A program made the translations under genes and the position numbers. Of a DNA stretch of 64,000 bases, positions 1 through 64,000 are shown piece after piece (the first letter of the stretch is position 1; each line of letters opens with the position of its first letter). This stretch comes from Streptomyces marianii (GTDB taxonomy: Bacteria; Actinomycetota; Actinomycetes; Streptomycetales; Streptomycetaceae): the NCBI RefSeq assembly GCF_005795905.1, contig NZ_VAWE01000001.1, positions 2,204,501 to 2,268,500 of the forward strand. The letters are read 5' to 3'. Below the pieces are notes generated by a model. That model did no database searches. It had not been told where the DNA came from and worked only from the letters and a program-made list of their open reading frames with translations.

Positions 1-467
1 CGCAGGATGCCGGAGCGCGGACGGGCCTCGTCGCGGTACTTCGTCTGGATCTGGTACAGGATGACCGGGAGGTCCTTGTACGAGGTGCACTGGTCCTTCA
101 CCAGCAGGGTGAAGATCTCCTCGTGGGTGGGCCCGAGCAGGTAGTCCGCACCCTTGCGGTCCTGGAGGCGGAACAGCTCGGCGCCGTACTCCTCCCAGCG
201 CCCGGTAGCCTCGTACGGCTCCTTGGGCAGCAGCGCGGGCAGCAGCACCTCCTGGGCGCCGATGGCGTCCATCTCCTCGCGGACGACCCGGGCGACGTTC
301 TCCAGGACTCGCATGCCGAGGGGCAGCCAGCTCCAGATGCCCGCCGCGTTCCGGCGGACGTAGCCGGCACGGACCAGCAGCTTGTGGCTGAGCGTCTCGG
401 CGTCCGCCGGGTCGTCGCGCAGTGTCTTGACCATCAGACGGGACATGCGCTGGACCTGGGCTGCCAT
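1..467 (-). CDS. proS: Prolyl-tRNA synthetase, N-terminal part (cut by window edge)
   Basis: Charges tRNA-Pro with proline in the cytoplasm. Reading from the ATG at 467 towards base 1, the first 155 residues are open and begin [16 protein letters not shown]. They contain the class II features GPTHEE and [10 protein letters not shown] that are typical of bacterial-type ProRS. The C-terminal catalytic and anticodon-binding parts lie outside the window. The start is set by the ATG just after the short leader around 470-500; no better start is in frame. It is followed, in reading direction, by DNA beyond the window. Identity is secure from these motifs; only the 3' part is unseen. Confidence 0.95.
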
Positions 468-592
468 GGATTGTCTCCTGCGTACAAGTGCGTACAAGAA
501 AGGGTGATGTCCAGGAGGTTAGCCGGGCGGTGCCAGCGGGCGGAAATCAGTCCCGTTCCGCACACCCGTCGCGCGTGCGTGCGGTACGGCCA

Positions 593-1135
593 TCAGGCGC
601 CGCGCAGCAGTGGCAGCGGGGCCCCCATCACCGCGTACGGCTTCGGAGCGCTGGGGAAGACGACCTGGCGCGCCAGGTCCTGGTAGCCGAGGGCGCGGTA
701 CAGGCCGCGTGCCCGGCTCTCGGTGTCGATCGCGGACAGGATGGAGCGGGGCTGGGCGGCGCCGTCGGTGATGGTGGTGATCAGCCGGCGGCCGATGCCC
801 CTCCCCTGGTAGGCCGGGTGGACATGGAGCTCGGTGATCACGAAGGAATCGTCCAGCCAGTCGTCGGAACCGTTGCTGCGCAGATACGGCTCCACGACCG
901 TGGACCACCAGTGGGTGCGGTCGTTTGGCATCCCGTACACGAACCCCACCAGTCGGCCCGCGGGAGTCGTCGCGCCGAGGGCGTGGGCCCCGGGGCTGAG
1001 CAGGTGCCGGAGCACGATGTGGCGGCGGATACCGATCTCCTCCGCGGTGAGGCCGAAGGCGAGGGCCTGCACGGAGAGGGCGTCGTCCACGCGTGCGGCG
1101 AGGTTGACCGGCGCGACCTCGACATCGTGTTCCAT
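593..1135 (-). CDS. GNAT family N-acetyltransferase
   Basis: A 180-residue single-domain acetyltransferase of the Gcn5 type, expected to move an acetyl group from acetyl-CoA to an amine. The acetyl-CoA binding motif A is visible around residues 105-122 as ELHVHPAYQGRGIGRRLI, containing the Q/R-x-x-G-x-G signature. The C-terminal part ends with ARGLYRALGYQ, the usual beta-bulge region of the fold. The substrate cannot be read from sequence. It lies between proS and a second GNAT gene on the same strand, separated from the latter by about 30 bases, so the two may be cotranscribed. Confidence 0.85.
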   Translation of the reverse strand: MEHDVEVAPVNLAARVDDALSVQALAFGLTAEEIGIRRHIVLRHLLSPGAHALGATTPAGRLVGFVYGMPNDRTHWWSTVVEPYLRSNGSDDWLDDSFVITELHVHPAYQGRGIGRRLITTITDGAAQPRSILSAIDTESRARGLYRALGYQDLARQVVFPSAPKPYAVMGAPLPLLRGA

Positions 1136-1163
1136 GCGGGAACCCTACTTCTCCGCCTGCCGC

Positions 1164-2024
1164 TCAGAACAGCACGCTCATGAACGCACCGACCTCGCGG
1201 AATCCCACCCGTCGGTACGCCGCGCGGGCCGCGGTGTTGTAGTCGTTCACGTACAGGCTGACGAGCGGTGCGACATCGGCGAGGGCGTAGCTGATCACGG
1301 CCGCCATCCCGGTCTCGGACAGGCCGCGTCCGCGGTACTCGGGGGCGACCCAGACGCCCTGGATCTGGCACGCCAGCGGTGTGGCGGCGCCGATCTCGGC
1401 CTTGAAGACGACCTTGCCGTCGTCGATCCTGGCGAAGGAGCGGCCCGTGCCCACGAGTTCGGCGATCCGGGCCTGGTAGAGCAGTCCGCCGTCACCGGCC
1501 ATCGGGGAGACGCCGACCTCCTCGGTGAACATGGCCACGCACGCGGGCATGATCACCTCCATCTCGTCCTTGCGGATGCGCCGCACGTACGGGTCGGGCT
1601 CGATGTCCCGGGGCAGGGACTCGGTGACCATGAGCGGCTGGTGGGCGCGGACTTCGCGGGCCGGGCCCCAGCTGGGCTCCAGCAGCTTCCACAGCGCGGA
1701 GGTGGTCTCGGCCGGCCCCACGATGGACGAGCAGCGGCGGCCGGCCCTGCGGGCACGGTCGGCGAAGGCGCGGACGGCCTCGGGGGTGGCGCAGATGGGG
1801 ACGAGATTGGCGCCGGAGTAGCAGAGCGAGCGGAGCCGTCCGTCCGCGTACCAGCCCCACATCTCGCCGCCGAGGCGCCAGGGGTCGAGTCCTGCGACCT
1901 GGACCCGGGCGGTGACGAACGCGTTGGCGACCGGGTCGCTCTCCAGGACCGCGAGGGTGGCCCCCAGGTCGTCGGGATCGAGGACCCGGGTGGTCGTCTG
2001 CGTCAACACGAGAGGGCCCTCCAT
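1164..2024 (-). CDS. DUF4081-type GNAT N-acetyltransferase
   Basis: About 286 residues. The N-terminal half matches the DUF4081 domain found before GNAT domains in actinobacteria, and the C-terminal half is a GNAT fold with VWVAPEYRGRGLSETG as the acetyl-CoA loop and a TAARAAYRRVGF beta-bulge segment. Substrate unknown. I chose the ATG at 2024, preceded by AAGGAG; a GTG at 2009, with GGAGGG ahead of it, is an equally usable start. In many actinobacteria this gene sits immediately beside ispG, as here, but no functional link is shown by the sequence. Confidence 0.85.
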   Translation of the reverse strand: MEGPLVLTQTTTRVLDPDDLGATLAVLESDPVANAFVTARVQVAGLDPWRLGGEMWGWYADGRLRSLCYSGANLVPICATPEAVRAFADRARRAGRRCSSIVGPAETTSALWKLLEPSWGPAREVRAHQPLMVTESLPRDIEPDPYVRRIRKDEMEVIMPACVAMFTEEVGVSPMAGDGGLLYQARIAELVGTGRSFARIDDGKVVFKAEIGAATPLACQIQGVWVAPEYRGRGLSETGMAAVISYALADVAPLVSLYVNDYNTAARAAYRRVGFREVGAFMSVLF

Positions 2025-2191
2025 CACTCCTTGAGGGCAACGACAGGTGCCGCTCGGTCGGCCGGCTCCTGGGCGTAAACGTGGTGGTGTACGGCCTGCC
2101 GGTCTGTGCACTGTACCCGGATACCCGGGAGCGGGCCCCTCACGCGAATGGGCCGGGCCGCCTGCGCGGACCCGGCCCTTGCGGCGGTCGG

Positions 2192-3346
2192 TCAGCCGAC
2201 GGAGACCTCGGGCTCCCCGGAGGCCACGCCGTCCTTCTCCATCTGCTCGGCGATCTTCATCGCCTCCTCGATCAGGGTCTCGACGATCTTCGACTCCGGG
2301 ACCGTCTTGATCACCTCGCCCTTGACGAAGATCTGGCCCTTGCCGTTGCCGGAGGCCACACCCAGGTCGGCTTCACGGGCCTCGCCGGGGCCGTTCACGA
2401 CGCAGCCCATGACGGCGACGCGCAGGGGCACCTCCATGCCCTCGAGGCCCGCGGTGACCTGGTCGGCCAGCTTGTAGACGTCGACCTGGGCGCGGCCGCA
2501 GGACGGGCAGGAGACGATCTCCAGCCGGCGCTGGCGCAGGTTCAGCGACTCCAGGATCTGGATGCCGACCTTGACCTCCTCGGCCGGGGGCGCGGACAGC
2601 GACACGCGGATGGTGTCGCCGATGCCCTCGCTGAGCAGCGCGCCGAAGGCGACGGCGGACTTGATGGTGCCCTGGAAGGCCGGGCCGGCCTCCGTCACGC
2701 CGAGGTGGAGCGGGTAGTCGCACTGCGCGGCCAGCTGCCGGTAGGCGTTGACCATGACGACCGGGTCGTTGTGCTTGACCGAGATCTTGATGTCGCGGAA
2801 GTCGTGCTCCTCGAAGAGCGAGGCCTCCCACAGCGCCGACTCGACGAGCGCCTCGGGGGTGGCCTTGCCGTACTTCTGGAGCAGCCGCCGGTCGAGCGAG
2901 CCCGCGTTCACACCGATGCGGATGGGAGTGCCGGCGTCCCTGGCCGCCTTGGCGATCTCCTTGACCTTGTCGTCGAACTGCTTGATGTTGCCGGGGTTGA
3001 CGCGGACCGCGGCACAGCCCGCGTCGATGGCCGCGAAGACGTACTTCGGCTGGAAGTGGATGTCCGCGATCACCGGGATCTGCGACTTCCGAGCGATGGT
3101 GGAGAGTGCGTCGGCGTCGTCCTGCGTAGGGCACGCGACGCGGACGATCTGGCAGCCGGACGCGGTGAGCTCGGCGATCTGCTGCAGCGTGGCACCGACG
3201 TCGGAGGTCCGCGTCGTCGTCATCGACTGCACCGACACGGGTGCGTCGCCACCGACGGCGACCGAGCCGACCTGGATCTTGCGGCTGGCCCTCCGGTCGG
3301 CGAGCTTGGTCGGAACGGACGGCATCCCGAGAGAAATCGCGGTCAT
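2192..3346 (-). CDS. ispG: 4-hydroxy-3-methylbut-2-enyl diphosphate synthase (flavodoxin-type)
   Basis: Converts methylerythritol cyclodiphosphate to HMBPP in the MEP isoprenoid pathway, using a 4Fe-4S cluster. The 384-residue protein has the TIM-barrel N-terminal part ([37 protein letters not shown]) and C-terminal cluster cysteines in [11 protein letters not shown] and [13 protein letters not shown]. The length fits the short bacterial form without the plant insert. Start is the ATG at 3346 giving [15 protein letters not shown]. With dxr two genes upstream, two enzymes of the same pathway are encoded within 4 kb. Actinomycetes often carry a second ispG copy elsewhere. Confidence 0.97.
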
Positions 3347-3461
3347 CTGCTGTGCAACCCCAAGGTGTGGATCGAGGCCCCGACAGGGCGGGCTCCAGCC
3401 TTCGACATTACGCCACGGGTCCGCGGCCCAGCACACCGCGGCGGCAAACCACCCGAAGGGA

Positions 3462-3493
3462 CGCGGCCGGACGCCATACGGTGTCCGGCCGCG
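3462..3493. terminator. Strong GC hairpin between the M50 protease gene and ispG
   Basis: Arms CGCGGCCGGACGCC and GGTGTCCGGCCGCG face each other across a four-base loop in the 195-base space between ispG (start 3346) and the protease (stop 3541). It is placed to end transcription from the dxr-protease pair before ispG. No clear T-run follows, which is usual in Streptomyces. Confidence 0.6.
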
Positions 3494-3540
3494 GTTTCCG
3501 CCCGGGGTCCGGGTGGTGTCCCCCGGGCGAACACGAGCCC

Positions 3541-4842
3541 TCAGGAGATCTTCACCGGGTTCACGATGTCCGCCACCAGCACGAGCAGCGTGAAGCAGAT
3601 GAAGATCCCCGCGACCACGTAGGCGACGGGCATCAGCTTCGCCACGTCGAAGGGGCCGGGGTCGGGCCGGCGGAACAGCCGGGCGGTGTTGCGGCGCACG
3701 GACTCCCACAGCGCTCCCGCGATGTGCCCGCCGTCCAGCGGCAGCAGCGGCAGCATGTTGAACAGGAACAGCGAGAGGTTGAAGCCGGCGAGCAGCATCA
3801 GGAACGTGGCGACGATGCTCTGGGTGGGGGCGTCGAGGTTGAGCACCTCGCCGCTGATCCGGGCCGCGCCGACCACCCCGACCGGGGAGTCGTCCTTGCG
3901 CTCGCCGTCACCGAAGGCCGCCGCCCAGAGGTCCGGCACCTTGGCCGGGAGCGAGACGATCGCCTGGGCGCCGTTCTCGAACATGTCGCCCATGCGGTCC
4001 AGGGACTGCCCGAAGGTCTGCGGCACGATCTCCGTCCTCGCCGCGAAGCCGAGGTAGCCGGCCGGCACGAACTCGCCGGGGACGACCTGACCGTCGGCGT
4101 CCTTCTTGGCCACCATGTTCTTCAGCAGGGTGGCCTGGAGGACCTTCTCCTCGCCGCCGCGGTCGACCGTGATGGTGGCGGGGCCGATGGTGTCGCGGAT
4201 GCGGCTGGACAGCTCTCCCCAGTCGGTGACCGGCACCCCGTTGAAGGCGACGATCCGGTCGTCCTTGAGCAGTCCCGCGGCCGAGGCGGGGGATTCGGGG
4301 TCCGTGGACCTGCAGGTGCTGCGCTCCTCGCTCTGCGGGATGACGCACTGCTGGACACCGGCGACCTGGGTGGTCTGGGTGGCGAAGCCGAACGACATCG
4401 AGACGCCGAGGAAGATCGCCACGGCGAGCACCAGGTTCATAAAGGGGCCCGCGAACATCACGATGACGCGCTTCCACGGCTTGCGCGTGTAGAAGAGCCG
4501 GGTCTCGTCGCCGGGCTTGAGCTCCTCGAAGGCCGCCGTGCGGGCGTCCTCGATCATGCCCCGCCAGGGGGAGGTGGAGCGGGCCTCGACCCGGCCGTCC
4601 GGGCCCGGCGGGAACATCCCGATCATGCGGATGTAGCCGCCGGCCGGGATGGCCTTGATCCCGTACTCGGTCTCCCCCTTGTGGCGCGACCAGATCGTGG
4701 GGCCGAAGCCGACCATGTACTGGGGCACGCGGATACCGAAGAGCTTGGCGGTCGAGAGGTGGCCGAGCTCATGCCAGGCGATGGAGAAGAGCAGTCCGAC
4801 GGCGAAGAGCGCTATGCCGAGGACCGTCAACAGAATCGTCAT
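3541..4842 (-). CDS. M50 site-2 protease, RseP-like membrane metalloprotease
   Basis: A 433-residue membrane zinc protease that cuts transmembrane substrates inside the bilayer, in the RseP/S2P family. The zinc site HELGH is in the first membrane helix (about residues 25-29), and the second motif, [10 protein letters not shown], lies near residue 365. A PDZ-like segment lies between ([20 protein letters not shown]). At least four hydrophobic helices are seen. The ATG at 4842 overlaps the dxr stop codon (ATGA), so the two are translationally coupled. Neighbouring dxr and ispG are a common arrangement in actinobacteria. Likely clients would be anti-sigma factors or remnant signal peptides, but this is inferred from the family. 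Confidence 0.93.
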
Positions 4843-6101
4843 GCGCGAGCCTCCGCTGTCGCCTTCTCTTCCAGTGCGGCCAGTTCCCGGGCGCGGGCGC
4901 GCGCCCAGGTCTCCGCCTCCAGGACGTCCGTGACCGTCAGCGAGGTTCCCCTCCCGGGGGTGCCGTGCTCGCCGACGACTGCAGTGACCGTATCCATGAT
5001 TCCGTTGAACGGCAGCCGTCCCGCCAGGAAAGCGTCCACGCACTCCTCGTTCGCGGCGTTGAACACCGCGGGGGCGGTGCCTCCTTGATCACCGACCTGC
5101 CGGGCGAGTGCCACGGACGGAAAGGCCTCGTCGTCGAGCGGGAAGAACTCCCAGGTGGAGGCCGTCGACCAGTCGAAGGCGGGAGCGGCGCCCGGCACCC
5201 GCTCCGGCCAGCCGATGCCGATGGCGATGGGGCCGCGCATGTCCGGCGGCGTGGCCTGGGCGAGCGTGGACCCGTCCGTGAACTCCACCATCGAGTGAAC
5301 GTAGGACTGGGGGTGGACCACGACCTCGATGCGCTCGAACGGGATGTCGTAGAGGAGGTGGGCCTCGATGACCTCCAGGCCCTTGTTGACCAGGGTGGCG
5401 CTGTTGACCGTGATCACCGGCCCCATCGCCCAGGTGGGATGGGCGAGGGCGTCCTCGGGGGTGACCCGGGAGAGCTCGGCCCGGGTGCGGCCGCGGAAGG
5501 GGCCGCCGGAGGCGGTGACGACGAGCTTGCGGACGTCGGCGCGGGTGCCGGCGGCGAGGGCCTGGAACAGCGCGGCGTGCTCGGAGTCGACGGGGATGAT
5601 CTGGCCGGGCTTCGCGAGCGCCTTCACCAGGGGACCGCCGACGATGAGCGACTCCTTGTTGGCCAGCGCGAGGGTGCGGCCCGCTTCGAGTGCGGCGAGG
5701 GTGGGGGCGAGGCCGATGGACCCGGTGATGCCGTTGAGGACGGTGTGGCACTCGGAGGCGGCGAGCTGGGTCGCCGCCTCCGGCCCGGCCAGGATCTCGG
5801 GGAGCGGCTCGCCCGTTCCGTACCGTGCCCGCAGGGCGTCCCGGAGCGCGGGGACGGCGTTCTCGCGGGCGACGGCGACCGCCCGCACCCGCAGGCGGTG
5901 CGCCTGCTCGGCGAGCAGGTCGACCCGCCCGCCGGCGGCGGAGAGCGCGGTGACGCGGAAGCGGCCGGGATTGCGCTGGACCAGGTCGATGGCCTGCGTG
6001 CCGATGGACCCGGTGGAGCCGAGGACGACGATGTCCCGGCGGCCTTCGGACGGATCGAAGGCGATGTGCGGGTCGGCGAGTGGGGCTGGGCTGTCGCTCA
6101 T
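4839..6101 (-). CDS. dxr: 1-deoxy-D-xylulose-5-phosphate reductoisomerase
   Basis: Catalyses the NADPH-dependent rearrangement and reduction of DXP to MEP, the first committed step of the MEP isoprenoid pathway. The 420-residue protein shows the N-terminal nucleotide loop [15 protein letters not shown], then [22 protein letters not shown] and TASGGPFR around the metal and substrate site, and [10 protein letters not shown] with [11 protein letters not shown]. The start at 6101 ([12 protein letters not shown]) leaves a short actinobacterial N-terminal extension before the Rossmann fold; longer upstream reading has no support. The last four bases overlap the protease start. Confidence 0.97.
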
Positions 6102-6220
6102 GCCCCCATTGTGTCCGCTGCCGACGCGGGCCCCGACAGCGCGTCCCCTGCGCGCCGCCGGTGCGGGCGCCGCCCGGAGGGGGCGGGCCCGCAGCGGCGG
6201 CCGCACGACGGCCCGGCCGG

Positions 6221-8203
6221 TCAGCGGAACGGGCGGTGGACGTTCTCCCGCGTCGCCGGGCCGGGGGTCGCGTCCGCGATCCAGGGACCGTCGCCGCTCG
6301 GGTCGAGGACGCCCTCCTCGAGCCAGGTGTAGGAGCCGGCGAGGACGTCCTTGACCACGGACCGGTCGACGTCGTCGGTGTTGGTCCACAACCGTCCGAA
6401 GAGCTCCTCGACCCGGATGCGGGACTGCCGGCAGAAGGCGTCCGCCAGCCGGTACGCCTCCCGGCCGTGCTCCCCGGTCCTGCGCAGCAGTTCGGCTCGT
6501 ACGCAGGCGGCGCTCATCGCGAACAGCTCCGCGCCGATGTCGACGATCCGGCCGAGGAAGCCCTGCTTGGTCTCCATCCGGCCCTGCCAGCGGGACATGG
6601 CGTAGAACGTGGAGCGGGCGAGCTTGCGCGACGTGCGCTCCACGTACCGCAGGTGCACGGAGAGGTCCGTGTGCCCGCGCGGGTGGAACTCGGCGTACGA
6701 GCGGGGCAGCTGGCCCGGGCCCGCGACCAGCCTGGGCAGCCAGCGGGCGTAGAACGCCGTGGCCGCCGCGCCCGCCCTGGCCTTGTCGCCGAGCGACTTG
6801 TCGGGGTCGATGATGTCGCCCGCCACGGAGAGGTGCGCGTCCACCGCCTCGCGCGCGATCAGCAGATGCATGATCTCGGTGGAGCCCTCGAAGATGCGGT
6901 TGATGCGCAGGTCACGCAGCAACTGCTCGGTGGGGACGGCCCGTTCGCCACGGGCGGCGAGGGAATCCGCGGTCTCGAAGCCGCGTCCGCCGCGGATCTG
7001 GACGAGCTCGTCGGCGATGAGCCAGGACATCTCGGAGCCGTAGAGCTTGGCGAGGGCGGCCTCGATGCGGATGTCGTTGCGGTCCTCGTCGGCCATCTGG
7101 GACGCCAGGTCGACGACGGCCTCCATGGCGAAGGTGGTCGCCGCGATGAAGGAGATCTTCGCACCTACGGCCTCGTGCTTGGCGACCGGCTTGCCCCACT
7201 GCTCGCGGACCGCGGACCATTCGCGGGCGATCTTCAGGCACCACTTCCCGGCACCGACGCACATCGCGGGCAGTGACAGACGTCCGGTGTTCAGGGTGGT
7301 CAGGGCGATCTTCAGTCCGGCGCCCTCGGGGCCGATGCGGTTCGCGGCGGGCACCCGCACCTGGTGGAAGCGGGTCACGCCGTTCTCGATGCCGCGCAGG
7401 CCCATGAAGGCGTTGCGGTTCTCGACCGTGATTCCCTCGGCGCCCGCCTCGACGACGAAGGCGGTGATGCCGCCCTTGTGGCCCTCGGACTTGGGAACCC
7501 GGGCCATGACGACGAGGAGGTCGGCGACGACTCCGTTGGTCGTCCACAGCTTCACGCCGTCGAGCACGTAGTCGTCGCCGTCGGGCACGGCCGTGGTGGC
7601 CAGGCGCGCCGGGTCGGAGCCGACGTCCGGCTCGGTGAGCAGGAACGCCGAGATGTCGGTGCGGGCCAGGCGCGGCAGGAACGTCTCCTTCTGCTCCTGG
7701 GTGCCGAATATCTTCAGCGGCTGCGGTACGCCGATCGACTGATGCGCGGACAGCAGCGCGCCGATGGCGGGGCTCACGGAGCCGACCAGGGCCAGGGCCT
7801 TGTTGTAGTACACCTGGGTGATGCCGAGGCCCCCGTACTTGGTGTCGATCTTCATGCCGAGGGCGCCGAGCTCCTTGAGGCCCTCGATCACCTCGTCGGG
7901 AATCCGGGCCTGGCGTTCGATGAGCGCGCCGTCGATCTTCGTCTCGCAGAAGTCGCGCAGTCTGGCGAGGAACTCCTCGCCGCGCTGCACGTCCTCGGAG
8001 GCCGGCAGCGGATGGGGGTGGATCAGGTCGAGCCGGAAACGTCCGAGGAACAGCTCCTTGGCGAAGCTGGGCTTGCGCCAGCTCTGCTCGCGCGCGGCCT
8101 CGGCGACCTGGCGTGCCTCACGCTCGGTGACCTTTGGTGCCCCTGTGGCCTCGGGGGACACAGTGACCTTCGGGGTGTCCTGCGGAGTGGATGGTGCGGA
8201 CAT
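6221..8203 (-). CDS. Acyl-CoA dehydrogenase (long actinobacterial form)
   Basis: FAD enzyme that introduces the alpha-beta double bond into acyl-CoA thioesters. The core of about 400 residues carries the family signatures: FLLTEPDVGSDPARL, KLWTTNG, the GAGLKIALTTLNTGRLS segment, and IRGGRGFETADSL close to the expected base region, with RINRIFEGSTEIMHLLIAREA at the end of the standard fold. An extra C-terminal segment of roughly 190 residues, alpha-helical in character, takes the protein to 660 residues, as in VLCAD-like enzymes. The chain length preference cannot be told. Its start at 8203 lies next to a region with no clear promoter. Confidence 0.92.
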   Translation of the reverse strand: MSAPSTPQDTPKVTVSPEATGAPKVTEREARQVAEAAREQSWRKPSFAKELFLGRFRLDLIHPHPLPASEDVQRGEEFLARLRDFCETKIDGALIERQARIPDEVIEGLKELGALGMKIDTKYGGLGITQVYYNKALALVGSVSPAIGALLSAHQSIGVPQPLKIFGTQEQKETFLPRLARTDISAFLLTEPDVGSDPARLATTAVPDGDDYVLDGVKLWTTNGVVADLLVVMARVPKSEGHKGGITAFVVEAGAEGITVENRNAFMGLRGIENGVTRFHQVRVPAANRIGPEGAGLKIALTTLNTGRLSLPAMCVGAGKWCLKIAREWSAVREQWGKPVAKHEAVGAKISFIAATTFAMEAVVDLASQMADEDRNDIRIEAALAKLYGSEMSWLIADELVQIRGGRGFETADSLAARGERAVPTEQLLRDLRINRIFEGSTEIMHLLIAREAVDAHLSVAGDIIDPDKSLGDKARAGAAATAFYARWLPRLVAGPGQLPRSYAEFHPRGHTDLSVHLRYVERTSRKLARSTFYAMSRWQGRMETKQGFLGRIVDIGAELFAMSAACVRAELLRRTGEHGREAYRLADAFCRQSRIRVEELFGRLWTNTDDVDRSVVKDVLAGSYTWLEEGVLDPSGDGPWIADATPGPATRENVHRPFR

Positions 8204-8554
8204 GAGGGACTCACCTCGCCGCTGTCGGAGGGCGGCCGGACCGGAATTACCGACCGGTGCTACTCGTCCGTATCTACCCGATTGCCGGCCACCCCACCAG
8301 TCCTGCGGGGCACCCGGGTGGATCGTGACCCGCTACCACAGATGGACGGCCGGAGCCTCCGCACCGTGAATTGCTCACAGTGGGCCTGACCTGCGGCTCC
8401 TCTCCGGTGCCGCGTCAGCCGAGGTTGAGCCGTCGAGGAGCGGCGTCCGGTGGACGGGATTCCCTCCGGCCCTCCGGGCCGGGGGGAAGGGTCGCAGGGC
8501 CAGGGTTCGACCTGGTGGTGGGGCTGCTCGGTCGATGCGGCAACGCCGCGTCGT
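8204..8554. other. Gene-free stretch with a hairpin and a mobile-element-like scar
   Basis: This 351-base space lies between the acyl-CoA dehydrogenase start and the LysR stop. It holds a CCGGCCC-TCC-GGGCCGG hairpin at 8466-8482, suitable as a LysR terminator, a segment at about 8345-8370 that resembles one arm of the terminator at 11475-11511, and the 60-base repeat at 8491-8550. No protein or RNA gene is convincing here. Confidence 0.5.
8491..8550. repeat. 60-bp ancient repeat shared with 47377-47436
   Basis: Aligned without gaps to the reverse complement of 47377-47436, 48 of 60 bases agree by hand count, ending in an identical CAACGCCGCG. The matching frames read DLVVGLLG in both places, suggesting the 3' tail of a once-mobile coding sequence. 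The other copy lies between two insertion sequences. Confidence 0.5.
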
Positions 8555-9430
8555 TCACTCCCCCCCGATGCCCAACAACTCCAGGAAGGCCGCGGCCGCC
8601 GGGCTGCGACGCTCCCGGCCCCAGATCACGTACTCGACGCGGGCCGGTGCGTCCGTGACCTCGATAGTGGTCATCCCGGCCAGGCCCGCGACGTACGCCG
8701 GCGGGAGCAGGGCCACGCCAAGACCCGCGCCCACCAGACGCGCCAGGTAGTCCGCGTTGGTCACCTCGAAGGCGACCTCGCGGGTGAGGCCGGCGGCGCT
8801 GAAGGCCAGATCGGACTGGGCCCGGCCTGCGGTCTTCGCCGGGAGGTCCACGAACACCTCCGAGGACAGCCGATGGAGGTCGACCGAGGTCTCGCCTGCG
8901 AGCGGGTGGTCCGGGGAGACCACGGCGACCAGCCGCTCGCGGGCCATCTCCCGGGCCATGACGCCCCTGGGGCGGGCCGTGACCGGGACACCGAGGAAGG
9001 CCACCTCGATCTCGCCCTGCCTGACCTGCTCGACGAGCTCGTCGCTCGCTCCCACACCGAGACTGACCCGGGCCTTCGGATGGCGCCGGTGGAAGTCCTT
9101 GAGGACATTGGGAACATCCACGGCGGCGACGGTGGGGATCAGCCCCACCGCGAGGCGTCCGCGCACCTCCCCGACGGCTGCCGCGACTTCGGCGGCGGCC
9201 CGCTCCGCCGCGTCCACGCACTGGCGGGCGGCCGGCAGGAAGGCAGCGCCCGCCGGGGTCAACCGGACCCGGCGGCTGGTCCGTTCGAAGAGCCTCGCAC
9301 CCAATTCCCTCTCCAGGCGCGCGATCTGGTGGCTGAGCGCGGACTGGACCACCAGGCAGCGTTGGGCGGCCCTCGTGAAGCTGTTGGTCTCGGCCACGGC
9401 GATCACGTACCGCATCTGCTGGAGCTCCAT
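8555..9430 (-). CDS. LysR family transcriptional regulator
   Basis: A 291-residue LysR regulator. The N-terminal winged helix-turn-helix (residues 1-60) reads SFTRAAQRCLVVQSALSHQIARLE followed by ARLFERTSRRVRLTPAG; residues from about 90 form the two-lobed effector domain (GRLAVGLIPTVAAVDVPNVL). It is transcribed away from the Rv2466c-like gene, the usual LysR arrangement in which the divergent neighbour is the target. A CGTGAT-ATCACG inverted repeat lies just ahead of its start. The effector is unknown. Alternative readings on the opposite strand are long but lack family features. Confidence 0.93.
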   Translation of the reverse strand: MELQQMRYVIAVAETNSFTRAAQRCLVVQSALSHQIARLERELGARLFERTSRRVRLTPAGAAFLPAARQCVDAAERAAAEVAAAVGEVRGRLAVGLIPTVAAVDVPNVLKDFHRRHPKARVSLGVGASDELVEQVRQGEIEVAFLGVPVTARPRGVMAREMARERLVAVVSPDHPLAGETSVDLHRLSSEVFVDLPAKTAGRAQSDLAFSAAGLTREVAFEVTNADYLARLVGAGLGVALLPPAYVAGLAGMTTIEVTDAPARVEYVIWGRERRSPAAAAFLELLGIGGE

Positions 9431-9438
9431 GGATCCAT

Positions 9439-9459
9439 CGTGATACGCGATTCATCACG
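9439..9459. promoter_or_regulatory. Inverted repeat, candidate LysR operator
   Basis: CGTGAT and ATCACG are separated by nine bases and lie 9 to 29 bases upstream of the LysR start, in the divergent space shared with the gene at 9693. The dyad and location fit an autoregulatory LysR site; binding is inferred. Confidence 0.45.
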
Positions 9460-9692
9460 TGACAAGCATGTATTGGACTCATCGATGTCACCGGCCCGAC
9501 ACTGGTGACAACGCACACGGCAGGAACGCCCTCGGGCCAACTCCGCCGGGCGGGCCCTCGATCGGGACCCCCCGGCAAGCCCGGGATCCGCCTTCCGCCG
9601 CCTTCCCCGACCTCCCGCACCTGGGCGCGCACCGCCAAGGCGTGCTTTGGCGCGCGCTCGTGCCCGCAACACCGAAAGGACGAGCGACCGCC

Positions 9693-10334
9693 ATGAGCAC
9701 CGCGCCACCGCGTCCCGAGACGACCGTCGCCGACATCTGGGTGGACCCCCGCTGCCCCTGGGCGTGGATCACCTCACGCTGGATGCTGGAGGTGGAACAG
9801 GTCCGGCCGCTGGAGACTCGTTTCCACATCATGAGCCTGTCGGTCCTCAACCAGGGCCGCGAGGTACCCGAGAAGTACCGCCAGGGCATGATCGACGGCT
9901 GGGCCTGCGTGCGCGTGTGCGTCGTGGCACAGCAGCGGTACGGCAACGGGGTGCTGCGCCCCCTCTACAACGCCATGGGCCGTCTGATCCACCACGAGAA
10001 GGCCGGGCTCGGTCACGACATGATCCTCGCCGCCCTGGAGGAGGCGGGTCTGCCCGCCGACCTGATCGAGGCCGCTGAGGACACTTCCTGGGACGAGCCG
10101 TTGCGGGCCGAACACCACGAGGGGATGGACCCGGTCGGTTCCGAGGTCGGCACCCCAGTGATCCACGTGCCCGGCCCTGACGGGAAGCCGCTGGCGTTCT
10201 TCGGCCCCGTGCTCACCCCCGCCCCCCGCGGCGAAGCCGCCGGAACGCTCTGGGACGGCGTGCTTGCCGTGGCGAGCACCGACGGCTTCTTCGAGTTGAA
10301 GCGCGGCCGCGACCGCGACCCGGTCTTCGACTGA
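9693..10334 (+). CDS. Rv2466c-family (mycothiol-dependent nitroreductase-like) DsbA-fold protein
   Basis: A 213-residue thioredoxin-fold protein with a DsbA-like helical insertion. Rv2466c of Mycobacterium tuberculosis, the family founder, reduces nitro compounds with mycothiol and has a CPWC motif. Here residues 16-23 read VDPRCPWA, so the first cysteine is kept while the second is alanine. The family pattern continues in VLNQGREVPEKYR and in the cis-proline region GTPVIHV. The ATG at 9693 gives MSTAPPRPETTVADIWVDP. A single cysteine would suit a monothiol mechanism with mycothiol, which is an inference. The divergent LysR gene is the likely regulator. Confidence 0.8.
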   Translation: MSTAPPRPETTVADIWVDPRCPWAWITSRWMLEVEQVRPLETRFHIMSLSVLNQGREVPEKYRQGMIDGWACVRVCVVAQQRYGNGVLRPLYNAMGRLIHHEKAGLGHDMILAALEEAGLPADLIEAAEDTSWDEPLRAEHHEGMDPVGSEVGTPVIHVPGPDGKPLAFFGPVLTPAPRGEAAGTLWDGVLAVASTDGFFELKRGRDRDPVFD

Positions 10335-10392
10335 GCCGGGTGGGCGGACGGACGTTGCGAACCACGGTGATTCCCAAGGGATTCGAGGCAGG

Positions 10393-11400
10393 ATGAAGAG
10401 CAGACGGAACGGACCCACGGCAGCCCTGACCGGCCTGGCTCCGGCCATTTGGGGCAGCACCTATCTGGTGACCACCGAGCTGTTGCCGCCGGACCGGCCA
10501 CTCCTGGCGACCACTGTGCGGGCTCTGCCGGGCGGCCTGTTCCTGCTGGCCCTCGGCCGCAAGCTTCCTGTCGGCATCTGGTGGTGGCGCGCACTGGTGC
10601 TGGGCGTTCTGAACATCGGCGCTTTCAACTTCCTGCTCTTCGTCGCGGCCTACCGACTTCCGGGTGGCATCGCCGCCATGATCATGTCGGCACAGCCCAT
10701 GTTCGTTGTGATCCTCGCCGCCCTCTTCCTCGGCGACAGGATCAGAGCCATCCATGCCCTGGCCTGCGTGATGGGCACCGGGGGCGTGGGGGTGCTCGTT
10801 TTCAAAGGCGCGGCGTCGCTCGACACCATCGGAGTCCTCGCCGCGGTCGGCGGAGCCCTGTGCATGGCCTCGGGCATCACACTGACCAAGCGGTGGGGAC
10901 GGCCGGAGGGCGTCAGCCTGCTCACGTTCACCGGGTGGCAACTCACGGCGGGCGGTGTGGTCCTGCTGCCGTTCTGGCTGTCGCTGGAAGACCTTCCCGA
11001 CGGTCTCACCGGCTCCAACGTCATCGGGTTCGCCTACCTCGTCACCCTGGGCGCGGTCCTGAGCTACATCGTCTGGTTCCGGGGCATCGAACACCTGCCA
11101 GCCGTGGCGGTCTCCTTCCTCGCGCTGGGCAGCCCGGTCGTGGCGACCCTGCTGGGCTACCTCGTCAAGGACCAGATGCTGTCCGCCCTGCAGATCGTCG
11201 GCATGGTCGTCATCTTCCTCGCGGTTTCGCTCGGCCAGCCGCGCCCGCCCGAACCGAAGTCCGAGGAGACTCCCTCGCCCCCCCACCCCGCACCACTGGC
11301 CCGCGCTGCCCGACCACCCCGCTCTGCAACAGGAACGCAGCGGACAACGGCGGGCGCACCACACGCCATGACCTCCCCCGCTGGATCCCAGCGGCCATGA
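10393..11400 (+). CDS. EamA/DMT family transporter
   Basis: A 335-residue membrane protein with about ten hydrophobic helices arranged as two EamA repeats, the drug/metabolite transporter superfamily. The first repeat starts GLAPAIWGSTYLVTTELLPP and the second near SGITLTKRWGRPEGVSLLTF. After the last helix (VGMVVIFLAVSLGQPR, near residue 280) there is an unusual 55-residue Pro/Ser/Ala-rich tail that may be read-through of a once shorter gene. The substrate is unknown. It starts 58 bases after the Rv2466c-like gene on the same strand, so cotranscription is likely. Confidence 0.88.
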   Translation: MKSRRNGPTAALTGLAPAIWGSTYLVTTELLPPDRPLLATTVRALPGGLFLLALGRKLPVGIWWWRALVLGVLNIGAFNFLLFVAAYRLPGGIAAMIMSAQPMFVVILAALFLGDRIRAIHALACVMGTGGVGVLVFKGAASLDTIGVLAAVGGALCMASGITLTKRWGRPEGVSLLTFTGWQLTAGGVVLLPFWLSLEDLPDGLTGSNVIGFAYLVTLGAVLSYIVWFRGIEHLPAVAVSFLALGSPVVATLLGYLVKDQMLSALQIVGMVVIFLAVSLGQPRPPEPKSEETPSPPHPAPLARAARPPRSATGTQRTTAGAPHAMTSPAGSQRP

Positions 11401-11474
11401 GGCACGTGGGTACCACGCCTGTCCACGTCCGGAGAGACTTCGCATCGCGGCTGGTCAGACGGGATGAAAAGGAG

Positions 11475-11511
11475 GACGGCCGGAGCCCCCGCACAGTGGG
11501 CTCCGGCCGTC
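11475..11511. terminator. Bidirectional hairpin between convergent genes
   Basis: A perfect 14-base stem, GACGGCCGGAGCCC against GGGCTCCGGCCGTC, with a nine-base loop lies between the convergent EamA gene (stop 11400) and aldehyde dehydrogenase (stop 11527). It can serve both directions. Confidence 0.75.
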
Positions 11512-11526
11512 GGTCGGGAAACGTGT

Positions 11527-12972
11527 CTACAGGGCGAGTCCGGTGAGGACGAGCACCCGCTCGTACGTGTAGTCGTCCATCGCGAACTTCACGCCCTCGC
11601 GGCCCACGCCGGACTGCTTGGCACCGCCGTAGGGCATCTGGTCGGCGCGGTAGGACGGGACGTCGCCGACGATCACGCCACCGACCTCCAGCGCCCGGTG
11701 GGCGCGGAAGGCGGTCTGCAGGTCGTGGGTGAACACGCCTGCCTGGAGGCCGTACTTGGAGCTGTTGACCACCGCGAAGGCCTCGGCCTCGCCGTCGGCG
11801 CTCTGGACGGTGAGGACCGGCCCGAAGACCTCCTCGCAGGCGAGGGTGGCGTGCGCCGGAACACCGGTGAGCACGGTCGGGGCGTAGGAGGCGCCGTCGC
11901 GCTTGCCGCCGGTGTGGAGCTGGGCGCCGGCCTCGACCGCCTCGTCCACCCAGGACTCGACGCGCTTGGCGGCGTCCTCGCTGACCAGCGGGCCGACGTC
12001 GGTGGACGGGTCGGACGGGTCTCCGGTGTTCTGCGCCTCGACCGCGGCGACGATCCTCGGCAGCAGCCGGTCGTACACCGAGGCGTCGGCGATCACGCGC
12101 TGGACGGAGATGCAGGACTGGCCGCCCTGGTAGTTGGAGAAGGTGGCGATACGGGTCGCCGCCCAGTCGAGGTCCTCCTCGGAGGCGAAGTCGGCGAGGA
12201 CGACGGCCGCGCCGTTGCCGCCGAGTTCCAGGGTGCAGTGCTTGCGCGGCACCGAGTCCATGATCGCGTAGCCGACCTTGTCGGAACCCGTGAAGGAGAT
12301 GACCGGGAGGCGCTCGTCCTGGACGAGGGCGGGCATCTTGTCGTTGGGGACCGGCAGCACCGACCAGGAGCCGGCGGGCAGCTCGGTCTCGGCGAGCAGC
12401 TCGCCGAGGATCAGACCGGACAGCGGAGTGGCCGGAGCGGGCTTGAGGATGATCGGCGCGCCGACGGCGATGGCCGGGGCGATCTTGTGGGCGCACAGGT
12501 TCAGCGGGAAGTTGAACGGCGCGATCCCGAGGACGACGCCCTTCGGGAAGCGGCGGGTGAGGGCGAGGCGCCCCTGGCCGCCGGCGTCCGTGTCGAGGCG
12601 CTGGGCCTCGCCGCCGTTGAAGCGACGGGCCTCTTCGGCGGCGAACCGGAAGACGGAGACCGCACGGCCGACCTCGCCGCGGGCCCACTTGACGGGCTTG
12701 CCGTTCTCGGCGGAGATCAGCTGGGCGATCTCCTCGGTGCGCTCGACGAGGCGCCGGGAGACGTGCTCCAGGGCGGCGGCGCGGACATGGGCCGGGGTCG
12801 CGGCGAACTCGTCCACGACGGCGTGGGCGGCGACAACGGCCTCCTCGACCTGGGCGTCGGTCGGGACGGCGACCGTGCCGACGAGACGGCCGTCCCAGGG
12901 GGAGGTCACGTCGAAGGTCGTCTCGCCGGTGGCCTGGCGGCCGGCGAGCCAGAAGGCGTGGGTGGAAGTCAT
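11527..12972 (-). CDS. NAD(P)-dependent aldehyde dehydrogenase
   Basis: Oxidises an aldehyde to the acid; 481 residues, the normal length of the ALDH superfamily. Visible motifs are GIAPFNFPLNL, the general-base region LELGGNGAAVV and the catalytic cysteine in NYQGGQSCISVQRV near residue 285. Ending MPYGGAKQSGVGREGVK is the usual C-terminal signature. The ATG at 12972 gives MTSTHAFWLAGRQATGE. The variant LELGGNGAAVV rather than LELGGKAP, and QSCISVQ rather than QDCTAAT, set it apart from the two aminobutyraldehyde-type enzymes in this window, so a different substrate (for example succinate semialdehyde) is plausible. A candidate operator lies about 130 bases upstream. Confidence 0.92.
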   Translation of the reverse strand: MTSTHAFWLAGRQATGETTFDVTSPWDGRLVGTVAVPTDAQVEEAVVAAHAVVDEFAATPAHVRAAALEHVSRRLVERTEEIAQLISAENGKPVKWARGEVGRAVSVFRFAAEEARRFNGGEAQRLDTDAGGQGRLALTRRFPKGVVLGIAPFNFPLNLCAHKIAPAIAVGAPIILKPAPATPLSGLILGELLAETELPAGSWSVLPVPNDKMPALVQDERLPVISFTGSDKVGYAIMDSVPRKHCTLELGGNGAAVVLADFASEEDLDWAATRIATFSNYQGGQSCISVQRVIADASVYDRLLPRIVAAVEAQNTGDPSDPSTDVGPLVSEDAAKRVESWVDEAVEAGAQLHTGGKRDGASYAPTVLTGVPAHATLACEEVFGPVLTVQSADGEAEAFAVVNSSKYGLQAGVFTHDLQTAFRAHRALEVGGVIVGDVPSYRADQMPYGGAKQSGVGREGVKFAMDDYTYERVLVLTGLAL

Positions 12973-13099
12973 TTGGGGTCCCGGCCCTTCCGAAGTAGTG
13001 GGTTGCCTCTTCTCACACGTTAGGGCGGCCGGGCCGGAACATGGGTTGTCCGCGTTGGAGTGGTCGGCCGGATCGCCCTGCCGCTTTGGCGAGTGCGCG

Positions 13100-13124
13100 G
13101 ACTCTGCTGCCCAATTCCGGGGCA
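13100..13124. promoter_or_regulatory. CTCTGCTGC-type operator candidate, site A
   Basis: Reads GACTCTGCTGCCCAATTCCG then GGGCA. It lies upstream of the aldehyde dehydrogenase and shares CTCTGCTGCyC with sites B (13185-13219) and C (14537-14559), which suggests one regulator for several of these genes. Confidence 0.4.
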
Positions 13125-13184
13125 ACTCCGACACGCGGACCATGACCTGCGACAACGCGGTGACCGTCGCGGCCTTCCCGGCAT

Positions 13185-13219
13185 GACTCTGCTGCTCAGC
13201 CGAATTGAGCAGCAGAGTC
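13185..13219. promoter_or_regulatory. Perfect 14-bp inverted repeat, operator or terminator, site B
   Basis: GACTCTGCTGCTCA is followed after seven bases by its exact complement TGAGCAGCAGAGTC. It sits between the EamA stop (13273) and the aldehyde dehydrogenase start (12972). It could end EamA transcription, but the shared CTCTGCTGCyC core with sites A and C also fits a dyad operator. Confidence 0.5.
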
Positions 13220-13272
13220 TGCGCGGGGCTCCCGTCGCCCGCCGCCCGGGGATGCGCGGGGCCCCGCAGGCG

Positions 13273-14433
13273 TCAGCGGCGGCGTTCAGTACTGACGATC
13301 AGGCAGACGCCGGCCACCACGACCGCGCCGCCGACGACGATCGGCCAGGTCAGCCGCTCCCCGAGGATCAGCGCGCCGAGGAGTACGGCGACCACCGGGT
13401 TGACGTAGGCGTAGGTGGCCACGAGCGAGAGCGGGGCGGAGTGCAGCAGCCAGGCGTACGCCGTGAACGCGATCAGCGAGCCGAAGACGACCAGATAGGC
13501 GAGGGCGGTCCAGGAGCGGCCGGAGACCTCGGCGAGCGCGAAGCCCCGCTGTTCACCGCGGCCCAGGCCGACGAGCAGACAGCCGATGCCGCCCGCGACC
13601 ATCTCGTAGGCGCTCGCGGCGAACGGGTTGGCCGGCATGGGGACGCGGGAGGAGAAGAAGGAGCCCACCGACCACATGACGGTCCCGGCGATCACGGTCA
13701 GCACACCCCAGAGGCGGACGTCGCCGCTCAGCCCCGGCAGGGTCAGCACGGCGAGCCCCGCGAGCCCGAGGAGGACGCCGCCGTAGGCCCCGGTGCCGGG
13801 CCGCTCACCGGAGGCCCGCCGCAGGACGACCACCCAGGCCGGGACGACGGCGACCAGCAGCGCGGCGAGTCCGGAGGGGACGGCCGTCTCGGCGAGGACC
13901 ACGAGCCCGTTGCCGCCGAGGAGCAGCAGCAACCCGACCACGGCGGCGGAGAGCAGTTGAGCGCGGGTGGCACGCAGCGCAGACGGCCCCTGGCGCCAGG
14001 CGACGATCGCGGCGAGGAGCAGCCCGGCGGCGACGAACCGCGCTCCGGCCGAGAGGAACGGCGGCATGGTCTCCACGGCCACGCGGATGCCGAGGTACGT
14101 GGACCCCCACACGACGTAGACGATGGCGAGCGCTGCCCAGACCGGCCCTGATATCCGGCGGCCGGACGCGGGCACGGACGCGGAGTCGACGGCGGATGCG
14201 GCTCCGGCTTCGGCTCCGGCTTCGGCTCCGGCTTCGGCTTCGGAGCGGAGGGCGGCAGCGGGGCCGGCTCCCGCTTCCGTGCCGGGTGGGGTGCCGGGTG
14301 AGATGCCCGCTTCCGCGCCGGGTGGGGTGCCCGCTTCGGAGGCGGGACGGGCAGGGGGTCTGCTCGCGCGGGGCGAGCCGGAAGTGGGGTTGCCGGGAGT
14401 GGGGTTGCCGGCGTCTGCCGCGGGTTGTGTCAT
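13273..14433 (-). CDS. EamA/DMT family transporter with repetitive N-terminal extension
   Basis: A 386-residue exporter-type protein. Residues from about 95 form ten membrane helices in two EamA repeats (ISGPVWAALAIVYVVWGSTY, GGNGLVVLAETAVPSGLAALL, AWLLHSAPLSLVATYAYVNP). The ending GERLTWPIVVGGAVVVAGVC resembles members of the DMT family that export amino acids or small metabolites; the substrate is not shown. The first 90 residues are low complexity, rich in Gly, Ala, Glu and Pro, and are encoded in part by a tandem GCTCCGGCTTCG repeat near 14201-14252. A true start further inside is possible. Site C lies about 105 bases upstream. Confidence 0.87.
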   Translation of the reverse strand: MTQPAADAGNPTPGNPTSGSPRASRPPARPASEAGTPPGAEAGISPGTPPGTEAGAGPAAALRSEAEAGAEAGAEAGAASAVDSASVPASGRRISGPVWAALAIVYVVWGSTYLGIRVAVETMPPFLSAGARFVAAGLLLAAIVAWRQGPSALRATRAQLLSAAVVGLLLLLGGNGLVVLAETAVPSGLAALLVAVVPAWVVVLRRASGERPGTGAYGGVLLGLAGLAVLTLPGLSGDVRLWGVLTVIAGTVMWSVGSFFSSRVPMPANPFAASAYEMVAGGIGCLLVGLGRGEQRGFALAEVSGRSWTALAYLVVFGSLIAFTAYAWLLHSAPLSLVATYAYVNPVVAVLLGALILGERLTWPIVVGGAVVVAGVCLIVSTERRR

Positions 14434-14536
14434 CGGTCCTTCCCGTCTCGTGGACGGCCGGACGGATGTCTCCCCCGCCCGACTGGTGATCACGAGGGTG
14501 GACCTTAGGCAGTTCGGCGACCGAACACCATGTTTT

Positions 14537-14559
14537 CTGCCCGATTCCGGGCAGCAGAG
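14537..14559. promoter_or_regulatory. CTCTGCTGC-type operator candidate, site C
   Basis: CTGCCC-GATTCC-GGGCAG forms a short dyad, and its complement begins CTCTGCTGCCC as in sites A and B. It is about 105 bases before the EamA start at 14433. Confidence 0.4.
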
Positions 14560-14711
14560 AGGGAATTTATCTGCGGCGGATCACACAGAGCGGCGGTCTA
14601 CCTGGCCGCGGCTCCTGACCGGGTGGCTCCACGGGACGGCGGTCGAGGCGGCCGGTGACCGAGGGCCAGCGGCCCCGGCCTCTGCCCCGGGCCGGCCCCA
14701 TGGCCCGGGGG

Positions 14712-14890
14712 CGAGCCGTCGGCTCCGGGCAGGGGCAACACGGCTCCGAACCGTCAGCCCCGGACAGGGGCAACACGACCCCGAACCGTCAGCCCCGGAC
14801 AGGGGCAACACGACCCCGAACCGTCAGCCCCGGACAGGCGCAACACGACCCCGAACCGTCAGCCCCGGACAGGCGCAACACGACCCCGAA
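14712..14890. repeat. 35-bp tandem repeat array, about five copies
   Basis: Copies start with CCGAACCGTCAGCCCCGGAC at 14746, 14781, 14816 and 14851, exactly 35 bases apart, with a degenerate copy before (from about 14712) and a truncated one at 14886. Each intact unit holds GCCCC-GGACA-GGGGC, a small hairpin; the last two units carry AGGCGC instead, breaking one pair. The array lies directly after the PucR stop, before the EamA promoter region. The rest of the 460-base gap holds no gene. Confidence 0.8.
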
Positions 14891-14892
14891 CC

Positions 14893-16464
14893 CTACTCCG
14901 GGGCCGGAGCCGGCAGCGGGGTCTCGGTCGCCTTGAGGGCCAGCCAGAGCTCCATGCGCACGTCCGGGTCGTCCAGGGAGCGGCCGAGGATCTCCTCGAC
15001 GCGCCGCATGCGGTAGCGCAGGGTGTGGCGGTGGACGCCCAGGTCGGCCGCGGCCGCGTCCCACTGGCCGTGGCGGGAGAGCCAGGCGCGCAGGGAGGCC
15101 ACGAGGTCGCCGCGGCCGGTCGCGTCGTGCTCCCGCAGGGCTCGCAGCATCCCGTCGGCGAAGGCGCGCACCGCGTCGTCCGCGAGCAGCGGCAGCACGG
15201 AGCCGGTCGCGAGCTCCTCGTGCTCGACGAGCGCCCGGCCCCGCCTGCGGGCGACGGAGAGGGCCTGCTCGGCCTGCTTGTACGCCGTGGCGGCTGCGAT
15301 CGGGCCCGCCGGCGCGGACATCCCGACGACCACCCCCGCCTCCTCCGTCTCGCGTTCGGTGTACGGATCGCACGCGAGCGCGACCGCTCCCCCGTCGGCA
15401 GCGAGGACCACCAGCCTGCCGTCGCTCTCCCACACGGTCAGCACGGGCTCTCCGGCCCGGGCGGCGGTCGCCTCCAGCGCTTCGGCGAACGAGTGCAAGG
15501 GATGCTCGGCCGCCGGGTCCGGTTCGCCGGACAGTTCGGCGACGAGCAGCCGGAACGGGGCGTCCAGGAGCCCTCCGTACAGGTCCCCGGCGACCGTCCT
15601 GGCGTGGTCCGGCTGGCCGGAGAGCATCATCCTGAGCACCGCCGCGCCGAGCCGCTGCTCGGCGGCCTGCAGCGAACGCGACCGTTCCGTCGCGAGCGTC
15701 AGCAGGGCCACCGCGGAGTGCACGGCGTAGCGCTCGGCGGTGCCGAGCGGCGCTCCGGTGCCGACCGCGAGCGCGCCGCGGACCCGCCGCCCGGTGCCCA
15801 GCGACTGGAGTTCGACGCGGTCCTCCGTACCGCCGACGACCGCGCTGGCGGGAGCGGGGCGTTCCCGCAGGCGCTCCACGTCGCCCGTGATCCGGGCCGC
15901 GCGCCGGACGGCCCATTCGGGCGCGGCGGCGACGACGGCACCGGAGGCGTCGTAGAGCGCGGCCCAGCCGTCCACGTGTGCGGCGAGCCTGGTGAGCAGG
16001 GCCGCGGGCCCCTCGGCGAGCGCGGCCCGTGTCAGCTCCCGCTGGGCCTCGAAGCCGGCGGTGACGGCTCGGTACTGATCAGCCGCGATGGCCGCGGAAA
16101 CCGCCTTGCTGATGGCCAGGAAAGGCGTGCGCCGGGGCACTTCGAGGAGGGGGAAGTCCTCGGCCGCGGCCGCCTCCAGCAACGCGTCCGGGATGTCGTC
16201 GTAGTTGACCCCGACGGCGAAGCCCAGCCCGGCGACACCCGCACCCGCGAGCCGCCGCACGTAGCGGCGCATCGCCTCCCGGTCGGCGGCGTCGAGGGTC
16301 ATCGCGGTGACGAGCAGCAGCTCGCCGCCCTCCATGTACGGCACGGGGTCCGCCAGCTCGCTGGCGTGCACCCAGCGCACGGGGGTTCCCAGACGGTCCT
16401 CCCCGGCGCGTACGGCCAGCTTGAGCGCGGAGTGCTGGACGAGGGAAGCGAGGGTGACCGGCAT
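14893..16464 (-). CDS. PucR family transcriptional regulator
   Basis: A 523-residue regulator with the PucR layout: an N-terminal PucR domain (MPVTLASLVQHSALKLAV onward, residues 1-125), a middle GAF-like or GGDEF-like sensory part, and a C-terminal HTH_30 domain reading AAADLGVHRHTLRYRMRRVE near residues 480-500. PucR proteins control purine, GABA or amino acid catabolism; in Streptomyces several sit beside transaminase genes. Start at 16464 is the first methionine of the domain; upstream readings to 16548 add unconserved sequence. It precedes the EamA and aldehyde dehydrogenase genes on the same strand and is a reasonable candidate for the shared CTCTGCTGC sites. Confidence 0.9.
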   Translation of the reverse strand: MPVTLASLVQHSALKLAVRAGEDRLGTPVRWVHASELADPVPYMEGGELLLVTAMTLDAADREAMRRYVRRLAGAGVAGLGFAVGVNYDDIPDALLEAAAAEDFPLLEVPRRTPFLAISKAVSAAIAADQYRAVTAGFEAQRELTRAALAEGPAALLTRLAAHVDGWAALYDASGAVVAAAPEWAVRRAARITGDVERLRERPAPASAVVGGTEDRVELQSLGTGRRVRGALAVGTGAPLGTAERYAVHSAVALLTLATERSRSLQAAEQRLGAAVLRMMLSGQPDHARTVAGDLYGGLLDAPFRLLVAELSGEPDPAAEHPLHSFAEALEATAARAGEPVLTVWESDGRLVVLAADGGAVALACDPYTERETEEAGVVVGMSAPAGPIAAATAYKQAEQALSVARRRGRALVEHEELATGSVLPLLADDAVRAFADGMLRALREHDATGRGDLVASLRAWLSRHGQWDAAAADLGVHRHTLRYRMRRVEEILGRSLDDPDVRMELWLALKATETPLPAPAPE

Positions 16465-16566
16465 GGGACCGCGGACTTTCGGCAGAGGTTGGATAGTTCT
16501 GGGCCTATTTCGCCGTCCCGTATGAACGGCATAGCTCGATTCTGCCACCGCGTACGGGTACTCGGC

Positions 16567-18663
16567 TCAGTTCCGCATATCCACCAGGAGCGGCGGGGTG
16601 TGCTCGCCTCGGACCGACGTCAGGGAGAGCACGGCGTGCCCGGCCGGCATGGAGTGCGCCAGCTCGGAGGCCGACCAGCGCTCCCTCTCGACCTCACGGA
16701 CCGTCACCGCCTCGGCCGTCGCGGCCTTGCCCGTCACGACCCGGCGCATGAAGTGCAGGGCCTTGGTCAGCGGCTCGTCGGAGATGATCTGCCGGTTGGT
16801 CACGTCCTTGGTCTGCACCCATTCCTTGCCCCAGGACTCGGCGAACCGGCCGCCGTCCCAGGGCCCGATCCCGGCGAACGCCATCCGGCAGCCGACCGCG
16901 CCCAGCAGCGGTCCGCGCAACGCCTCCGGCACGTCCTCCAGGGTCCGCAGCGTCAGCACCACCCCGGCGTGCGCGGATCGCAGCCGCTGCACGGCCCTGA
17001 CCGAGTCGGGCGTGACCGTGTGGGTGGCGTCGTCCAGAACCAGGCAGGCGAACAGCGAGCGGTCCGAGCGGCTGAGGGCGGCCTCGGTGAACTGGGCGAG
17101 GACGAGCCGGGCGATGATCCGTGACGCCTCGGCGTGGCCCCGTTCCGGGAGGTCGATCCGTACCCTCAGCGGGTGCTCGACGGCCCGCAACGAGAACTGC
17201 CGGCCAGGCGCGCCGGTACGGAAGAACCCGGCGAACGCAGGACGGTCGAGGTACCCGATCCGCTCCGCGAGCAGCACCCCGATGTCGTCCGCACGCTCCG
17301 ACTGCCGTGCCCGCGCGTCCAGTTCCCTCAGCTGCGCCGCCTCGCCCACGGCCTGCAGGGCGGCACGCAGCCCGTCCAGCGCCCCGGGCACGCCACCGAG
17401 GAGGTCGCGCAGTTCGGGCACCGCCGGGAAACGGCCGTGGACGCCTCGGTACGGCCCGATGAGCTGCGCGAGGGCGGTGGCGGCCCGCCGGCCGTCGGCC
17501 GAAAGGTCCCCGACGAGCGCCTCGGCGAGGTTCCGGGCGGCCTCGTCGGGGTCGTCGCTGCCGCCGTAGAGGTCGAGGTCGTGCGTGGAATCCGGCCGGC
17601 CAGGGGCGATGACCAGGTCGAACGCGTCGTCGGGGGCCAGCGCCGTGCCGTGCGCGGTGACGGCGACGACGGCGGCACGGTTCGCCAGCGCCTGCAGGCA
17701 CATGGCCTCCACCACGGGCCGCACGAGCCGCACGGTCTTCCCCGACCCGGACGGCCCGACGGCGAGCAGCGAGGTGCCGAGCAGCGCGGGTTCGAGGGCG
17801 ACTCCGGTGGTGCGGCGGGCGTAGGGGTTGCGGGGGTGGTCGGCGGCGGTGCCGATCCTGACCTGGTTCGCGGCGAGGTCGTGCACGGCGGTGCGCACCG
17901 GCAGATCCCGTGCCCCGGAAGGATGCGCACAGGCCGCCGCGCCCTCGGCGCGGACCACGTCGGTGAAGGCCGCCAGCCGCTCGGGCCTGGCCCGCACCCC
18001 CTGCCAGGCGCGGCGGATCCGCGCGTAGTCGACGTCGCCGAGCGAGCCGCTGCGTGTCGCCTCGGCGAGGGTGCGGGCCGTGTCGTCCAGCCCCGAGGTG
18101 CGCAGGTCCGGCCAGTCGGCGGGGTCCTCCCGCGGCGGGGGTGGCGGGGCGGGCACGTCCCTCTTGCGCGAGTAGCGGCGCCAGATCTCCGGCACATGGC
18201 CGATCCGGGCGAAGAAGACGAGCAGCCCGCCGCCGACGAGGGCGTAGTACACGTAGCTCGCCGTCGCCCACAGGGACGGGTCGGCACGCCAGGAGTCCGG
18301 GGTGAGCACGAGCAGCGGCCAGAGCCAGTAGCGGCCGAGGTAGCCGTTCCACAGCAGTGACCAGAGCAGCCAGCCCGCGAGCAGGGCGATCAGCGCGCCC
18401 GCGAAGAGCCTCCTCGCCGGGACGGGCTCCGGCTCCTCCGTCGGGCGCGGCCGGTGCCCCAACCGCCAGACGCCCGGTTCGGCGTCGGGCCGCGGGGTGC
18501 GCAGCCAGTCGGCCACGGAGGCGCGGGCCGCCGGGGCGCGGGACGGCACCGGCGGGGCGGCGGACGGCATCGGTGGCGGGCCCGCGGGACGCGGGACGGG
18601 CCGTGCGCTGCCGGTGCCGCCCGATCGGGCTCCGCGTGCGTCGTACGTGCCTTCGGTCTCCAT
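16567..18663 (-). CDS. Membrane-anchored ATPase of coupling-protein type
   Basis: A 698-residue protein. Residues 1-65 are Pro/Ala/Arg-rich, two membrane helices follow (LFAGALIALLAGWLLWSL and ATASYVYYALVGGGLLVFFA), and the cytosolic part holds a P-loop, LAVGPSGSGKTVRLVRP, and a Walker B, LFACLVLDDATH. A VVLTLRTLEDVPEALRGPLL segment follows, like the arginine-finger/sensor region of TraD/VirD4 or TraG-type ATPases. It looks chromosomally conserved rather than part of the AICE 31 kb away. Its role in secretion or DNA movement is inferred from the architecture only. It is near gabT but divergently transcribed. Confidence 0.7.
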   Translation of the reverse strand: METEGTYDARGARSGGTGSARPVPRPAGPPPMPSAAPPVPSRAPAARASVADWLRTPRPDAEPGVWRLGHRPRPTEEPEPVPARRLFAGALIALLAGWLLWSLLWNGYLGRYWLWPLLVLTPDSWRADPSLWATASYVYYALVGGGLLVFFARIGHVPEIWRRYSRKRDVPAPPPPPREDPADWPDLRTSGLDDTARTLAEATRSGSLGDVDYARIRRAWQGVRARPERLAAFTDVVRAEGAAACAHPSGARDLPVRTAVHDLAANQVRIGTAADHPRNPYARRTTGVALEPALLGTSLLAVGPSGSGKTVRLVRPVVEAMCLQALANRAAVVAVTAHGTALAPDDAFDLVIAPGRPDSTHDLDLYGGSDDPDEAARNLAEALVGDLSADGRRAATALAQLIGPYRGVHGRFPAVPELRDLLGGVPGALDGLRAALQAVGEAAQLRELDARARQSERADDIGVLLAERIGYLDRPAFAGFFRTGAPGRQFSLRAVEHPLRVRIDLPERGHAEASRIIARLVLAQFTEAALSRSDRSLFACLVLDDATHTVTPDSVRAVQRLRSAHAGVVLTLRTLEDVPEALRGPLLGAVGCRMAFAGIGPWDGGRFAESWGKEWVQTKDVTNRQIISDEPLTKALHFMRRVVTGKAATAEAVTVREVERERWSASELAHSMPAGHAVLSLTSVRGEHTPPLLVDMRN

Positions 18664-19203
18664 GAACCCCTGCCCCCTGACCAGCCAGGTCCGCGCGTCT
18701 GTGCCACCGTCAATCTAGTGCCCGTCGCCGGGGAGTTCAGCGATCCCGCACCGCGAGCGCGGCGGCCGGTGCGGGCACGGCCGGGAGCCGCGCCCACCGC
18801 CGCGGGCGGGGCCTGCGGGGAAGCGGTCACCGCCCGGCCCGCGCGTGGCCGGCACGGCGGGCCGGCGGCGGCCGGGACACGCCCGCTCCTCCGCGTCTCC
18901 CGGCCGGGTCCGCTCCTCGGCGGCACGCCTCTCCCGGCAGGGCGCCTCCCACCGACTGCGCCCGGGGCGGCCCGGCCGGCCGCTCTCCCCGGCCCCGCGC
19001 CGGAACCGCGCTCCAGGGCACCGCACGCCCGCACCACGCCGCCCCCGCACCGCACGCCCGCACCCCGCCGCCCCCGGCTCTATGTCCGTCACGGACAAGG
19101 ACACACCCCCACCACTACCGAACGGAGCATGCCGGACCCCCTGACCCGGACCTAGCCTGCGAAGAAAGAAGAAGTGCGTCCGGAAACACCCCCAGGAGCC
19201 CTC
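18664..19203. other. 540-base divergent space upstream of gabT
   Basis: Very GC-rich with no convincing gene. It holds a 29-bp unit repeated twice (19020-19048 and 19049-19077, one mismatch near the centre and one at the end) and a small GTCCG-TCA-CGGAC dyad at about 19085-19097 that could be an operator for gabT. Long ORFs crossing it have no family features. Confidence 0.5.
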
Positions 19204-20538
19204 ATGAGCGCGATTCCGCAGGAGCGCCGCGTCGTCACCGCCATCCCCGGTCCCAAGTCGCAGGAGCTGCAGGCCCGCCGTCTCTCCGCGGTCGCGGGCG
19301 GCGTGGGCTCCGTGCTGCCGGTGTTCACCGCCCGCGCCGGCGGCGGCATCATCGAGGACGTCGACGGCAACCGTCTGATCGACTTCGGGTCCGGTATCGC
19401 CGTGACCACCGTGGGCGCCTCCGCCGAGGCCGTCGTACGCCGGGCTTCCGCGCAGCTCGCGGACTTCACCCACACCTGTTTCATGGTCACGCCCTACGAG
19501 GGCTACGTCGAGGTCTGCGAGGCGCTGGCCGAGCTCACCCCGGGCGACCACGCCAAGAAGTCGGCGCTGTTCAACTCCGGCGCCGAGGCCGTCGAGAACG
19601 CCGTCAAGATCGCGCGGTCCTACACCAAGCGCCAGGCCGTCGTCGTCTTCGACCACGGCTACCACGGCCGCACCAACCTCACCATGGCGCTGACCGCGAA
19701 GAACATGCCGTACAAGAACGGCTTCGGCCCCTTCGCCCCCGAGGTCTACCGCGTCCCGGTCGCCTACGGCTACCGCTGGCCCACCGGCCCGGACAACTGC
19801 GGCCCCGAGGCCGCCGCCCAGGCCATCGACCAGATCACCAAGCAGATCGGCGCGGACAACGTCGCCGCGGTCATCATCGAGCCGGTCCTCGGCGAGGGCG
19901 GCTTCATCGAGCCGGCCAAGGGCTTCCTCCCGGCGATCGCACAGTTCGCCAAGGACAACGGAATCGTCTTCGTCGCGGACGAGATCCAGTCCGGCTTCTG
20001 CCGCACCGGCCAGTGGTTCGCCTGCGAGGACGAGGGCATCGTCCCGGACCTGATCACGACCGCCAAGGGCATCGCCGGCGGTCTGCCGCTGTCCGCCGTC
20101 ACCGGCCGCGCCGAGATCATGGACGCCGCGCACGCGGGCGGCCTCGGCGGCACCTACGGCGGAAACCCGGTCGCCTGCGCCGGAGCGCTCGGAGCCATCG
20201 AGACCATGCGCGAGCAGGACCTCAACGGCAAGGCCAAGCGCATCGAGGAGGTCATGAAGGGCCGCCTGTCCTCGATGGCGGAGAAGTTCGACATCATCGG
20301 CGACATCCGCGGCCGCGGCGCCATGATCGCCATCGAGCTGGTCAGGGACCGCGCCACCAAGGAGCCGAACCCGGAGGCCGCCGGCGCCCTCGCCAAGGCC
20401 TGTCACGCGGAGGGCGTCCTCGTGCTCACCTGCGGCACCTACGGCAACGTGCTCCGCTTCCTGCCCCCGCTGGTGATCGACGAGGACCTGCTGAACGAGG
20501 GTCTGGACGTCATCGAGTCGGCGCTCGCGGGGGTCTGA
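19204..20538 (+). CDS. gabT: 4-aminobutyrate aminotransferase
   Basis: PLP enzyme that moves the amino group of GABA to 2-oxoglutarate, giving succinate semialdehyde and glutamate. The 444-residue class III aminotransferase shows NSGAEAVENAVKIAR, DHGYHGRTNLTMALT, the aspartate that holds the PLP ring nitrogen in FVADEIQSGFCRTG, and the Schiff-base lysine in LITTAKGIAGGLPLSAV. GTYGGNPVACAGALG is also typical of GabT. Start is the ATG at 19204. The polyamine importer and aminobutyraldehyde dehydrogenases downstream would deliver GABA to it. A hairpin follows at 20545-20565. Confidence 0.95.
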   Translation: MSAIPQERRVVTAIPGPKSQELQARRLSAVAGGVGSVLPVFTARAGGGIIEDVDGNRLIDFGSGIAVTTVGASAEAVVRRASAQLADFTHTCFMVTPYEGYVEVCEALAELTPGDHAKKSALFNSGAEAVENAVKIARSYTKRQAVVVFDHGYHGRTNLTMALTAKNMPYKNGFGPFAPEVYRVPVAYGYRWPTGPDNCGPEAAAQAIDQITKQIGADNVAAVIIEPVLGEGGFIEPAKGFLPAIAQFAKDNGIVFVADEIQSGFCRTGQWFACEDEGIVPDLITTAKGIAGGLPLSAVTGRAEIMDAAHAGGLGGTYGGNPVACAGALGAIETMREQDLNGKAKRIEEVMKGRLSSMAEKFDIIGDIRGRGAMIAIELVRDRATKEPNPEAAGALAKACHAEGVLVLTCGTYGNVLRFLPPLVIDEDLLNEGLDVIESALAGV

Positions 20539-20544
20539 GCGGGT

Positions 20545-20565
20545 CGGGCGGGGTGTAACCGCCCG
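20545..20565 (+). terminator. Short hairpin after gabT
   Basis: CGGGCGG and CCGCCCG pair across seven bases just beyond the gabT stop. A modest stem, placed as expected for a terminator. Confidence 0.5.
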
Positions 20566-20662
20566 TAATCGCGCGCTCTCTGTGAAGAACGTGTGGGGGG
20601 CCAATGGCGGGATGGCATTCCGGCTGTCGGTCCCCCCTCCTGCTGCCGTACGGTTTCCGCAG

Positions 20663-21523
20663 ATGAGAGAGACACCCCGCTCGCAGGGAACTGCGGGCGA
20701 CTCCATGGCGTGGCCTCCCCAGCCCCGCCTTGGCCGTGCCCGCGCGCACACCACCGGAGCCTCGTGCTCCGGATCTCCTCTCCGATCGGATGGCCGCCCG
20801 CCCCAAACCCCCCGGGGCGCGCGGCAAACCGGTCCTCACGGCCGCCCCGGAACCACCCCCCCTGTTCCGGGGCGGCCGACCCCCCTCTTCGGCTTCCGCG
20901 GACTCGATCCCCTCGGCCCGCTCAGCCGCCCCGCCGTCGTCGCGGCCCTGTGCGCCGCCCTCTTCGGCCTGATCACCTGGCAGGTCGTGGGCCACGGGCC
21001 GCTGCGCGCACTGGACGAACGCATCGACCGCGCTCTCGTGGGCGAGGGCCCCGCGGGCCTCACCGAAGTCCTCGCCGATCTCGGCAACCTGCAGGTCGCT
21101 CTGCCGGTTCTGGCCGCGGCCGTCGGCCTGGCACTGTACCGGCGCCGACGGGTCCCCGCGGCGGCGGTCGCCGTCGCCATGGCTCTCGTACCGGCGCTGG
21201 TGGCGCCACTGAAGGAGCTGACCGACCGGCCCGGCCCGCTGACCCCGGAGACGGGCTACTTCCCGTCTGGCCACGCCGCGACCGCGATGGTGGCGTACGC
21301 CGGCGCCGCCCTCCTCGTCGGCCGACGGGCGATGCCCGCCGCCGTGCTGCTCACCGTGGCGACGGGCGTCGGTCTGGTGCTGCGCGGCTACCACTGGCCT
21401 CTGGACGTCCTCGGCAGCTGGTCTCTCTGCGGGGTGCTGCTGGCCGGTGCGGTCCTGGTCAGTTCCAGGGACGGACGTCGAAGTGGCGCCGGAACTCCCA
21501 GCCGCCGAACCGGTCCCGGTTGA
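20663..21523 (+). CDS. PAP2 family phosphatase, membrane bound
   Basis: Integral membrane phosphatase of the PAP2 superfamily, acting on lipid phosphates or prenyl diphosphates. Hydrophobic segments begin at PAVVAALCAALFGLITWQVV. The three catalytic patches are visible: KELTDRPGP, YFPSGHAATAMVAY, and the histidine-aspartate pair in RGYHWPLDVLGSW. The N-terminal 60 residues are unconserved, Pro/Arg-rich sequence, so the start is uncertain: GTG 20582, ATG 20663 and ATG 20705 are in frame. It follows gabT on the same strand, but the terminator between them argues for a separate unit. Confidence 0.82.
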   Translation: MRETPRSQGTAGDSMAWPPQPRLGRARAHTTGASCSGSPLRSDGRPPQTPRGARQTGPHGRPGTTPPVPGRPTPLFGFRGLDPLGPLSRPAVVAALCAALFGLITWQVVGHGPLRALDERIDRALVGEGPAGLTEVLADLGNLQVALPVLAAAVGLALYRRRRVPAAAVAVAMALVPALVAPLKELTDRPGPLTPETGYFPSGHAATAMVAYAGAALLVGRRAMPAAVLLTVATGVGLVLRGYHWPLDVLGSWSLCGVLLAGAVLVSSRDGRRSGAGTPSRRTGPG

Positions 21524-21696
21524 TCGACCAGGTCATCAGTCCCGCAGCGCGGGCCAGGTGCCGTGCGACTGGTAGGAGCCGCAGCACGCCCTAGGCGGAC
21601 GATGTGCCCGTTTCCGGCCGTGGCGGTCGCTGGGAGGCCGGTGGCGACCCGGCCGGGGCGGAGGGGGGAGATCAAGGCCTCCCCCCTGCCCTCGAC

Positions 21697-22188
21697 TCAC
21701 TCCCGCGCGCGGCCGGCGGCGACGGCCGCGGCCTCGTGCATCGACAGCTCCAGCAGCGCCGGGTCGGTGAGGGTTCCCGAGCCGTCCGGGAGAACCACCC
21801 AGCGCACGCCCCCGGCGGTGCGCCCCGGATACGGCAGCACCACCCAGGCGCCGGGCCCCGCGGCGTGGGTGCCCGTGCCGACCCAGCGCTCCGAGGAGCC
21901 CGGCGGCACGAAGAAGCCCATGCGCGGCGCCGGGTTGCGGCCGCGCCGGGCGGCACCGAAGTGGGCGAGGACCGGTCCCGGCCGGTCCGTGAGCCGCGTC
22001 AGGACGTCCAGCGTCGGTCCGGCGATCCTGCCGGGCAGGACGAGCACGTCCCAGTGCCTGCCCGTAGGGAACAGGGCGACACCCCTCGGGTCGCTCTCCC
22101 ACCGCCTGCGCCAGTCGTCGGGGTCGGGCGCCGCCGACACCAGCCAGTCCACGCCCGCGCCGACCCCCTGGCCCCCGGTTTCCTTCAT
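21697..22188 (-). CDS. Hypothetical actinobacterial protein, primase-polymerase-like fragment
   Basis: A 163-residue soluble protein beginning MKETGGQGVGAGVDWL. The segment RRWESDPRGVALFPTGRHWD resembles the N-terminal part of small actinobacterial proteins sometimes labelled primase/polymerase-like, but no catalytic residues are evident, so I do not assign a function. The C-terminal part (LLELSMHEAAAVAAGRA) is helical. Start chosen at the ATG at 22188; longer readings run into the Arg/Pro-rich upstream space. It lies downstream of the FAD oxidoreductase operon, on the same strand but past a strong terminator. Confidence 0.65.
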   Translation of the reverse strand: MKETGGQGVGAGVDWLVSAAPDPDDWRRRWESDPRGVALFPTGRHWDVLVLPGRIAGPTLDVLTRLTDRPGPVLAHFGAARRGRNPAPRMGFFVPPGSSERWVGTGTHAAGPGAWVVLPYPGRTAGGVRWVVLPDGSGTLTDPALLELSMHEAAAVAAGRARE

Positions 22189-22405
22189 CTCCCACAGCCT
22201 CCGTTCCGTGCGCCTCGCCGCGTGCGCGGTCCGTGCGTCCACCCGGTCAGAGCGGGGAGGGCCCGCGCCATGACGCGGGTTCGGGCAGCCGGTGGAGGGA
22301 TTTCTCCGGGACCGGCCGGAGACACGGGACGGGGACACGGGAGGCGGACACGGGAGGGGACGCCGACCGAGGCGCGATCGGGACACGGCACCGGAATGGG
22401 ACGCG

Positions 22406-22437
22406 GTACGGCCGGGCCCCTCGGGGCCCGGCCGTAC
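22406..22437. terminator. 15-bp perfect hairpin with two-base loop, end of the polyamine operon
   Basis: GTACGGCCGGGCCCC, then TC, then GGGGCCCGGCCGTAC. It lies just past the stop (22448) of the FAD oxidoreductase, the last gene of the operon. With such a tight loop, extrusion or a larger effective loop would be needed, but the position suits a terminator. Confidence 0.75.
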
Positions 22438-22447
22438 GGCGGACGTG

Positions 22448-23860
22448 TCAGCTGTCGAAGCCCAGGCCGAGGCGGTCCATCGTCCTCAGCCACAGATTGC
22501 GCCGGCCGCCGTGGGCGTCGGCGCGGGCCAGCGACCACTTGGTGATGCCGATCCCCGCCCAGGCCACCGGCTCCGGCGGGAAGGGCAGCGGCTTCCTGCG
22601 GACCATCTCCAGCCCGGTGCGCTCGGTCTGCTCTCCGGCGAGCAGATCGAGCATCACGTCGGCGCCGAAGCGGGTGGCGCCGACGCCGAGTCCGGTGTAG
22701 CCGGCGGCGTAGGCGACCCTTCCGCCGTGCGCGGTGCCGAAGAACGCCGAGAAACGCGAGCAGGTGTCGATCGCGCCACCCCAGGCGTGGGTGAAGCGCA
22801 GGCCCTCCAGCTGCGGGAAGCACTCGAAGAACTGGCCCGCCAGTTTCAGGTACGTCTCCGGCCGGTGGTCCATCTCGGCGGAGACCTTCCCCCCGTACGG
22901 GTAGATGGCGTCGTAGCCGCCCCACAGGATCCGGTCGTCGGCGGTGATCCGGAAGTAGTGGAACTGGTTGGCGCTGTCGCCGAGGCCCTGCCGGTTGCGC
23001 CAGCCGATCGCGGCACGCTGCTCGGGCGAGAGCGGTTCGGTCATCAGGGCGTAGTCGTACACCGGGACGGTGTACGGGCGGATCCGCTTGACCAAGGACG
23101 GGAAGACGTTCGTGCCGAGGGCGACCCGGCGGGCGAGAACCCGGCCGTAGGACGTGCGCACGGCCATGCCGGCGCCGGCGGAGGAGAGGCCGAGGGCCCG
23201 GGTGTTCTCGTAGATCCTGACGCCGAGGCCGAGACAGGCCCGCTTGAGGCCCCAGGCCAGCTTGGCCGGGTGGAGCATGGCCACCCCCTCCCGGTCCCAC
23301 AGGCCGCCGAGGAAGGTCGGGGAGTCCACCTCGGCACGCACGGCGTCGCGGTCGAGCAGTTCCAGACCGCCGAAGCCGAGCCGACCGGCCTCCTCGTGCA
23401 TCTCGCGGAGCTCGTCGAGCTGGTGGGGCTCGGTCGCCACGTCGATCTCGCCGGTGCGCTCGAAGTCGCAGTCGATGCCGTGGCGGGCGACGGCGTCCTC
23501 GATGGCGTCGAGGTTCCGCGCGCCGAGTTCCTCCAGCCTGGCCATGTCGTCCGGCCAGCGGGCCAGGCCGTTGGCGAGCCCGTGGGTCAGGGAGGCGGCG
23601 CAGAAGCCGCCGTTGCGGCCCGAGGCGGCCCAGCCCACCTCGCGGCCCTCGATCAGGACGACGTCCCGCAGCGGGTCGCGCTCCTTGGCGAGGAGCGCGG
23701 TCCACAGTCCGCTGTAGCCGCCGCCGACGACGAGCAGATCGGTCTGCTCGTCGCCGGTGAGGGCGGGCAGCGGGGCGGGCTTGCCGGGGTCTTCCAGCCA
23801 GAAGGGGACGGGCTGGGCGTCGGAGAGTGATGAGGCAAAGGTCATGGCTGCTGGGGCCAT
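22448..23860 (-). CDS. FAD-dependent amine oxidase (DAO fold, gamma-glutamylputrescine oxidase-like)
   Basis: A 470-residue D-amino-acid-oxidase-fold flavoprotein. The dinucleotide loop is DLLVVGGGYSGLWTALLAKE near residue 40, followed by GWAASGRNGGFCAASLTHG, the pattern of PuuB/gamma-glutamylputrescine oxidase-like enzymes. The C-terminal AYAAGYTGLGVGATRFGADV closes the FAD site. It most likely oxidises an amine imported by the adjacent ABC system to the aldehyde that the dehydrogenase at 28128 then oxidises. The ATG at 23860 has AAGGAG eight bases upstream. It is the last gene of a six-gene minus-strand operon. The exact substrate is not shown. Confidence 0.88.
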   Translation of the reverse strand: MAPAAMTFASSLSDAQPVPFWLEDPGKPAPLPALTGDEQTDLLVVGGGYSGLWTALLAKERDPLRDVVLIEGREVGWAASGRNGGFCAASLTHGLANGLARWPDDMARLEELGARNLDAIEDAVARHGIDCDFERTGEIDVATEPHQLDELREMHEEAGRLGFGGLELLDRDAVRAEVDSPTFLGGLWDREGVAMLHPAKLAWGLKRACLGLGVRIYENTRALGLSSAGAGMAVRTSYGRVLARRVALGTNVFPSLVKRIRPYTVPVYDYALMTEPLSPEQRAAIGWRNRQGLGDSANQFHYFRITADDRILWGGYDAIYPYGGKVSAEMDHRPETYLKLAGQFFECFPQLEGLRFTHAWGGAIDTCSRFSAFFGTAHGGRVAYAAGYTGLGVGATRFGADVMLDLLAGEQTERTGLEMVRRKPLPFPPEPVAWAGIGITKWSLARADAHGGRRNLWLRTMDRLGLGFDS

Positions 23861-23880
23861 GGTTTCCACTCCTTCGGGTG

Positions 23881-24693
23881 CTACTTGGGCAGTGCGGTCT
23901 TCCTCCGCCGGCCGCTGATGATCTGGCCGGCGACGACGACGATGACCGCCAGGGCGAACATGGCCGTACCGATGACGTTGATCTGGACGGGCGTGCCGCG
24001 CTGGGCCGAGCCCCAGACGAACATCGGGAAGGTGACGGTGTTGCCCGAGTTGAAGTTGGTGATGATGAAGTCGTCGAACGAGAGGGCGAAGGCGAGCATC
24101 GCGCCCGCGGCGATGCCGGGCGCGGCGATCGGCAGCGTGACCCTCAGGAAGGTCTGCACGGGCCCCGCGTAGAGGTCCTTGGCCGCCTCCTCCAGCTTCG
24201 GGTCCATCGACATCACCCGTGCCTTGACCGCCACCACGACGAAGCTGAGGCAGAACATGGTGTGCGCGATGAGGATGGTCGTCGGGCCCAGCTCCGCCCC
24301 CAGGTTGAGGAAGAGCGTCAGCAGGGAGGCCGCCATGACGACCTCGGGCATCGCCATGGGCAGGAAGATCAGGGAGTTGATCGCCCCGCGGGCCCGGAAG
24401 CGGTAGCGGACGAGCGCGAAGGCGATCATCGAGCCGAGGACCGTGGCGCCGATCGTCGCCCACAGCGCGATCCACAGGGACAGGCTGAGCGAGTCGCACA
24501 CGCCGGCGACGCCGCACGGGTCCTGCCACGCGTCGGTGGAGAACTCCCGCCAGGAGTAGTTGAAACGCCCGGCCGGCTTGTTGAAGGAGAACACCATCAC
24601 GATGACGTTCGGCAGGACCAGGTACGCGAGCGTGAGCACGCCCGCGATCACCACCAGGTTGCGCCGTATCCACGTCGTTGAGATTCGCAGCAT
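23881..24693 (-). CDS. Polyamine ABC transporter permease, PotC-like
   Basis: A 270-residue inner-membrane permease with six hydrophobic helices. The EAA loop that docks the ATPase is seen as EEAAKDLYAGPVQTFLRVTLP. The pattern and AFALSFDDFIITNFNSG are those of PotC/PotI permeases for spermidine and putrescine. Its ATG overlaps the stop of the upstream permease by one base. With that partner it forms the transmembrane channel of the importer. Confidence 0.92.
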   Translation of the reverse strand: MLRISTTWIRRNLVVIAGVLTLAYLVLPNVIVMVFSFNKPAGRFNYSWREFSTDAWQDPCGVAGVCDSLSLSLWIALWATIGATVLGSMIAFALVRYRFRARGAINSLIFLPMAMPEVVMAASLLTLFLNLGAELGPTTILIAHTMFCLSFVVVAVKARVMSMDPKLEEAAKDLYAGPVQTFLRVTLPIAAPGIAAGAMLAFALSFDDFIITNFNSGNTVTFPMFVWGSAQRGTPVQINVIGTAMFALAVIVVVAGQIISGRRRKTALPK

Positions 24694-25628
24694 CAGACGA
24701 GATCCTCCGTACCGGCCCGGCGGATGTAGACCGTCACCATGATCAGCACGATGGCCATGAGAATGAACGACAGCGCGGCCGCGGTCGGGTAGTCGAGCAC
24801 CCGCAGGAACTGCGACTGGATGACGTTGCCGACCATCCGGGTGTCCGTGGAGCCGAGCAGTTCGGCGTTGACGTAGTCGCCGCTCGCCGGGATGAAGGTC
24901 AGCAGCGTCCCGGAGACGACGCCCGGCATCGACAGCGGGAAGGTCACCTTGCGGAAGACCGTCGACGGCCTCGCGTAGAGGTCCCCCGCCGCCTCGTGGA
25001 GCCGCGGGTCGATCCGCTCCAGCGAGGTGTAGAGCGGCAGGATCATGAACGGCAGGAAGTTGTACGTCAGACCGGTGACCACCGCGAGCGGGGTGGCCAG
25101 CACCCGGTTCCCCTCGGTCATCCCCAGCCAGCTGGTGACGTCGAGGAAGCCGACGGTGTTGAGGACGTCCACCACCGGGCCGCCGTCCGCGAGGATCGTC
25201 TTCCAGGCGAGCGTCCGGATCAGGAAGCTGGTGAAGAACGGCGCGATGACGAGCACGAGCAGCAGATTGCGCCACCGTCCCGCCCTGAACGCGATGAGGT
25301 ACGCCAGCGGATAGCCGAGCAGCAGGCACAGGATCGTGGCCGTACCCGCGTACAGCACCGACCGCAGGAACTGCGGGTAGTACTCGCTCAGGGCGTCCCA
25401 GTACGTCTGGAAGTGCCAGGTGACCTGGTAGCCCTCCTCCAGGGAGCCGGTCTGCACGGACGTCGAGGCCTGGTAGACCAGCGGCAGGGCGAAGAAGACC
25501 AGAAGCCACAGGATGCCCGGCAGCAGCAGCCAGTAGGGCACGAGCTTCCGGCGCACCGGCTGCTTGCGCGGTACCGGCCCCGTCCCGGCCGGGGCGGGCG
25601 AGGCGGGGGGTGCCTCGGTGACGGTCAT
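24693..25628 (-). CDS. Polyamine ABC transporter permease, PotB-like
   Basis: A 311-residue permease with a short proline-rich N-terminus and six helices starting LVPYWLLLPGILWLLVFFAL. The ATPase docking loop reads HEAAGDLYARPSTVFRKVTFP, and LLTFIPASGDYVNAELLG is a strong PotB/PotH feature. Its start overlaps the stop of the ATP-binding gene by four bases. It is the heterodimer partner of the permease at 23881. Substrate assignment to putrescine or spermidine rests on the family and on the amine-oxidising neighbours. Confidence 0.92.
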   Translation of the reverse strand: MTVTEAPPASPAPAGTGPVPRKQPVRRKLVPYWLLLPGILWLLVFFALPLVYQASTSVQTGSLEEGYQVTWHFQTYWDALSEYYPQFLRSVLYAGTATILCLLLGYPLAYLIAFRAGRWRNLLLVLVIAPFFTSFLIRTLAWKTILADGGPVVDVLNTVGFLDVTSWLGMTEGNRVLATPLAVVTGLTYNFLPFMILPLYTSLERIDPRLHEAAGDLYARPSTVFRKVTFPLSMPGVVSGTLLTFIPASGDYVNAELLGSTDTRMVGNVIQSQFLRVLDYPTAAALSFILMAIVLIMVTVYIRRAGTEDLV

Positions 25629-26776
25629 GCTGTCTCCTCCACCGTCTCCACGCCCGCGTCTATGTCCTGGGCGGCGTCGAGGCCGAACGTGTGCTCCGGG
25701 TTCCAGTGCAGGACGACCTCGGCACCGGGTACCAGGCGCGGGTCCCGCTCGACGTTCTGCACGTACACCTCCAGCTCGGGGCAGACCGGGCTGTCGATGA
25801 CAAACTGGGTCGAGACGCCGATGAAGCTGGAGTCCGCGATCTTGCCGGTGAACCGGTTGCGGCCCTCGGTGATCTCACCGGCGTCGTCGGCGTGCGCCAG
25901 GGATATCTTCTCGGGCCGTACCCCCACGAGGAGCTTGCCCCCGGCACGGGGCAGGGTGGCGCAGCGCGCGGACGGCAGCCTCAGCTTGGCGTCGGCGGCG
26001 GTGACGACCACCTGGCCGCCTGCGGCCTCCGCGACCTCGGCCTCGATGAGGTTGGAGGTGCCGAGGAAGTTGGCCACGAACGTCGTCTGCGGGTTCTCGT
26101 AGAGGTCGGAGGGGGCGCCCAGCTGCTCGACCCGGCCCCCGTTCATCACCGCGACCGTGTCGGCCATGGTCATGGCCTCCTCCTGGTCGTGGGTGACGTG
26201 GACGAAGGTGATGCCGACCTCGGTCTGGATGCGCTTGAGCTCCAGCTGCATCTGGCGGCGCAGCTTGAGGTCGAGCGCGCCGAGCGGCTCGTCCAGCAGC
26301 AGCACCTGCGGGTGGTTGATGAGCGCGCGGGCGACGGCGACGCGCTGCTGCTGCCCGCCGGAGAGCTGATGGGGCTTGTGCTTGGCCTTGTCGCCGAGCT
26401 GGACGAGCTCCAGCATCTCGTCGACCTGCTTCTTCACGGACTTGATGCCGCGGCGGCGGAGCCCGAAGGCGACGTTCTCGTGGATGGTCAGGTGCGGGAA
26501 GAGGGCGTAGCTCTGGAAGACGGTGTTCACCGGCCGCTTGTACGGCGGGAGGTCGGTGACGTCCTTGTCGCCGAGGAAGACGGAACCGGTGGTCGGGTCC
26601 TCCAGGCCGGCGATCATCCGCAGAGTGGTGGTCTTGCCGCAGCCGGAGGCGCCGAGGAGGGCGAAGAACGAGCCCTCGGGGACGGTCAGGTCCAGCGGGT
26701 GCACGGCCGTGAACGAGCCGTAGGTCTTGCTGATCCCGGTGAGGCGGACGTCTCCGCCCGCTGTCTTGTCATTCAT
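25625..26776 (-). CDS. Polyamine ABC transporter ATP-binding protein, PotA-like
   Basis: A 383-residue ATPase that powers the importer. Walker A is LLGASGCGKTTTLR, the Q-loop is NTVFQSYALFPH, the signature is HQLSGGQQQRVAVARAL and Walker B is VLLLDEPLGALD. A C-terminal TOBE-like domain follows from about residue 245, as in the spermidine/putrescine (PotA) class. The start at 26776 gives MNDKTAGGDVRLTG. It lies 47 bases after the binding-protein gene and overlaps the next permease by four bases, showing tight coupling. Confidence 0.95.
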   Translation of the reverse strand: MNDKTAGGDVRLTGISKTYGSFTAVHPLDLTVPEGSFFALLGASGCGKTTTLRMIAGLEDPTTGSVFLGDKDVTDLPPYKRPVNTVFQSYALFPHLTIHENVAFGLRRRGIKSVKKQVDEMLELVQLGDKAKHKPHQLSGGQQQRVAVARALINHPQVLLLDEPLGALDLKLRRQMQLELKRIQTEVGITFVHVTHDQEEAMTMADTVAVMNGGRVEQLGAPSDLYENPQTTFVANFLGTSNLIEAEVAEAAGGQVVVTAADAKLRLPSARCATLPRAGGKLLVGVRPEKISLAHADDAGEITEGRNRFTGKIADSSFIGVSTQFVIDSPVCPELEVYVQNVERDPRLVPGAEVVLHWNPEHTFGLDAAQDIDAGVETVEETA

Positions 26777-26823
26777 GGATCGCGGTCCCAGGTGTCGAGA
26801 GGGGAGCAGGGAAGCAGGAACGG

Positions 26824-28074
26824 TCAGGCGCCGATGAGCTTGGCGAACTTCTCTTCGTACGCCGTCTCTTCCTCGCTGCTGAGCGAGCGGAAGGCATGGG
26901 ACTTCGCGGCCATGGCCTTGTCCGGGAGGATCAGCGTGTTCTTGGCGAGCTCCGGGTCGATCTTGGCGAGTTCGGGGCCGACGCCTTCGACCGGGCAGAC
27001 GTAGTTGATGTAGGCGGCGAGCTCGGCCGCGACCGGGAGCTCGTAGTAGTAGTCGATGAGCTTCTCGGCGTTGGTCTTGTGCCGGGCCCTGGCCGGGACC
27101 AGCAGGTTGTCGCTGGAGGTCATGTAGCCGGCGTCGGGGATGACGAACTCGATGTCGGGGTTGTCCACCCGGAGCTGGACGAGGTCCCCGGCCCAGGCCA
27201 GACAGGCGGCGATGTCGCCCTTGTCCAGGTCAGAGGTGTAGTCGTTGCCGGTGAAGCGGCGGATCTGCTTGGTGTCGACGGCCCGCTGGAGCTTCGCGAT
27301 CGCCGCGTTGTAGTCGTCGCCGGTGACCTTGCCCGGGTCCTTGCCCATGTCGAGGAGGGTCATCCCGACGGTGTCGCGCATCTCGGAGAGACAGGCGACC
27401 CGGCCGCGCAGCGACTTGTCCTCCAGCAGCTGGGAGACGCTCTCGATCTTCCGGCCGCCGGTCGCCTTGGAGTTGTAGGCGATGACGGTGGAGATGCCGG
27501 TCCAGGGGTACGAGTAGGCCCGCCCGGGGTCCCAGTCCGGGCTCCGGAACTGCGGCGACAGATGGGCGTACGCGTTCGGCAGGTTGGCGGGGTCGAGCTT
27601 CTGCGCCCAGCCGAGGCGGATGATGCGGGCCGCGAGCCAGTCGGTGACGTTGATCAGGTCGCGCCCGGTGTCCTGGCCGGCGGCGAGCTGCGGCTTGATC
27701 TTCCCGAAGAACTCGACGTTGTCGTTGATGTCCTCGGTGTACTTGACGCTGATCCCGGTGCGTTTGGTGAACGCGTCGAGCGTCGGGCGGCTCTTCTCGT
27801 CCTCGCTGATGTCGATGTACTGGGTCCAGTTGGAGAAGGTGATCCGCTTCTCCTCGGCCGAGTGGTCGTCGGAGGCCGCCGCTCCTGCGCCCTCGCGCTT
27901 GGCGGGCGGGATGCCGCAGGCGTTCAGCGCGCCCATGCCACCTATGGTGAGCGCGCCTACGCCCGTCGCTCGCAGCAGCGAGCGACGGGAGAGCGCGCCC
28001 CGGCCGTTCGTCAAGCTCCGCCGCATAGCGGCCAGCTGGGCCTCCGAGAGGCGCTCGGGCTGGTACTGCTTCAT
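26824..28074 (-). CDS. Polyamine ABC transporter substrate-binding lipoprotein, PotD/PotF-like
   Basis: A 416-residue solute-binding protein. The N-terminus carries a twin-arginine motif, LSRRSLLRATG, a hydrophobic stretch and then LNAC, so it looks like a Tat-exported lipoprotein with the lipidated cysteine near residue 53. The mature part contains FSNWTQYIDISE, ISVKYTEDINDN and WTGISTVIAYNS, the pattern of spermidine/putrescine-binding proteins. It binds the amine outside the membrane and passes it to the permease pair. The 53-base gap to the dehydrogenase upstream fits cotranscription. Confidence 0.93.
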   Translation of the reverse strand: MKQYQPERLSEAQLAAMRRSLTNGRGALSRRSLLRATGVGALTIGGMGALNACGIPPAKREGAGAAASDDHSAEEKRITFSNWTQYIDISEDEKSRPTLDAFTKRTGISVKYTEDINDNVEFFGKIKPQLAAGQDTGRDLINVTDWLAARIIRLGWAQKLDPANLPNAYAHLSPQFRSPDWDPGRAYSYPWTGISTVIAYNSKATGGRKIESVSQLLEDKSLRGRVACLSEMRDTVGMTLLDMGKDPGKVTGDDYNAAIAKLQRAVDTKQIRRFTGNDYTSDLDKGDIAACLAWAGDLVQLRVDNPDIEFVIPDAGYMTSSDNLLVPARARHKTNAEKLIDYYYELPVAAELAAYINYVCPVEGVGPELAKIDPELAKNTLILPDKAMAAKSHAFRSLSSEEETAYEEKFAKLIGA

Positions 28075-28127
28075 GCGCTGTGTTGCCTTTCGGGATGGGT
28101 CGCCGTCGGTCGTAACGGCTGTGGCTG

Positions 28128-29642
28128 CTATCGGTCCCCGAAGATCGTGCGGTGCCAGTCCTTCCTGGCTACCGCGGTGTTGTCGTACATCACATGCTTG
28201 ACCTGCGTGTACTCCTCGAAGGAGTACACCGACATGTCCTTTCCGAACCCGCTGGCCTTGTAGCCGCCGTGGGGCATCTCACTGATGATCGGGATGTGGT
28301 CGTTGACCCATACGCAACCCGCCTTGATCTCGCGGGTGGCGCGGCCCGTCCGGTACACGTCACGGCTCCAGGCGGAGGCGGCGAGCCCGTACGGGGTGTC
28401 GTTGGCGAGCGCGATGCCCTCGTCGTCGGAGTCGAAGGGCAGGACCACCAGGACGGGGCCGAAGATCTCGGACTGGACGACCTCGCTGTCCTGGGCGGCG
28501 CCGGAGATCAGCGTGGGCAGGTAGTAGGCGCCCTTCGCCAGGTCGCCGCCGGGTGCCCTGCCGCCGGTGACCACGGTGGCGTACGAACGGGCGCGGTCGA
28601 CGAAGCCGGCGACCCGGTCGCGCTGGGTGTGCGAGACGAGCGGGCCGAGGTCGGTGGACGGGTCGAAGGGGTCGCCGAGCCGGACGGTCGCCATCAGGTC
28701 GGCGACTCCGGCGACGAAGGCGTCGTGGAGCGGGCGCTGGACGTAGGCGCGGGTGGCCGCGGTGCAGTCCTGACCGCTGTTGATCAGCGCACCGGCGACC
28801 GCCCCGTGCACCGCGGCGTCGAGGTCCGCGTCGTCGAACACGACGAACGGGGCCTTGCCGCCGAGCTCCAGGTGGAGCCGCTTGACGGTGGCCGTGGCGA
28901 CCTCGGCGACCCGCTTGCCGACGGGGGTCGAGCCGGTGAAGGAGGTCATGGCCACGTCCGGGTGCGCGACCAGGTGCTCGCCCGCTTCCCTGCCGGTGCC
29001 GGTGACGATGTTGAGGACGCCGTCGGGGATGCCCGCCTCGGTGGCGGCCGCGGCGAACATCAGCGAGGTCAGCGGGGTGATCTCGGCGGGCTTCAGGACG
29101 ATGGTGTTGCCCGCGGCGATGGCCGGGAGCACCTTCCAGGCAGCCATCTGGAGCGGGTAGTTCCAGGGCGCGACGGAGCCGACGACACCGATCGGCTCCC
29201 GGCGTACGTAAGAGGTGTGGTCGCCGCTGTACTCGCCCGCGGACTGGCCCTGGAGGTGGCGCGCGGCCCCCGCGAAGAAGGCGGTGTTGTCGACGGTCCC
29301 GGGGACGTCGAACTCCCTGCTCAGCTTGATCGGCTTCCCGCACTGCAGCGATTCCGCCCGGGCGAGGTCCTCGGCCTGCTCGGCGAGCACGGACGCGAAC
29401 CGGTGCAGGGCGTCGGAGCGCTCGCCGGGCGTCGCGCCGGCCCAGCCGGGGAACGCCGCACGGGCAGCGGCGACGGCCGCATCGACGTCGTCGGTGCCCG
29501 CAAGGTCGTAGACGAGCACCTGCTCCCCGGTGGCGGGATCGACGATTGCGTGGTTACGTCCCGATGTGCCGGGGCGCAGCTCTCCGTCGATGTACTGTGC
29601 GCCGCCCTTGAAGCGGTCCTGCACCTGGAAGCGGTTGCCCAT
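28128..29642 (-). CDS. Gamma-aminobutyraldehyde dehydrogenase
   Basis: A 504-residue ALDH that would oxidise 4-aminobutanal to GABA. Motifs: VAPWNYPLQMAAWKVLPA, LELGGKAPFVVFDD (general base) and NSGQDCTAATRAYV (catalytic cysteine), ending EMPHGGYKASGFGKDM and EYTQVKHVMYD. The QDCTAATR and APFVVFDD variants are those of PatD/PuuC-type aminobutyraldehyde enzymes. It is the first gene of the minus-strand operon with the polyamine importer and FAD amine oxidase, so import, amine oxidation and aldehyde oxidation are encoded together. A direct repeat upstream may be its operator. Confidence 0.93.
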   Translation of the reverse strand: MGNRFQVQDRFKGGAQYIDGELRPGTSGRNHAIVDPATGEQVLVYDLAGTDDVDAAVAAARAAFPGWAGATPGERSDALHRFASVLAEQAEDLARAESLQCGKPIKLSREFDVPGTVDNTAFFAGAARHLQGQSAGEYSGDHTSYVRREPIGVVGSVAPWNYPLQMAAWKVLPAIAAGNTIVLKPAEITPLTSLMFAAAATEAGIPDGVLNIVTGTGREAGEHLVAHPDVAMTSFTGSTPVGKRVAEVATATVKRLHLELGGKAPFVVFDDADLDAAVHGAVAGALINSGQDCTAATRAYVQRPLHDAFVAGVADLMATVRLGDPFDPSTDLGPLVSHTQRDRVAGFVDRARSYATVVTGGRAPGGDLAKGAYYLPTLISGAAQDSEVVQSEIFGPVLVVLPFDSDDEGIALANDTPYGLAASAWSRDVYRTGRATREIKAGCVWVNDHIPIISEMPHGGYKASGFGKDMSVYSFEEYTQVKHVMYDNTAVARKDWHRTIFGDR

Positions 29643-29649
29643 GACGCTC

Positions 29650-29724
29650 TCCGTAGTTCCAGATCGAAGTGAGTGCCGATCCTGACAGAGTCAAGCCTCG
29701 CCAACAAGGGATTCCGTAGTTGCC
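29650..29724. promoter_or_regulatory. Spaced direct repeat ahead of the polyamine operon
   Basis: TCCGTAGTTCC at 29650 and TCCGTAGTTGCC at 29713 stand 63 bases apart, close to six helical turns, immediately upstream of the aldehyde dehydrogenase start (29642). The spacing suits a looping regulator such as an Lrp/AsnC protein. Binding is inferred. Confidence 0.35.
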
Positions 29725-29787
29725 TTTTGGTTACGCGACGGATTCGGTCGACCATGTGTCGCGTCAGGAGGTGAATACCCGTACGGA

Positions 29788-30390
29788 GTGTCAGTGGCGG
29801 ATGCCAGACTCGCCTGCATGAGGATCACCGACGTATCCGTCGAAGGGCTGACGCAGCAGGTCGGGAATGGTGGACGGGTCAAATATCTGCACTTCTGGGG
29901 CCACCGGCCGCGGCCCGACGGCGCCATCGGCGCCGGTTGTCTGAGCCAGTGGTGGCCGGCGCCGTTCACGGTTGACGGAATCGAGTATGCGACCGCCGAG
30001 CACTGGATGATGGCCCGCAAGGCCCGCCTCTTCGATGACGCGGAGGCGGAGGTCAGGGCCGTGGCGGCCGCGAGCCCGGCCCAGGCGAAGAAGGAGGGCC
30101 GGCTCGTGCGCGGCTTCAGCGACGTGACCTGGGAGCGCGAGCGCTTCGGCATCGTCGTCGAGGGCAACGTCCACAAGTTCTCGCAGCACCCGGAGCTGTC
30201 CGCGTTCCTGCTGAACACGGGCGAGCGGGTGCTGGTGGAGGCGAGCCCGATGGACCGCATATGGGGCATCGGCCTGGCAGCCGACGACGAGCGGGCGAAC
30301 GACCCGGCGCGCTGGCGCGGGCTGAATCTGCTGGGCTTCGCGCTGATGGAGGTGCGGGAGCGGCTGAGGACGGGCCGGACGACGGAGTGA
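29788..30390 (+). CDS. NADAR family protein (YbiA/RibX-like N-glycosidase)
   Basis: About 200 residues of the NADAR (DUF1768) fold. These proteins cleave N-glycosidic bonds, for example in damaged riboflavin precursors or in ADP-ribosylated bases. Family features seen are FWGHRPR, LSQWWPAPFTVDGIEYATAEHWMM and VVEGNVHKFSQHPELSAFLLNTG, ending DRIWGIGLAADDERA with LNLLGFALMEVRE. Start could be GTG 29788 (with AGGAGG somewhat far upstream) or ATG 29818. The neighbours give no functional clue. An ADP-ribosyl-related role is possible but not shown. Confidence 0.88.
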   Translation: MSVADARLACMRITDVSVEGLTQQVGNGGRVKYLHFWGHRPRPDGAIGAGCLSQWWPAPFTVDGIEYATAEHWMMARKARLFDDAEAEVRAVAAASPAQAKKEGRLVRGFSDVTWERERFGIVVEGNVHKFSQHPELSAFLLNTGERVLVEASPMDRIWGIGLAADDERANDPARWRGLNLLGFALMEVRERLRTGRTTE

Positions 30391-30485
30391 GGCGTCCCGG
30401 GGCCGCGGGCACGTCTCCCGGTGAGGTGGGCGGCGGCCTCGGCCCCGCGACGGGCCGGACCGGGCGGCGCGGGGGGCCGCCCGGT

Positions 30486-31217
30486 TCAGCGCGTCGCCGT
30501 GGCCACGGTCAGCGTCGTCGCCCAGGGGTCTTCCTCGGACCGCTCGAGGAAGTCCGGATCGTTGGCGACCGCCCAGATGACGAGGCCGAGGAAGGCGGCA
30601 CCGACCACGATGCCGATCGCACCGAGGATGATCCCGGCGAGTGCCGTCCCGCCGTTGTTCGCCTCTCCGCGCCGGGCACGGGCGCGGCCGATGAAGCCGA
30701 AGATCAGTGCCAGGACGCCGAGGACGATCCCGAGCCCATAGAGGCAGAACCCCACGACGGCGATGATGCCGAGCACCAGCGCGGTGATCCCCATGCCGTT
30801 CGCCGGGGCCGGTGCCCACCCGCCGGCGCCGTAGCCGGGATAGCCCGGGTAGCCGGCGTGCGCCCCGTAGGACGATCCGCCGAACGTGCCGCCCGGTGCT
30901 CCGCCCGGGTAGCCGTACGGGCCCGGAGCCGTCTGCCCGGGGCCGCCCGGGGCGATCGGCGGCGGGGGCACGGCATTCCCGTCGCCTCCGGCGCCCGTCC
31001 CGGCAGCGGGGGCGGCGAACGGGTCGCCGGTCGGCACGGAGGTGACCGTGGGGTGGTCGTGGACGCCCGGAGGACCGCCCGGCCCGGACCGGTCCTCCTT
31101 GCCCAGCTCCACCTTGTTCTGCGGGTCCTGCGGGTCCTGCGGCGAGCGGCGCTCCGGCGGAGCCCACGGGTCCTCGGGCCCGTTCCCGCCCGGCCGCTGG
31201 TCGCTCTGGTCTGACAT
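30486..31217 (-). CDS. DUF4190 membrane protein with Pro/Gly-rich N-terminus
   Basis: A 243-residue protein. Residues 1-140 are hydrophilic and rich in Pro, Gly, Asp and Tyr (for example AGYPGYPGYGAGGW). After this come two hydrophobic helices, MGITALVLGIIAVVGFCLYG and a second GTALAGIILGAIGIVVGAAF, the DUF4190 pattern, with GRARARRGE between them. The disordered N-terminus is probably cytoplasmic. The function of DUF4190 proteins is unknown. It is divergent from the adenosine deaminase gene. Confidence 0.85.
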   Translation of the reverse strand: MSDQSDQRPGGNGPEDPWAPPERRSPQDPQDPQNKVELGKEDRSGPGGPPGVHDHPTVTSVPTGDPFAAPAAGTGAGGDGNAVPPPPIAPGGPGQTAPGPYGYPGGAPGGTFGGSSYGAHAGYPGYPGYGAGGWAPAPANGMGITALVLGIIAVVGFCLYGLGIVLGVLALIFGFIGRARARRGEANNGGTALAGIILGAIGIVVGAAFLGLVIWAVANDPDFLERSEEDPWATTLTVATATR

Positions 31218-31323
31218 GAGGCTCCCCCATCGTGGACTTGTCATGCTACGGGCCGCTCCGCGCGCGGCCCGCCCCGCCTACGATGATCCCTGACCGGCAC
31301 GGACAGCACACACGGAGGACCCG

Positions 31324-32349
31324 GTGACCGATCTGCTTCCCTTCATCGAGGGCCTTCCCAAGGCCGAGCTCCACGTGCACCACGTGGGCTCGGCGTCGCC
31401 GCGGATCGTGTCCGAGCTGGCGGCCCGGCACCCGGACACCAAGGTTCCCCTCGACCCCGGGACCCTCGCCGAGTACTTCACCTTCACCGACTTCGCGCAC
31501 TTCGTCGAGGTCTACCTGTCGGTCGTGGACCTGGTCCGCACGCCCGACGACGTCCGCCTGCTGACGTTCGAGGTCGCCCGGGACATGGCCCGGCAGAACA
31601 TCCGGTACGCGGAACTCACCGTGACCCCGTTCAGCTCGACCCGCCGCGGCATCCCCGAGCAGGGGTTCATGGAGGCGATCGAGGACGCCCGCAAGGCCGC
31701 CGAGACCGAGCTCGGCGTCCTGCTGCGCTGGTGCTTCGACATCCCCGGCGAGGCGGGCCTGGACGCCGCCGAGGAGACGGCCCGGCTGGCCGTCGACCTG
31801 CGCCCCGAGGGCCTGGTGTCGTTCGGTCTCGGCGGGCCCGAGATCGGCGTGCCCCGGCCGCAGTTCAAGCCGTACTTCGACCGCGCCATAGCCGCCGGGC
31901 TGCGATCCGTTCCGCACGCCGGCGAGACCACCGGACCGCAGACCGTCTGGGACGCGCTGAACGACCTGCGGGCGGAGCGCATCGGCCACGGCACCAGCGC
32001 CCCGCAGGATCCGGAGCTGCTGGCGTACCTCGCCGAACACCGGATCCCCCTGGAGGTCTGCCCGACCTCCAACATCGCCACCCGGGCCGTCGCCACGCTC
32101 GACGAGCACCCCGTCAGGGAGATGGTCGCGGCCGGCGTGCTCGTCACCGTCAACAGCGACGACCCGCCGATGTTCGGCACCGACCTCAACAACGAGTACG
32201 CGGTGGCCGCCCGGCTGCTCGAGCTGGACGAGCGGGGCGTCGCCGCCCTCGCGAAGAACGCCGTGGAGGCGTCGTTCCTCGACCCGTCCGGAAAGGCTCG
32301 GATCGCGGGCGAGATCGACGCGTACACCGAGCAGTGGCTCGCGAAGTGA
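31324..32349 (+). CDS. Adenosine deaminase family enzyme, possibly aminodeoxyfutalosine deaminase
   Basis: A 341-residue amidohydrolase-fold deaminase starting at a GTG. The metal site is KAELHVHHVGSASPRIV, with PHAGE, RIGHGTSAP and VNSDDPPMFGTDL further on, so all zinc ligands and the catalytic Glu/His/Asp set are present. Classical adenosine deaminases have HLHLDG; the HVHHVGSASP form is, from memory, that of Streptomyces deaminases acting on aminodeoxyfutalosine in the futalosine route to menaquinone. I hold this subfamily assignment as likely, not proven. It is followed 10 bases later by the GDPD gene, so the two are probably cotranscribed. Confidence 0.88.
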   Translation: MTDLLPFIEGLPKAELHVHHVGSASPRIVSELAARHPDTKVPLDPGTLAEYFTFTDFAHFVEVYLSVVDLVRTPDDVRLLTFEVARDMARQNIRYAELTVTPFSSTRRGIPEQGFMEAIEDARKAAETELGVLLRWCFDIPGEAGLDAAEETARLAVDLRPEGLVSFGLGGPEIGVPRPQFKPYFDRAIAAGLRSVPHAGETTGPQTVWDALNDLRAERIGHGTSAPQDPELLAYLAEHRIPLEVCPTSNIATRAVATLDEHPVREMVAAGVLVTVNSDDPPMFGTDLNNEYAVAARLLELDERGVAALAKNAVEASFLDPSGKARIAGEIDAYTEQWLAK

Positions 32350-32359
32350 GGCCCGCCCC

Positions 32360-33067
32360 ATGCGCCGTGTCACGGTCGTAGGACACCGCGGCGATCCGTA
32401 CGTCGCGCGGGAGAACACCCTGCCCTCGCTGCGGGCCGCGATCGACCGGGGCGCGGACGCCGTGGAGGTCGACGTCCGGCTGACCCGCGACGGTGTGCCC
32501 GTGCTGCTCCACGACGACACCCTCGAGCGGCTCTGGGGACACGACCGGCCGCTGGCCCGGCTCTCCCACGCGCAGCTCGACGGGCTGACCTCCGGCGGGG
32601 TGCCGACCCTCGAGGAGGCACTGGCGGCGGTCGGCGGCCACCGGCTCATGCTGGACCTGCCCGGCGCGGACGAGGCGGCCGTGCGCACGATCATCGGCGC
32701 GGTGCACGGGAGTGGCGCCGCCGACCGGGTCTACTACACGGGAGGTCCCGTCGGCATGCTCGCGGTCCGGGACACCGACCCGGACGCGGAGATCGCGCTG
32801 ACCTGGACGACGCTCGCCCCACCGCGTCCCGTACTGCTCGCGTCGCTGCGGCCGCGCTGGCTCAACTACCGCTTCGGGCTGGTGAGCCGGGAGCTGGCGG
32901 ACCGAGTCCACGCGAGCGGTTATCTGCTTTCCGTGTGGACCGCGGACACCCGTGGGACGATGCGCAGGCTCGTGGGTCGCGGAGTCGACTCGATCACCAC
33001 GAACCGCGTGGACGCGCTCACCCGTGTCCTGCGGGGTTCCCGGACCGGGAGAGGACGCACGCCGTGA
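32360..33067 (+). CDS. Glycerophosphodiester phosphodiesterase family protein
   Basis: A 235-residue GDPD-fold hydrolase that cuts glycerophosphodiesters to glycerol 3-phosphate and an alcohol. The catalytic histidine and metal ligands are seen in VVGHRGDPYVARENTLPSL, EVDVRLTRDGVPVLLHDDTL and the C-terminal LLSVWTADTRGTMRRLVGRG. No signal peptide is seen, so it acts in the cytoplasm. Starts at ATG 32360; the last bases overlap the next gene start. The gene order deaminase - GDPD - methyltransferase suggests one transcript. Confidence 0.92.
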   Translation: MRRVTVVGHRGDPYVARENTLPSLRAAIDRGADAVEVDVRLTRDGVPVLLHDDTLERLWGHDRPLARLSHAQLDGLTSGGVPTLEEALAAVGGHRLMLDLPGADEAAVRTIIGAVHGSGAADRVYYTGGPVGMLAVRDTDPDAEIALTWTTLAPPRPVLLASLRPRWLNYRFGLVSRELADRVHASGYLLSVWTADTRGTMRRLVGRGVDSITTNRVDALTRVLRGSRTGRGRTP

Positions 33068-33864
33068 CAGGGCCCGAGGACACCGGCCAGGACAGGATCC
33101 GCACCGACATCGCCCACAACGCCCGCGTCTGGAACTACTGGCTGGGCGGCAAGGACAACTACCTGATCGACCGTCAAGTGGGCGACACGGTCACCGGGAT
33201 GTATCCGAGCATCGGCCATGTGGCGCGCGCCGACCGGGCGTTCCTCGGCCGCGTCGTGACGCATCTCGCCGGTGACGCCGGGGTGCGCCAGTTCCTCGAC
33301 ATCGGCACCGGACTGCCGACCGTGGACAACACCCACGAGGTCGCCCAGCGCATCGCCCCGTCCGCGCGGATCGTGTACGTCGACAACGACCCGATCGTGC
33401 TCTCCCACGCCCGCGCCCTCCTCACGAGCACCCCCGAGGGCCGCACCGAGTACGTCGACGCCGACGCCCACCGGCCCGGCGACATCCTCAGCGCCGCGGA
33501 GGGGACGCTCGACCTGTCGCAGCCGGTGGCCGTGATGATGCTCGGCATCCTGAACTTCGTCCTCGATACGGACGAGGCCCGCTCGATCGTCCGGCACGTC
33601 ATGGACGCCGTTCCGTCCGGCAGTTTCCTCGCGCTCACCCACCCGACGCTGGAGCTCGGCGGCGAGGGCAACGCGGAGGCGATGGCGTTCTGGAACAAGA
33701 ACGCGACACCGCCCATCACGGCCCGGACGCGTGCCGAGTTCGCGGGCTTCTTCGAAGGACTGGACCTGCTGGAGCCCGGCATCGTCTCCTGCGCCCGCTG
33801 GCGCGACGGCGGGGCGACCACCGTCGAGGTCGCGCAGTTCGGCGCGGTGGGGCGCAAGCGCTGA
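33064..33864 (+). CDS. SAM-dependent methyltransferase, DUF574 / Methyltransf_19 family
   Basis: A 266-residue protein of a family greatly expanded in Streptomyces. It opens with RIRTDIAHNARVWNYWLGGKDN, then QFLDIGTGLPTVDNTHEVAQ (SAM-binding motif I), VYVDNDPIVLSHARALL and VMMLGILNFVLDTDE, all family hallmarks. The reaction is unknown for most members. The GTG start overlaps the GDPD stop by four bases, which supports cotranscription. Confidence 0.92.
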   Translation: MTGPEDTGQDRIRTDIAHNARVWNYWLGGKDNYLIDRQVGDTVTGMYPSIGHVARADRAFLGRVVTHLAGDAGVRQFLDIGTGLPTVDNTHEVAQRIAPSARIVYVDNDPIVLSHARALLTSTPEGRTEYVDADAHRPGDILSAAEGTLDLSQPVAVMMLGILNFVLDTDEARSIVRHVMDAVPSGSFLALTHPTLELGGEGNAEAMAFWNKNATPPITARTRAEFAGFFEGLDLLEPGIVSCARWRDGGATTVEVAQFGAVGRKR

Positions 33865-34146
33865 CGCCCGTACGGACCGGTCGGCGCGCGCTTCCCGCTA
33901 CGCCTGCAGAAGCCTCCGCGTCGACCGCCGCACCCACAGAGCCACCGTCAGCCTCAACACCCTCTTGCCAGGACCGAACAGCCCTTGACCTCACGGCCTT
34001 GCGCCACAGCGTGGCGCCCCTGGCCAGGCCCTGATGGACGGTGCGTCGAGCGGAAGACCGGGCACCGACACCTTGTTATTCATGGACGGGTGTCTATAAT
34101 TCCTGGACAGCTGTCCAGAAAATCCAAGAAATGGGAGGAGCCCGTC
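33865..34146. other. 282-base space holding the DUF1304-TetR promoter
   Basis: The first 170 bases have no recognisable gene or signal. The last part carries the promoter and palindromic operator described separately, then a GGGAGGAG ribosome binding site just before the GTG at 34147. Confidence 0.5.
34073..34118 (+). promoter_or_regulatory. Promoter with TATAAT and overlapping 16-bp TetR palindrome
   Basis: TTGTTA (34073-34078), 16 bases, then a perfect TATAAT (34095-34100). Right after it lies the perfect palindrome CTGGACAGCTGTCCAG (34103-34118), and a half-similar TGGACGGGTGTCTA sits between the boxes. A repressor there would block initiation of the DUF1304-TetR pair, a typical autoregulatory TetR design. 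Confidence 0.7.
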
Positions 34147-34509
34147 GTGACCGCGACCGCTCATGTCCTCGTGGCGCTGGTGGCCGTACTGCACCTGTAC
34201 TTCCTGGTGCTGGAGATGTTCCTGTGGGAACGGCCGCCCGGCCGGCGCCTGTCCGGCTTCGACGCGGAGACCGCGCGGGCCACCGCGCCCCTGGCTGCCA
34301 ACCAGGGGCTCTACAACGGCTTTCTGGCCGCCGGGCTGGTCTGGGGCCTGGCGGCCGCGCCCCCGACGGGCCACCGGGTCCAGGTGTTCTTCCTCGTCTG
34401 CGTCGTGATCGCCGGGCTGTACGGCGGGGCCACCGCCAACCGCCGTATCTACGTCGCCCAGGCGCTCCCCGGCGCCCTGGCGCTGGCGGCAGTGTCGGCG
34501 GCGGGATGA
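34147..34509 (+). CDS. DUF1304 small membrane protein
   Basis: A 120-residue protein with four hydrophobic helices (ATAHVLVALVAVLHLYFLVLE, LAANQGLYNGFLAAGLVWGL, a third from VQVFFLVCVVIAGLYGG and a fourth at the end) and the DUF1304 marker FLWERPPGR near residue 28. The function is unknown; members are often beside TetR regulators and are thought to be efflux- or stress-related. GTG start with GGGAGGAG upstream. Its stop overlaps the TetR start (ATGA). Confidence 0.88.
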   Translation: MTATAHVLVALVAVLHLYFLVLEMFLWERPPGRRLSGFDAETARATAPLAANQGLYNGFLAAGLVWGLAAAPPTGHRVQVFFLVCVVIAGLYGGATANRRIYVAQALPGALALAAVSAAG

Positions 34510-35087
34510 ACGGGGACCCCAGGACGGGGACGGGCGGGGACCCCAGGGCCGATCGGACCCGCGCCCGGCTGCGCGCCGCCCTCCTCGACGAGTGCCGGGA
34601 GCGGCCGCTGGCGGAGGTGAGCGTAGCGGGGCTGGTCCGGCGGGCCGGCCTGGGCCGGGCCACGTTCTATCTGCACTACCCGGACCTGGACGCCCTCGCG
34701 GTGGACGCCTGCGCGGAGATCGTCCGGGACGCGGTGGAGGCGCTGCACGCCTGGCGCGGGGTGCCGGATCCCGAGGACCCGCCGTCCGCGCTGACGGAGT
34801 TCTTCAGCGGCGTCGTCCCGCACGCCGCCCTGTACCGCGCCCTCCTCCGCGAGGGCGGCGGCGGCCCGCTCGGCGACCTCCTGCACCGCGAGCTGAGGGA
34901 GCGGAGCCGCCGTGAACGGGAGCTGGTGGGCGCGCCCGCCCCCGACCTGGTCGCCTCGGTCGTCGCGTCCGCCTTCACGGGCCTGCTCGCCGACTGGCTG
35001 CACGGCAGTGTCGACGCCGGCCCCGAGGACATGGCGGCCCGGGTCTGGCGCCTGCTGCTGGCGCTGCACACGACGCCGCTGGGCTGA
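34506..35087 (+). CDS. TetR family transcriptional regulator
   Basis: A 193-residue repressor. The helix-turn-helix is in residues 20-60: RARLRAALLDECRERPLAEV, then VAGLVRRAGLGRATFYLHYP. The rest is an all-helical ligand domain. It is translationally coupled to the DUF1304 gene and most likely controls the shared promoter at 34073 through the 16-bp palindrome. The ligand is unknown. Confidence 0.92.
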   Translation: MNGDPRTGTGGDPRADRTRARLRAALLDECRERPLAEVSVAGLVRRAGLGRATFYLHYPDLDALAVDACAEIVRDAVEALHAWRGVPDPEDPPSALTEFFSGVVPHAALYRALLREGGGGPLGDLLHRELRERSRRERELVGAPAPDLVASVVASAFTGLLADWLHGSVDAGPEDMAARVWRLLLALHTTPLG

Positions 35088-35137
35088 CCGCACACCGGTG
35101 GAGCGCCGCCCCGGGCGGTCCGAGGCCCGGGGTGTGC

Positions 35138-35173
35138 GCGAGGCCACCGGCGCCGATGCCCCGGTGGCCTCGC
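35138..35173. terminator. Bidirectional hairpin between TetR and aldehyde dehydrogenase
   Basis: GCGAGGCCACCGG pairs perfectly with CCGGTGGCCTCGC over 13 bases with a ten-base loop. The two flanking genes converge on it. Confidence 0.75.
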
Positions 35174-35219
35174 ACGGTGCCGCGGGAGGCTCGGCGCTCC
35201 GGCGGGACCCTCAGGACGT

Positions 35220-36665
35220 CTACGCGTCCAGGGACGTCATCACGTGCTTGATGCGCGTGTAGTCGTCGAAGCCGTACGCCGACAGGTCCTTGCCGTAGCC
35301 CGACTTCTTGAAGCCGCCGTGCGGCATCTCGGCGACCAGCGGGATGTGGGTGTTGATCCACACACAGCCGAAGTCCAGCACCTTGGACATGCGCATCGCG
35401 CGGGCGTGGTCCTTGGTCCACACCGAGGACGCGAGGGCGTACTCCACGCCGTTCGCGTACTCGACGGCCTGCGCCTCGTCGGTGAAGGACTGGACGGTGA
35501 TGACCGGGCCGAAGACCTCGTTCTGGACGATCTCATCGTCCTGCTTGAGGCCGGAGACGACGGTCGGGGCGTAGAAGTAGCCCTTGTCGCCGACGCGCTG
35601 ACCGCCGGCCTCGACCTTCGCGTGGGCCGGGAGCCGGTCGATGAAGCCGGAGACCTGCTTCAGCTGGTTCTCGTTGTTGAGGGGACCGAACAGCACGTCC
35701 TCGTCGTCGGGCATGCCGGTCTTGGTGTCCTGCGCGGCCTTGGCCAGCGCGCTCACGAACTCGTCGTGAATGGACTCGTGCACCAGCACGCGCGTCGCGG
35801 CCGTGCAGTCCTGGCCCGCGTTGAAGAAACCGGCGACCGAGATGTCCTCGACGGCCTTCGCGATGTCGGTGTCCTCGAACACGACGACCGGTGCCTTGCC
35901 GCCCAGTTCCAGGTGGACGCGCTTCAGGTCCTTCGACGCCGACTCGGCCACCTGCATGCCGGCCCGTACGGAACCGGTGATGGAGGCCATCGCCGGGACC
36001 GGGTGCTCGACCATCATCCGGCCGGTGTCGCGGTCGCCGCAGATGACGTTGAAGACGCCCTTCGGCACGATCGAGCCGATGATCTCGGCGATGAGGACCG
36101 TGGAGGCCGGGGTGGTGTCCGACGGCTTCAGCACCACGGTGTTGCCGGCGGCGAGGGCCGGGGCGAACTTCCAGACCGCCATCATCATCGGGTAGTTCCA
36201 CGGGGCGACCTGCGCGCAGACGCCGACCGGCTCGCGGCGGACGATGGAGGTCAGCCCCTCCATGTACTCGCCCGCCGAGCGGCCCTCGAGCATCCGCGCC
36301 GCGCCCGCGAAGAAGCGGATCTGGTCGACCATGGGCGGGACCTCTTCGCTGCGGGTGAGCCCGAGCGGCTTGCCCGTGTTCTCCGACTCGGCCGCGATCA
36401 GCTCCTCGGCCCGCTCCTCGAAGGCGTCCGCGATCTTCAGCAGGGCCTTCTGGCGCTCGGCCGGGGTGGTGTCGCGCCAGGCCGGGAAGGCCGCGGCGGC
36501 GGCCGCCATGGCGGCGTCCACATCCGCCTGGCCGGACAACGGGGAGGTCGCGTACGCCTCGCCCGTGGCCGGGTTGACCACCTCGATGGTCCGCCCGTCA
36601 GCGGCGTCCCGGAACTCTCCGTCGATGTAATTGCGCAGACGACGCAGTTCGGTGGTCACAGCCAC
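35220..36665 (-). CDS. Gamma-aminobutyraldehyde dehydrogenase, second copy
   Basis: A 481-residue ALDH: QVAPWNYPMMMAVWKFAPAL, LELGGKAPVVVFEDTDIAKA, NAGQDCTAATRVLVHES (catalytic cysteine), EMPHGGFKKSGYGKDLS and YTRIKHVM. All are the pattern of aminobutyraldehyde dehydrogenases. It differs from the copy at 28128 in being outside the transporter operon and in facing a divergent Lrp regulator 170 bases away, so the two copies are probably used under different conditions. GTG at 36665 or 36659 are both usable starts. Confidence 0.93.
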   Translation of the reverse strand: MAVTTELRRLRNYIDGEFRDAADGRTIEVVNPATGEAYATSPLSGQADVDAAMAAAAAAFPAWRDTTPAERQKALLKIADAFEERAEELIAAESENTGKPLGLTRSEEVPPMVDQIRFFAGAARMLEGRSAGEYMEGLTSIVRREPVGVCAQVAPWNYPMMMAVWKFAPALAAGNTVVLKPSDTTPASTVLIAEIIGSIVPKGVFNVICGDRDTGRMMVEHPVPAMASITGSVRAGMQVAESASKDLKRVHLELGGKAPVVVFEDTDIAKAVEDISVAGFFNAGQDCTAATRVLVHESIHDEFVSALAKAAQDTKTGMPDDEDVLFGPLNNENQLKQVSGFIDRLPAHAKVEAGGQRVGDKGYFYAPTVVSGLKQDDEIVQNEVFGPVITVQSFTDEAQAVEYANGVEYALASSVWTKDHARAMRMSKVLDFGCVWINTHIPLVAEMPHGGFKKSGYGKDLSAYGFDDYTRIKHVMTSLDA

Positions 36666-36834
36666 CCCTCCTCAGATGTCCGATGGGTGAGACACCCCCA
36701 CACTACGCGGCCCAGGCTAGCCCGACGAGTGACGCTTTCGACAGACCCAACGCCGCTGTACTTCGAAATCGGTAACTTTTGAATGCCACAACAACGAATT
36801 TCATCGCTCACCGGTTGCAGAATCTACGACTCCA

Positions 36835-37344
36835 GTGCACAGTGTGCTCGTGGCCAGTCGAAGCACAGACTCCAGGACCGGGGGCGGCGGTACCTCCCCC
36901 ACGATCGATGCCGTCTCCCTGGCGATCATCGAGCAACTGCAGGAGGACGGGCGCCGGCCCTACGCCGCGATAGGCAAGGCCGTCGGCCTTTCCGAGGCGG
37001 CGGTCCGGCAGCGCGTCCAGAAGCTGCTCGACCAAGGCGTGATGCAGATCGTCGCCGTCACGGACCCGCTCACCGTGGGACTGCGGCGCCAGGCGATGGT
37101 CGGGATCAACGTCGAGGGCGACCTGGACCCGGTGGCAGATGCGCTGACCGCGATGTCCGAGTGCGAGTACGTCGTCATAACGGCGGGTTCGTTCGACCTG
37201 ATGGTGGAGATCGTCTGCGAGGACGACGACCACCTGCTGGAAGTGATCAACCGGCGCATCCGCACCCTCCCCGGCGTGCGCTCCACCGAGAGCTTCGTCT
37301 ACCTCAAGCTCAAGAAGCAGACCTACATGTGGGGAACCCGATAG
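36835..37344 (+). CDS. Lrp/AsnC family transcriptional regulator
   Basis: A 169-residue regulator: N-terminal helix-turn-helix (AIIEQLQEDGRRPYAAIGKA, VGLSEAAVRQRVQKLLDQGV) then a RAM-type effector domain (VGINVEGDLDPVADALTAMS, VYLKLKKQTYMWGTR). GTG at 36835 is chosen because MHSVLVASRS fits relatives I remember. It is divergent from the aminobutyraldehyde dehydrogenase and stops two bases before the aminotransferase start, so it very likely controls both. The AT-richer space at 36740-36800 is where its sites would be expected. Confidence 0.92.
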   Translation: MHSVLVASRSTDSRTGGGGTSPTIDAVSLAIIEQLQEDGRRPYAAIGKAVGLSEAAVRQRVQKLLDQGVMQIVAVTDPLTVGLRRQAMVGINVEGDLDPVADALTAMSECEYVVITAGSFDLMVEIVCEDDDHLLEVINRRIRTLPGVRSTESFVYLKLKKQTYMWGTR

Positions 37345-37346
37345 CC

Positions 37347-38717
37347 GTGAGCAAGGACCGCAGCGACCTCTCCAAGTCCGCCTACGACCACCTGTGGATG
37401 CACTTCACCCGCATGTCGTCGTACGAGAACTCCCCCGTGCCCACCATCGTGCGCGGTGAGGGCACCTACATCTACGACGACAAGGGCAAGCGCTACCTCG
37501 ACGGCCTCGCCGGCCTGTTCGTGGTCCAGGCCGGGCACGGCCGCAGGGAGCTGGCCGAGGTGGCCGCCCGGCAGGCCGAGGAGCTGGCCTTCTTCCCGGT
37601 GTGGTCCTACGCCCACCCGAAGGCGGTCGAGCTCGCCGAGCGCCTCGCGGGCGAGGCCCCCGGCGACCTCAACAAGGTCTTCTTCACCACCGGCGGCGGC
37701 GAGGCGGTCGAGACCGCGTGGAAGCTCGCCAAGCAGTACTTCAAGCTCACCGGCAAGCCGACCAAGTACAAGGTGATCTCCCGCGCGGTCGCGTACCACG
37801 GCACCCCGCAGGGCGCCCTGTCCATCACCGGCCTGCCGGGGCTGAAGGCCCCGTTCGAGCCGCTGGTGCCCGGTGCGCACAAGGTCCCGAACACCAACAT
37901 CTACCGCGCGCCGCTGCACGGCGACGACCCGGAGGCCTTCGGCCGCTGGGCCGCCGACCAGATCGAGCAGCAGATCCTGTTCGAGGGCCCGGACACCGTC
38001 GCCGCGGTGTTCCTGGAGCCCGTGCAGAACGCCGGCGGATGCTTCCCGCCGCCGCCCGGGTACTTCCAGCGGGTCCGGGAGATCTGCGACCAGTACGACG
38101 TACTGCTGGTCTCCGACGAGGTCATCTGTGCCTTCGGCCGCCTCGGCAAGACCTTCGCCTGCGACAAGTTCGGCTACGTGCCGGACATGATCACCTGCGC
38201 CAAGGGCATGACCTCGGGCTACTCCCCGATCGGCGCCTGCATCGTCTCCGACCGGCTCGCCGAGCCGTTCTACAAGGGCGACAACACCTTCCTGCACGGC
38301 TACACCTTCGGCGGCCACCCGGTCTCCGCGGCCGTCGGCCTCGCCAACCTCGACCTGTTCGAGCGCGAGAAGCTCAACCAGCACGTCCTGGACAACGAGG
38401 GCGCGTTCCTCTCGACGCTGCAGAAGCTGCACAACCTGCCGATCGTCGGCGACGTCCGCGGCAACGGGTACTTCTACGGCATCGAGCTCGTGAAGGACAA
38501 GCACACCAAGGAGTCCTTCAACGAGGAGGAGACCGAGCGGGTCCTCTACGGCTTCCTCTCCAAGGCGCTGTTCGACGCCGGCCTGTACTGCCGTGCCGAC
38601 GACCGCGGCGACCCGGTCGTCCAGCTCGCCCCGCCGCTGATCTCCACCCAGGAGACCTTCGACGAGATCGAGCAGATCCTGCGCGGCGTCCTCACCGAGG
38701 CCTGGTCGAAGCTGTAG
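37347..38717 (+). CDS. Class III aminotransferase (putrescine/GABA-type, pyruvate-dependent family)
   Basis: A 456-residue PLP enzyme. VFFTTGGGEAVETAWKLAKQ, RAVAYHGTPQGALSITG, VLLVSDEVICAFGRLGKTF (PLP ring aspartate) and the lysine in MITCAKGMTSGYSPIGA are the fold I class III marks. The sequence is nearer to omega-amine:pyruvate aminotransferases than to GabT at 19204. With its Lrp and aminobutyraldehyde dehydrogenase neighbours, a role in putrescine or diamine transamination is likely. GTG start two bases after the Lrp stop; a strong terminator follows at 38750. Confidence 0.93.
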   Translation: MSKDRSDLSKSAYDHLWMHFTRMSSYENSPVPTIVRGEGTYIYDDKGKRYLDGLAGLFVVQAGHGRRELAEVAARQAEELAFFPVWSYAHPKAVELAERLAGEAPGDLNKVFFTTGGGEAVETAWKLAKQYFKLTGKPTKYKVISRAVAYHGTPQGALSITGLPGLKAPFEPLVPGAHKVPNTNIYRAPLHGDDPEAFGRWAADQIEQQILFEGPDTVAAVFLEPVQNAGGCFPPPPGYFQRVREICDQYDVLLVSDEVICAFGRLGKTFACDKFGYVPDMITCAKGMTSGYSPIGACIVSDRLAEPFYKGDNTFLHGYTFGGHPVSAAVGLANLDLFEREKLNQHVLDNEGAFLSTLQKLHNLPIVGDVRGNGYFYGIELVKDKHTKESFNEEETERVLYGFLSKALFDAGLYCRADDRGDPVVQLAPPLISTQETFDEIEQILRGVLTEAWSKL

Positions 38718-38749
38718 GTCCGGACCCCCGGCCGGCGCCGTCGGCCGGC

Positions 38750-38805
38750 GCACGCGGCCCGGACGCCTCCCTTCGGGTGAGAAGGAAGGCGTCCGGGCCG
38801 CGTGC
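38750..38805 (+). terminator. Long hairpin after the aminotransferase
   Basis: GCACGCGGCCCGGACGCCT and AGGCGTCCGGGCCGCGTGC face each other, with the stem continuing past one mismatch to CCTT/AAGG and an eight-base loop. It ends the Lrp-aminotransferase unit and insulates the ABC genes downstream. Confidence 0.85.
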
Positions 38806-38914
38806 CGTGCGTACACCCGGCTCCGAGTCCCTACGGTGCTGTGACCGATCGGCCTCGGGGTCGTTCGCCCGTGCGGGGGAACGGAACCCACGGATCTGAA
38901 CCGAGGTGTACGCC

Positions 38915-39643
38915 ATGGTGGTCCCGCCGGACAACGATGTGCTCTGGGCGCGGTCCCTGAACCACGCCTTCGGCGGCTCGCCCGCCCTCTGCGGAGTCTC
39001 CCTCGGAGTGCGCGAGGGGGAGATCCTCGCGGTGAACGGCCCGCGCGGCAGCGGGAAGACGACCCTGCTGCGCTGCCTCTCGGGGCAGATCGTGCCGCAC
39101 CAGGGCGAGGTGTGGTTCAACAGCACACCCGTCCACACCATGGGGGCGCTGAACCGCGAGCGGCTGAGGCGCGAGCGCTTCGGCTGGATCGGGCCGGAAC
39201 CCCAGCTCGTGCCCGAACTGACCGCCTGGGAGAACGCGGCGCTGCCGCTGCTGCTGCGCGGCTCCTCGCACCGCAAGGCCAGGACCGCCGCCCTGGAATG
39301 GATGGAACGACTCGACATCGGGCGGTGCGCCCGCAAGCGGCCCCGGGCGCTGCTGCAGTCGCAGCGGCAGCGGATCGCCCTCGCCCGTGCCCTGGTCACC
39401 ACTCCCGCGGTGCTGTTCGCCGACGAGCCGACCGCCACACTGCACAGCTCCGACCGGGCCCAGGTGCTGCGCACCCTCACCACCGCCGCCCGGTCCCACC
39501 GCATCACCCTCGTACTCGCGACCCATGACGAGGAGGTCGCGACCCTTGCCGACCGTGGCGTGTCGCTGGTGGACGGCCGGCGTGTCACCCCGGTGCGGGA
39601 CGCGGAGGCGGAAGGCCGGGCCGAGTGCTCGCTCTCCGTCTGA
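38915..39643 (+). CDS. ABC transporter ATP-binding protein with degenerate signature
   Basis: About 242 residues. Walker A is VNGPRGSGKTTLLR and Walker B is VLFADEPTATLHSSD, with the H-loop in VLATHDEEVATL. The signature that is normally LSGGQ reads ALLQSQRQRIALARAL, so the serine-glycine pair is lost. The class resembles MacB/LolD-type exporter ATPases, whose partner is an FtsX-like permease, as here. Starts at ATG 38915 or GTG 38906. The altered signature may lower ATP hydrolysis or indicate a regulatory role. It overlaps the permease gene by 19 bases. Confidence 0.85.
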   Translation: MVVPPDNDVLWARSLNHAFGGSPALCGVSLGVREGEILAVNGPRGSGKTTLLRCLSGQIVPHQGEVWFNSTPVHTMGALNRERLRRERFGWIGPEPQLVPELTAWENAALPLLLRGSSHRKARTAALEWMERLDIGRCARKRPRALLQSQRQRIALARALVTTPAVLFADEPTATLHSSDRAQVLRTLTTAARSHRITLVLATHDEEVATLADRGVSLVDGRRVTPVRDAEAEGRAECSLSV

Positions 39644-40761
39644 GCCGCGGCTCCCACCCCCTCGTCCTGCTGCGCCGCCTCCTGGTGGCGACGGCCTCGG
39701 CGGGAGTGGGCTTCCTCCTTCTGTGCACCCTGTCCTACGCGATGTCCGGCCCGCACCCCTCCGATCCGGCGCTGCAGCGGCTGGCGTGGTGTCTCGCCCC
39801 GCTGGCGGCCACGGTCCAGTTCGCCGTGGCGGTGGCCCGCACGGATCCGAGTACGCGATCCCGTCAGGGCCTGTCCGCCGTCGGACTCGGACCGGTGCGC
39901 ATGAGCGCGCTGGCGGCCGCGTCCACGGCCGTGTCCTGCGTCCTCGGCAGCACGGTGGCCCTGCTGTTCTTCCTGCACCTGCGCGGGGACCTGAGCGGAA
40001 CGCCGTTCGACGGCGACGCGGCGGAACTGCTCGCCGCGGGCGAGCCCTTGCCGCTGGGGGCGGTGGTCCTGCTGCTCGCACTCGTCCCGGTCCTCGGCGC
40101 CGGGGCGGCCGCACTCGCTCTGCGCCCGCGCCGCCGGAAGGACGGCGAACTCCCCGACGACGAGACCGAGCACGCCACGGGGACGCCGGGCGGCCTCCCC
40201 TGGGGCGTCGCGCTGACGGCCGTGGGCGTCGCGATCGAGGCGTACACGGGCCGGGGCGTGGAGGGCGCCGGCGGCACCTCCGGCGGGGTGCTCGCCGGAT
40301 GGACGCTGACCGCGGTGGGGCTCGCGACGGCCGGCCCCGGCATCGTCCACGTGTGCGGGCGGGTGCTGCAGTCCCTGAGGCCCGGGGCGATGCGACTGCT
40401 CGCAGGGCGGGCGCTCATGGACGACGCACGCCGGATCGGGCGGCCCCTCGGCGTCGTGTGCGCCGTGGTGTCCGCCTTCGTCGCGGCCTCCGCGCTCGCC
40501 GGGGAACACCCGCAGCCCTTCGGGCCGCTGACCGCTCTCGGGGCGACCCTCGTCGTGGCCTGCACCCTGGCGACGCTGCTCACCTCGGCCGTCGAGGCAC
40601 GGCAGGCCCGGGCGGGCACACGGGCCGGTCTGCTCGAACTGGGCGCCTCAGTGGCCCTGCTGCACGCCACCGCCATGCTGCGGGCCGTGGTCCTGCTGGC
40701 CGTCTTCGCTCCGCTCACCTGGGCGGTGGCGGAGCTTGCGGCCCTGCCACTGCGGCGCTGA
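39625..40761 (+). CDS. Multi-helix membrane protein, FtsX-like ABC permease partner
   Basis: A 378-residue membrane protein with about eight or nine hydrophobic stretches, beginning LVLLRRLLVATASAGVGFLL and LAWCLAPLAATVQFAVAVAR and ending LLHATAMLRAVVLLAVFAPL. The DPSTRSRQGLSAVGLGPVRM segment resembles the cytoplasmic entry of FtsX-type permeases. It overlaps the ATPase gene by 19 bases, so the two are a transporter pair. The substrate is unknown; a peptide or lipid export role fits the class. Confidence 0.78.
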   Translation: MLALRLSRGSHPLVLLRRLLVATASAGVGFLLLCTLSYAMSGPHPSDPALQRLAWCLAPLAATVQFAVAVARTDPSTRSRQGLSAVGLGPVRMSALAAASTAVSCVLGSTVALLFFLHLRGDLSGTPFDGDAAELLAAGEPLPLGAVVLLLALVPVLGAGAAALALRPRRRKDGELPDDETEHATGTPGGLPWGVALTAVGVAIEAYTGRGVEGAGGTSGGVLAGWTLTAVGLATAGPGIVHVCGRVLQSLRPGAMRLLAGRALMDDARRIGRPLGVVCAVVSAFVAASALAGEHPQPFGPLTALGATLVVACTLATLLTSAVEARQARAGTRAGLLELGASVALLHATAMLRAVVLLAVFAPLTWAVAELAALPLRR

Positions 40762-40799
40762 GCCCCGGGCGAGGTCACCGACCCGGTCACGGACAGAGG

Positions 40800-41929
40800 C
40801 CGCGGCTGGGCTCGTCGTTCGACGACGACCGGGAGATCGAGACGCTCGATGAGTTCGACCGGGTCGTCGCGCGGCGGGGCAGCCTCGCGGGGCTCCACCT
40901 CCAGTCCGTCGACCTGAGCGGGCGCACGCTCGCTCTCCTCTCGTGCGACACCACGGCCGCCGCCTTCCTCGGCTGCGCCATGGAGCCGGACGCCACGGCC
41001 AAGGTCCGCGCGGACGGCGCCCTCGTCTTCCCTCTCCTGCCGGACCTCCCGTTCGACCCCTGCCGGGGGCGCCTCCACACCCCCGACGAGCTCTTCGACG
41101 GCCTCGCCGACGGCGGCTACGAGGTCACGCCCGACGCGCTCGCCCACGGTGGTTCCAGCTCACCAAGGCGGACCGGGACAACTACGCCTCGATGCTCAGG
41201 GCCCTGCACGACGACGCCGTCTCGGACGCTCTGGACGAACTCCTCGACGGGGTGCCGGTCGTGGGGGTGATGGGGGGCACGCGATGAGCCGCGGCACCGG
41301 CGAGTACGCCGGAGCGGCCCGGCTCGGCCGCACCCTCGCCCGCTCGTCCTGACCGTCGCCACCGGCGGCGGGCCCGGGGCGATGGAGGCGGCGAACCTCG
41401 GCGCCTACGCGGCTCCGCACCCCGACGAGATGCTGGACGAGTCCCTCGAACTCCTCGCCAAGGCACCGTCGTTCACCCCCTCCGTCAGCGACTGGGCGGC
41501 CGTAGCCCTCGAGGTCCGCTCGCGCCGGCCGGGGGCGGCGACTCGGTCGGCATCCCCACCTGGTTCTACGGGCACGAGCCGCCCAACCCGTTCGCCGGGC
41601 ACATCGCCAAGTACTTCGCCAACGCCACCCGCGAGGACGGGCTGCTCGCCCGCCGTACCGCCGGTGTCGTCTTCCTCCCCGGCGCCGCGGGCACACTGCA
41701 GGAGATCTTCGACAACGCGACCCCGAACTACGACGAGTCGCGGGGCGAGCCGACTCCGATGGTCCTGGTCGACCGCGCCCACTGGACGGAGCGGCTCCCG
41801 GCCTGGCCGCTGCTGTGTTCCCTGGCGAAGAGCCGGGCGACGCAGACGCGTATCGCCCTGGTCGACTCGGTGGAGGAGGCCCCCGGGGCGCTGGCCCGGC
41901 TGACGGCCGCCGCACGGCCCGTCGGCTGA
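40800..41929 (+). pseudogene. Frameshifted LOG-family Rossmann nucleotide-binding gene
   Basis: Read across frames this encodes a LOG-like protein of roughly 370 residues. FDDDREIETLDEFDRVVARR and DTTAAAFLGCAMEPDATAKV are in one frame, WFQLTKADRDNYASMLRALH in a second, LTVATGGGPGAMEAANLGAY in a third, and VGIPTWFYGHEPPNPFAGHI then AGVVFLPGAAGTLQEIFDNA in a fourth stretch. The signatures GGGPGAMEAAN and PGAAGTLQE are the nucleotide-binding marks of the family. At least three frame changes and one in-frame stop interrupt it near 41140-41150, 41350 and 41530, so it is decayed unless the sequence has errors. Confidence 0.8.
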
Positions 41930-42090
41930 TCGCGCCGAGGCACGTCGGGCGGGCCGCCCCGCGGCACGTTGAGCAGCTGCCCCGCAGTGCCCGTCGGCCG
42001 GTGACCGCCGCACGGCCGCCAGGAGCCGACGCCGCCCGGGGCGGCTGTCCCCCGGCACCCGCCGCGCGCGGCCGTGCCGCCCCGACCGGA

Positions 42091-43122
42091 TCAGTCGCCG
42101 GTGTCGGGTCGCAGGACCACCACGTCCTCCGCGTCGAACGCGACCCCGACCTCGACGCCCGGCTCGGGCGCGTCCCTGAGCCCGCACTCGGCCTCCAGCG
42201 GCGGCGCGTCGTCCGGCCGCAGCCGTACGGCGACATGGTGGCCGCGGAAGGTCAGGGACTCCACCGCGCACGGCAGTCCCGTGCCGCGTGGCCGAAGCCG
42301 TACCGCGGACGGCCGTACCAGCAGCCTGCAGGCGCCCTGGGGTGAGCCCACGGGAACCGGGACACCGCCCCAGGGGGTCTCGGCCGTGTCCCCGGTCACC
42401 GTCGCGGGCACCACGTTGGCGAAGCCGAGGAACCGGGCGACGAACTCCGAGACGGGCCGCTGCCACACGTCCCTGGGTGTGCCCGACTGGGCGACGCGTC
42501 CGTCGCGCATGACCACGACCCGGTCGGCGAGCGCGAAGGCCTCCCCCTGGTCGTGGGTGACGGCCAGCACCGTGGTGCCCAGCCGGCGGAACACCGCACG
42601 CAGTTCGACGACGAGCCGTTCCCGGAGAGTGCGGTCGAGCTGGCCCAGGGGCTCGTCGAGCATCAGCAGCCGCGGGCTGGGCGCGAGTGCCCGGGCCAGG
42701 GCGACGCGCTGCTGCTCACCACCGGAGAGCGTGCCGACGGCCCGTCGCGCGGCGCCCGGGAGCCCGACCAGTTCCAGCAACTCCTCGACCCGCAGACGCC
42801 GCTCGGCCTTCGGCACGCCGTGCATCCGCAGCCCGAAGGCGACGTTGCCGCCGACGTCGCGCTGCGGGAAGAGCTGGTGGTCCTGGAACATCAGGCCCAC
42901 CCCGCGGCGGTGCACCAGCACTCCGGTCTGGTCGCCGCCGCCGAGCAGCACCCGGCCGCCGTCCAGGGGCTGGAGCCCGGCGACGGCCCTCAGCAGGGTC
43001 GACTTGCCGCTGCCGCTCGGTCCGAGCACACACACGATCTCGTGGTCGGCGACCTCCAGGTCCACTCCGTCCAGCGCCACCCGCCGCCCGAAGCGTACGG
43101 TCGCGTCCTCCAGCGCCAGCAT
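42091..43122 (-). CDS. Thiamine ABC transporter ATP-binding protein
   Basis: A 343-residue ATPase: LGPSGSGKSTLLRAVAGL, LMFQDHQLFPQRD, GTLSGGEQQRVALARALA and LLMLDEPLGQLDR are all intact. A C-terminal TOBE-like domain begins near residue 235. It is the last gene of the three-gene operon headed by the substrate-binding protein and a TPP riboswitch, so it most likely powers thiamine import. The start ATG (43122) overlaps the permease stop by one base. Confidence 0.9.
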   Translation of the reverse strand: MLALEDATVRFGRRVALDGVDLEVADHEIVCVLGPSGSGKSTLLRAVAGLQPLDGGRVLLGGGDQTGVLVHRRGVGLMFQDHQLFPQRDVGGNVAFGLRMHGVPKAERRLRVEELLELVGLPGAARRAVGTLSGGEQQRVALARALAPSPRLLMLDEPLGQLDRTLRERLVVELRAVFRRLGTTVLAVTHDQGEAFALADRVVVMRDGRVAQSGTPRDVWQRPVSEFVARFLGFANVVPATVTGDTAETPWGGVPVPVGSPQGACRLLVRPSAVRLRPRGTGLPCAVESLTFRGHHVAVRLRPDDAPPLEAECGLRDAPEPGVEVGVAFDAEDVVVLRPDTGD

Positions 43123-44894
43123 CAGAACTCCCCTGCGGAACGGTCGGGACGGAGCCGGTCGAGCAGCAGCAGGGCCACCGCGCAGACCAGCATGAGGATC
43201 GTCGAAAGCGCCATTGCCTGGCCGTAGTTGAGCTCGCCGGGACGGCCGAGGAGTCGGGCCACGGCGACCGGGAGCGTCGGGTTGTCCGGCCGGGCGATGA
43301 AGACGGTGGCACCGAACTCGCCGAGCGAGACGGCGAAGGCGAAACCGGCGGCGACGAGCAGCGCCCGGCGCACCAGCGGCAGGTCCACCTCGCGCCATGC
43401 CCGCAGGGGCGAGGCGCCCAGCACGGCCGCCGCCTCCCGAAGCCGTGCGTCGACGGCCCGCAGGACGGGCAGCATCGTCCGAACGACGAAGGGCACTCCC
43501 ACGAGCGCCTGGGCCAGCGGCACGAGGATCCAGGAGGTGCGCAGGTCCAGCGGCGGCTCGTCGAGGGCGATGAGGAAACCGAAACCGACGGTGACGGCGG
43601 AGACCCCGAGCGGCAGCATCAACAGCGCGTCGAAGCCGCGGACGAGCCGGCCGGCCTTGGAGGATCCCCCGGACGACGTCCGGGGGAGAGTGAGCGCCGC
43701 GGCCGCGAGACCGCCGACGACGAGCGCGATCGCGGTGGCGGCGAGCGCGTACTGGAGGGAGTTCCACACGGCCTCGACCGGCGGGACGAGGAACGTGCCG
43801 CCGCTCGCCCCGGCCGACTGCAGGGCCCGGTAGAAGGTGAGACCGTACCCGCCCGGTCCGTCGAAGGACCGTTCGACCAGCACCGCGAGCGGTGTCACGA
43901 TCAGCAGGACGACGGTGGCGAGCACCCCGCCCAGCAGAGCCCACTGCCCGGCGCCCCTCGGACGGTGCGCGGTGAGCGCCGGATCGACGAGTCGCAGCGC
44001 CGTCTCCCGTCGACGGACGGTCCGGGCGTGCACGGTGAGAACCGCGCCCACGGCGGCGAACTGCACCAGGGTCAGCACGGCGGCCGTGGAGAGGTCCAGC
44101 AACTGGGCCGTCTGCCGGTAGATCTCCACCTCGAGCGTGGAGTACGCCGGGCCGCCGAGGATCTGCACGACGCCGAACGAAGTGAAGGTGAAGAGGAACA
44201 CCATCAGCGCGGCAGCGGCCACGGCCGGGGCCAGCGCGGGCAGGGTGACCCGCCGCCAGGCCCCGAAGCGGCTTGCGCCGAGAACCCGTGCGGCCTCCTC
44301 CTGGCGCGGGTCGAGCTGGGCCCACAGGCCGCCCACGGTGCGTACCACCACGGCGTAGTTGAAGAACACATGAGCGAGCAGGATCGCCCAGACCGTCGTG
44401 TCGAGCCGCACCCCCCACAGGTCGTCCAGCAACCCGCCCCGGCCCAGGAGCGCCAGGAACGCGGTGCCGACCACGACGGTGGGCAGCACGAACGGCACGG
44501 TGACGACCGCCCGCAGCAGCTGCTTCCCGGGGAAGTCGCAGCGGGCGAGGACATAGGCGCCGGGGAGCGCGATCAGCAGGGTCAGCCCCGTGGAGGCGAG
44601 CGCCTGCCAGAGGGTGAACCAGAGCACCTGGAGGATGTCCGGACGGCCCACGACCTCGGCGATCCCGCCGAACCGCCAGGAATCCCCCACCCGCAGTCCG
44701 CGGCCGACGATCGAGGCCACGGGGAGGGCGAAGAAGAGAGCGAAGAACGCGACGGGCAAAGCCATCAGGGCCGAGCGAGCGGCGGTGGCGCGCAGGGTCG
44801 CCGGGCCGCGCGAGGGGTTCCGCCCGCGCGGACCGGCGTTCCCGCCGGACCGCCCGGCTACTTCAGGACGAGCGAGGACCACGACTGGATCCAC
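43122..44894 (-). CDS. Thiamine ABC transporter permease, ThiP-like fused form
   Basis: A permease of up to 590 residues with about twelve helices in two halves, each with an ATPase docking loop: EEAARVLGASRFGAWRRVTL and REAAAVLGASPLRAWREVDL. This fused two-permease form is typical of iron and thiamine (ThiP) importers. The start is unclear: ATG 44894 or GTG 44882 would overlap the binding-protein gene by about 25-37 bases; ATG 44765 would leave a gap and begin at the first helix. The riboswitch upstream supports thiamine as the substrate. Confidence 0.9.
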   Translation of the reverse strand: MDPVVVLARPEVAGRSGGNAGPRGRNPSRGPATLRATAARSALMALPVAFFALFFALPVASIVGRGLRVGDSWRFGGIAEVVGRPDILQVLWFTLWQALASTGLTLLIALPGAYVLARCDFPGKQLLRAVVTVPFVLPTVVVGTAFLALLGRGGLLDDLWGVRLDTTVWAILLAHVFFNYAVVVRTVGGLWAQLDPRQEEAARVLGASRFGAWRRVTLPALAPAVAAAALMVFLFTFTSFGVVQILGGPAYSTLEVEIYRQTAQLLDLSTAAVLTLVQFAAVGAVLTVHARTVRRRETALRLVDPALTAHRPRGAGQWALLGGVLATVVLLIVTPLAVLVERSFDGPGGYGLTFYRALQSAGASGGTFLVPPVEAVWNSLQYALAATAIALVVGGLAAAALTLPRTSSGGSSKAGRLVRGFDALLMLPLGVSAVTVGFGFLIALDEPPLDLRTSWILVPLAQALVGVPFVVRTMLPVLRAVDARLREAAAVLGASPLRAWREVDLPLVRRALLVAAGFAFAVSLGEFGATVFIARPDNPTLPVAVARLLGRPGELNYGQAMALSTILMLVCAVALLLLDRLRPDRSAGEF

Positions 44895-45955
44895 TGGTCA
44901 CGGTTCTCGGCGATCCTCTCCGGAGCCATCGTCCGCGGCTCGGCGATCACCTCGCCGAACTCGGTGAACAGCGGGGGCAGCTTCGCGTCCTCGGCCACCG
45001 GGTTCACGAACATGTTGAGCGGCATGTCCTCCTGGAACTTCTTGCTGATCAGGAAGTCCAGCAGGGCCTTTCCGCCGGCCTCGTTCCGCGCGCCCCTGAG
45101 CAGGCCGGCGGCCTCGGTCTGGCGGAAGCAGGTGCCGGTGGAGACGCCGGTCGGCGCCGCCTTCGGCCGCGGCTCGGCGTACAGCACCTCGACCGGCGGG
45201 CTGGAGGCGTACGAGACGACGAGCGGCCGGTCGCCCTTGGCCGCCCTGCCGCCGGCGGAACCGGAGAACTCCTGGTTGTAGGCGATCTCCCAGCTGTCGA
45301 CGACCTTGACGCCGTTCGCCCGCAGCTTCTTCCAGTAGTCCTGCCAGCCCTTGTCCCCGTACGCGGCAGCGGTGCCGAGCAGGAAGCCGAGGCCCGGTGA
45401 GGAGCGTTCGGCGTTCTCGACGACGAGGAGGTTCCGGTACGCGGGCTCGGCGAGGTCGTCGAAGGTCTGCGGCGGGGCGAGCTTCCTGTCGGCGAAGTAC
45501 TTCTTGTCGTAGTTGACGCAGATGTCGCCGCTGTCGACCGGCGTGACCCGGTGCCCGTCCCCGTCGAGCCGGACGGCCTCGGGGACCCGCTCCAGGCCCT
45601 TGGCCTCGTACGGGGTGAACAGGTCGTTGTCGAGGGCCCGCGAGAGCGTGGTGTTGTCGACGCCGAAGAACACGTCCCCCTGCGGGGAGCCCTTCGTGAG
45701 GATCTCCTTGTTGAGCGCCTCGACGGCGTCTCCGCTCTTCAGCACTTTGACCGTGTACCCGGTCTCCTCGGTGAACTCCTTGAGCACGGCCGGCGAGGCG
45801 TTGAAGGAGTCGTGGCTGACGAGTGTCACGGTCTTGGAGCCGCTGCCGCCTGCTCCGGCGGAGTCGTCCCCGGACGACCCGCCGCAGGCCGCGAGCGTGC
45901 TCACACCGAGGGCCGCGGCCAGCGCGGTGACGGTGATCTTCTTGGTGGTGCTCAC
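44858..45955 (-). CDS. thiB: Thiamine ABC transporter substrate-binding lipoprotein
   Basis: A 365-residue lipoprotein: TALAAALGVSTLAACGGSSG gives a signal peptide and a lipidated cysteine at about residue 24. The mature part has KTVTLVSHDSFNASPAVLKE, VDNTTLSRALDNDLF, TPVDSGDICVNYDKKYFADR and GTCFRQTEAAGLL, the pattern of thiamine-binding proteins of the TbpA/ThiB class. The GTG start has AGGAGGA ahead of it. It is the first gene after the TPP riboswitch, which gives independent support for thiamine or its phosphates as the ligand. Confidence 0.92.
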   Translation of the reverse strand: MSTTKKITVTALAAALGVSTLAACGGSSGDDSAGAGGSGSKTVTLVSHDSFNASPAVLKEFTEETGYTVKVLKSGDAVEALNKEILTKGSPQGDVFFGVDNTTLSRALDNDLFTPYEAKGLERVPEAVRLDGDGHRVTPVDSGDICVNYDKKYFADRKLAPPQTFDDLAEPAYRNLLVVENAERSSPGLGFLLGTAAAYGDKGWQDYWKKLRANGVKVVDSWEIAYNQEFSGSAGGRAAKGDRPLVVSYASSPPVEVLYAEPRPKAAPTGVSTGTCFRQTEAAGLLRGARNEAGGKALLDFLISKKFQEDMPLNMFVNPVAEDAKLPPLFTEFGEVIAEPRTMAPERIAENRDQWIQSWSSLVLK

Positions 45956-46055
45956 TGATTCCTCCTGGGCATGACCAGGAAGAGACGCGGCCCTGCCCGG
46001 CCGCGGGATCCTCGGGATCCGGCAGCCGGGCAGGGCGCAACAGCTTGAGTCTCGT

Positions 46056-46144
46056 CCGAACTTCCTACCCGGAATGACCCGGGCGAGGTTCAGAGGGTCT
46101 GCGGTCTGACGGTCACCGCACTCTCAGCGCTGTGGCGCTCCCCT
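46056..46144 (-). promoter_or_regulatory. TPP riboswitch (THI element)
   Basis: Read on the minus strand, GGGGAGCGCC leads into GCGCTGAGAGTGCGG, then ACCCTCTGAACCTCGCCCGG and TAGGAAGTTCGGA. CTGAGA and the GAACCT-CCCGGG-TAGGAAG core are the conserved THI-box parts that bind thiamine pyrophosphate. It sits 100 bases before thiB, where it would lower expression of the importer when TPP is abundant. An insertion sequence begins 95 bases upstream of it. Confidence 0.93.
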
Positions 46145-46238
46145 GTCGGAATATGCAGATGTTCGGGCCAGCGTACAGGGGCGCGTCGGACGCTCCCGCA
46201 GGGACCGGGGCGGCCCTGTGCCGGCCACCCGGCACTAG

Positions 46239-47335
46239 GGGGCGTATTGCGTCGTGATCAATCTGCGAGATCTGCCTGCGCGGCAGGGTTTGGACCGGTA
46301 GACCTCTTTGGGTGACGCGAGCGCAACTGACGGATGTGGAGTGGGAGTTGATCGAGCCGTACCTGCCGATCGGCGAGTACGGCCCGTACCCCGAGCGGCT
46401 GCGGCAGCAGTTCGAGGGCGTGATCTGGAGGTTCAAGACAGGCGGGCAGTGGCGGGAGATGCCGACGGAGTTCGGCGCCTGGTCGACCGTCCACAACCGC
46501 TTCCGGCAGTGGCGTGACTCCGGCGTCTTCGAAGCCATCATGGAGGGCCTGGTCACGGAAGCCGCGAAGCGCGGCGAGGTGGACCTGTCCCTGGTCAGCA
46601 TCGATTCCACCACCGCCCGGGCCCACCACGACGCTGCCGGGATGCACATGGACGAAGACGTCCTCACCGCTTTGGAGAAGGCTGCCGCCGAGACCGAGAA
46701 GGCCAGGTCAAAAGGGGCGACTGCGACGAACAAACCGGACAGGAGGCCGAAGGCGATCCCGTGCGGGAAGAGCGGCGGCGCATCCGGCGCCGACGAAAAC
46801 TCCGGCTGAAGGCCGCCCTGCTCGGGCGTTCCAGGGGAGGGCAGACCAGCAAGATCCATGTCGTCGGCGACCGGAAGTGCCGCCCGCTGGCGTTCATACT
46901 GACCGCGGGCCAGGCCGCCGACAGCCCGCAGTTCATCCCCGTATTGGGGAAGGTGCGGGTGCGCATGCCCGTCGGCCGTCCGCGCACCCGGCCCGGCGCA
47001 GTCGCCGGGGACAAGGCGTACTCGTCCTGCGGCAACCGCGCCCACCTGCGCAAACGCCGTATCAAGGCGGTCATCCCGGAGAAGAAGGACCAGGCCGCCA
47101 ACCGGAAGAAGAAGGGCTCCAGAGGCGGCCGGCCCGTCAGCCACGATGCCGACCTTTACAAGGAGCGGAACACCGTCGAGCGGCTGATCAACAAGCTGAA
47201 GGCCTGGCGAGGCATCGCCACGCGGTACGACAAGACCCCCGACAGCTACCTCGCCGGCCTCCACCTCCGCGCCTCGATGATCTGGCTCAGAGAGCTCACC
47301 CGGACCACCTGATGATCACAACCACATACGCTCCC
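46239..47335 (+). mobile_element. IS5-family insertion sequence (IS427-like), 1097 bp
   Basis: Terminal inverted repeats GGGGGCGTATTGCGTCGTG and the complement of the right end, GGGAGCGTATGTGGTTGTG, both followed by ATCA. They are flanked by TA on each side (46237-46238 and 47336-47337), consistent with a two-base target duplication. It encodes a two-frame transposase. It lies just upstream of the TPP riboswitch of the thiamine operon. Confidence 0.85.
46312..47312 (+). CDS. IS5-family transposase in two overlapping frames
   Basis: The first frame (GTG 46312) reads TRAQLTDVEWELIEPYLP, GGQWREMPTEFGAWSTVHNR and VSIDSTTARAHHDAAG (first catalytic aspartate). The second, in the -1 frame, is open from before 46701 and gives ERRRIRRRRKLRLKAALLGR, GDKAYSS (second aspartate) and KERNTVERLINKLKAWRGIA (glutamate) up to 47312. 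AAAAGGG at 46710-46716, read TCA-AAA-GGG, is the likely slip site and would join the frames as in other members of this group. Both parts look complete, so the element may be active. Confidence 0.85.
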
Positions 47336-47376
47336 TAGGCGACGTTCGCCCCGTCGCGGCGCCCGGCACGGCGACT

Positions 47377-47436
47377 CGCGGCGTTGCCGAATCAACCGAG
47401 TAGGCCCACTACGAGGTCGATCCGGCGCCTTGCGAT
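47377..47436. repeat. 60-bp ancient repeat, second copy
   Basis: Reverse complement of this stretch matches 8491-8550 in 48 of 60 positions by hand count. Here the minus strand reads IARRRIDLVVGLLG and a stop. The surrounding 180 bases between the two insertion sequences hold no complete gene, so this is probably the scar of an older element. Confidence 0.5.
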
Positions 47437-47523
47437 CTTCCCCTTGGCCCGGAGGGCCCGGGGAGACCCCGTGCACCGGACGCCGCTCCTTGACGGGCAA
47501 ACCTCACCTGACGCGGCACTAGC

Positions 47524-48589
47524 TGTTCTGTCCCGGGAGGTTGTGGACGGTGAGGCAGATCTCGGCTGAGGGATCTTGAACGGGTGAGGGCCTTCCGGTT
47601 CGGTGTGGATTGCGACGTCTACACCAACAGAAAGGCCCTCGTGCCCCACCGTAATGCACCCCTGACCGAGACCGGGCGGCTACGCCTGGCCCGCTGCGTG
47701 GTCGAGGACGGCTGGCCCCTGCGCCGGGCCGCCGAACGCTTCCAGGTCTCGCCCACAACCGCCCAGCGGTGGGCCGACCGCTACCGGGCCCTGGGAGAGG
47801 CCGGGATGGCCGACCACTCCTCCCGACCGCATCGCAGTCCCCGCCGGACACCGACCCGGACCGAACGCCGGATCATCAAGGTCCGCCTCGCCCGCCGGTG
47901 GGGCCCGGCCCGCATCGCGCACCTGCTGGGCCTCGTGCCCTCGACCGTGCACCGAGTCCTCGTCCGCTACCGCCTGGCCCGGCTCACCCACCTGGACCGG
48001 GCCACCGGCCGCGTCATACGCCGCTACGAACGGGACCGCCCGGGCGAGCTGGTCCACGTGGACATCAAAAAGCTCGGCAACATCCCCGACGGCGGCGGCC
48101 ACAAAACCCTCGGCCGCCAAGCCGGACGCAAGAACCGCAAGAACGCCGGCTACAGCTACGTCCACACCGCGGTCGACGACCACTCCCGCCTCGCCTACAG
48201 CGAGATCCACCCGGACGAGAAGAAGGAGACCGCCACCGCCTTCTGGACCCGCGCCCACGCCTTCTTCACCAGCGTCGGGATCACCGTCGAGCGCGTACTG
48301 ACCGACAACGGCGCCTGCTACAAGTCGCACACCTGGCGCGATGCACTCGCCGACGCAGGGATCACTCACAAGCGAACCCGGCCCTACCGGCCGCAGACCA
48401 ACGGCAAGGTCGAACGCCTCAACCGCACCCTGCTCGACGAATGGGCCTACGCAAAGCCCTACCGATCAGAACAGGAACGACGCGACGCCTTCCCCACATG
48501 GCTGCACACCTACAATCACCACCGCGGACACACCGCGCTGAAGGGCCAGCCACCCGCCAGCCGCGTTCCTAACCTCTCAGGGCAATACA
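47524..48589 (+). mobile_element. IS481-family insertion sequence in the rlmN stop codon, 1066 bp
   Basis: Left end TGTTCTGTCCCGGGAGGTTG and, complemented, right end TGTATTGCCCTGAGAGGTTA form imperfect inverted repeats beginning TGT. ACTAGC stands on both sides (47518-47523 and 48590-48595), matching the NCTAGN six-base target duplication known for IS481. The right copy contains the stop codons of both the transposase and the convergent rlmN. Confidence 0.9.
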
Positions 48590-48594
48590 ACTAG
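47641..48594 (+). CDS. IS481-family transposase
   Basis: A 317-residue DDE transposase. The N-terminal half has two helix-turn-helix parts ([40 protein letters not shown]). The rve-type catalytic core shows [24 protein letters not shown] and [15 protein letters not shown] as the D, D and E positions. The GTG at 47641, preceded by AGAAAGG, starts [14 protein letters not shown], the usual beginning in this family. The TAG stop (48592-48594) lies outside the element, in the duplicated target CTAG. Confidence 0.92.
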
Positions 48595-49697
48595 CGCTCG
48601 GAGGCGGCGAGCTGGCCGCAGGCCCCGTCGATCTCCTGACCACGGGTGTCCCGGACGGTGACCGGGACACCGTGGGCGGCGATGGCCTCGATGAAGGCCT
48701 TCTCGTCCTCGGGCCGGGAAGCCGTCCACTTGGAGCCCGGAGTCGGGTTCAGCGGGATCAGGTTGACGTGCACCCGCTTGCCCTTGAGGAGCCGCCCGAG
48801 CAGGTCACCGCGCCATGCCTGGTCGTTGATGTCCCGGATCAGGGCGTACTCGATCGAGATCCGGCGGCCGGACCTCTCCGCGTACTCCCAGGCCGCGTCC
48901 AGGACCTCCCGGACCTTCCAGCGGGTGTTGACGGGGACGAGGGTGTCGCGCAGTTCGTCGTCCGGCGCGTGCAGGGACACGGCGAGGCGGCACTTGAAGC
49001 CCTCGTCGGCGAAGCGCAGCATCGCCGGCACGAGGCCCACCGTGGAGACGGTGATCCCGCGCTGCGACAGGCCCAGGCCGTCGGGCTCCGGATCGGTGAG
49101 CCTGCGGATGGCGCCGACCACGCGGTTGTAGTTGGCGAGCGGCTCGCCCATGCCCATGAACACGATGTTGGACAGCCGGGCCGTGCCTCCGGGGACCTCG
49201 CCGTCGCGGAGGGCCCGCATGCCGTCCACGATCTGGTGCACGATCTCGGCGGTGGACAGGTTCCGGTCGAGACCGGCCTGGCCCGTGGCGCAGAACGGGC
49301 AGTTCATCCCGCAGCCGGCCTGCGAGGAGATGCACATCGTCACCCGGTCCGGGTAGCGCATCAGCACCGACTCCACGAGCGTGCCGTCGTGGAGCCGCCA
49401 CAGCGTCTTACGGGTGGTGTCGTCGTCACAGGAGACGTGCCGGACCACGGACATCAGGTCGGGCAGCAACTCCGACGCGAGCCGCTCGCGCGCGGCGGCG
49501 GGGATGTCGGTCCACTGCTCCGGGTCGTGCGCGTAGCGCGCGAAGTAGTGCTGCGACAGCTGCTTCGCCCGGAACGGCTTCTCGCCGATCGCGGCGACGG
49601 CGTCCTTGCGCTCGGCGGGCGTGAGGTCGGCGAGGTGCCGCGGGGGCTTCTTGGCTCCGCGGGGGGCGACGAAAGTGAGTTCTCCGGGCTTAGGCAT
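48591..49697 (-). CDS. rlmN: 23S rRNA / tRNA (adenine-C2) methyltransferase RlmN
   Basis: Radical SAM enzyme that methylates C2 of an adenine in 23S rRNA and in some tRNAs. The 368-residue protein has the cluster motif in [18 protein letters not shown], the SAM-binding [29 protein letters not shown], and the catalytic cysteine close to the C-terminus in [10 protein letters not shown]. Both ends of the gene touch mobile DNA: codons 1-6 lie in the att core of the integrated AICE, and the TAG stop is in the IS481 target CTAG. The reading frame is nevertheless intact. Its upstream region now comes from the AICE. Confidence 0.95.
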
Positions 49698-49719
49698 GGC
49701 CGTACCAGTGTCGCAGATC
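49678..49719. repeat. attL, 42-bp core overlapping the rlmN start
   Basis: Begins AGTTCTCCGGGCTTAGGCAT and ends GTGTCGCAGATC, identical to attR. It covers codons 1-6 and two bases of codon 7 of rlmN plus 22 bases upstream. Confidence 0.93.
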
Positions 49720-49795
49720 CAACCGGGTGGCCTGCGGCTGTCGCTCCCTACGGCTGTCGTTAGTAGTCGTCACCGGTCGTCACTGAGCGGCGTCG

Positions 49796-49816
49796 GACGG
49801 CCCAGGGACGGCCCAG
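49796..49816. repeat. Paired GACGGCCCAG, candidate integrase arm site (left)
   Basis: Two copies start 11 bases apart (49796 and 49807), 77 bases from the att core. The same pair with the same spacing stands 70 bases from the core on the other arm (62948-62968), the arrangement expected for arm-type sites of a tyrosine integrase in attP. Confidence 0.6.
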
Positions 49817-49822
49817 GGGCGA

Positions 49823-50140
49823 TCACTCGCCAGCCGCCCGCCACTCGTCGAGCCGAACCCTGACCTGGTGGTTGTGAGTGGCGTGCCAGAAGACCTCACC
49901 ACTGACGAGGGCCCCTAGGCCCGGGAGGTTCATCCACTGCGGCATGGCCGTGATCTCCGCCAGCGCCACAGCGTCCGGCACACCATCTATGCGTATGAAG
50001 ACCCCGAAGGGCTGGCGACCGATGACCTCTCCGGTGATCCGGGTCCCTACGGGCAGGGCAGCGACGGTTGCCGCCCAGCTCCGCCGCACCTCGTCCGAGG
50101 CCGGCACGTCAGGGCCCGTCGGCCACGCATACTCATCCAT
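49823..50140 (-). CDS. Small S1-domain (OB-fold) RNA-binding-like protein
   Basis: A 105-residue protein whose middle part reads VGTRITGEVIGRQPFGVFIR, the S1/OB-fold opening, followed by ALAEITAMPQWM. It may bind RNA or single-stranded DNA; the role in the element is unknown. The ATG at 50140 gives MDEYAWPTGPDVPASDEV. It is the first gene inside attL and reads towards rlmN. The last 15 or so codons are matched, with about 78% base identity, by sequence just outside attR, so a related gene once ended there too. Confidence 0.7.
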   Translation of the reverse strand: MDEYAWPTGPDVPASDEVRRSWAATVAALPVGTRITGEVIGRQPFGVFIRIDGVPDAVALAEITAMPQWMNLPGLGALVSGEVFWHATHNHQVRVRLDEWRAAGE

Positions 50141-50242
50141 CGCTGGATCATGACATCTCGAGCGATCAGGAGCTTAGAAGAGGTGGCCAGCCCGGTCCCA
50201 GATCGCCTGCGCCACAGTACGTCTCTCTGGTGCAATCTTCTC

Positions 50243-50815
50243 GTGAGCGATTCACTCCTCACCGCAGCCATTGCGGCAGTCACCGCCCTCGTGGCTTCGG
50301 GTATGACCTCATGGTTGACGCTTCGGGGCGTCGTTCGACAAGTAGAGGTGCAACGAGAAGTCGCAGCGCAGGATCATGCCGAGCGACGGGCAGTAGAGAG
50401 CCGGTCGGCGCAAAAGGACGCATGTATCCAGTTCATAGAGACGGCCATCCGCTGCGCTGCGCTCGTCCAACAGACCAGATCGCCCGGCATGGCGGACGAG
50501 GTGCATCAAGATCGATTGGAGGCAGTGCGGGCGGGGCTGGCTGAGCTCATCCGAGCTCAAGCAGTCTTGAGTATCGAGGGACCCAGCAGCGTCGCAGTAG
50601 CCGCCACTGAGGCTCGCTGGAGTCTTGAGCGCGAGTTCGCGACGGCCCTCGACGAACGCACCGGTGCGGCCTCTACTGAGGCAGTGCGCGCTGCAGGCGA
50701 TGCCAGGCGCCGGGCCGTCGGCCGCGTCGGGGGTGCAGCCAGGCGGGCGTTCGGCAACGATGACGGCCCATCCGTGGCTGCTCCATGCGTCGGGGGCGCT
50801 GCGCCACCAGGCTGA
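50243..50815 (+). CDS. Hypothetical protein with one N-terminal membrane helix and coiled coil
   Basis: About 190 residues starting at a GTG (VSDSLLTAAIAAVTALVASG). One membrane helix occupies residues 5-25, and then a charged, helical part (VRQVEVQREVAAQDHAERRA) continues to the end, with no known domain. This layout is common for small Streptomyces proteins of unknown role. A longer reading from 50150 has no conserved sequence. It opens the cargo block next to the two low-GC genes. No function is proposed. Confidence 0.6.
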   Translation: MSDSLLTAAIAAVTALVASGMTSWLTLRGVVRQVEVQREVAAQDHAERRAVESRSAQKDACIQFIETAIRCAALVQQTRSPGMADEVHQDRLEAVRAGLAELIRAQAVLSIEGPSSVAVAATEARWSLEREFATALDERTGAASTEAVRAAGDARRRAVGRVGGAARRAFGNDDGPSVAAPCVGGAAPPG

Positions 50816-51070
50816 GGCAGACTCACCGGACAAGTCCAGCGTTGCCAGCAAGCACATCAACGTCGAACGGCCACTCACGGGCGGCGACCACCTTCCAGAG
50901 GGGCTCTGCCTTGGGCTGGTGTGCCCCTTGTCTGCGCTCGTTGGCGGCAGGCGACCCGCGCTCTACCGGATCGCCCAGAGGAAGGACGATCTTCCCTTTT
51001 GCTGGCAAGCGGACTGTTGAGGGGTCATACTGTCCCACCAGGATGCCAAATCTGTTGGGGGTGGCTTCAG

Positions 51071-52027
51071 TTGGGGAACGCGGGCCGCAAGAAGACCGTC
51101 GCCTTCTATGAGATTGTCAGGCCCAAAGAATCGGGAGACCCCAGGTTTGAGCACCTCGATTGGCCAAGAGTTCTAAGAAATCTTGGAATAATTGAAATGC
51201 GTCAGCGGCGGTATAAGCATGGCGCCGATGTTTACGTAGGTGACCCCATATCAGTGCAGGGTCGTCAACATCTCGTGCTGGCGAGGCTTCGGGATGGAGA
51301 TATCCAACAGATCGATTGGGAGCATAGTCACATTTCCGACTTGAGACTTGATGGGGATCGCAGCGTGGTCGATACCACGATCATTTGCTTCCTTCCCTTC
51401 GGTAATGTGATCGGCGTAATCCAGGGAAGCGCTTCCGCTCCTCGACCGACAGCATTGCAGCGTTGGCTGAATGCTATGAATGTTGTCAATGAAGACTTGG
51501 CCGTCATGCCTTTGGTGGGGAAAAAGGCATGGGAGAAGTTGAGTAACGCCGAAGCAGTCAACCTTTTTGAGATGAGGCTTCGGCCGGGGCAGATGATGTT
51601 CCCTTCGGACGCTGAGGGGTTGGGAGATTTTTCGCGACAAGCGCACAAGCGAAACCCGGATGCGTTAATCACGCTCTCTATGAAGATTCCTAAGCGGCGT
51701 GGCTTCGGGCGTGACACGTCTCGCTCGCGCGGAGAACGACGACTGCGTGAGGATGTCCAGCATTTCATCTCAGACTTCGGCAGCCTGGTCGGGCCTGGCG
51801 GGGCAGTGGATAGAGCAATTGCGCATGTAACTCTGTCAGCTTCAGATGGATCACTTATAGAAGATCAAATCAACTTTGTATCTGACCACATTACTGCACA
51901 GAAGCCGGTTTTCCTGCGCCGGAGCGAAGGGCAGGCCCCCTGGTATGAGGCGGCCGTGCATGCGGTCCTCGACGTGGCTGCGGCCCACGAGGCCGAGCTC
52001 CGCGACGCTGTCAGACCCGTGCCCTAG
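51071..52027 (+). CDS. Soluble protein of unknown function, low-GC cargo gene
   Basis: About 318 residues starting at TTG 51071 (GNAGRKKTVAFYEIVRPKES), with GGGGGTGG six bases upstream; an in-frame ATG at 50921 would add 50 unconvincing residues. It is alpha/beta in character with no membrane helix. The opening KKTVAFYEI pattern recalls uncharacterised DUF6731-like proteins, but I cannot confirm this. Base use is clearly lower in GC than the neighbours, with many A- or T-ending codons and a rare TTA leucine codon at 51665, so translation may depend on bldA tRNA. It is followed after 26 bases by a membrane protein of the same codon use, suggesting a two-gene unit. Confidence 0.72.
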   Translation: MGNAGRKKTVAFYEIVRPKESGDPRFEHLDWPRVLRNLGIIEMRQRRYKHGADVYVGDPISVQGRQHLVLARLRDGDIQQIDWEHSHISDLRLDGDRSVVDTTIICFLPFGNVIGVIQGSASAPRPTALQRWLNAMNVVNEDLAVMPLVGKKAWEKLSNAEAVNLFEMRLRPGQMMFPSDAEGLGDFSRQAHKRNPDALITLSMKIPKRRGFGRDTSRSRGERRLREDVQHFISDFGSLVGPGGAVDRAIAHVTLSASDGSLIEDQINFVSDHITAQKPVFLRRSEGQAPWYEAAVHAVLDVAAAHEAELRDAVRPVP

Positions 52028-52053
52028 GCTCTCACTAGCCGAAGGGGGCAGTG

Positions 52054-52587
52054 ATGGTCAGCGGGTTCCGATTTACTCGGAGAGCTCACAACCTGTGGAG
52101 TGAACATCCCTCCGCGGACTGGATAGGCGCAATAATTTTCGTATCGGCGCTCGGTTTATGGCAGCGCAGTCACATTCTTAGTGATCACTCTGCTGATCAA
52201 CGAATGAATGTTTACGCGACAGTCGCTTCCGTCGCGGCGATTATCGGCGGTTTTGGAACTGCTGCGATTAGCCAGTATGCGACTAGTTCCGGTCGGCGGA
52301 TGACGTTCCTAAGGGAGCGTTTTGGTGAGAGTCTCCGTCGGAACTGGGTGAGTATCCTAACCTCGATGACCGCAGTATCCGCCGGCTGCCTGGCGACTAT
52401 GTTAAGTGACACGGGGAAGGTAATCGGCTGGCAGGGGTGGACGGTTGAATTCTTGCTCTTTCTCGGGCTTTTCCGTGCGGTGCGATTGATCTGGCTCTTC
52501 CGCCTCCTTATCGACGTATCCGATCATGACGGTACAATCGCAGCGAGAAGTGAGCCGGTGAGAATTGTTGACCCGGGGAACGACTAG
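52054..52587 (+). CDS. Four-helix membrane protein, low-GC cargo gene
   Basis: A 177-residue protein with helices near residues 22-38 (WIGAIIFVSALGLW), 53-75 (VYATVASVAAIIGGFGTAAI), 98-117 (VSILTSMTAVSAGCLATML) and 127-150 (VEFLLFLGLFRAVRLIWLFR). A charged loop (SGRRMTFLRERFGESLRRNW) separates helices 2 and 3. No family is recognised. Two TTA codons (52156 and 52402) match the one in the upstream gene. ATG 52054 with AAGGGGG upstream. A soluble sensor plus a small multi-helix membrane partner is a frequent layout of phage-defence or exclusion modules; this is inference. A perfect hairpin ends the unit. Confidence 0.72.
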   Translation: MVSGFRFTRRAHNLWSEHPSADWIGAIIFVSALGLWQRSHILSDHSADQRMNVYATVASVAAIIGGFGTAAISQYATSSGRRMTFLRERFGESLRRNWVSILTSMTAVSAGCLATMLSDTGKVIGWQGWTVEFLLFLGLFRAVRLIWLFRLLIDVSDHDGTIAARSEPVRIVDPGND

Positions 52588-52656
52588 TTCGCGTTTAGCT
52601 TCGCGATGGTTCGCAGTCTCGCGTGGGTGACGAGGACTCAACGATTCAGTTAGCCT

Positions 52657-52690
52657 GCGTGGCGTCGCCTACCCGACGGCGACGCCACGC
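52657..52690 (+). terminator. 13-bp perfect hairpin after the low-GC gene pair
   Basis: GCGTGGCGTCGCC, eight bases, then GGCGACGCCACGC. It closes the unit that begins at 51071. Confidence 0.8.
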
Positions 52691-52922
52691 GTCGGCACAT
52701 ATGGTTTGCGGTTTGGCCTCATCCTTATCAGGTCGATGACGGATTCTTTGGTGCTTGGCGAAGGACAACCTGACGACGGTCTGGTTGACGCTGGGGACCG
52801 CTCCGGTCCGGCTCCGTTCGTCGCTGTTGGTGTCAGCTGTTGATGTCAGACATCAACTGGAGGCTTGACAACTCCCTACCGCTTGGACCTGCTGAATGAT
52901 GTGGCTGTCCCACTAACAGCGA
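52691..52922. other. Gene-free cargo space with a small dyad
   Basis: No gene is convincing in this stretch, which remains lower in GC. GTTGATG-TCAGA-CATCAAC at 52839-52857 is a clean inverted repeat and could be an operator or a short terminator for the convergent gene at 52923. Confidence 0.4.
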
Positions 52923-53507
52923 TCATGTGCCGCGCTCGCCAAGGAGCGAGCCCACGGCTCGAACGAAGGAATCGTGGGCTAGGGCAGAGTTACGGCGTGC
53001 TTCGCGCGCTTCCTCGACAAGGCCCACAGCTAGCGGGTTGGCGTCGTGCAGCGCCTCGGCGAGCGCCATGAGTGCAGATCGGTAGCGCCACACCGCTTGT
53101 TCCAGCTCCACCGCCTTCACATGGATGGCATCGGGTCCCACCAACTTGACGCGCTGCCGTTCCTGCTGAATTACACCCGCCGTTGTGAACATCTCTTCGA
53201 ATTCAGCATCGGGTAGGTCTTCGCCAGGTGACACGTCCGCGACCTTCTGACTGGCTCGATGCGCAACTGGCGCGTGTGCGTCGTAGGCCCCGAGGAGCAT
53301 CGTGTACGCCTCAAGTCGCTGCTGTCGGAGCCAATGATCGTGATCGACGGATGCTTGGTCCTGAACCTGCTGCCGGACAGCCTCTGCAGCCTTCTCCGCG
53401 CCGATGCGAGCGCCTCGTACCGCCGCCACCCCACCAACCAATGCGCCACCCAGAGCCCCCACCATCCCGGCCATGCCGGCGATGAAAGCCGCCATCCCTT
53501 GATCCAT
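52923..53507 (-). CDS. Hypothetical protein with N-terminal membrane helix and helical body
   Basis: A 194-residue protein. Residues 6-32 form a Gly/Ala-rich membrane helix (AAFIAGMAGMVGALGGALVG); the rest is charged and helical (AEKAAEAVRQQVQDQASVDH and later EARRNSALAHDSFVRAVGSL). It is similar in layout, though not visibly in sequence, to the gene at 50243. No domain is recognised. It is transcribed towards the low-GC pair and ends the cargo block. Function unknown. Confidence 0.65.
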   Translation of the reverse strand: MDQGMAAFIAGMAGMVGALGGALVGGVAAVRGARIGAEKAAEAVRQQVQDQASVDHDHWLRQQRLEAYTMLLGAYDAHAPVAHRASQKVADVSPGEDLPDAEFEEMFTTAGVIQQERQRVKLVGPDAIHVKAVELEQAVWRYRSALMALAEALHDANPLAVGLVEEAREARRNSALAHDSFVRAVGSLLGERGT

Positions 53508-53613
53508 ACCGACGATTCTTCACTATCCACCCCCACGCCTCATCCTGTGTGTCTCGCCCGCCCCTCGGGTACCTACGAGCACGGTCGGCGGGAGCGGCTT
53601 TGGGCGGGAGCTG

Positions 53614-53721
53614 CCATGGGGCGAGAGATCGGGGCCCGTAAGCTTGCCGCGAGTCGGGCAGTCTGTGGACCTGCCCGCTAAAGCCCGATGTGGGCCCCGA
53701 TCTTCGAGGCTCGCCCCATGG
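53614..53721. repeat. Nested imperfect palindrome, candidate single-strand origin or structured RNA
   Basis: Outer arms CCATGGGGCGAG and CTCGCCCCATGG, then ATCGGGGCCC and GGGCCCCGAT, enclose a smaller hairpin TCGGGCAG-CTGCCCG. The whole 108-base stretch is non-coding and lies in the 435-base space between 53508 and 53942. Such multi-hairpin regions are typical of lagging-strand (sso) origins of rolling-circle replicons. Confidence 0.5.
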
Positions 53722-53837
53722 TGGCTGCCTAAAGCCGCGGAGCCGACCGCCCCACAGCGGGCCTCCTCCACCGTCAACCCTTCGCCGTTTCGGCGTGCGG
53801 CCGGCGGGCGGGTGGCCGTGGGGCGAAGACAGGAGCG

Positions 53838-53894
53838 GCGGCCCGTCCGACGGGCCGCGCGCTGCCGCGCCGTGCGCGGCAGAAGCGCCTTGAT
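53838..53894. terminator. Two tandem GC hairpins followed by CTTGAT
   Basis: GCGGCCCGT-CCG-ACGGGCCGC (53838-53858), then TGCCGCGC-CGT-GCGCGGCA (53863-53881), whose stem extends outward through GCGC arms. They lie downstream of the Nudix gene and can end its transcription. CTTGAT at 53889-53894 recalls nick sites of some rolling-circle origins, but the evidence is thin. Confidence 0.5.
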
Positions 53895-53942
53895 TGAGTA
53901 GAGAAACTCTTACCGCGTTCTGATCACGCTCGGCCGGTTCGT

Positions 53943-54428
53943 TCAGGCGGCTCGCGTATCGGGCTTCGCGCCGTGCTCGAGGTACACCGGTGCCGCTTCG
54001 GCTCGGGCCTCCATGGCCGCGAGGATGCGTCGGGCCAAGCGCGGGATGGTCCGCCCATTGATCTCATCGGCTGCGACGAACGCGAAGCTCTTCAGCTCGT
54101 CAGCCTGCAAGGTGATCTTCGCCAGAACTTCAGGCGGGAGCTGGCCGCCGTCGAAGAGGTAGAGGACCTTGTCGCCCTCTGTCTCGCTCGGTGCCCAGTC
54201 GACAGCCAGCAAGCGTCCGAGTGGCGGGGTGACCCCCAGTTCTTCCTGGACCTCGCGGATAGCTGCGTGCAATGGCGATTCGCCGGTCTCGACGTAACCG
54301 CCGGGGATCTCCCAGTAGTCCTTGTAGGTCGGCTCCACCATGAGGACCCGTCCCGCGTCATCAAAGAAGAGCGCACCTGCGGCCATGCGCGGATGCGCCA
54401 TCTTCGCTTCGTGTGCGTTCGGTGCCAT
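53943..54428 (-). CDS. Nudix hydrolase, Pif-like (pSAM2 immunity factor) candidate
   Basis: A 161-residue protein with a perfect Nudix box, GYVETGESPLHAAIREVQEE then LGV (G-x5-E-x7-REV-x-EE-x-G-V), near residues 48-70. Nudix enzymes cut nucleoside diphosphates linked to another group. In pSAM2, the Nudix protein Pif blocks transfer into cells that already hold the element; the location here, beside the regulator at one end of the transfer block, matches. Start at ATG 54428 (MAPNAHEAKMAHPRM), just after the stop of the XRE gene. The role in exclusion is inferred from position and family. Confidence 0.85.
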   Translation of the reverse strand: MAPNAHEAKMAHPRMAAGALFFDDAGRVLMVEPTYKDYWEIPGGYVETGESPLHAAIREVQEELGVTPPLGRLLAVDWAPSETEGDKVLYLFDGGQLPPEVLAKITLQADELKSFAFVAADEINGRTIPRLARRILAAMEARAEAAPVYLEHGAKPDTRAA

Positions 54429-54447
54429 GAAGCCGAGCGTACCCAGC

Positions 54448-55662
54448 TCAGACCACGTGCAGCCGGGTGGCCAGGTCGGCCAGAGTGCGGCTCGGCCGGC
54501 CGCGCTGGTTCCGCACCCAGGTGAGTACAAGCTCGCGCGCGAGGTAGTGGCTACGTACCTGCTCTGGCGCCCAGCTCTCCGCTTCGAGGATCTTGATGAG
54601 AGCGTCGTCCATTCGGTTGTGCGCGCTGAGCGCCCGGGCTATTTCGAGGTTGTGGCGCGTACGGCGCTCGGTCGGCAGGGCGCTGGTGTCGATCTGTGGG
54701 CCCAGGTCTATCGCAACCTGCATGTCTCCCAGCTCCGCTGCGGTGGCGACCCGGTGAATCGCCACGTTCGTCGGTCCGAAGGCGGTCCAGACGTGGTTGG
54801 CGTCCTGCCCGAGCTGGCGCGCCATCTGGTCGGCCTCGCTGAGGAAAGTCTGAGTCGTGGACCGGTCTTCCGCGCGGGCTGCAGCCATCGATCCTGCGAG
54901 GAACAGCGTCCCGTAGATCGAAAGAAGCTCAGGGGTCGCTCGTCCGAGTCCCGGCCGCAGGTACTCCCCTGCATCTCCGACGAGCTGCACGGCGGCATCG
55001 AACCTGCCGTTCGATAGCAGGCAGTGGGCCACGGACCGGAAGAGTGAGCCGGTCACGACGGTGTTGCCGGACTGCTGCGCCGCCGCCAGGCCGCGGTCGG
55101 CAGCGATCCATGCGAGATCGGTTTCACCGAGCTTGGTGAGGACCATGGCAGCGCTCTGATAGGTCATGGCCGTCAGCTCGTGGGCTTGTTCTCGCTCTTG
55201 GCCTTCGTACGCCTGGACAGCGATGAGTGCGTCGGCCAGGAGCAGGGGCAGCCGACGGGTAGCGAATCCGTACCGCGAGTCCTGGTAGGCGTCCCAGACT
55301 TCGGCGACGTTGCTGCGCAACTCGTTGATCGGCGTCGGCTCGCCTTCGGTCGTGACCCCCAATAGGGGAGTGAGCTGGCGGTAGTTCATCAGCGCTGAGC
55401 GCAGTGCCGGCACGGTTCGGGTGCCGCTGTCGGCGGTCCAGTCCATGAGAGTCGGCTCGGCGAGCAGGTCGCCAAGAGGGACGTCCAGTGCATCGGCGAG
55501 CGACTTGATGACCGAGAGCCTGTCCAGCTCCAACCGGTTGTTCTCGGCCTTGCTCAGCCAGTCGACGGTGCGGCCGACGAGTCCGGCCAGCACTTCTTGA
55601 GACATCCCGCGCCTCCGGCGGTACCACGCGACTCGTTCGCCGATCGTCAGGTTCGTCGTCAT
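54448..55662 (-). CDS. XRE family regulator with TPR-like C-terminal domain
   Basis: A 404-residue regulator: helix-turn-helix in residues 5-60 (GERVAWYRRRRGMSQEVLAG, VGRTVDWLSKAENNRLELDR) and a long all-helical TPR-like part. Start ATG 55662 (MTTNLTIGERVAW); 55686 is also possible. The Nudix gene starts 19 bases after its stop, so they form one unit. Such XRE/TPR proteins occur in many AICEs and may sense a peptide or other small signal. It is divergent from the small gene at 55800. Confidence 0.88.
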   Translation of the reverse strand: MTTNLTIGERVAWYRRRRGMSQEVLAGLVGRTVDWLSKAENNRLELDRLSVIKSLADALDVPLGDLLAEPTLMDWTADSGTRTVPALRSALMNYRQLTPLLGVTTEGEPTPINELRSNVAEVWDAYQDSRYGFATRRLPLLLADALIAVQAYEGQEREQAHELTAMTYQSAAMVLTKLGETDLAWIAADRGLAAAQQSGNTVVTGSLFRSVAHCLLSNGRFDAAVQLVGDAGEYLRPGLGRATPELLSIYGTLFLAGSMAAARAEDRSTTQTFLSEADQMARQLGQDANHVWTAFGPTNVAIHRVATAAELGDMQVAIDLGPQIDTSALPTERRTRHNLEIARALSAHNRMDDALIKILEAESWAPEQVRSHYLARELVLTWVRNQRGRPSRTLADLATRLHVV

Positions 55663-55799
55663 TCCTCGCATGGGAAGAGCGTCCACCCGTCTCTCAATGC
55701 GACCCCGGAGAGATTTTCCGGGGTGTTGCGCCGGTCCGGTCCTAGCGTTGCTGACAACCCGAGGGGCTGGCAGATCGAACTACGACGAGGGGGCCCACG

Positions 55800-55997
55800 A
55801 TGGCGCTGACCCCGGCCGAAGTGGTGGAACTGATCCGTGATGTCAGGGCACTTGGAGAGGAGGTAGCCGATCTCGCGCGGCGCGCTGATGCGGTGGTCAG
55901 CCGTCTTGCGGATGCTTCCGAACCAGCTGCTCAAGCTGGTCCATCCGATCTGCGAGGCGGCGTACGTCCCGACGAACTTCCGCCAGGTAAGCGGTGA
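55800..55997 (+). CDS. Small hypothetical protein, overlapping the GntR gene end
   Basis: A 65-residue frame: MALTPAEVVELIRDVRALGE, a helical part with ARRADAVVSRLADASE, and a charged tail. GAGGGGG precedes the ATG by seven bases, which is good support for translation. Its last 100 bases overlap the 3' end of the GntR gene on the other strand. No family is recognised; it may be a small regulator in the divergent region of the XRE gene. Moderate doubt remains because GC-rich DNA often gives chance frames. Confidence 0.45.
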   Translation: MALTPAEVVELIRDVRALGEEVADLARRADAVVSRLADASEPAAQAGPSDLRGGVRPDELPPGKR

Positions 55998-56265
55998 TCT
56001 GCTCGAACTCCGGACTGTGCTTAGTCGGGCGGTCCTCGCCGGGGAGAGTCACAAAGCTGCCCTTGCCCTGGTGGGAGTACGCGTAGCCGTCCTCACGGAG
56101 GCGAGAGATCGCCTGGCGGGCCACCGTGCGCGAAACTCCGTGATCGGCCATCAGCTCTGTCTCGGACGGCAACTTGTCCCCCGGGGATAGCACCCCGTCT
56201 CGGATACGCCGCTTGAAGTCGTCGGCGATCTCCAAGTACCTCGCACGCCCGGTGAAGTCGGCCAT
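55897..56265 (-). CDS. Short GntR-type repressor, KorSA-like
   Basis: A 122-residue protein with the GntR winged helix-turn-helix (YLEIADDFKRRIRDGVLSPG, KLPSETELMADHGVSRTVAR, HQGKGSFVTLPG) and then only a short coiled-coil tail (AEVRRDVRRLADRMDQLEQL). The usual UTRA ligand domain is absent. In pSAM2 the GntR protein KorSA represses the replication-transfer operon. The same position, facing the operon across three copies of a dyad, supports that role here. Start at ATG 56265. Confidence 0.88.
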   Translation of the reverse strand: MADFTGRARYLEIADDFKRRIRDGVLSPGDKLPSETELMADHGVSRTVARQAISRLREDGYAYSHQGKGSFVTLPGEDRPTKHSPEFEQITAYLAEVRRDVRRLADRMDQLEQLVRKHPQDG

Positions 56266-56282
56266 AGCCCCTCTCAGTGGTT

Positions 56283-56386
56283 GACGCACTAAGTGGAGCA
56301 CACACGGCAGACAAGAGTCGAGAAGCACTTGACGTACTAAGTGGGTTAGGTGCACTCTCGTTACTAGCCGACGTACTAAGTACGTC
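56283..56386. promoter_or_regulatory. Three operator copies between the GntR repressor and transfer operon
   Basis: GACGCACTAAGTGG (56283), GACGTACTAAGTGG (56331) and the fully symmetrical GACGTACTAAGTACGTC (56370-56386). The last ends 24 bases before the operon start. TTGACG overlaps each of the first two and could be a -35 box. This is the likely control point of transfer and replication. Confidence 0.75.
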
Positions 56387-56409
56387 AAGTTCATCGAAGG
56401 AGCGCACTC

Positions 56410-56766
56410 ATGCGTCAGATTCCTGTCGACACCTCCTCGGCCTCCGTGATGGTGGCGCAGGCCCCGCAGCCCAAGGTGAAGGACCGTCGTACCGGTGAGC
56501 GTGCGATGGACGCGGAGACCGGTGCCGCGCTGTCGACCGTGGACGTGATGTTCGCGGCGAACGGTGAGGTGGAGATCCTTTCCGTGACCGTCCCGGAGAC
56601 CGGCGTCTCCAGCGATCTGGTCATGGGTACTCCGGTCGCGATCACAGGCCTGGTCGCCCGGCCGTGGGAGAACGAGTTCAACGGGCAGCGCCGACACGGC
56701 ATCGCTTTCCGCGCGGTGGCGGTCACGTCGCTGGTCGAGAACGCCGCGAAGCCGAAGGCGGCCTGA
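56410..56766 (+). CDS. SCO3933-family regulatory protein
   Basis: A 118-residue protein, MRQIPVDTSSASVMVAQAPQ and then KVKDRRTGERAMDAETGAAL, matching the SCO3933-type regulators that stand between KorSA and TraSA in AICEs. The second half (VEILSVTVPETGVSSDLVMG) looks like a small beta-rich domain. It is first in the long operon and lies just after the three operators. Its exact action is unknown; activation of replication or excision has been proposed for similarly placed proteins. Confidence 0.8.
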   Translation: MRQIPVDTSSASVMVAQAPQPKVKDRRTGERAMDAETGAALSTVDVMFAANGEVEILSVTVPETGVSSDLVMGTPVAITGLVARPWENEFNGQRRHGIAFRAVAVTSLVENAAKPKAA

Positions 56767-56768
56767 GC

Positions 56769-58127
56769 ATGTCCCGGCTGTTCGTCGTCCTGGTGCTGGT
56801 CGTCGCCGCCGCGGGTCTCCTGCGGTGGCGGCGCCCCGCCTGGTACTGGCTGACCTTCGGCATCGCCCTCGCGACACTGCGGGTCCTGGTCCGCTACGCC
56901 TCGGTCATGGAGGCGTGCGGGCTGACCGTCCCGCCGCCGCGCTGGCGGCTCGCCCTCGCCCGGATGGCCAACCGACCCGCCCCGGCCTCACGAGCCCCGC
57001 GCATCCTGCGGCTCCGCCCGACCCGTACCGGCCTGGTCCTACGGCTGGGGCTTCGGCCCGGTCAGGACGCCTTCGACGTGGCCGCCTCGTGCGACCGGCT
57101 GCGGCACTCGTTCGCGATGTACGGCGTCACCTCGCGAGAGATCCGCTCCGGCGTGGTCGAGCTGCGGATGACCGGCTACGACGTCCTTGCCCAGGTGCAG
57201 ATGCCGGTCAAGGTCGACCGCACACCGATGCGCGTTCCAGTCGCTCTGCGCGAGGACGGGGCCGTCCACTATCGCGACTACCGCACCTGCCCGCACGCCC
57301 TGACCGTCGGTGCCACGAAGTCCGGCAAGTCCGTCTACCAGCGCAACCTGGTCGCCGAACTCGCCACTCAGGACGTGGCCTTGGTCGGCATCGACTGCAA
57401 GCAAGGGGTGGAGCTGTTCCCGCTGGCCCGCCGGTTCTCCGCGCTGGCCGACAACCCCGACACCGCCGCCGACCTCCTGGACGCGCTCGTCACGCACATG
57501 GAGGGCGTCTACCAACTGATCCGCGCCAACCAGCGCATCACTGCCGACATCCCCGACGCCGAGATCGCAGCCGACATCTGGGACCTGCCGGAGACCCTGC
57601 GCCCGACCCCGATCGTCCTGCTCGTTGACGAGGTCGCCGAACTCGCCCTGTTCGCCACGAAGGAAGAGGAGAAGCGCCGGGACCGCATCATCACCGCGCT
57701 CGCCCGCCTCGCACAGCTCGGCCGCGCTGCCGGCATCTATCTGGAGATCTGCGGGCAGCGCTTCGGCTCCGAACTCGGCAAGGGCATCACCATGCTCCGC
57801 GCCCAGCTCACCGCCCGCACCGCCCACCGCGTCAACGATGAGACCAGCGCGAACATGGCCTTCGGTGACATCGCCCCCGACGCCGTCCTGGCAGCGATCA
57901 GCATCCCGACCGACACTCCCGGCCTCGCCGTCACCGGCGACTCGACCGGCGGCTGGGCCCGCATCCGCACCCCGCACACCTCGATGCGCCAGGCCGTCAA
58001 CGCCTGCAACCGGCACGCCCACCGCACTGCCGAGCTGCCCGGCCTCGCCGCCTTCCGGCCCGAGCTGCCGCCCACGGTGTCGCTCGTCAAGATCCCGGCC
58101 CCGACCGAGGCACCCGCCTCCGCCTGA
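56769..58127 (+). CDS. traSA: TraSA-like FtsK/SpoIIIE conjugal DNA translocase
   Basis: A 452-residue ATPase that moves double-stranded element DNA between mycelia as a hexamer at the membrane. Two helices at the N-terminus (LFVVLVLVVAAAGLLRW, WYWLTFGIALATLRVLVRYA) anchor it. The FtsK core has Walker A in TVGATKSGKSVYQRNLV and Walker B in IVLLVDEVAELALF. Start at ATG 56769, two bases after the preceding stop. In this class a single Tra protein suffices for transfer, unlike type IV secretion. No gamma-like recognition domain is obvious; the C-terminus is short. Confidence 0.92.
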   Translation: MSRLFVVLVLVVAAAGLLRWRRPAWYWLTFGIALATLRVLVRYASVMEACGLTVPPPRWRLALARMANRPAPASRAPRILRLRPTRTGLVLRLGLRPGQDAFDVAASCDRLRHSFAMYGVTSREIRSGVVELRMTGYDVLAQVQMPVKVDRTPMRVPVALREDGAVHYRDYRTCPHALTVGATKSGKSVYQRNLVAELATQDVALVGIDCKQGVELFPLARRFSALADNPDTAADLLDALVTHMEGVYQLIRANQRITADIPDAEIAADIWDLPETLRPTPIVLLVDEVAELALFATKEEEKRRDRIITALARLAQLGRAAGIYLEICGQRFGSELGKGITMLRAQLTARTAHRVNDETSANMAFGDIAPDAVLAAISIPTDTPGLAVTGDSTGGWARIRTPHTSMRQAVNACNRHAHRTAELPGLAAFRPELPPTVSLVKIPAPTEAPASA

Positions 58128-58218
58128 GACCCGCCCTCGCATCCCGGTCGGCGCGACCGCCTCGCGCCAGCTCCCTACCCCCGCCATGCCCAAAACGCCC
58201 TGTGAAGGAGGTGAAGAC

Positions 58219-58899
58219 ATGACCCGCTCACTCCGCGTCGACGCCGTCCTGGTGCAAGCCGTGATCGCCGGGGCCCTGTCCTTCGCCCACCTGCACGACC
58301 TCGCCGCCGCTGCCGGACAGACCGGCTGGAAGGCATGGGCCTACCCGGTCTCAGTCGACCTGCTCCTGGTCGCCGCCTGGCGACGGCTCCGCAACGACGG
58401 CCCGTCCCGGCTCGCCTGGTGCTGGTTCCTGATCGCCCTGGTCGCCTCGCTCGGCGCGAACGTCGCAACCGCCGGATTCCTCGACCTCCAGCATCCGCCC
58501 GCCTGGCTGCGCTTCGGCATCGCCGGATGGCCCGCCCTCGCCTTCCTCGGCGGCACACTCCTCGCCCACTCACCCGCCGCGACCGACCCCGCACCTGAGT
58601 CGAAGCCTCAGCCGGTCGAGCATGTGCCGGCCGAATCACAGGCCGCCCCCGAGCCGGTTCCCGTCGCCGAACCGGAGACCGCCCCCGAGCTGCCCCCGGC
58701 CGCGCCCGCAGCGCCCGCAGCGCCCGAGCCCAATCCGGCCCCGGCTCAGCCCATCCCGGCCGCCCTGGTCGACCACGCCCGCAAGGTCGCCGACGACCAC
58801 CACGCCCGCACCGGCACACCAATCGACACCGACACCCTGCGCACCCGCCTCGGCGTCCCGGCCCCGATGGCCGACGCCATCGCCGCCCAACTCGCCTGA
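58219..58899 (+). CDS. DUF2637 membrane protein, SpdB-type spread protein
   Basis: A 226-residue protein with four hydrophobic stretches (LVQAVIAGALSFAHLHDLAA, YPVSVDLLLVAAWRRL, LAWCWFLIALVASLGANVAT, AGWPALAFLGGTLLAHS), a long Pro/Ala/Glu-rich linker and a C-terminal helical part with DHARKVADDHHARTGTPIDT. DUF2637 proteins of this form are found in the spread (spd) operon of Streptomyces plasmids and AICEs, where they help intramycelial movement of DNA. AAGGAGGTG precedes the ATG. Confidence 0.85.
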   Translation: MTRSLRVDAVLVQAVIAGALSFAHLHDLAAAAGQTGWKAWAYPVSVDLLLVAAWRRLRNDGPSRLAWCWFLIALVASLGANVATAGFLDLQHPPAWLRFGIAGWPALAFLGGTLLAHSPAATDPAPESKPQPVEHVPAESQAAPEPVPVAEPETAPELPPAAPAAPAAPEPNPAPAQPIPAALVDHARKVADDHHARTGTPIDTDTLRTRLGVPAPMADAIAAQLA

Positions 58900-58917
58900 G
58901 CAGAAAGGACGACCGCG

Positions 58918-59112
58918 ATGCCCGCCCGCGACCACTTTCACTCCGTGATGCGGATCGGCCCCGTGCAGATCGGCACTCACCGCGACCGGCACGGCCGCAC
59001 CAAGCACGCCGCCGTGTGCACCGCCGACCGCTGTGGCTGGTCCGCGGACTTCTCCAGCTCCTCGGCCGCCCAGCTCGCCGCCCGTACCCACCGCTGCCGC
59101 ATCACCGACTGA
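58918..59112 (+). CDS. Small mobile-element transfer protein
   Basis: A 64-residue protein, MPARDHFHSVMRIGPVQIGT, then CTADRCGWSADFSSSS and AARTHRC. The RIGPVQIGTHRD-G-GRTKHAAVC pattern is that of the small proteins labelled mobile element transfer protein in many Streptomyces AICEs. The cysteines and histidine could bind zinc. It lies 18 bases after the DUF2637 gene, in the spread block. Confidence 0.8.
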   Translation: MPARDHFHSVMRIGPVQIGTHRDRHGRTKHAAVCTADRCGWSADFSSSSAAQLAARTHRCRITD

Positions 59113-59128
59113 ACGGGAGACCACCGTC

Positions 59129-59287
59129 ATGGACGTTCCGCTCTGGCTCGCGCTGATCGTCGTCGGCGCCCTCGGCATCAAGCTCATTCGCCCGCCCTGG
59201 TGGCTCGTCGCTGTGCTCCTCCTCGGCGGCTTCCTCCTCGCCGACAGCCTCCTGGCCCCCGTCATCGACACCGCCATCAGCAAGTAG
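59129..59287 (+). CDS. Small two-helix membrane protein
   Basis: A 52-residue hydrophobic protein: MDVPLWLALIVVGALGIKLI and PWWLVAVLLLGGFLLADSLL. It is part of the spread block; no family name can be given. The spacing to the neighbours (16 and 24 bases) and codon use support a real gene. Confidence 0.7.
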   Translation: MDVPLWLALIVVGALGIKLIRPPWWLVAVLLLGGFLLADSLLAPVIDTAISK

Positions 59288-59311
59288 CCCACCGCAGAAA
59301 GGAGACCTGCA

Positions 59312-59629
59312 ATGTTCCGACCGAAGATCCCCACCATGCCGACCCCGACCGGCATCGTCACCCCGCCCGCCGTCGAGCCGACCGCGATCGTCCAGCACAC
59401 CCCGGCCCCCGTCCCGGGCTCTGTCGCCCCGGCGGCACCGGCCCGGCCCACGGTCCAGCTCACGCCCGGCACCGCGCTCGCCCTCGTCGGTGGCGGCACC
59501 GCCGTCGTCCTGGTCGTCGGCGCGGTCCTGGTCTCGATGCTCCTGGCGGTCGCCGTCACCGCGGCCTCGGTCGCCGTGTGCGCACTCGTCGTCCGCTCGC
59601 TCATCGCCTCCGAGCACAAGCGCCGCTGA
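59312..59629 (+). CDS. SpdD-like spread protein
   Basis: A 105-residue protein with a Pro-rich N-terminus (MFRPKIPTMPTPTGIVTPP) and a hydrophobic C-terminal half (LALVGGGTAVVLVVGAVLVS, MLLAVAVTAASVAVCALVVR), the layout of SpdD proteins of Streptomyces plasmids. Likely acts at septal membranes with TraSA. AGAAAGGAG ahead of the ATG supports the start. Confidence 0.8.
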   Translation: MFRPKIPTMPTPTGIVTPPAVEPTAIVQHTPAPVPGSVAPAAPARPTVQLTPGTALALVGGGTAVVLVVGAVLVSMLLAVAVTAASVAVCALVVRSLIASEHKRR

Positions 59630-59720
59630 CCGGCCCCCGGGGCGGTCTCAACCGCCAAGTCTCGCCCGCCCCGGAAGCCGTGCCCCAACCCATCGCAAAG
59701 GACAAGAAGGGACACTCATC

Positions 59721-59909
59721 ATGGCCCAGCCCACCACCACGCCCGCGCGGGTCTGCTCGAACTGCGACGGCTTCCCCACCGTCCGCGTCACCCTCGGCGG
59801 CCGCGACCGACACGGCAACCTGCGCACCATCACCGTCCACTGCCCGGCCTGCCACGGCACCGGCACCCGCCCCGCCCGCACCGCCCAGCTTGTTGGGGGC
59901 CGGGCATGA
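59721..59909 (+). CDS. Small zinc-ribbon-like protein
   Basis: A 62-residue protein with two CxxC pairs, RVCSNCDGFPT and VHCPACHGTGT, like half of a DnaJ-type zinc finger. Such small proteins are regularly found between spd genes and repSA. The role is unknown; binding DNA or another Spd protein is possible. The stop overlaps the next start by four bases. Confidence 0.75.
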   Translation: MAQPTTTPARVCSNCDGFPTVRVTLGGRDRHGNLRTITVHCPACHGTGTRPARTAQLVGGRA

Positions 59910-60136
59910 ACGACATCACCGTCACCGCGCACCTGACCCCCGACACCCGCACCCGCTTCGTCCTCTTCGCCGACCACGAGTTCGTGAACGTGCGTATCGG
60001 CGGCGGTCCCGTCGACGTCGTGCTCATCGCCCCCGCCGGCACCGCCGACGTCCTGCGTGCCATCTCCGCCGCCGCCGACCAGGCCGCCCGCGAACTCGAC
60101 GACCTGACCACCACACCCGCCGAGGAGAGCGCGTGA
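59906..60136 (+). CDS. Small hypothetical protein upstream of repSA
   Basis: A 76-residue soluble protein, MNDITVTAHLTPDTRTRFVL and FADHEFVNVRIGGGPVDVVL. No domain is recognised. Four-base overlaps on both sides (ATGA with the zinc-ribbon gene, GTGA with repSA) place it firmly in the operon, so it is translated in step with the replication protein. Confidence 0.7.
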   Translation: MNDITVTAHLTPDTRTRFVLFADHEFVNVRIGGGPVDVVLIAPAGTADVLRAISAAADQAARELDDLTTTPAEESA

Positions 60137-61509
60137 CGAACACCGCCACTGCGGCGGGCCTGGACCCGGCCACCCTGGACGATGTCCTCCGGGTGGCCGG
60201 GTCCCCCGGCTTCGACCGCTGGAAAGACCAGGTGCACCGCACCGGCGGCTGCTCCGACCCCATCCACCTGACCGGCTGGACCCTCGCCAAAGACAAGACC
60301 ACCGGCGAGACGCTGCGCCGCTACTCCACCGAGCACGAGCCGGACGGACGACTCCGCGTCGCCTGCGGCAACCGCCGCGCCTCCCGCTGCCCCACCTGCG
60401 CCTACACCTACGCCGGAGACACCTACCACCTCATCCGCGCGGGCCTGTCCGGAGACGAGTCCAAGGACATCCCGGCGACCGTCCGGGATCACCCCCGCGT
60501 CTTCGCCACCCTCACCGCGCCCTCGTTCGGCCCCGTGCACAACCGGCCCGACCGTGGCGTCTGCCGCTGCGGCACCCGCCACCCCGAAGACGACCCCGCC
60601 CTGGGCACCGCCCTCGACCCGGCCACCTACGACTACGCGGGCACGGTCCTGTTCAACAACCACGCCGGGCAACTCTGGCAGCGCTTCACCACCCGGCTCC
60701 GCCGTGAGATCGCCGCCCGCGCCGGACTCACCCAACGCGAACTCAAAGACGTGCTGCGGGTCTCCTACGGCAAGGTCGCCGAGTTCCAGAAGCGCGGGGC
60801 GATCCACTTCCATGCCGTGATCCGCCTCGACGGACCGGACGGCCCCGACTCGGCGCCGCCCTCCTGGGCCACCGTGCAGCTGCTCACCGACTCCATCCGC
60901 GCCGCCGTCGCCCACTCCTACACCTCGATCACCGTCCCGGCCGCCGGAGACCAGCCGTGCCGGCCTTTCCGCTGGGGCTCCCAGCTCGACATCCGCCCCG
61001 TCAAAGCCTTCGGCGATGGGACCGACATCACTGAACAGGCTGTCGCCTCCTACGTCGCCAAGTACGCCACCAAGGCGGCCGAGTCGACGGGCAGCCTGGA
61101 CCGCCGGATCGGGAACCGGGAGGTGCTCGACCTCCTGGACCTGCCCGACCACGCCCGCCGTCTCATCGAAGCCTGCCTCGACCTCGCCCCCCTCTATCCG
61201 GACCGCAAGCTGGGCGCCTGGGCTCACATGCTCGGCTTCCGCGGCCACTTCTCCACCAAGTCCCGCCGCTACTCCACCACCCTCGGAGCCCTGCGTCAGA
61301 TCCGCGCCGACTACCGCGCCGCCCAGGAACACGACGCTCTCGGCGACCCGGACACCGTCCTCGTCCTCGCCTCCTGGGAGTACGCCGGGCACGGCCACAC
61401 CCCCGGCGAATCCGCCCTCGCCGCCACCATCGCCCGCGACATCCAACTCAACCGCGAAACCGCCCGCGAAGCCCTACGCGACCAACTCGCCGACGAAAGG
61501 GAGTGCTGA
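60133..61509 (+). CDS. repSA: RepSA-type replication initiator (rolling circle)
   Basis: A 458-residue protein starting at GTG 60133, coupled to the preceding gene. The HUH motif of rolling-circle initiators is in GAIHFHAVIRLDG near residue 228, and the catalytic tyrosine segment in SYVAKYATKAAES near residue 310. A zinc-ribbon-like part (CGNRRASRCPTCAYTYAGDT) precedes them. It would nick the element's double-strand origin after excision and start replication. The length and motifs fit the RepSA/RepRB class of pSAM2-like elements. Confidence 0.92.
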   Translation: MTNTATAAGLDPATLDDVLRVAGSPGFDRWKDQVHRTGGCSDPIHLTGWTLAKDKTTGETLRRYSTEHEPDGRLRVACGNRRASRCPTCAYTYAGDTYHLIRAGLSGDESKDIPATVRDHPRVFATLTAPSFGPVHNRPDRGVCRCGTRHPEDDPALGTALDPATYDYAGTVLFNNHAGQLWQRFTTRLRREIAARAGLTQRELKDVLRVSYGKVAEFQKRGAIHFHAVIRLDGPDGPDSAPPSWATVQLLTDSIRAAVAHSYTSITVPAAGDQPCRPFRWGSQLDIRPVKAFGDGTDITEQAVASYVAKYATKAAESTGSLDRRIGNREVLDLLDLPDHARRLIEACLDLAPLYPDRKLGAWAHMLGFRGHFSTKSRRYSTTLGALRQIRADYRAAQEHDALGDPDTVLVLASWEYAGHGHTPGESALAATIARDIQLNRETAREALRDQLADEREC

Positions 61510-61511
61510 CC

Positions 61512-61709
61512 ATGGCCTCAGAGCTGCCGAACCGGTTCCTGACCCCTGAGGACCTGGTCGAGATGTTCGAGCTGCCCAGCGTCGAGACGGTCTACCAGTG
61601 GCGCCGCAAGCGCACCGGCCCCCGCGGCTTCCGCGTCGGCCGGCACCTCCGCTTCGACCCCATCGACGTACGGACCTGGGTCGACTCCCAGATCGGGGAA
61701 GCTGCCTGA
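61512..61709 (+). CDS. xis: Excisionase (Xis), MerR-like helix-turn-helix
   Basis: A 65-residue protein, FLTPEDLVEMFELPSVETVY then QWRRKRTGPRGFRVGRHLRF, a winged helix-turn-helix of the excisionase class. It bends the att arms so that the integrase excises the element. ATG 61512 is chosen over GTG 61503 because AAAGGGA lies well placed for it. It ends on the integrase start. Confidence 0.92.
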   Translation: MASELPNRFLTPEDLVEMFELPSVETVYQWRRKRTGPRGFRVGRHLRFDPIDVRTWVDSQIGEAA

Positions 61710-62971
61710 TGGCCGGACACATCCAAGACCGCTGGTACCGGGCAGAGGTCGGACCGGACGGCAAGACCTGCAAGGTCAAGACCGACCGCCACGGTTCGGG
61801 ACTGCGCTACCGGGCCCGGTACGTCGGCCCGGACGGAACCGAGAAGTCCAAGAGCTTCCCGGATCGGCACAAGCGGCTCGCCGAGCAGTGGCTGACCGAG
61901 ATCGCCTCGGACATGTCCCGCGGTCGCTACATCGATCCGCGCGCAGCTCGGATCACCTTCAAGAGCTACGCCGAGAAGTGGCTCAAGACGCACGGCATCG
62001 ACCCGGCCAGTCAGGTCGTGGTCGAGCAGCGGTTACGCCTGCACGCGTTCCGACTGATCGGCTCTCGCCCCTTGGATTCATTCCGCCCGGAACACATCCG
62101 GGGCTTGGTGAGCGCGCTGGAGAGCGACCCGGCCGTGAGTGGCGGCTATGCGAAAAACATCTACGGCGACGTACGGGCGGTACTCAGTGCGGCGGTTGAC
62201 GATGGGTTGCTGCCCCGCAATCCGTGCTCCGCGAAGTCCGTCCGCCCGCCGGCCGCCGAGCAACGCCGTGTTGTGCCGTGGCTGCCTGCCCAGGTTCAGG
62301 CGGTGCGTGCGGCACTCCCCCAGCGCTACCGGCCCATGGCGGACGTGGGCGCCGGGTGCGGGCTCCGTCAGGGCGAGATCGTGGGACTGGCGGAGGATGC
62401 GCTCGACTTCGACGGCGGCATCATCCGGGTCGTCCGGCAGGTGAAGCTGATCCGGGGCAAGGCCGTGTTCGCTCCTCCGAAGTGCAACAAGGAGCGGGAC
62501 GTACCATTGCCGCCGTCGGTTGCCGAGGCTCTGCGGGCCCACATGGACGCCTTCAAGCCGGTGGAGATCACCTTGCCCTGGCGCAAGCCGGACGGCCCGA
62601 AGGTGTCTGCTCGCCTTCTGTTCACAAACACCGCGAGCGGTCTCGTCTGGCGCAGCAACTTCAACATCCAGGAGTGGAAACCCGCTCTCGCGGAGGCTGG
62701 CCTGATCGCGGAAGCCGGTGATGACGGCAAGTACCCGTCGGCTCGCGAGCACGGCATGCACGCGCTGAGGCACTTCTACGCCTCGGTACTGCTGGACGCC
62801 GGGGAGAGCATCAAGGCCGTGAGCGAGTACCTGGGGCACGCCGACCCCGGGCTGACGCTGCGGGTGTACGCGCACCTGATGCCGTCGAGCCAGGAGCGTA
62901 CGAGGAAGGCCGTGGATCGGGTGCTCCTCCCGGCCCCGCGCGAGCCTGACGGCCCAGAGACGGCCCAGTGA
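61709..62971 (+). CDS. int: Tyrosine recombinase (integrase) of the AICE
   Basis: A 420-residue site-specific recombinase. The N-terminal AP2-like arm-binding part and the SAM-like core-binding domain (ITFKSYAEKWLKTHGIDPAS) precede the catalytic domain. The active-site residues are the arginine in GCGLRQGEIVGL, HALRHFYASVLLD (H-x-x-R), GHADPGLTL and the nucleophile in RVYAHLMPS. Its last codons contain the paired GACGGCCCAG arm repeats. The start overlaps the xis stop by one base. A terminator hairpin and attR follow. Confidence 0.95.
   Translation: MAGHIQDRWYRAEVGPDGKTCKVKTDRHGSGLRYRARYVGPDGTEKSKSFPDRHKRLAEQWLTEIASDMSRGRYIDPRAARITFKSYAEKWLKTHGIDPASQVVVEQRLRLHAFRLIGSRPLDSFRPEHIRGLVSALESDPAVSGGYAKNIYGDVRAVLSAAVDDGLLPRNPCSAKSVRPPAAEQRRVVPWLPAQVQAVRAALPQRYRPMADVGAGCGLRQGEIVGLAEDALDFDGGIIRVVRQVKLIRGKAVFAPPKCNKERDVPLPPSVAEALRAHMDAFKPVEITLPWRKPDGPKVSARLLFTNTASGLVWRSNFNIQEWKPALAEAGLIAEAGDDGKYPSAREHGMHALRHFYASVLLDAGESIKAVSEYLGHADPGLTLRVYAHLMPSSQERTRKAVDRVLLPAPREPDGPETAQ
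62948..62968. repeat. Paired GACGGCCCAG, candidate integrase arm site (right)
   Basis: Copies start at 62948 and 62959, 11 bases apart, inside the last codons of int, 70 bases before the att core. Mirrors the left arm pair. Confidence 0.6.
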
Positions 62972-62981
62972 CCCGCACCAG

Positions 62982-63016
62982 GCCCCCTATCCGCGCCAAA
63001 CGCGCTGGTAGGGGGC
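62982..63016 (+). terminator. Terminator after int
   Basis: GCCCCCTA pairs with TAGGGGGC, with an inner CGCG-CGCG pairing, then TTAT. It stops the element's operon just before attR. Confidence 0.75.
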
Positions 63017-63058
63017 TTATCGCTGCCCGCTGACCGCCAGTTCTCCGGGCTTAGGCAT
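63017..63058 (-). CDS. Orphan 13-codon rlmN leader ORF created by integration
   Basis: Reading leftward from the displaced rlmN start in attR gives MPKPGEL, as in rlmN, then AVSGQR and TAA in element DNA. The native rlmN upstream region should still drive it. It is a by-product of integration and is not expected to have a function, though it reports whether that promoter is active. Confidence 0.6.
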   Translation of the reverse strand: MPKPGELAVSGQR

Positions 63059-63080
63059 GGCCGTACCAGTGTCGCAGATC
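63039..63080. repeat. attR, 42-bp core
   Basis: Identical to 49678-49719 over 42 bases; the flanking bases differ at both ends, which sets the core limits. Confidence 0.93.
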
Positions 63081-63248
63081 GAATCGTGTGACCTGCGGCG
63101 GTAGCTCGCTACGACTGTCGTCAGTGGTCACCACCGGTCGCTGCCGAGCAGCCTCGGACGGCCCAGATACTGCCCAGCGGGGGGAACTCGCCGCCTACCA
63201 GCCACTCATCGAGCCGGACCTTGACCTGGTGGTTGTGGGCGGCGTCCC
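63081..63248. repeat. Remnant of a related element's left end outside attR
   Basis: Without gaps this stretch matches 49720-49887 in about 131 of 168 positions by hand count. It includes one intact and one degenerate arm repeat (63157 and 63168) with the same 11-base spacing, and the last 15 or so codons of an S1-domain gene like that at 49823. Similarity stops abruptly near 63240. Confidence 0.75.
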
Positions 63249-63955
63249 CCCGCGGGGTCGGCATCCTGGGCGAGGTGGCGCAGGGCGCGCATCACCGTGT
63301 CCGCCTCCTCGCCGTGCAATTCCCGGCTGGGTCCCTCGAGGGCGGCACCCCGGGCGGCGATGTCACGCAGGGCCCGCAGCGCGGTGTCCGCCTCCCCGAC
63401 CTGCAGTCGCCGGCTGGGCACCGCTGCCTGGAGATCGCTCCCCATGGCAACGGAGATCGCTTCCCGGGCCGGGAGGAACGCGACCGGGGCCGAGTACGCG
63501 GCCAGGTCGTTCACTCGGACCAGGCGCAGCTCGCCGGGTTCCGTCTCGGAGCCGGACAGGACCACTTCGGTGTTCTCGACACGGCCCCGGGCGACCCAGT
63601 AAGGGCTGCTGCCGTTCCGCCAGAGTTCGAACGTCACCGGTTTCCCCTCTGCGGTGATGGTGATGGGTTCGGAGGCCGGCAGGCCGTCAGGAAGTCCCTC
63701 AACGGGGTGGCAGTAGTCCTCCAAGGCGTCCTCCAGGGCCTCGCCGGCCTTTGCGCTGCCGGAGGAGGCGCTGAAGACCATGACGTGCTCGACCTGTGGG
63801 TCACAGGACGCCGAGCCGAACCACAGGCACACATGAATGTCGCCGGTGACTTGGTTGCCGCCGCCACCCATGAACTGCCGTGATTCCGGCCAGTCGGCAT
63901 CAACTGCGACGGCCCTGAAGCCATCTGCCGAATCAGGGGTGCCTTGATCGTTCAC
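63206..63955 (-). CDS. Hypothetical protein with possible truncated C-terminus
   Basis: About 249 residues starting at GTG 63955, with AGGAG five bases away. The middle part (ITITAEGKPVTFELWRNGSS) looks like a globular beta-rich domain; two related helical segments follow, GEADTALRALRDIAARG and GEEADTVMRALRHLAQD. The last codons (PQPPGQGPAR) are read out of frame through the remnant of an S1 gene, so the original C-terminus was probably cut off by an earlier insertion. No family is recognised. Confidence 0.65.
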   Translation of the reverse strand: MNDQGTPDSADGFRAVAVDADWPESRQFMGGGGNQVTGDIHVCLWFGSASCDPQVEHVMVFSASSGSAKAGEALEDALEDYCHPVEGLPDGLPASEPITITAEGKPVTFELWRNGSSPYWVARGRVENTEVVLSGSETEPGELRLVRVNDLAAYSAPVAFLPAREAISVAMGSDLQAAVPSRRLQVGEADTALRALRDIAARGAALEGPSRELHGEEADTVMRALRHLAQDADPAGGRRPQPPGQGPAR

Positions 63956-64000
63956 GGGATCTCCTTGTGCTCGTCCGTGATCAGGCATCGTGCCATCACG

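Follow-up and report, generated by a model that had tools for sequence, protein, structure and literature searches.

How does an AICE come to occupy the first codons of rlmN, and from which DNA is the gene then started? This question is raised by a 64-kb stretch of Streptomyces marianii DNA (hereafter the window), in which rlmN is found at one end of an integrated element. RlmN methylates A2503 in 23S rRNA, a position with links to drug binding, so one could directly track how mobile elements replace the rlmN start. The account that we consider very likely is that an AICE of about 13.36 kb entered by crossover within an 11-bp stretch of rlmN, brought a start cassette for the gene with it, and pushed the scar of an older insertion outward. 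The account draws on gene content, the repeat, the att-pair identity profile, the integrase clade, and empty and scar-bearing sites in relatives, all of which were observed.

As an AICE, the element is nothing unusual in Streptomyces, and the rlmN site has already been reported. According to the accessible text of PMC9513070, AICE03 of Streptomyces RLB3-6 is inserted in rlmN with an 11-nt direct repeat, and protein-coding genes make up 14 of the 51 AICE insertion sites; the suggestion of the first-pass annotation that the insertion is unusual in kind was therefore dropped. The main text of that paper, as far as accessible, never mentions the terms promoter, start codon, N-terminal, reading frame or disrupt (PMC9513070). 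In the open-licence literature, neither a start-cassette reading for rlmN nor a paper joining rlmN, Streptomyces, integrase and attachment site was found. The wider pattern is that of an integrase clade that targets an rRNA methyltransferase gene at its 5′ end, with a putative crossover of about 11 bp and mapped empty sites, and the integrase could offer a new integration site for laboratory vectors. We take SCO5645 of Streptomyces coelicolor to be rlmN and SCO5628 to be cdsA. Going by its published description, an island of this species, islet Gi-14 (SCO5632-SCO5644), probably lies at the same place as the window element; it spans 10.4 kb with plasmid-related functions, and has a 52-bp repeat with 5 mismatches and no tRNA nearby (accessible text of PMC1934918).

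Gene content and insertion site

The element is bounded by two identical copies of a 42-bp direct repeat, 13361 bp apart from start to start (Table 1), as the first-pass annotation had claimed. Chance origin of a 42-bp exact match within 15 kb is far beyond expectation, and with up to 3 mismatches allowed, a 28-base piece of the core (bases 3-30) matches nowhere in the 9.0-Mb genome except the two repeat sites. Within the left copy there are indeed codons 1-6 of rlmN, start codon included, together with the 22 bp that precede the gene. ARAGORN gave no tRNA gene in the window; a tRNA as the target was thereby ruled out, and rlmN was retained as the site, again as first proposed.

Int, xis and repSA adjoin the right copy (60136-62971), and Tra, the DUF2637 protein, SpdB and the GntR-type regulator were all located between the copies, which bears out the gene set described earlier. 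A site-specific integrase with an excisionase, an FtsK/SpoIIIE-type Tra, its own replication initiator and flanking direct repeats, four of the features by which an AICE is recognized, were thus present, and the element is probably self-transmissible. pSAM2 has Xis-Int next to att, as well as Tra/Spd/GntR modules. The proposed assignment to the pSAM2 type held for RepSA only, the equivalog (NF041486) being common to both elements; pSAM2 inserts at a tRNA 3′ end, whereas the window element lies in rlmN. Judging by its position, the GntR-type regulator is presumably KorSA-like, and by analogy the NUDIX protein may possibly be a Pif-like conjugal immunity protein. PADLOC, applied to 8 element proteins, returned weak HTH-type matches (XRE protein) and one candidate-defence model, PDC-S07 (NUDIX protein).

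Table 1. Features of the rlmN locus and the integrated element, in window coordinates.
Feature	Position	Strand	Basis or remark
rlmN, target gene, 368 aa (start codon 49695-49697)	48591..49697	-	NCBIfam TIGR00048, 322 bits, cut-off 290
attL, left 42-bp copy	49678..49719	.	2 nt of codon 7, codons 6-1 including start codon, 22 bp upstream of rlmN
AGTTCTCCGGG, 11-bp segment, rlmN codons 4-7, putative strand exchange	49678..49688	.	attL/attR identity profile
TCTGCGACACT block, rlmN sense, 9 nt before ATG	49707..49717	-	conservation in attB-type genomes
Left arm, two ACGGCCCAG repeats 11 bp apart, candidate arm-type integrase sites	49797..49816	+	
105-aa ORF at the element's left end	49823..50140	-	weak S1-domain match below cut-off; homologues in L018, L110
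Cargo: 368-aa ORF (50921-52027) and 178-aa ORF (52051-52587)	50921..52587	+	no family found
194-aa ORF	52923..53507	-	no family found
NUDIX protein	53943..54530	-	PF00293, 69.2 bits
Large XRE-type regulator	54448..55686	-	PF13560
GntR-type regulator	55897..56265	-	many GntR-family models, each below its own cut-off
SCO3933-family regulatory protein	56410..56766	+	NF051478, 146.9 bits, cut-off 80
Tra, FtsK/SpoIIIE DNA translocase, 452 aa	56769..58127	+	PF01580, 146.7 bits
DUF2637 spread-type membrane protein	58219..58899	+	PF10935 in longer frame 57625-58899
SpdB mobile element transfer protein	58918..59112	+	PF05122, 104.5 bits
RepSA replication initiator	60136..61509	+	NF041486, 851.7 bits, cut-off 700; PF20199, 505.4 bits
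Xis, HTH_17 excisionase-like, 65 aa	61512..61709	+	PF12728, 34.3 bits
Tyrosine integrase, 420 aa, rlmN-site clade	61709..62971	+	PF00589, 54.8 bits
Right arm, two ACGGCCCAG repeats 11 bp apart, at int stop codon	62949..62968	+	
attR, right 42-bp copy	63039..63080	.	right neighbour element-type, not native-type
Putative scar: left end of an earlier related element, ACGGCCCAG arm at 63158	63081..63248	.	168 bp resembling the element's own left end

Probable crossover segment and rlmN start

The whole 42-bp repeat had at first been equated with the core. This did not survive comparison with att pairs from other genomes, which trim the shared segment, down to 11 bp in the most divergent pairs, and the 42-bp repeat is probably not the crossover segment. 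The att-pair profile was drawn up without a motif from 138 loci with an rlmN start, yielding 23 pairs at ≤14 mismatches of 42; the motif-based pair count needed AGTTCTCC[GA]GG and GGCAT in both copies. Because pairs were found by similarity in either way, divergent att pairs are under-sampled. L134 gave no usable att pair, and in L130 the right copy is cut by the end of the stretch. Bases 1-9 and 11 agree in all 23 pairs and base 10 in 22, the exception being L192 with its decayed copy. Immediately to the left of the repeat the base agrees in 3/23, compared with 23/23 for each of the first 9 bases inside, and the left edge of the repeat is therefore sharp. Base 12 agrees in 20/23. The right edge of the 11-bp segment would be set by the three remaining pairs (L013, L036 and L039), whose att copies diverge from base 12 on; in L013 the divergence at base 12 could be a point mutation. 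AICE03 of RLB3-6 has the rlmN insertion in common with the window element, and its 11-nt repeat is likened to the segment proposed here by length alone; the window repeat is 42 bp, against 11 nt in AICE03, and the 11 bp come from the pairs of other genomes (accessible text of PMC9513070).

On this evidence, the tyrosine integrase would most likely insert the AICE within the 11-bp sequence in rlmN codons 4-7. To the right of this segment, attP would carry codons 1-3, the start codon, a 9-nt spacer and the fixed TCTGCGACACT block, and in the integrated state rlmN would start from element DNA, in frame. The displaced start region would come to lie behind int, antisense into it. That the rlmN N-terminus is rebuilt by the element is indicated by the L039 and L036 pairs; in L039, TGCAGGCATAACCC is found on the rlmN side and the cdsA side retains CTTAGGCATGGTTC, the empty-site form. 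In seven pairs the right flank was judged to be native-type. Four of these (L127, L132, L181, L183) have one and the same 6-nt spacer in their two copies, and in three (L039, L129, L153) the spacer differs. The same spacer in 4/7 pairs is not predicted by an always element-borne cassette, unless there was conversion or shared origin. In the window itself both 42-bp copies are identical, so the origin of the rlmN start cannot be distinguished there.

Elements that supply the beginning of their target gene have been described. SXT in prfC and IMEVchUSA3 in dusA are inserted at the 5′ end, with promoter and N-terminus supplied by the element (accessible text of PMC8409611). In the same way, the window element appears to bring an rlmN start cassette within its attP. 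Its target is likewise the 5′ end of a housekeeping gene, whereas the hosts of SXT and IMEVchUSA3 are Gammaproteobacteria, and expression of dusA after integration was measured, whereas that of rlmN is read from sequence (accessible text of PMC8409611).

The pattern of the TCTGCGACACT block, TCTGC[GC]ACACT, was found exactly in 69 of the 72 attB-type genomes, with the 9-nt spacing to ATG in 71/72, and the block is retained in attB-type genomes without an insert. A Shine-Dalgarno-like match before rlmN is present in 6/72 attB-type genomes versus 24/25 of the other type. We propose that rlmN may be transcribed as a leaderless or almost leaderless mRNA, with the block as its -10 region; the block is a partial -10 match only, and no -35 was seen. 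The block and the start-codon mimicry could instead serve integrase binding and not rlmN expression, since, at 19-29 bp from the crossover segment, the block is possibly within reach of a tyrosine integrase. This is doubtful, because integrase binding would not readily account for a block that is kept without an insert, at a fixed spacing to ATG, in genomes where the Shine-Dalgarno-like match is mostly missing. Returning to the start cassette, a broader reading is offered tentatively for attB-type Streptomyces: the rlmN start (promoter-like block, start codon and first codons) may be a transferable cassette, with an upstream region that in most such species would be derived from mobile elements, repeatedly inserted, mostly decayed, and kept since rlmN, lacking a Shine-Dalgarno sequence, is still driven by the cassette. 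Behind int and antisense into it, the displaced start could damp the integrase as long as the element is integrated.

Occupied and empty sites in relatives

Loci were fetched with the window integrase as query. cdsA was found beside the integrase in 39/80, and all but one of those loci (38/39) also contain a copy of the core. In L106 the core is present, with no rlmN in the fetched stretch. The integrase tree has 80 rows (79 loci and the window), 41 at the rlmN site and 39 at other sites, with L033 counted as rlmN-site (cdsA present, no core within 9 mismatches), L048 counted as other though its 6-kb contig is too short to tell, and L075 absent. The window integrase belongs to a clade using the rlmN site: it falls within 12 rows that are all rlmN (support 100/99), and target-site labels change 4 times on the tree versus 26.9 in shuffles.

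The sister integrases at other sites (39 tree rows) have 63-69% identity to the window integrase, and several show ACGGCCCAG-type arm repeats near the int stop. Neither a core within 9 mismatches nor cdsA was found in the fetched stretch of the sister loci, and 22 of the loci with other sites contained 0 tRNA. One group presumably uses a site at the 3′ end of gpmA, judging by the C-terminus encoded there, and the others lie elsewhere. A scripted repeat search in the sister elements gave mostly short, chance-like repeats, so their targets are only hinted at.

The survey of rlmN sites covered 97 of 100 drawn genomes (72 attB-type, 25 other); G017, G050 and G037 were left out, two because their rlmN hits fell on short contigs or close to an end and one as a 68% outlier. 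Empty sites exist in relatives, as expected from the first-pass annotation, with an rlmN-cdsA distance of 85-166 bp in 13/20 genomes picked for the ending GCAGAC. A gap >500 bp was found in 42/67 attB-type genomes (the five without cdsA in the fetched stretch being omitted from the 72) versus 2/25 other genomes (Fisher p 1.5e-6, the genomes not being phylogenetically independent). G091 (gap 893) was scored as other by pattern, its block being one base different; moved to attB-type, it changes these counts to 43/68 versus 1/24, and the Shine-Dalgarno-like match in the other type to 24/24. The majority of the surveyed target-bearing genomes thus have a long rlmN-cdsA gap. The GATC mark of the element type is absent in 12/42 genomes with a gap >500 bp. 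A family integrase is still found at the rlmN site in only 9/72 attB-type genomes, so decay is common there, and the rlmN start site appears to have undergone repeated insertion across the genus.

The rarity of retained integrases would also suit an element that is complete in sequence and has lost its mobility. For the window element this is improbable: int, xis, repSA, tra and spdB are open, RepSA scores above its curated cut-off, and neither the repeat copies nor the arms are damaged. On the + strand of the 64 kb, ACGGCCCAG is found 5 times, 5/5 within the arms and the scar. As a mobile AICE, the element would be released as a circle by Int and Xis acting on both copies, which would join rlmN to the older scar; RepSA would replicate the circle, and Tra/Spd would transfer it. 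When plasmids were searched for a free circular form with 63010-63090, 351 records gave short matches, none covering 80%; this tally includes one Streptomyces record, not among the matches listed. The 42 bp alone matched 2 plasmid records, none from Streptomyces and none covering 80%. The plasmid match listed first is an 18.5-kb circular plasmid of Streptomyces sp. NBC_00562 with a 59.1% integrase; it lacks an rlmN cassette, the best match having 19 mismatches in 42 positions, and therefore probably uses another target. The second is a 60.3% integrase in a 192-kb plasmid. Among phage integrases, the best places were below 60% in 1090/1090 matching records.

DNA to the right of the element

The first-pass annotation had the right copy bordering the native upstream region of rlmN, as a single simple insertion with a 42-bp core would leave it. 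In keeping with this, the copies are identical over 42 bp and the right one lies close to int. The flank, however, resembles the scar of an older element. The right copy ends GCAGATC and the next 168 bp resemble the element's left end, its own arm motif included, whereas 10/12 core copies within 125 bp of cdsA in the named loci end GCAGAC. Moreover, cdsA, the native neighbour, lies 3.6 kb from the right copy, beyond an IS30-family transposase gene, compared with 85-166 bp in empty sites. A native right flank was rejected, and a single simple insertion is very improbable. Similarity beyond the 42 bp extends over 210 bp at 82% (49678-49887 vs 63039-63248), and the right-hand flank is therefore itself element-like. 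The target would accordingly not have been virgin: the left end of an earlier related element would already have stood before rlmN, and the new insertion would have moved this scar outward. Both the 42-bp match and the 210-bp resemblance of the copies would then be due to insertion into an already scarred rlmN.

The same left-end similarity would be given by a second, still mobilisable element in tandem rather than a dead scar, and AICE accretion at one tRNA-Arg site is known (accessible text of PMC9513070). Little credence can be given to such an element here, because no third 28-base core piece was found in the genome at ≤3 mismatches, and int, rep and tra are absent from the ORFs predicted between 63080 and cdsA. 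These comprise a 260-aa ORF with no assigned family, an ORF that by eye looks lipoprotein-like, and the IS30-family transposase. The reading of a further intact element on the right was rejected. Duplication of the repeat by assembly error, for which no supporting point was found, can be dismissed, as the copies differ on both flanks and past 42 bp, the same layout occurs in named genomes (e.g., L006, L007), and the contig is 8.4 Mb. Among the 100 genomes, the closest by RlmN (99%) is without the AICE and contains an element-like left end only.

The element and its target

Sequence comparison and gene and family searches of the window confirmed both the 42-bp direct repeat and the AICE gene set claimed in the first-pass annotation. 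The element, of ~13.36 kb, lies between a left copy (attL, rlmN side) and a right copy (attR, int side) of this repeat or core. As proposed, the left copy covers the rlmN start codon, codons 1-6 and 22 bp upstream, and the target is not a tRNA gene; the 64-kb window contains none. The likeness of the repeat regions extends beyond 42 bp, with 210 bp aligned at 82% and the flanks of both copies parallel for 168 bp beyond the core. A terminator-like hairpin was seen by eye between the int stop codon and the right copy.

Features at the rlmN site (window or window-equivalent positions)
Feature	Position	Strand	Remarks
IS481-family transposase gene	47584-48594		371 bits, cut-off 224
Left repeat copy	49678-49719	rlmN on minus	2 nt of codon 7, codons 6-1 with start codon, 22 bp upstream
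ACGGCCCAG pair	49797/49808	+	left end
Cargo ORF pair	50921-52587		368 + 178 aa, adjacent
ACGGCCCAG pair	62949/62960	+	at int stop codon
Right repeat copy	63039-63080		67 bp past int stop codon
Scar	63081-63248		left end of earlier related element
ACGGCCCAG single	63158	+	in scar
260-aa ORF			between right copy and cdsA; no family
Lipoprotein-like ORF			between right copy and cdsA; by eye
IS30-family transposase gene	65343-66566 (equivalent)		2843-4066 in stretch L004; NF033563 302 bits, cut-off 80
cdsA, phosphatidate cytidylyltransferase-like	3′ end 66673 (equivalent)		best model 96 bits, below cut-off 385
frr			after cdsA; 207 bits, cut-off 149

The IS481-family gene lies tail to tail with rlmN, overlapping its stop codon by 4 bp, and mobile DNA is therefore found on both sides of rlmN. 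The cargo ORFs, of low GC by eye, gave no family match in Pfam, NCBIfam or PADLOC; they look like an imported pair.

In S. coelicolor, SCO5645 is presumably rlmN. Judging from a passage of PMC1934918, the rlmN site there probably holds an element, Gi-14 (SCO5632-5644); a literature passage terms SCO5645 a hypothetical protein. Excerpts of PMC9513070 already describe an AICE inserted in rlmN and accretion at AICE sites, the latter also appearing for Frankia and S. avermitilis in an excerpt of PMC3218068. The window element joins this known kind, and the population pattern around it is more interesting. Our literature search found no report of genus-wide recurrence, of the scar structure or of the reading of the rlmN start region in attP as a start cassette.

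Crossover point and integrase relatives

Att pairs were sought without a required motif, which gave 23 pairs among 138 loci. All 23 pairs agree at repeat positions 1-9 and 11, 22 agree at base 10, 20 at base 12 and 3 at the base adjoining the repeat on its left. The left edge of the shared segment is sharp, and its right edge rests on three loci, L013 (one base), L036 and L039. The two L039 copies part at base 12: codons and spacer match those of empty sites on the cdsA side but not on the rlmN side. This would place the crossover within codons 4-7, with codons 1-3, the start codon and all sequence upstream supplied by the element. The 42-bp core stands as a repeat but is probably not the strand-exchange segment, which pairs from other genomes narrow, at most, to 11 bp in codons 4-7. 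A passage of PMC9513070 gives the rlmN AICE repeat as 11 nt. Blocks further right in the repeat (GGCA and GCAGA less one letter) were identical in all pairs, so that exchange further right is possible in the remaining pairs. Speaking against a start region that always comes from the element, 4 of the 7 pairs whose right flank was read as native-type have the same 6-nt spacer on both sides; this would require conversion or a common origin.

Scanning genome contigs with the window integrase confirmed 384 relatives, and the analysis continued with the best 80. Among these 80, cdsA adjoins the integrase in 39 loci, and 38 of them have a core copy (≤9 mismatches; L033 has none). In L021 the core is present and the contig stops short of cdsA. 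In the integrase tree, built from 79 loci plus the window, 41 of the 80 rows were scored as rlmN-site and 39 as other or undecided, and the site label changed 4 times versus 26.9 in shuffles. The window's integrase falls in a 12-row clade, all rlmN-site (support 100/99); rlmN-site rows also occur outside it, adjoining two groups with other sites. With a full 10 kb left of int available in 30 rlmN-site loci, 17 contained tra, repSA and xis homologues versus 12 with xis only (one had repSA and xis), and the integrase therefore serves AICEs of the window type as well as other cargo types.

On the plus strand of the 64-kb window ACGGCCCAG occurs five times, on the minus strand once. In 15 of the 80 loci (best 80 of 384 relatives) a GGCCCAG pair stands ahead of the int end at the same two positions, with variants in other loci, also at other target sites. 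These repeats are likely arm-type integrase sites.

Sister integrases (L056, L061, L079-L081, L084) appear to lie next to the 3′ end of a gene downstream of int whose product ends in ...NQGKK and which looks like the phosphoglycerate mutase gene gpmA. Another sister group (L035, L037, L040) lies at a site containing CTCAACTC. L106 (genome G190) has a full 42-bp core near position 1280, not beside rlmN in the fetched stretch; it may mark the far end of a large element or be a copy that was displaced.

Core endings and the scar

The core ends in GCAGATC in 8/8 rlmN-side copies of a subset of loci; in this subset, 12 copies lie no more than 125 bp from cdsA, and 10 of them end in GCAGAC (L011 and L032 do not). 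Exceptions are the occupied sites L131, L132, L133 and L153, whose rlmN-side copy has GCAGAC or a variant. In the window both copies end in GCAGATC and an element-like left end directly follows the right copy, a pattern that marks an older insertion. Reading on beyond the window, which occupies positions 2204501-2268500 of its contig, gave the 260-aa ORF, the lipoprotein-like ORF, the IS30-family transposase gene, cdsA and frr, with pyrH, tsf and rpsB after these (by eye). In this genome 3.6 kb separate the right copy from the 3′ end of cdsA; where relatives have an empty site, cdsA directly adjoins rlmN on the upstream side.

Among 100 genomes, the one closest by RlmN (99%) is without the AICE. 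There rlmN is followed by an element-like left end, then ~0.9 kb, then a stretch homologous at 77.6% to window 64458-65286 and finally cdsA, leaving no room for the IS30-family gene between scar and cdsA. Its possibly orthologous scar matches the window AICE end at 85%, in an alignment that takes in 40 bp of rlmN, and the window scar at 77%.

Genus survey and the rlmN start

In 20 genomes chosen by their GCAGAC ending, the rlmN-cdsA distance was 85-166 bp in 13 and 698-1886 bp in 7; in 20 chosen by a GCAGAT ending it was measurable in 18 (172-8741 bp). Because these sets were picked, an even draw was surveyed, in which RlmN was found in 101/101 genomes and 97 of the 100 besides the window's own were analysed. 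An rlmN start with the target sequence (attB-type) was present in 72 and absent in 25 (other-type). The distance, measurable in 67 attB-type genomes, was ≤250 bp in 21, 251-500 bp in 4 and >500 bp in 42, versus 21, 2 and 2 of the 25 other-type genomes. With the cut at 250 bp the Fisher p value was 1.1e-5, with the cut at 500 bp 1.5e-6; the two types are probably clades, and the values therefore overstate the evidence. A family integrase is still present in 9/72 attB-type versus 0/25 other-type genomes, with Tra and RepSA homologues in two attB-type genomes (G055, G059). Of the attB-type genomes, 31 of 46 with distances >250 bp versus 2 of 21 with ≤250 bp carry the GATC mark, which 12 of the 42 with >500 bp lack.

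An exact TCTGC[GC]ACACT block occurs in 69 of the 72 attB-type genomes, and in 71 of the 72 a spacing of 9 nt separates the block from the ATG. A Shine-Dalgarno-like match was found in 6/72 attB-type versus 24/25 other-type genomes. For S. coelicolor primary starts, a passage of PMC4895711 gives ~21% leaderless mRNAs and the -10 motif TANNNT. GACACT matches two of its three fixed letters, which makes a putative leaderless promoter inside the start cassette plausible. Precedents for a 5′-end inserter providing promoter and N-terminus are IMEVchUSA3 in dusA and, as cited there, SXT in prfC (both from an excerpt of PMC8409611). Across the 97 surveyed genomes, the genus has two kinds of rlmN start, one Shine-Dalgarno-like and one mostly lacking this match but carrying the fixed block; the latter goes with long rlmN-cdsA gaps.
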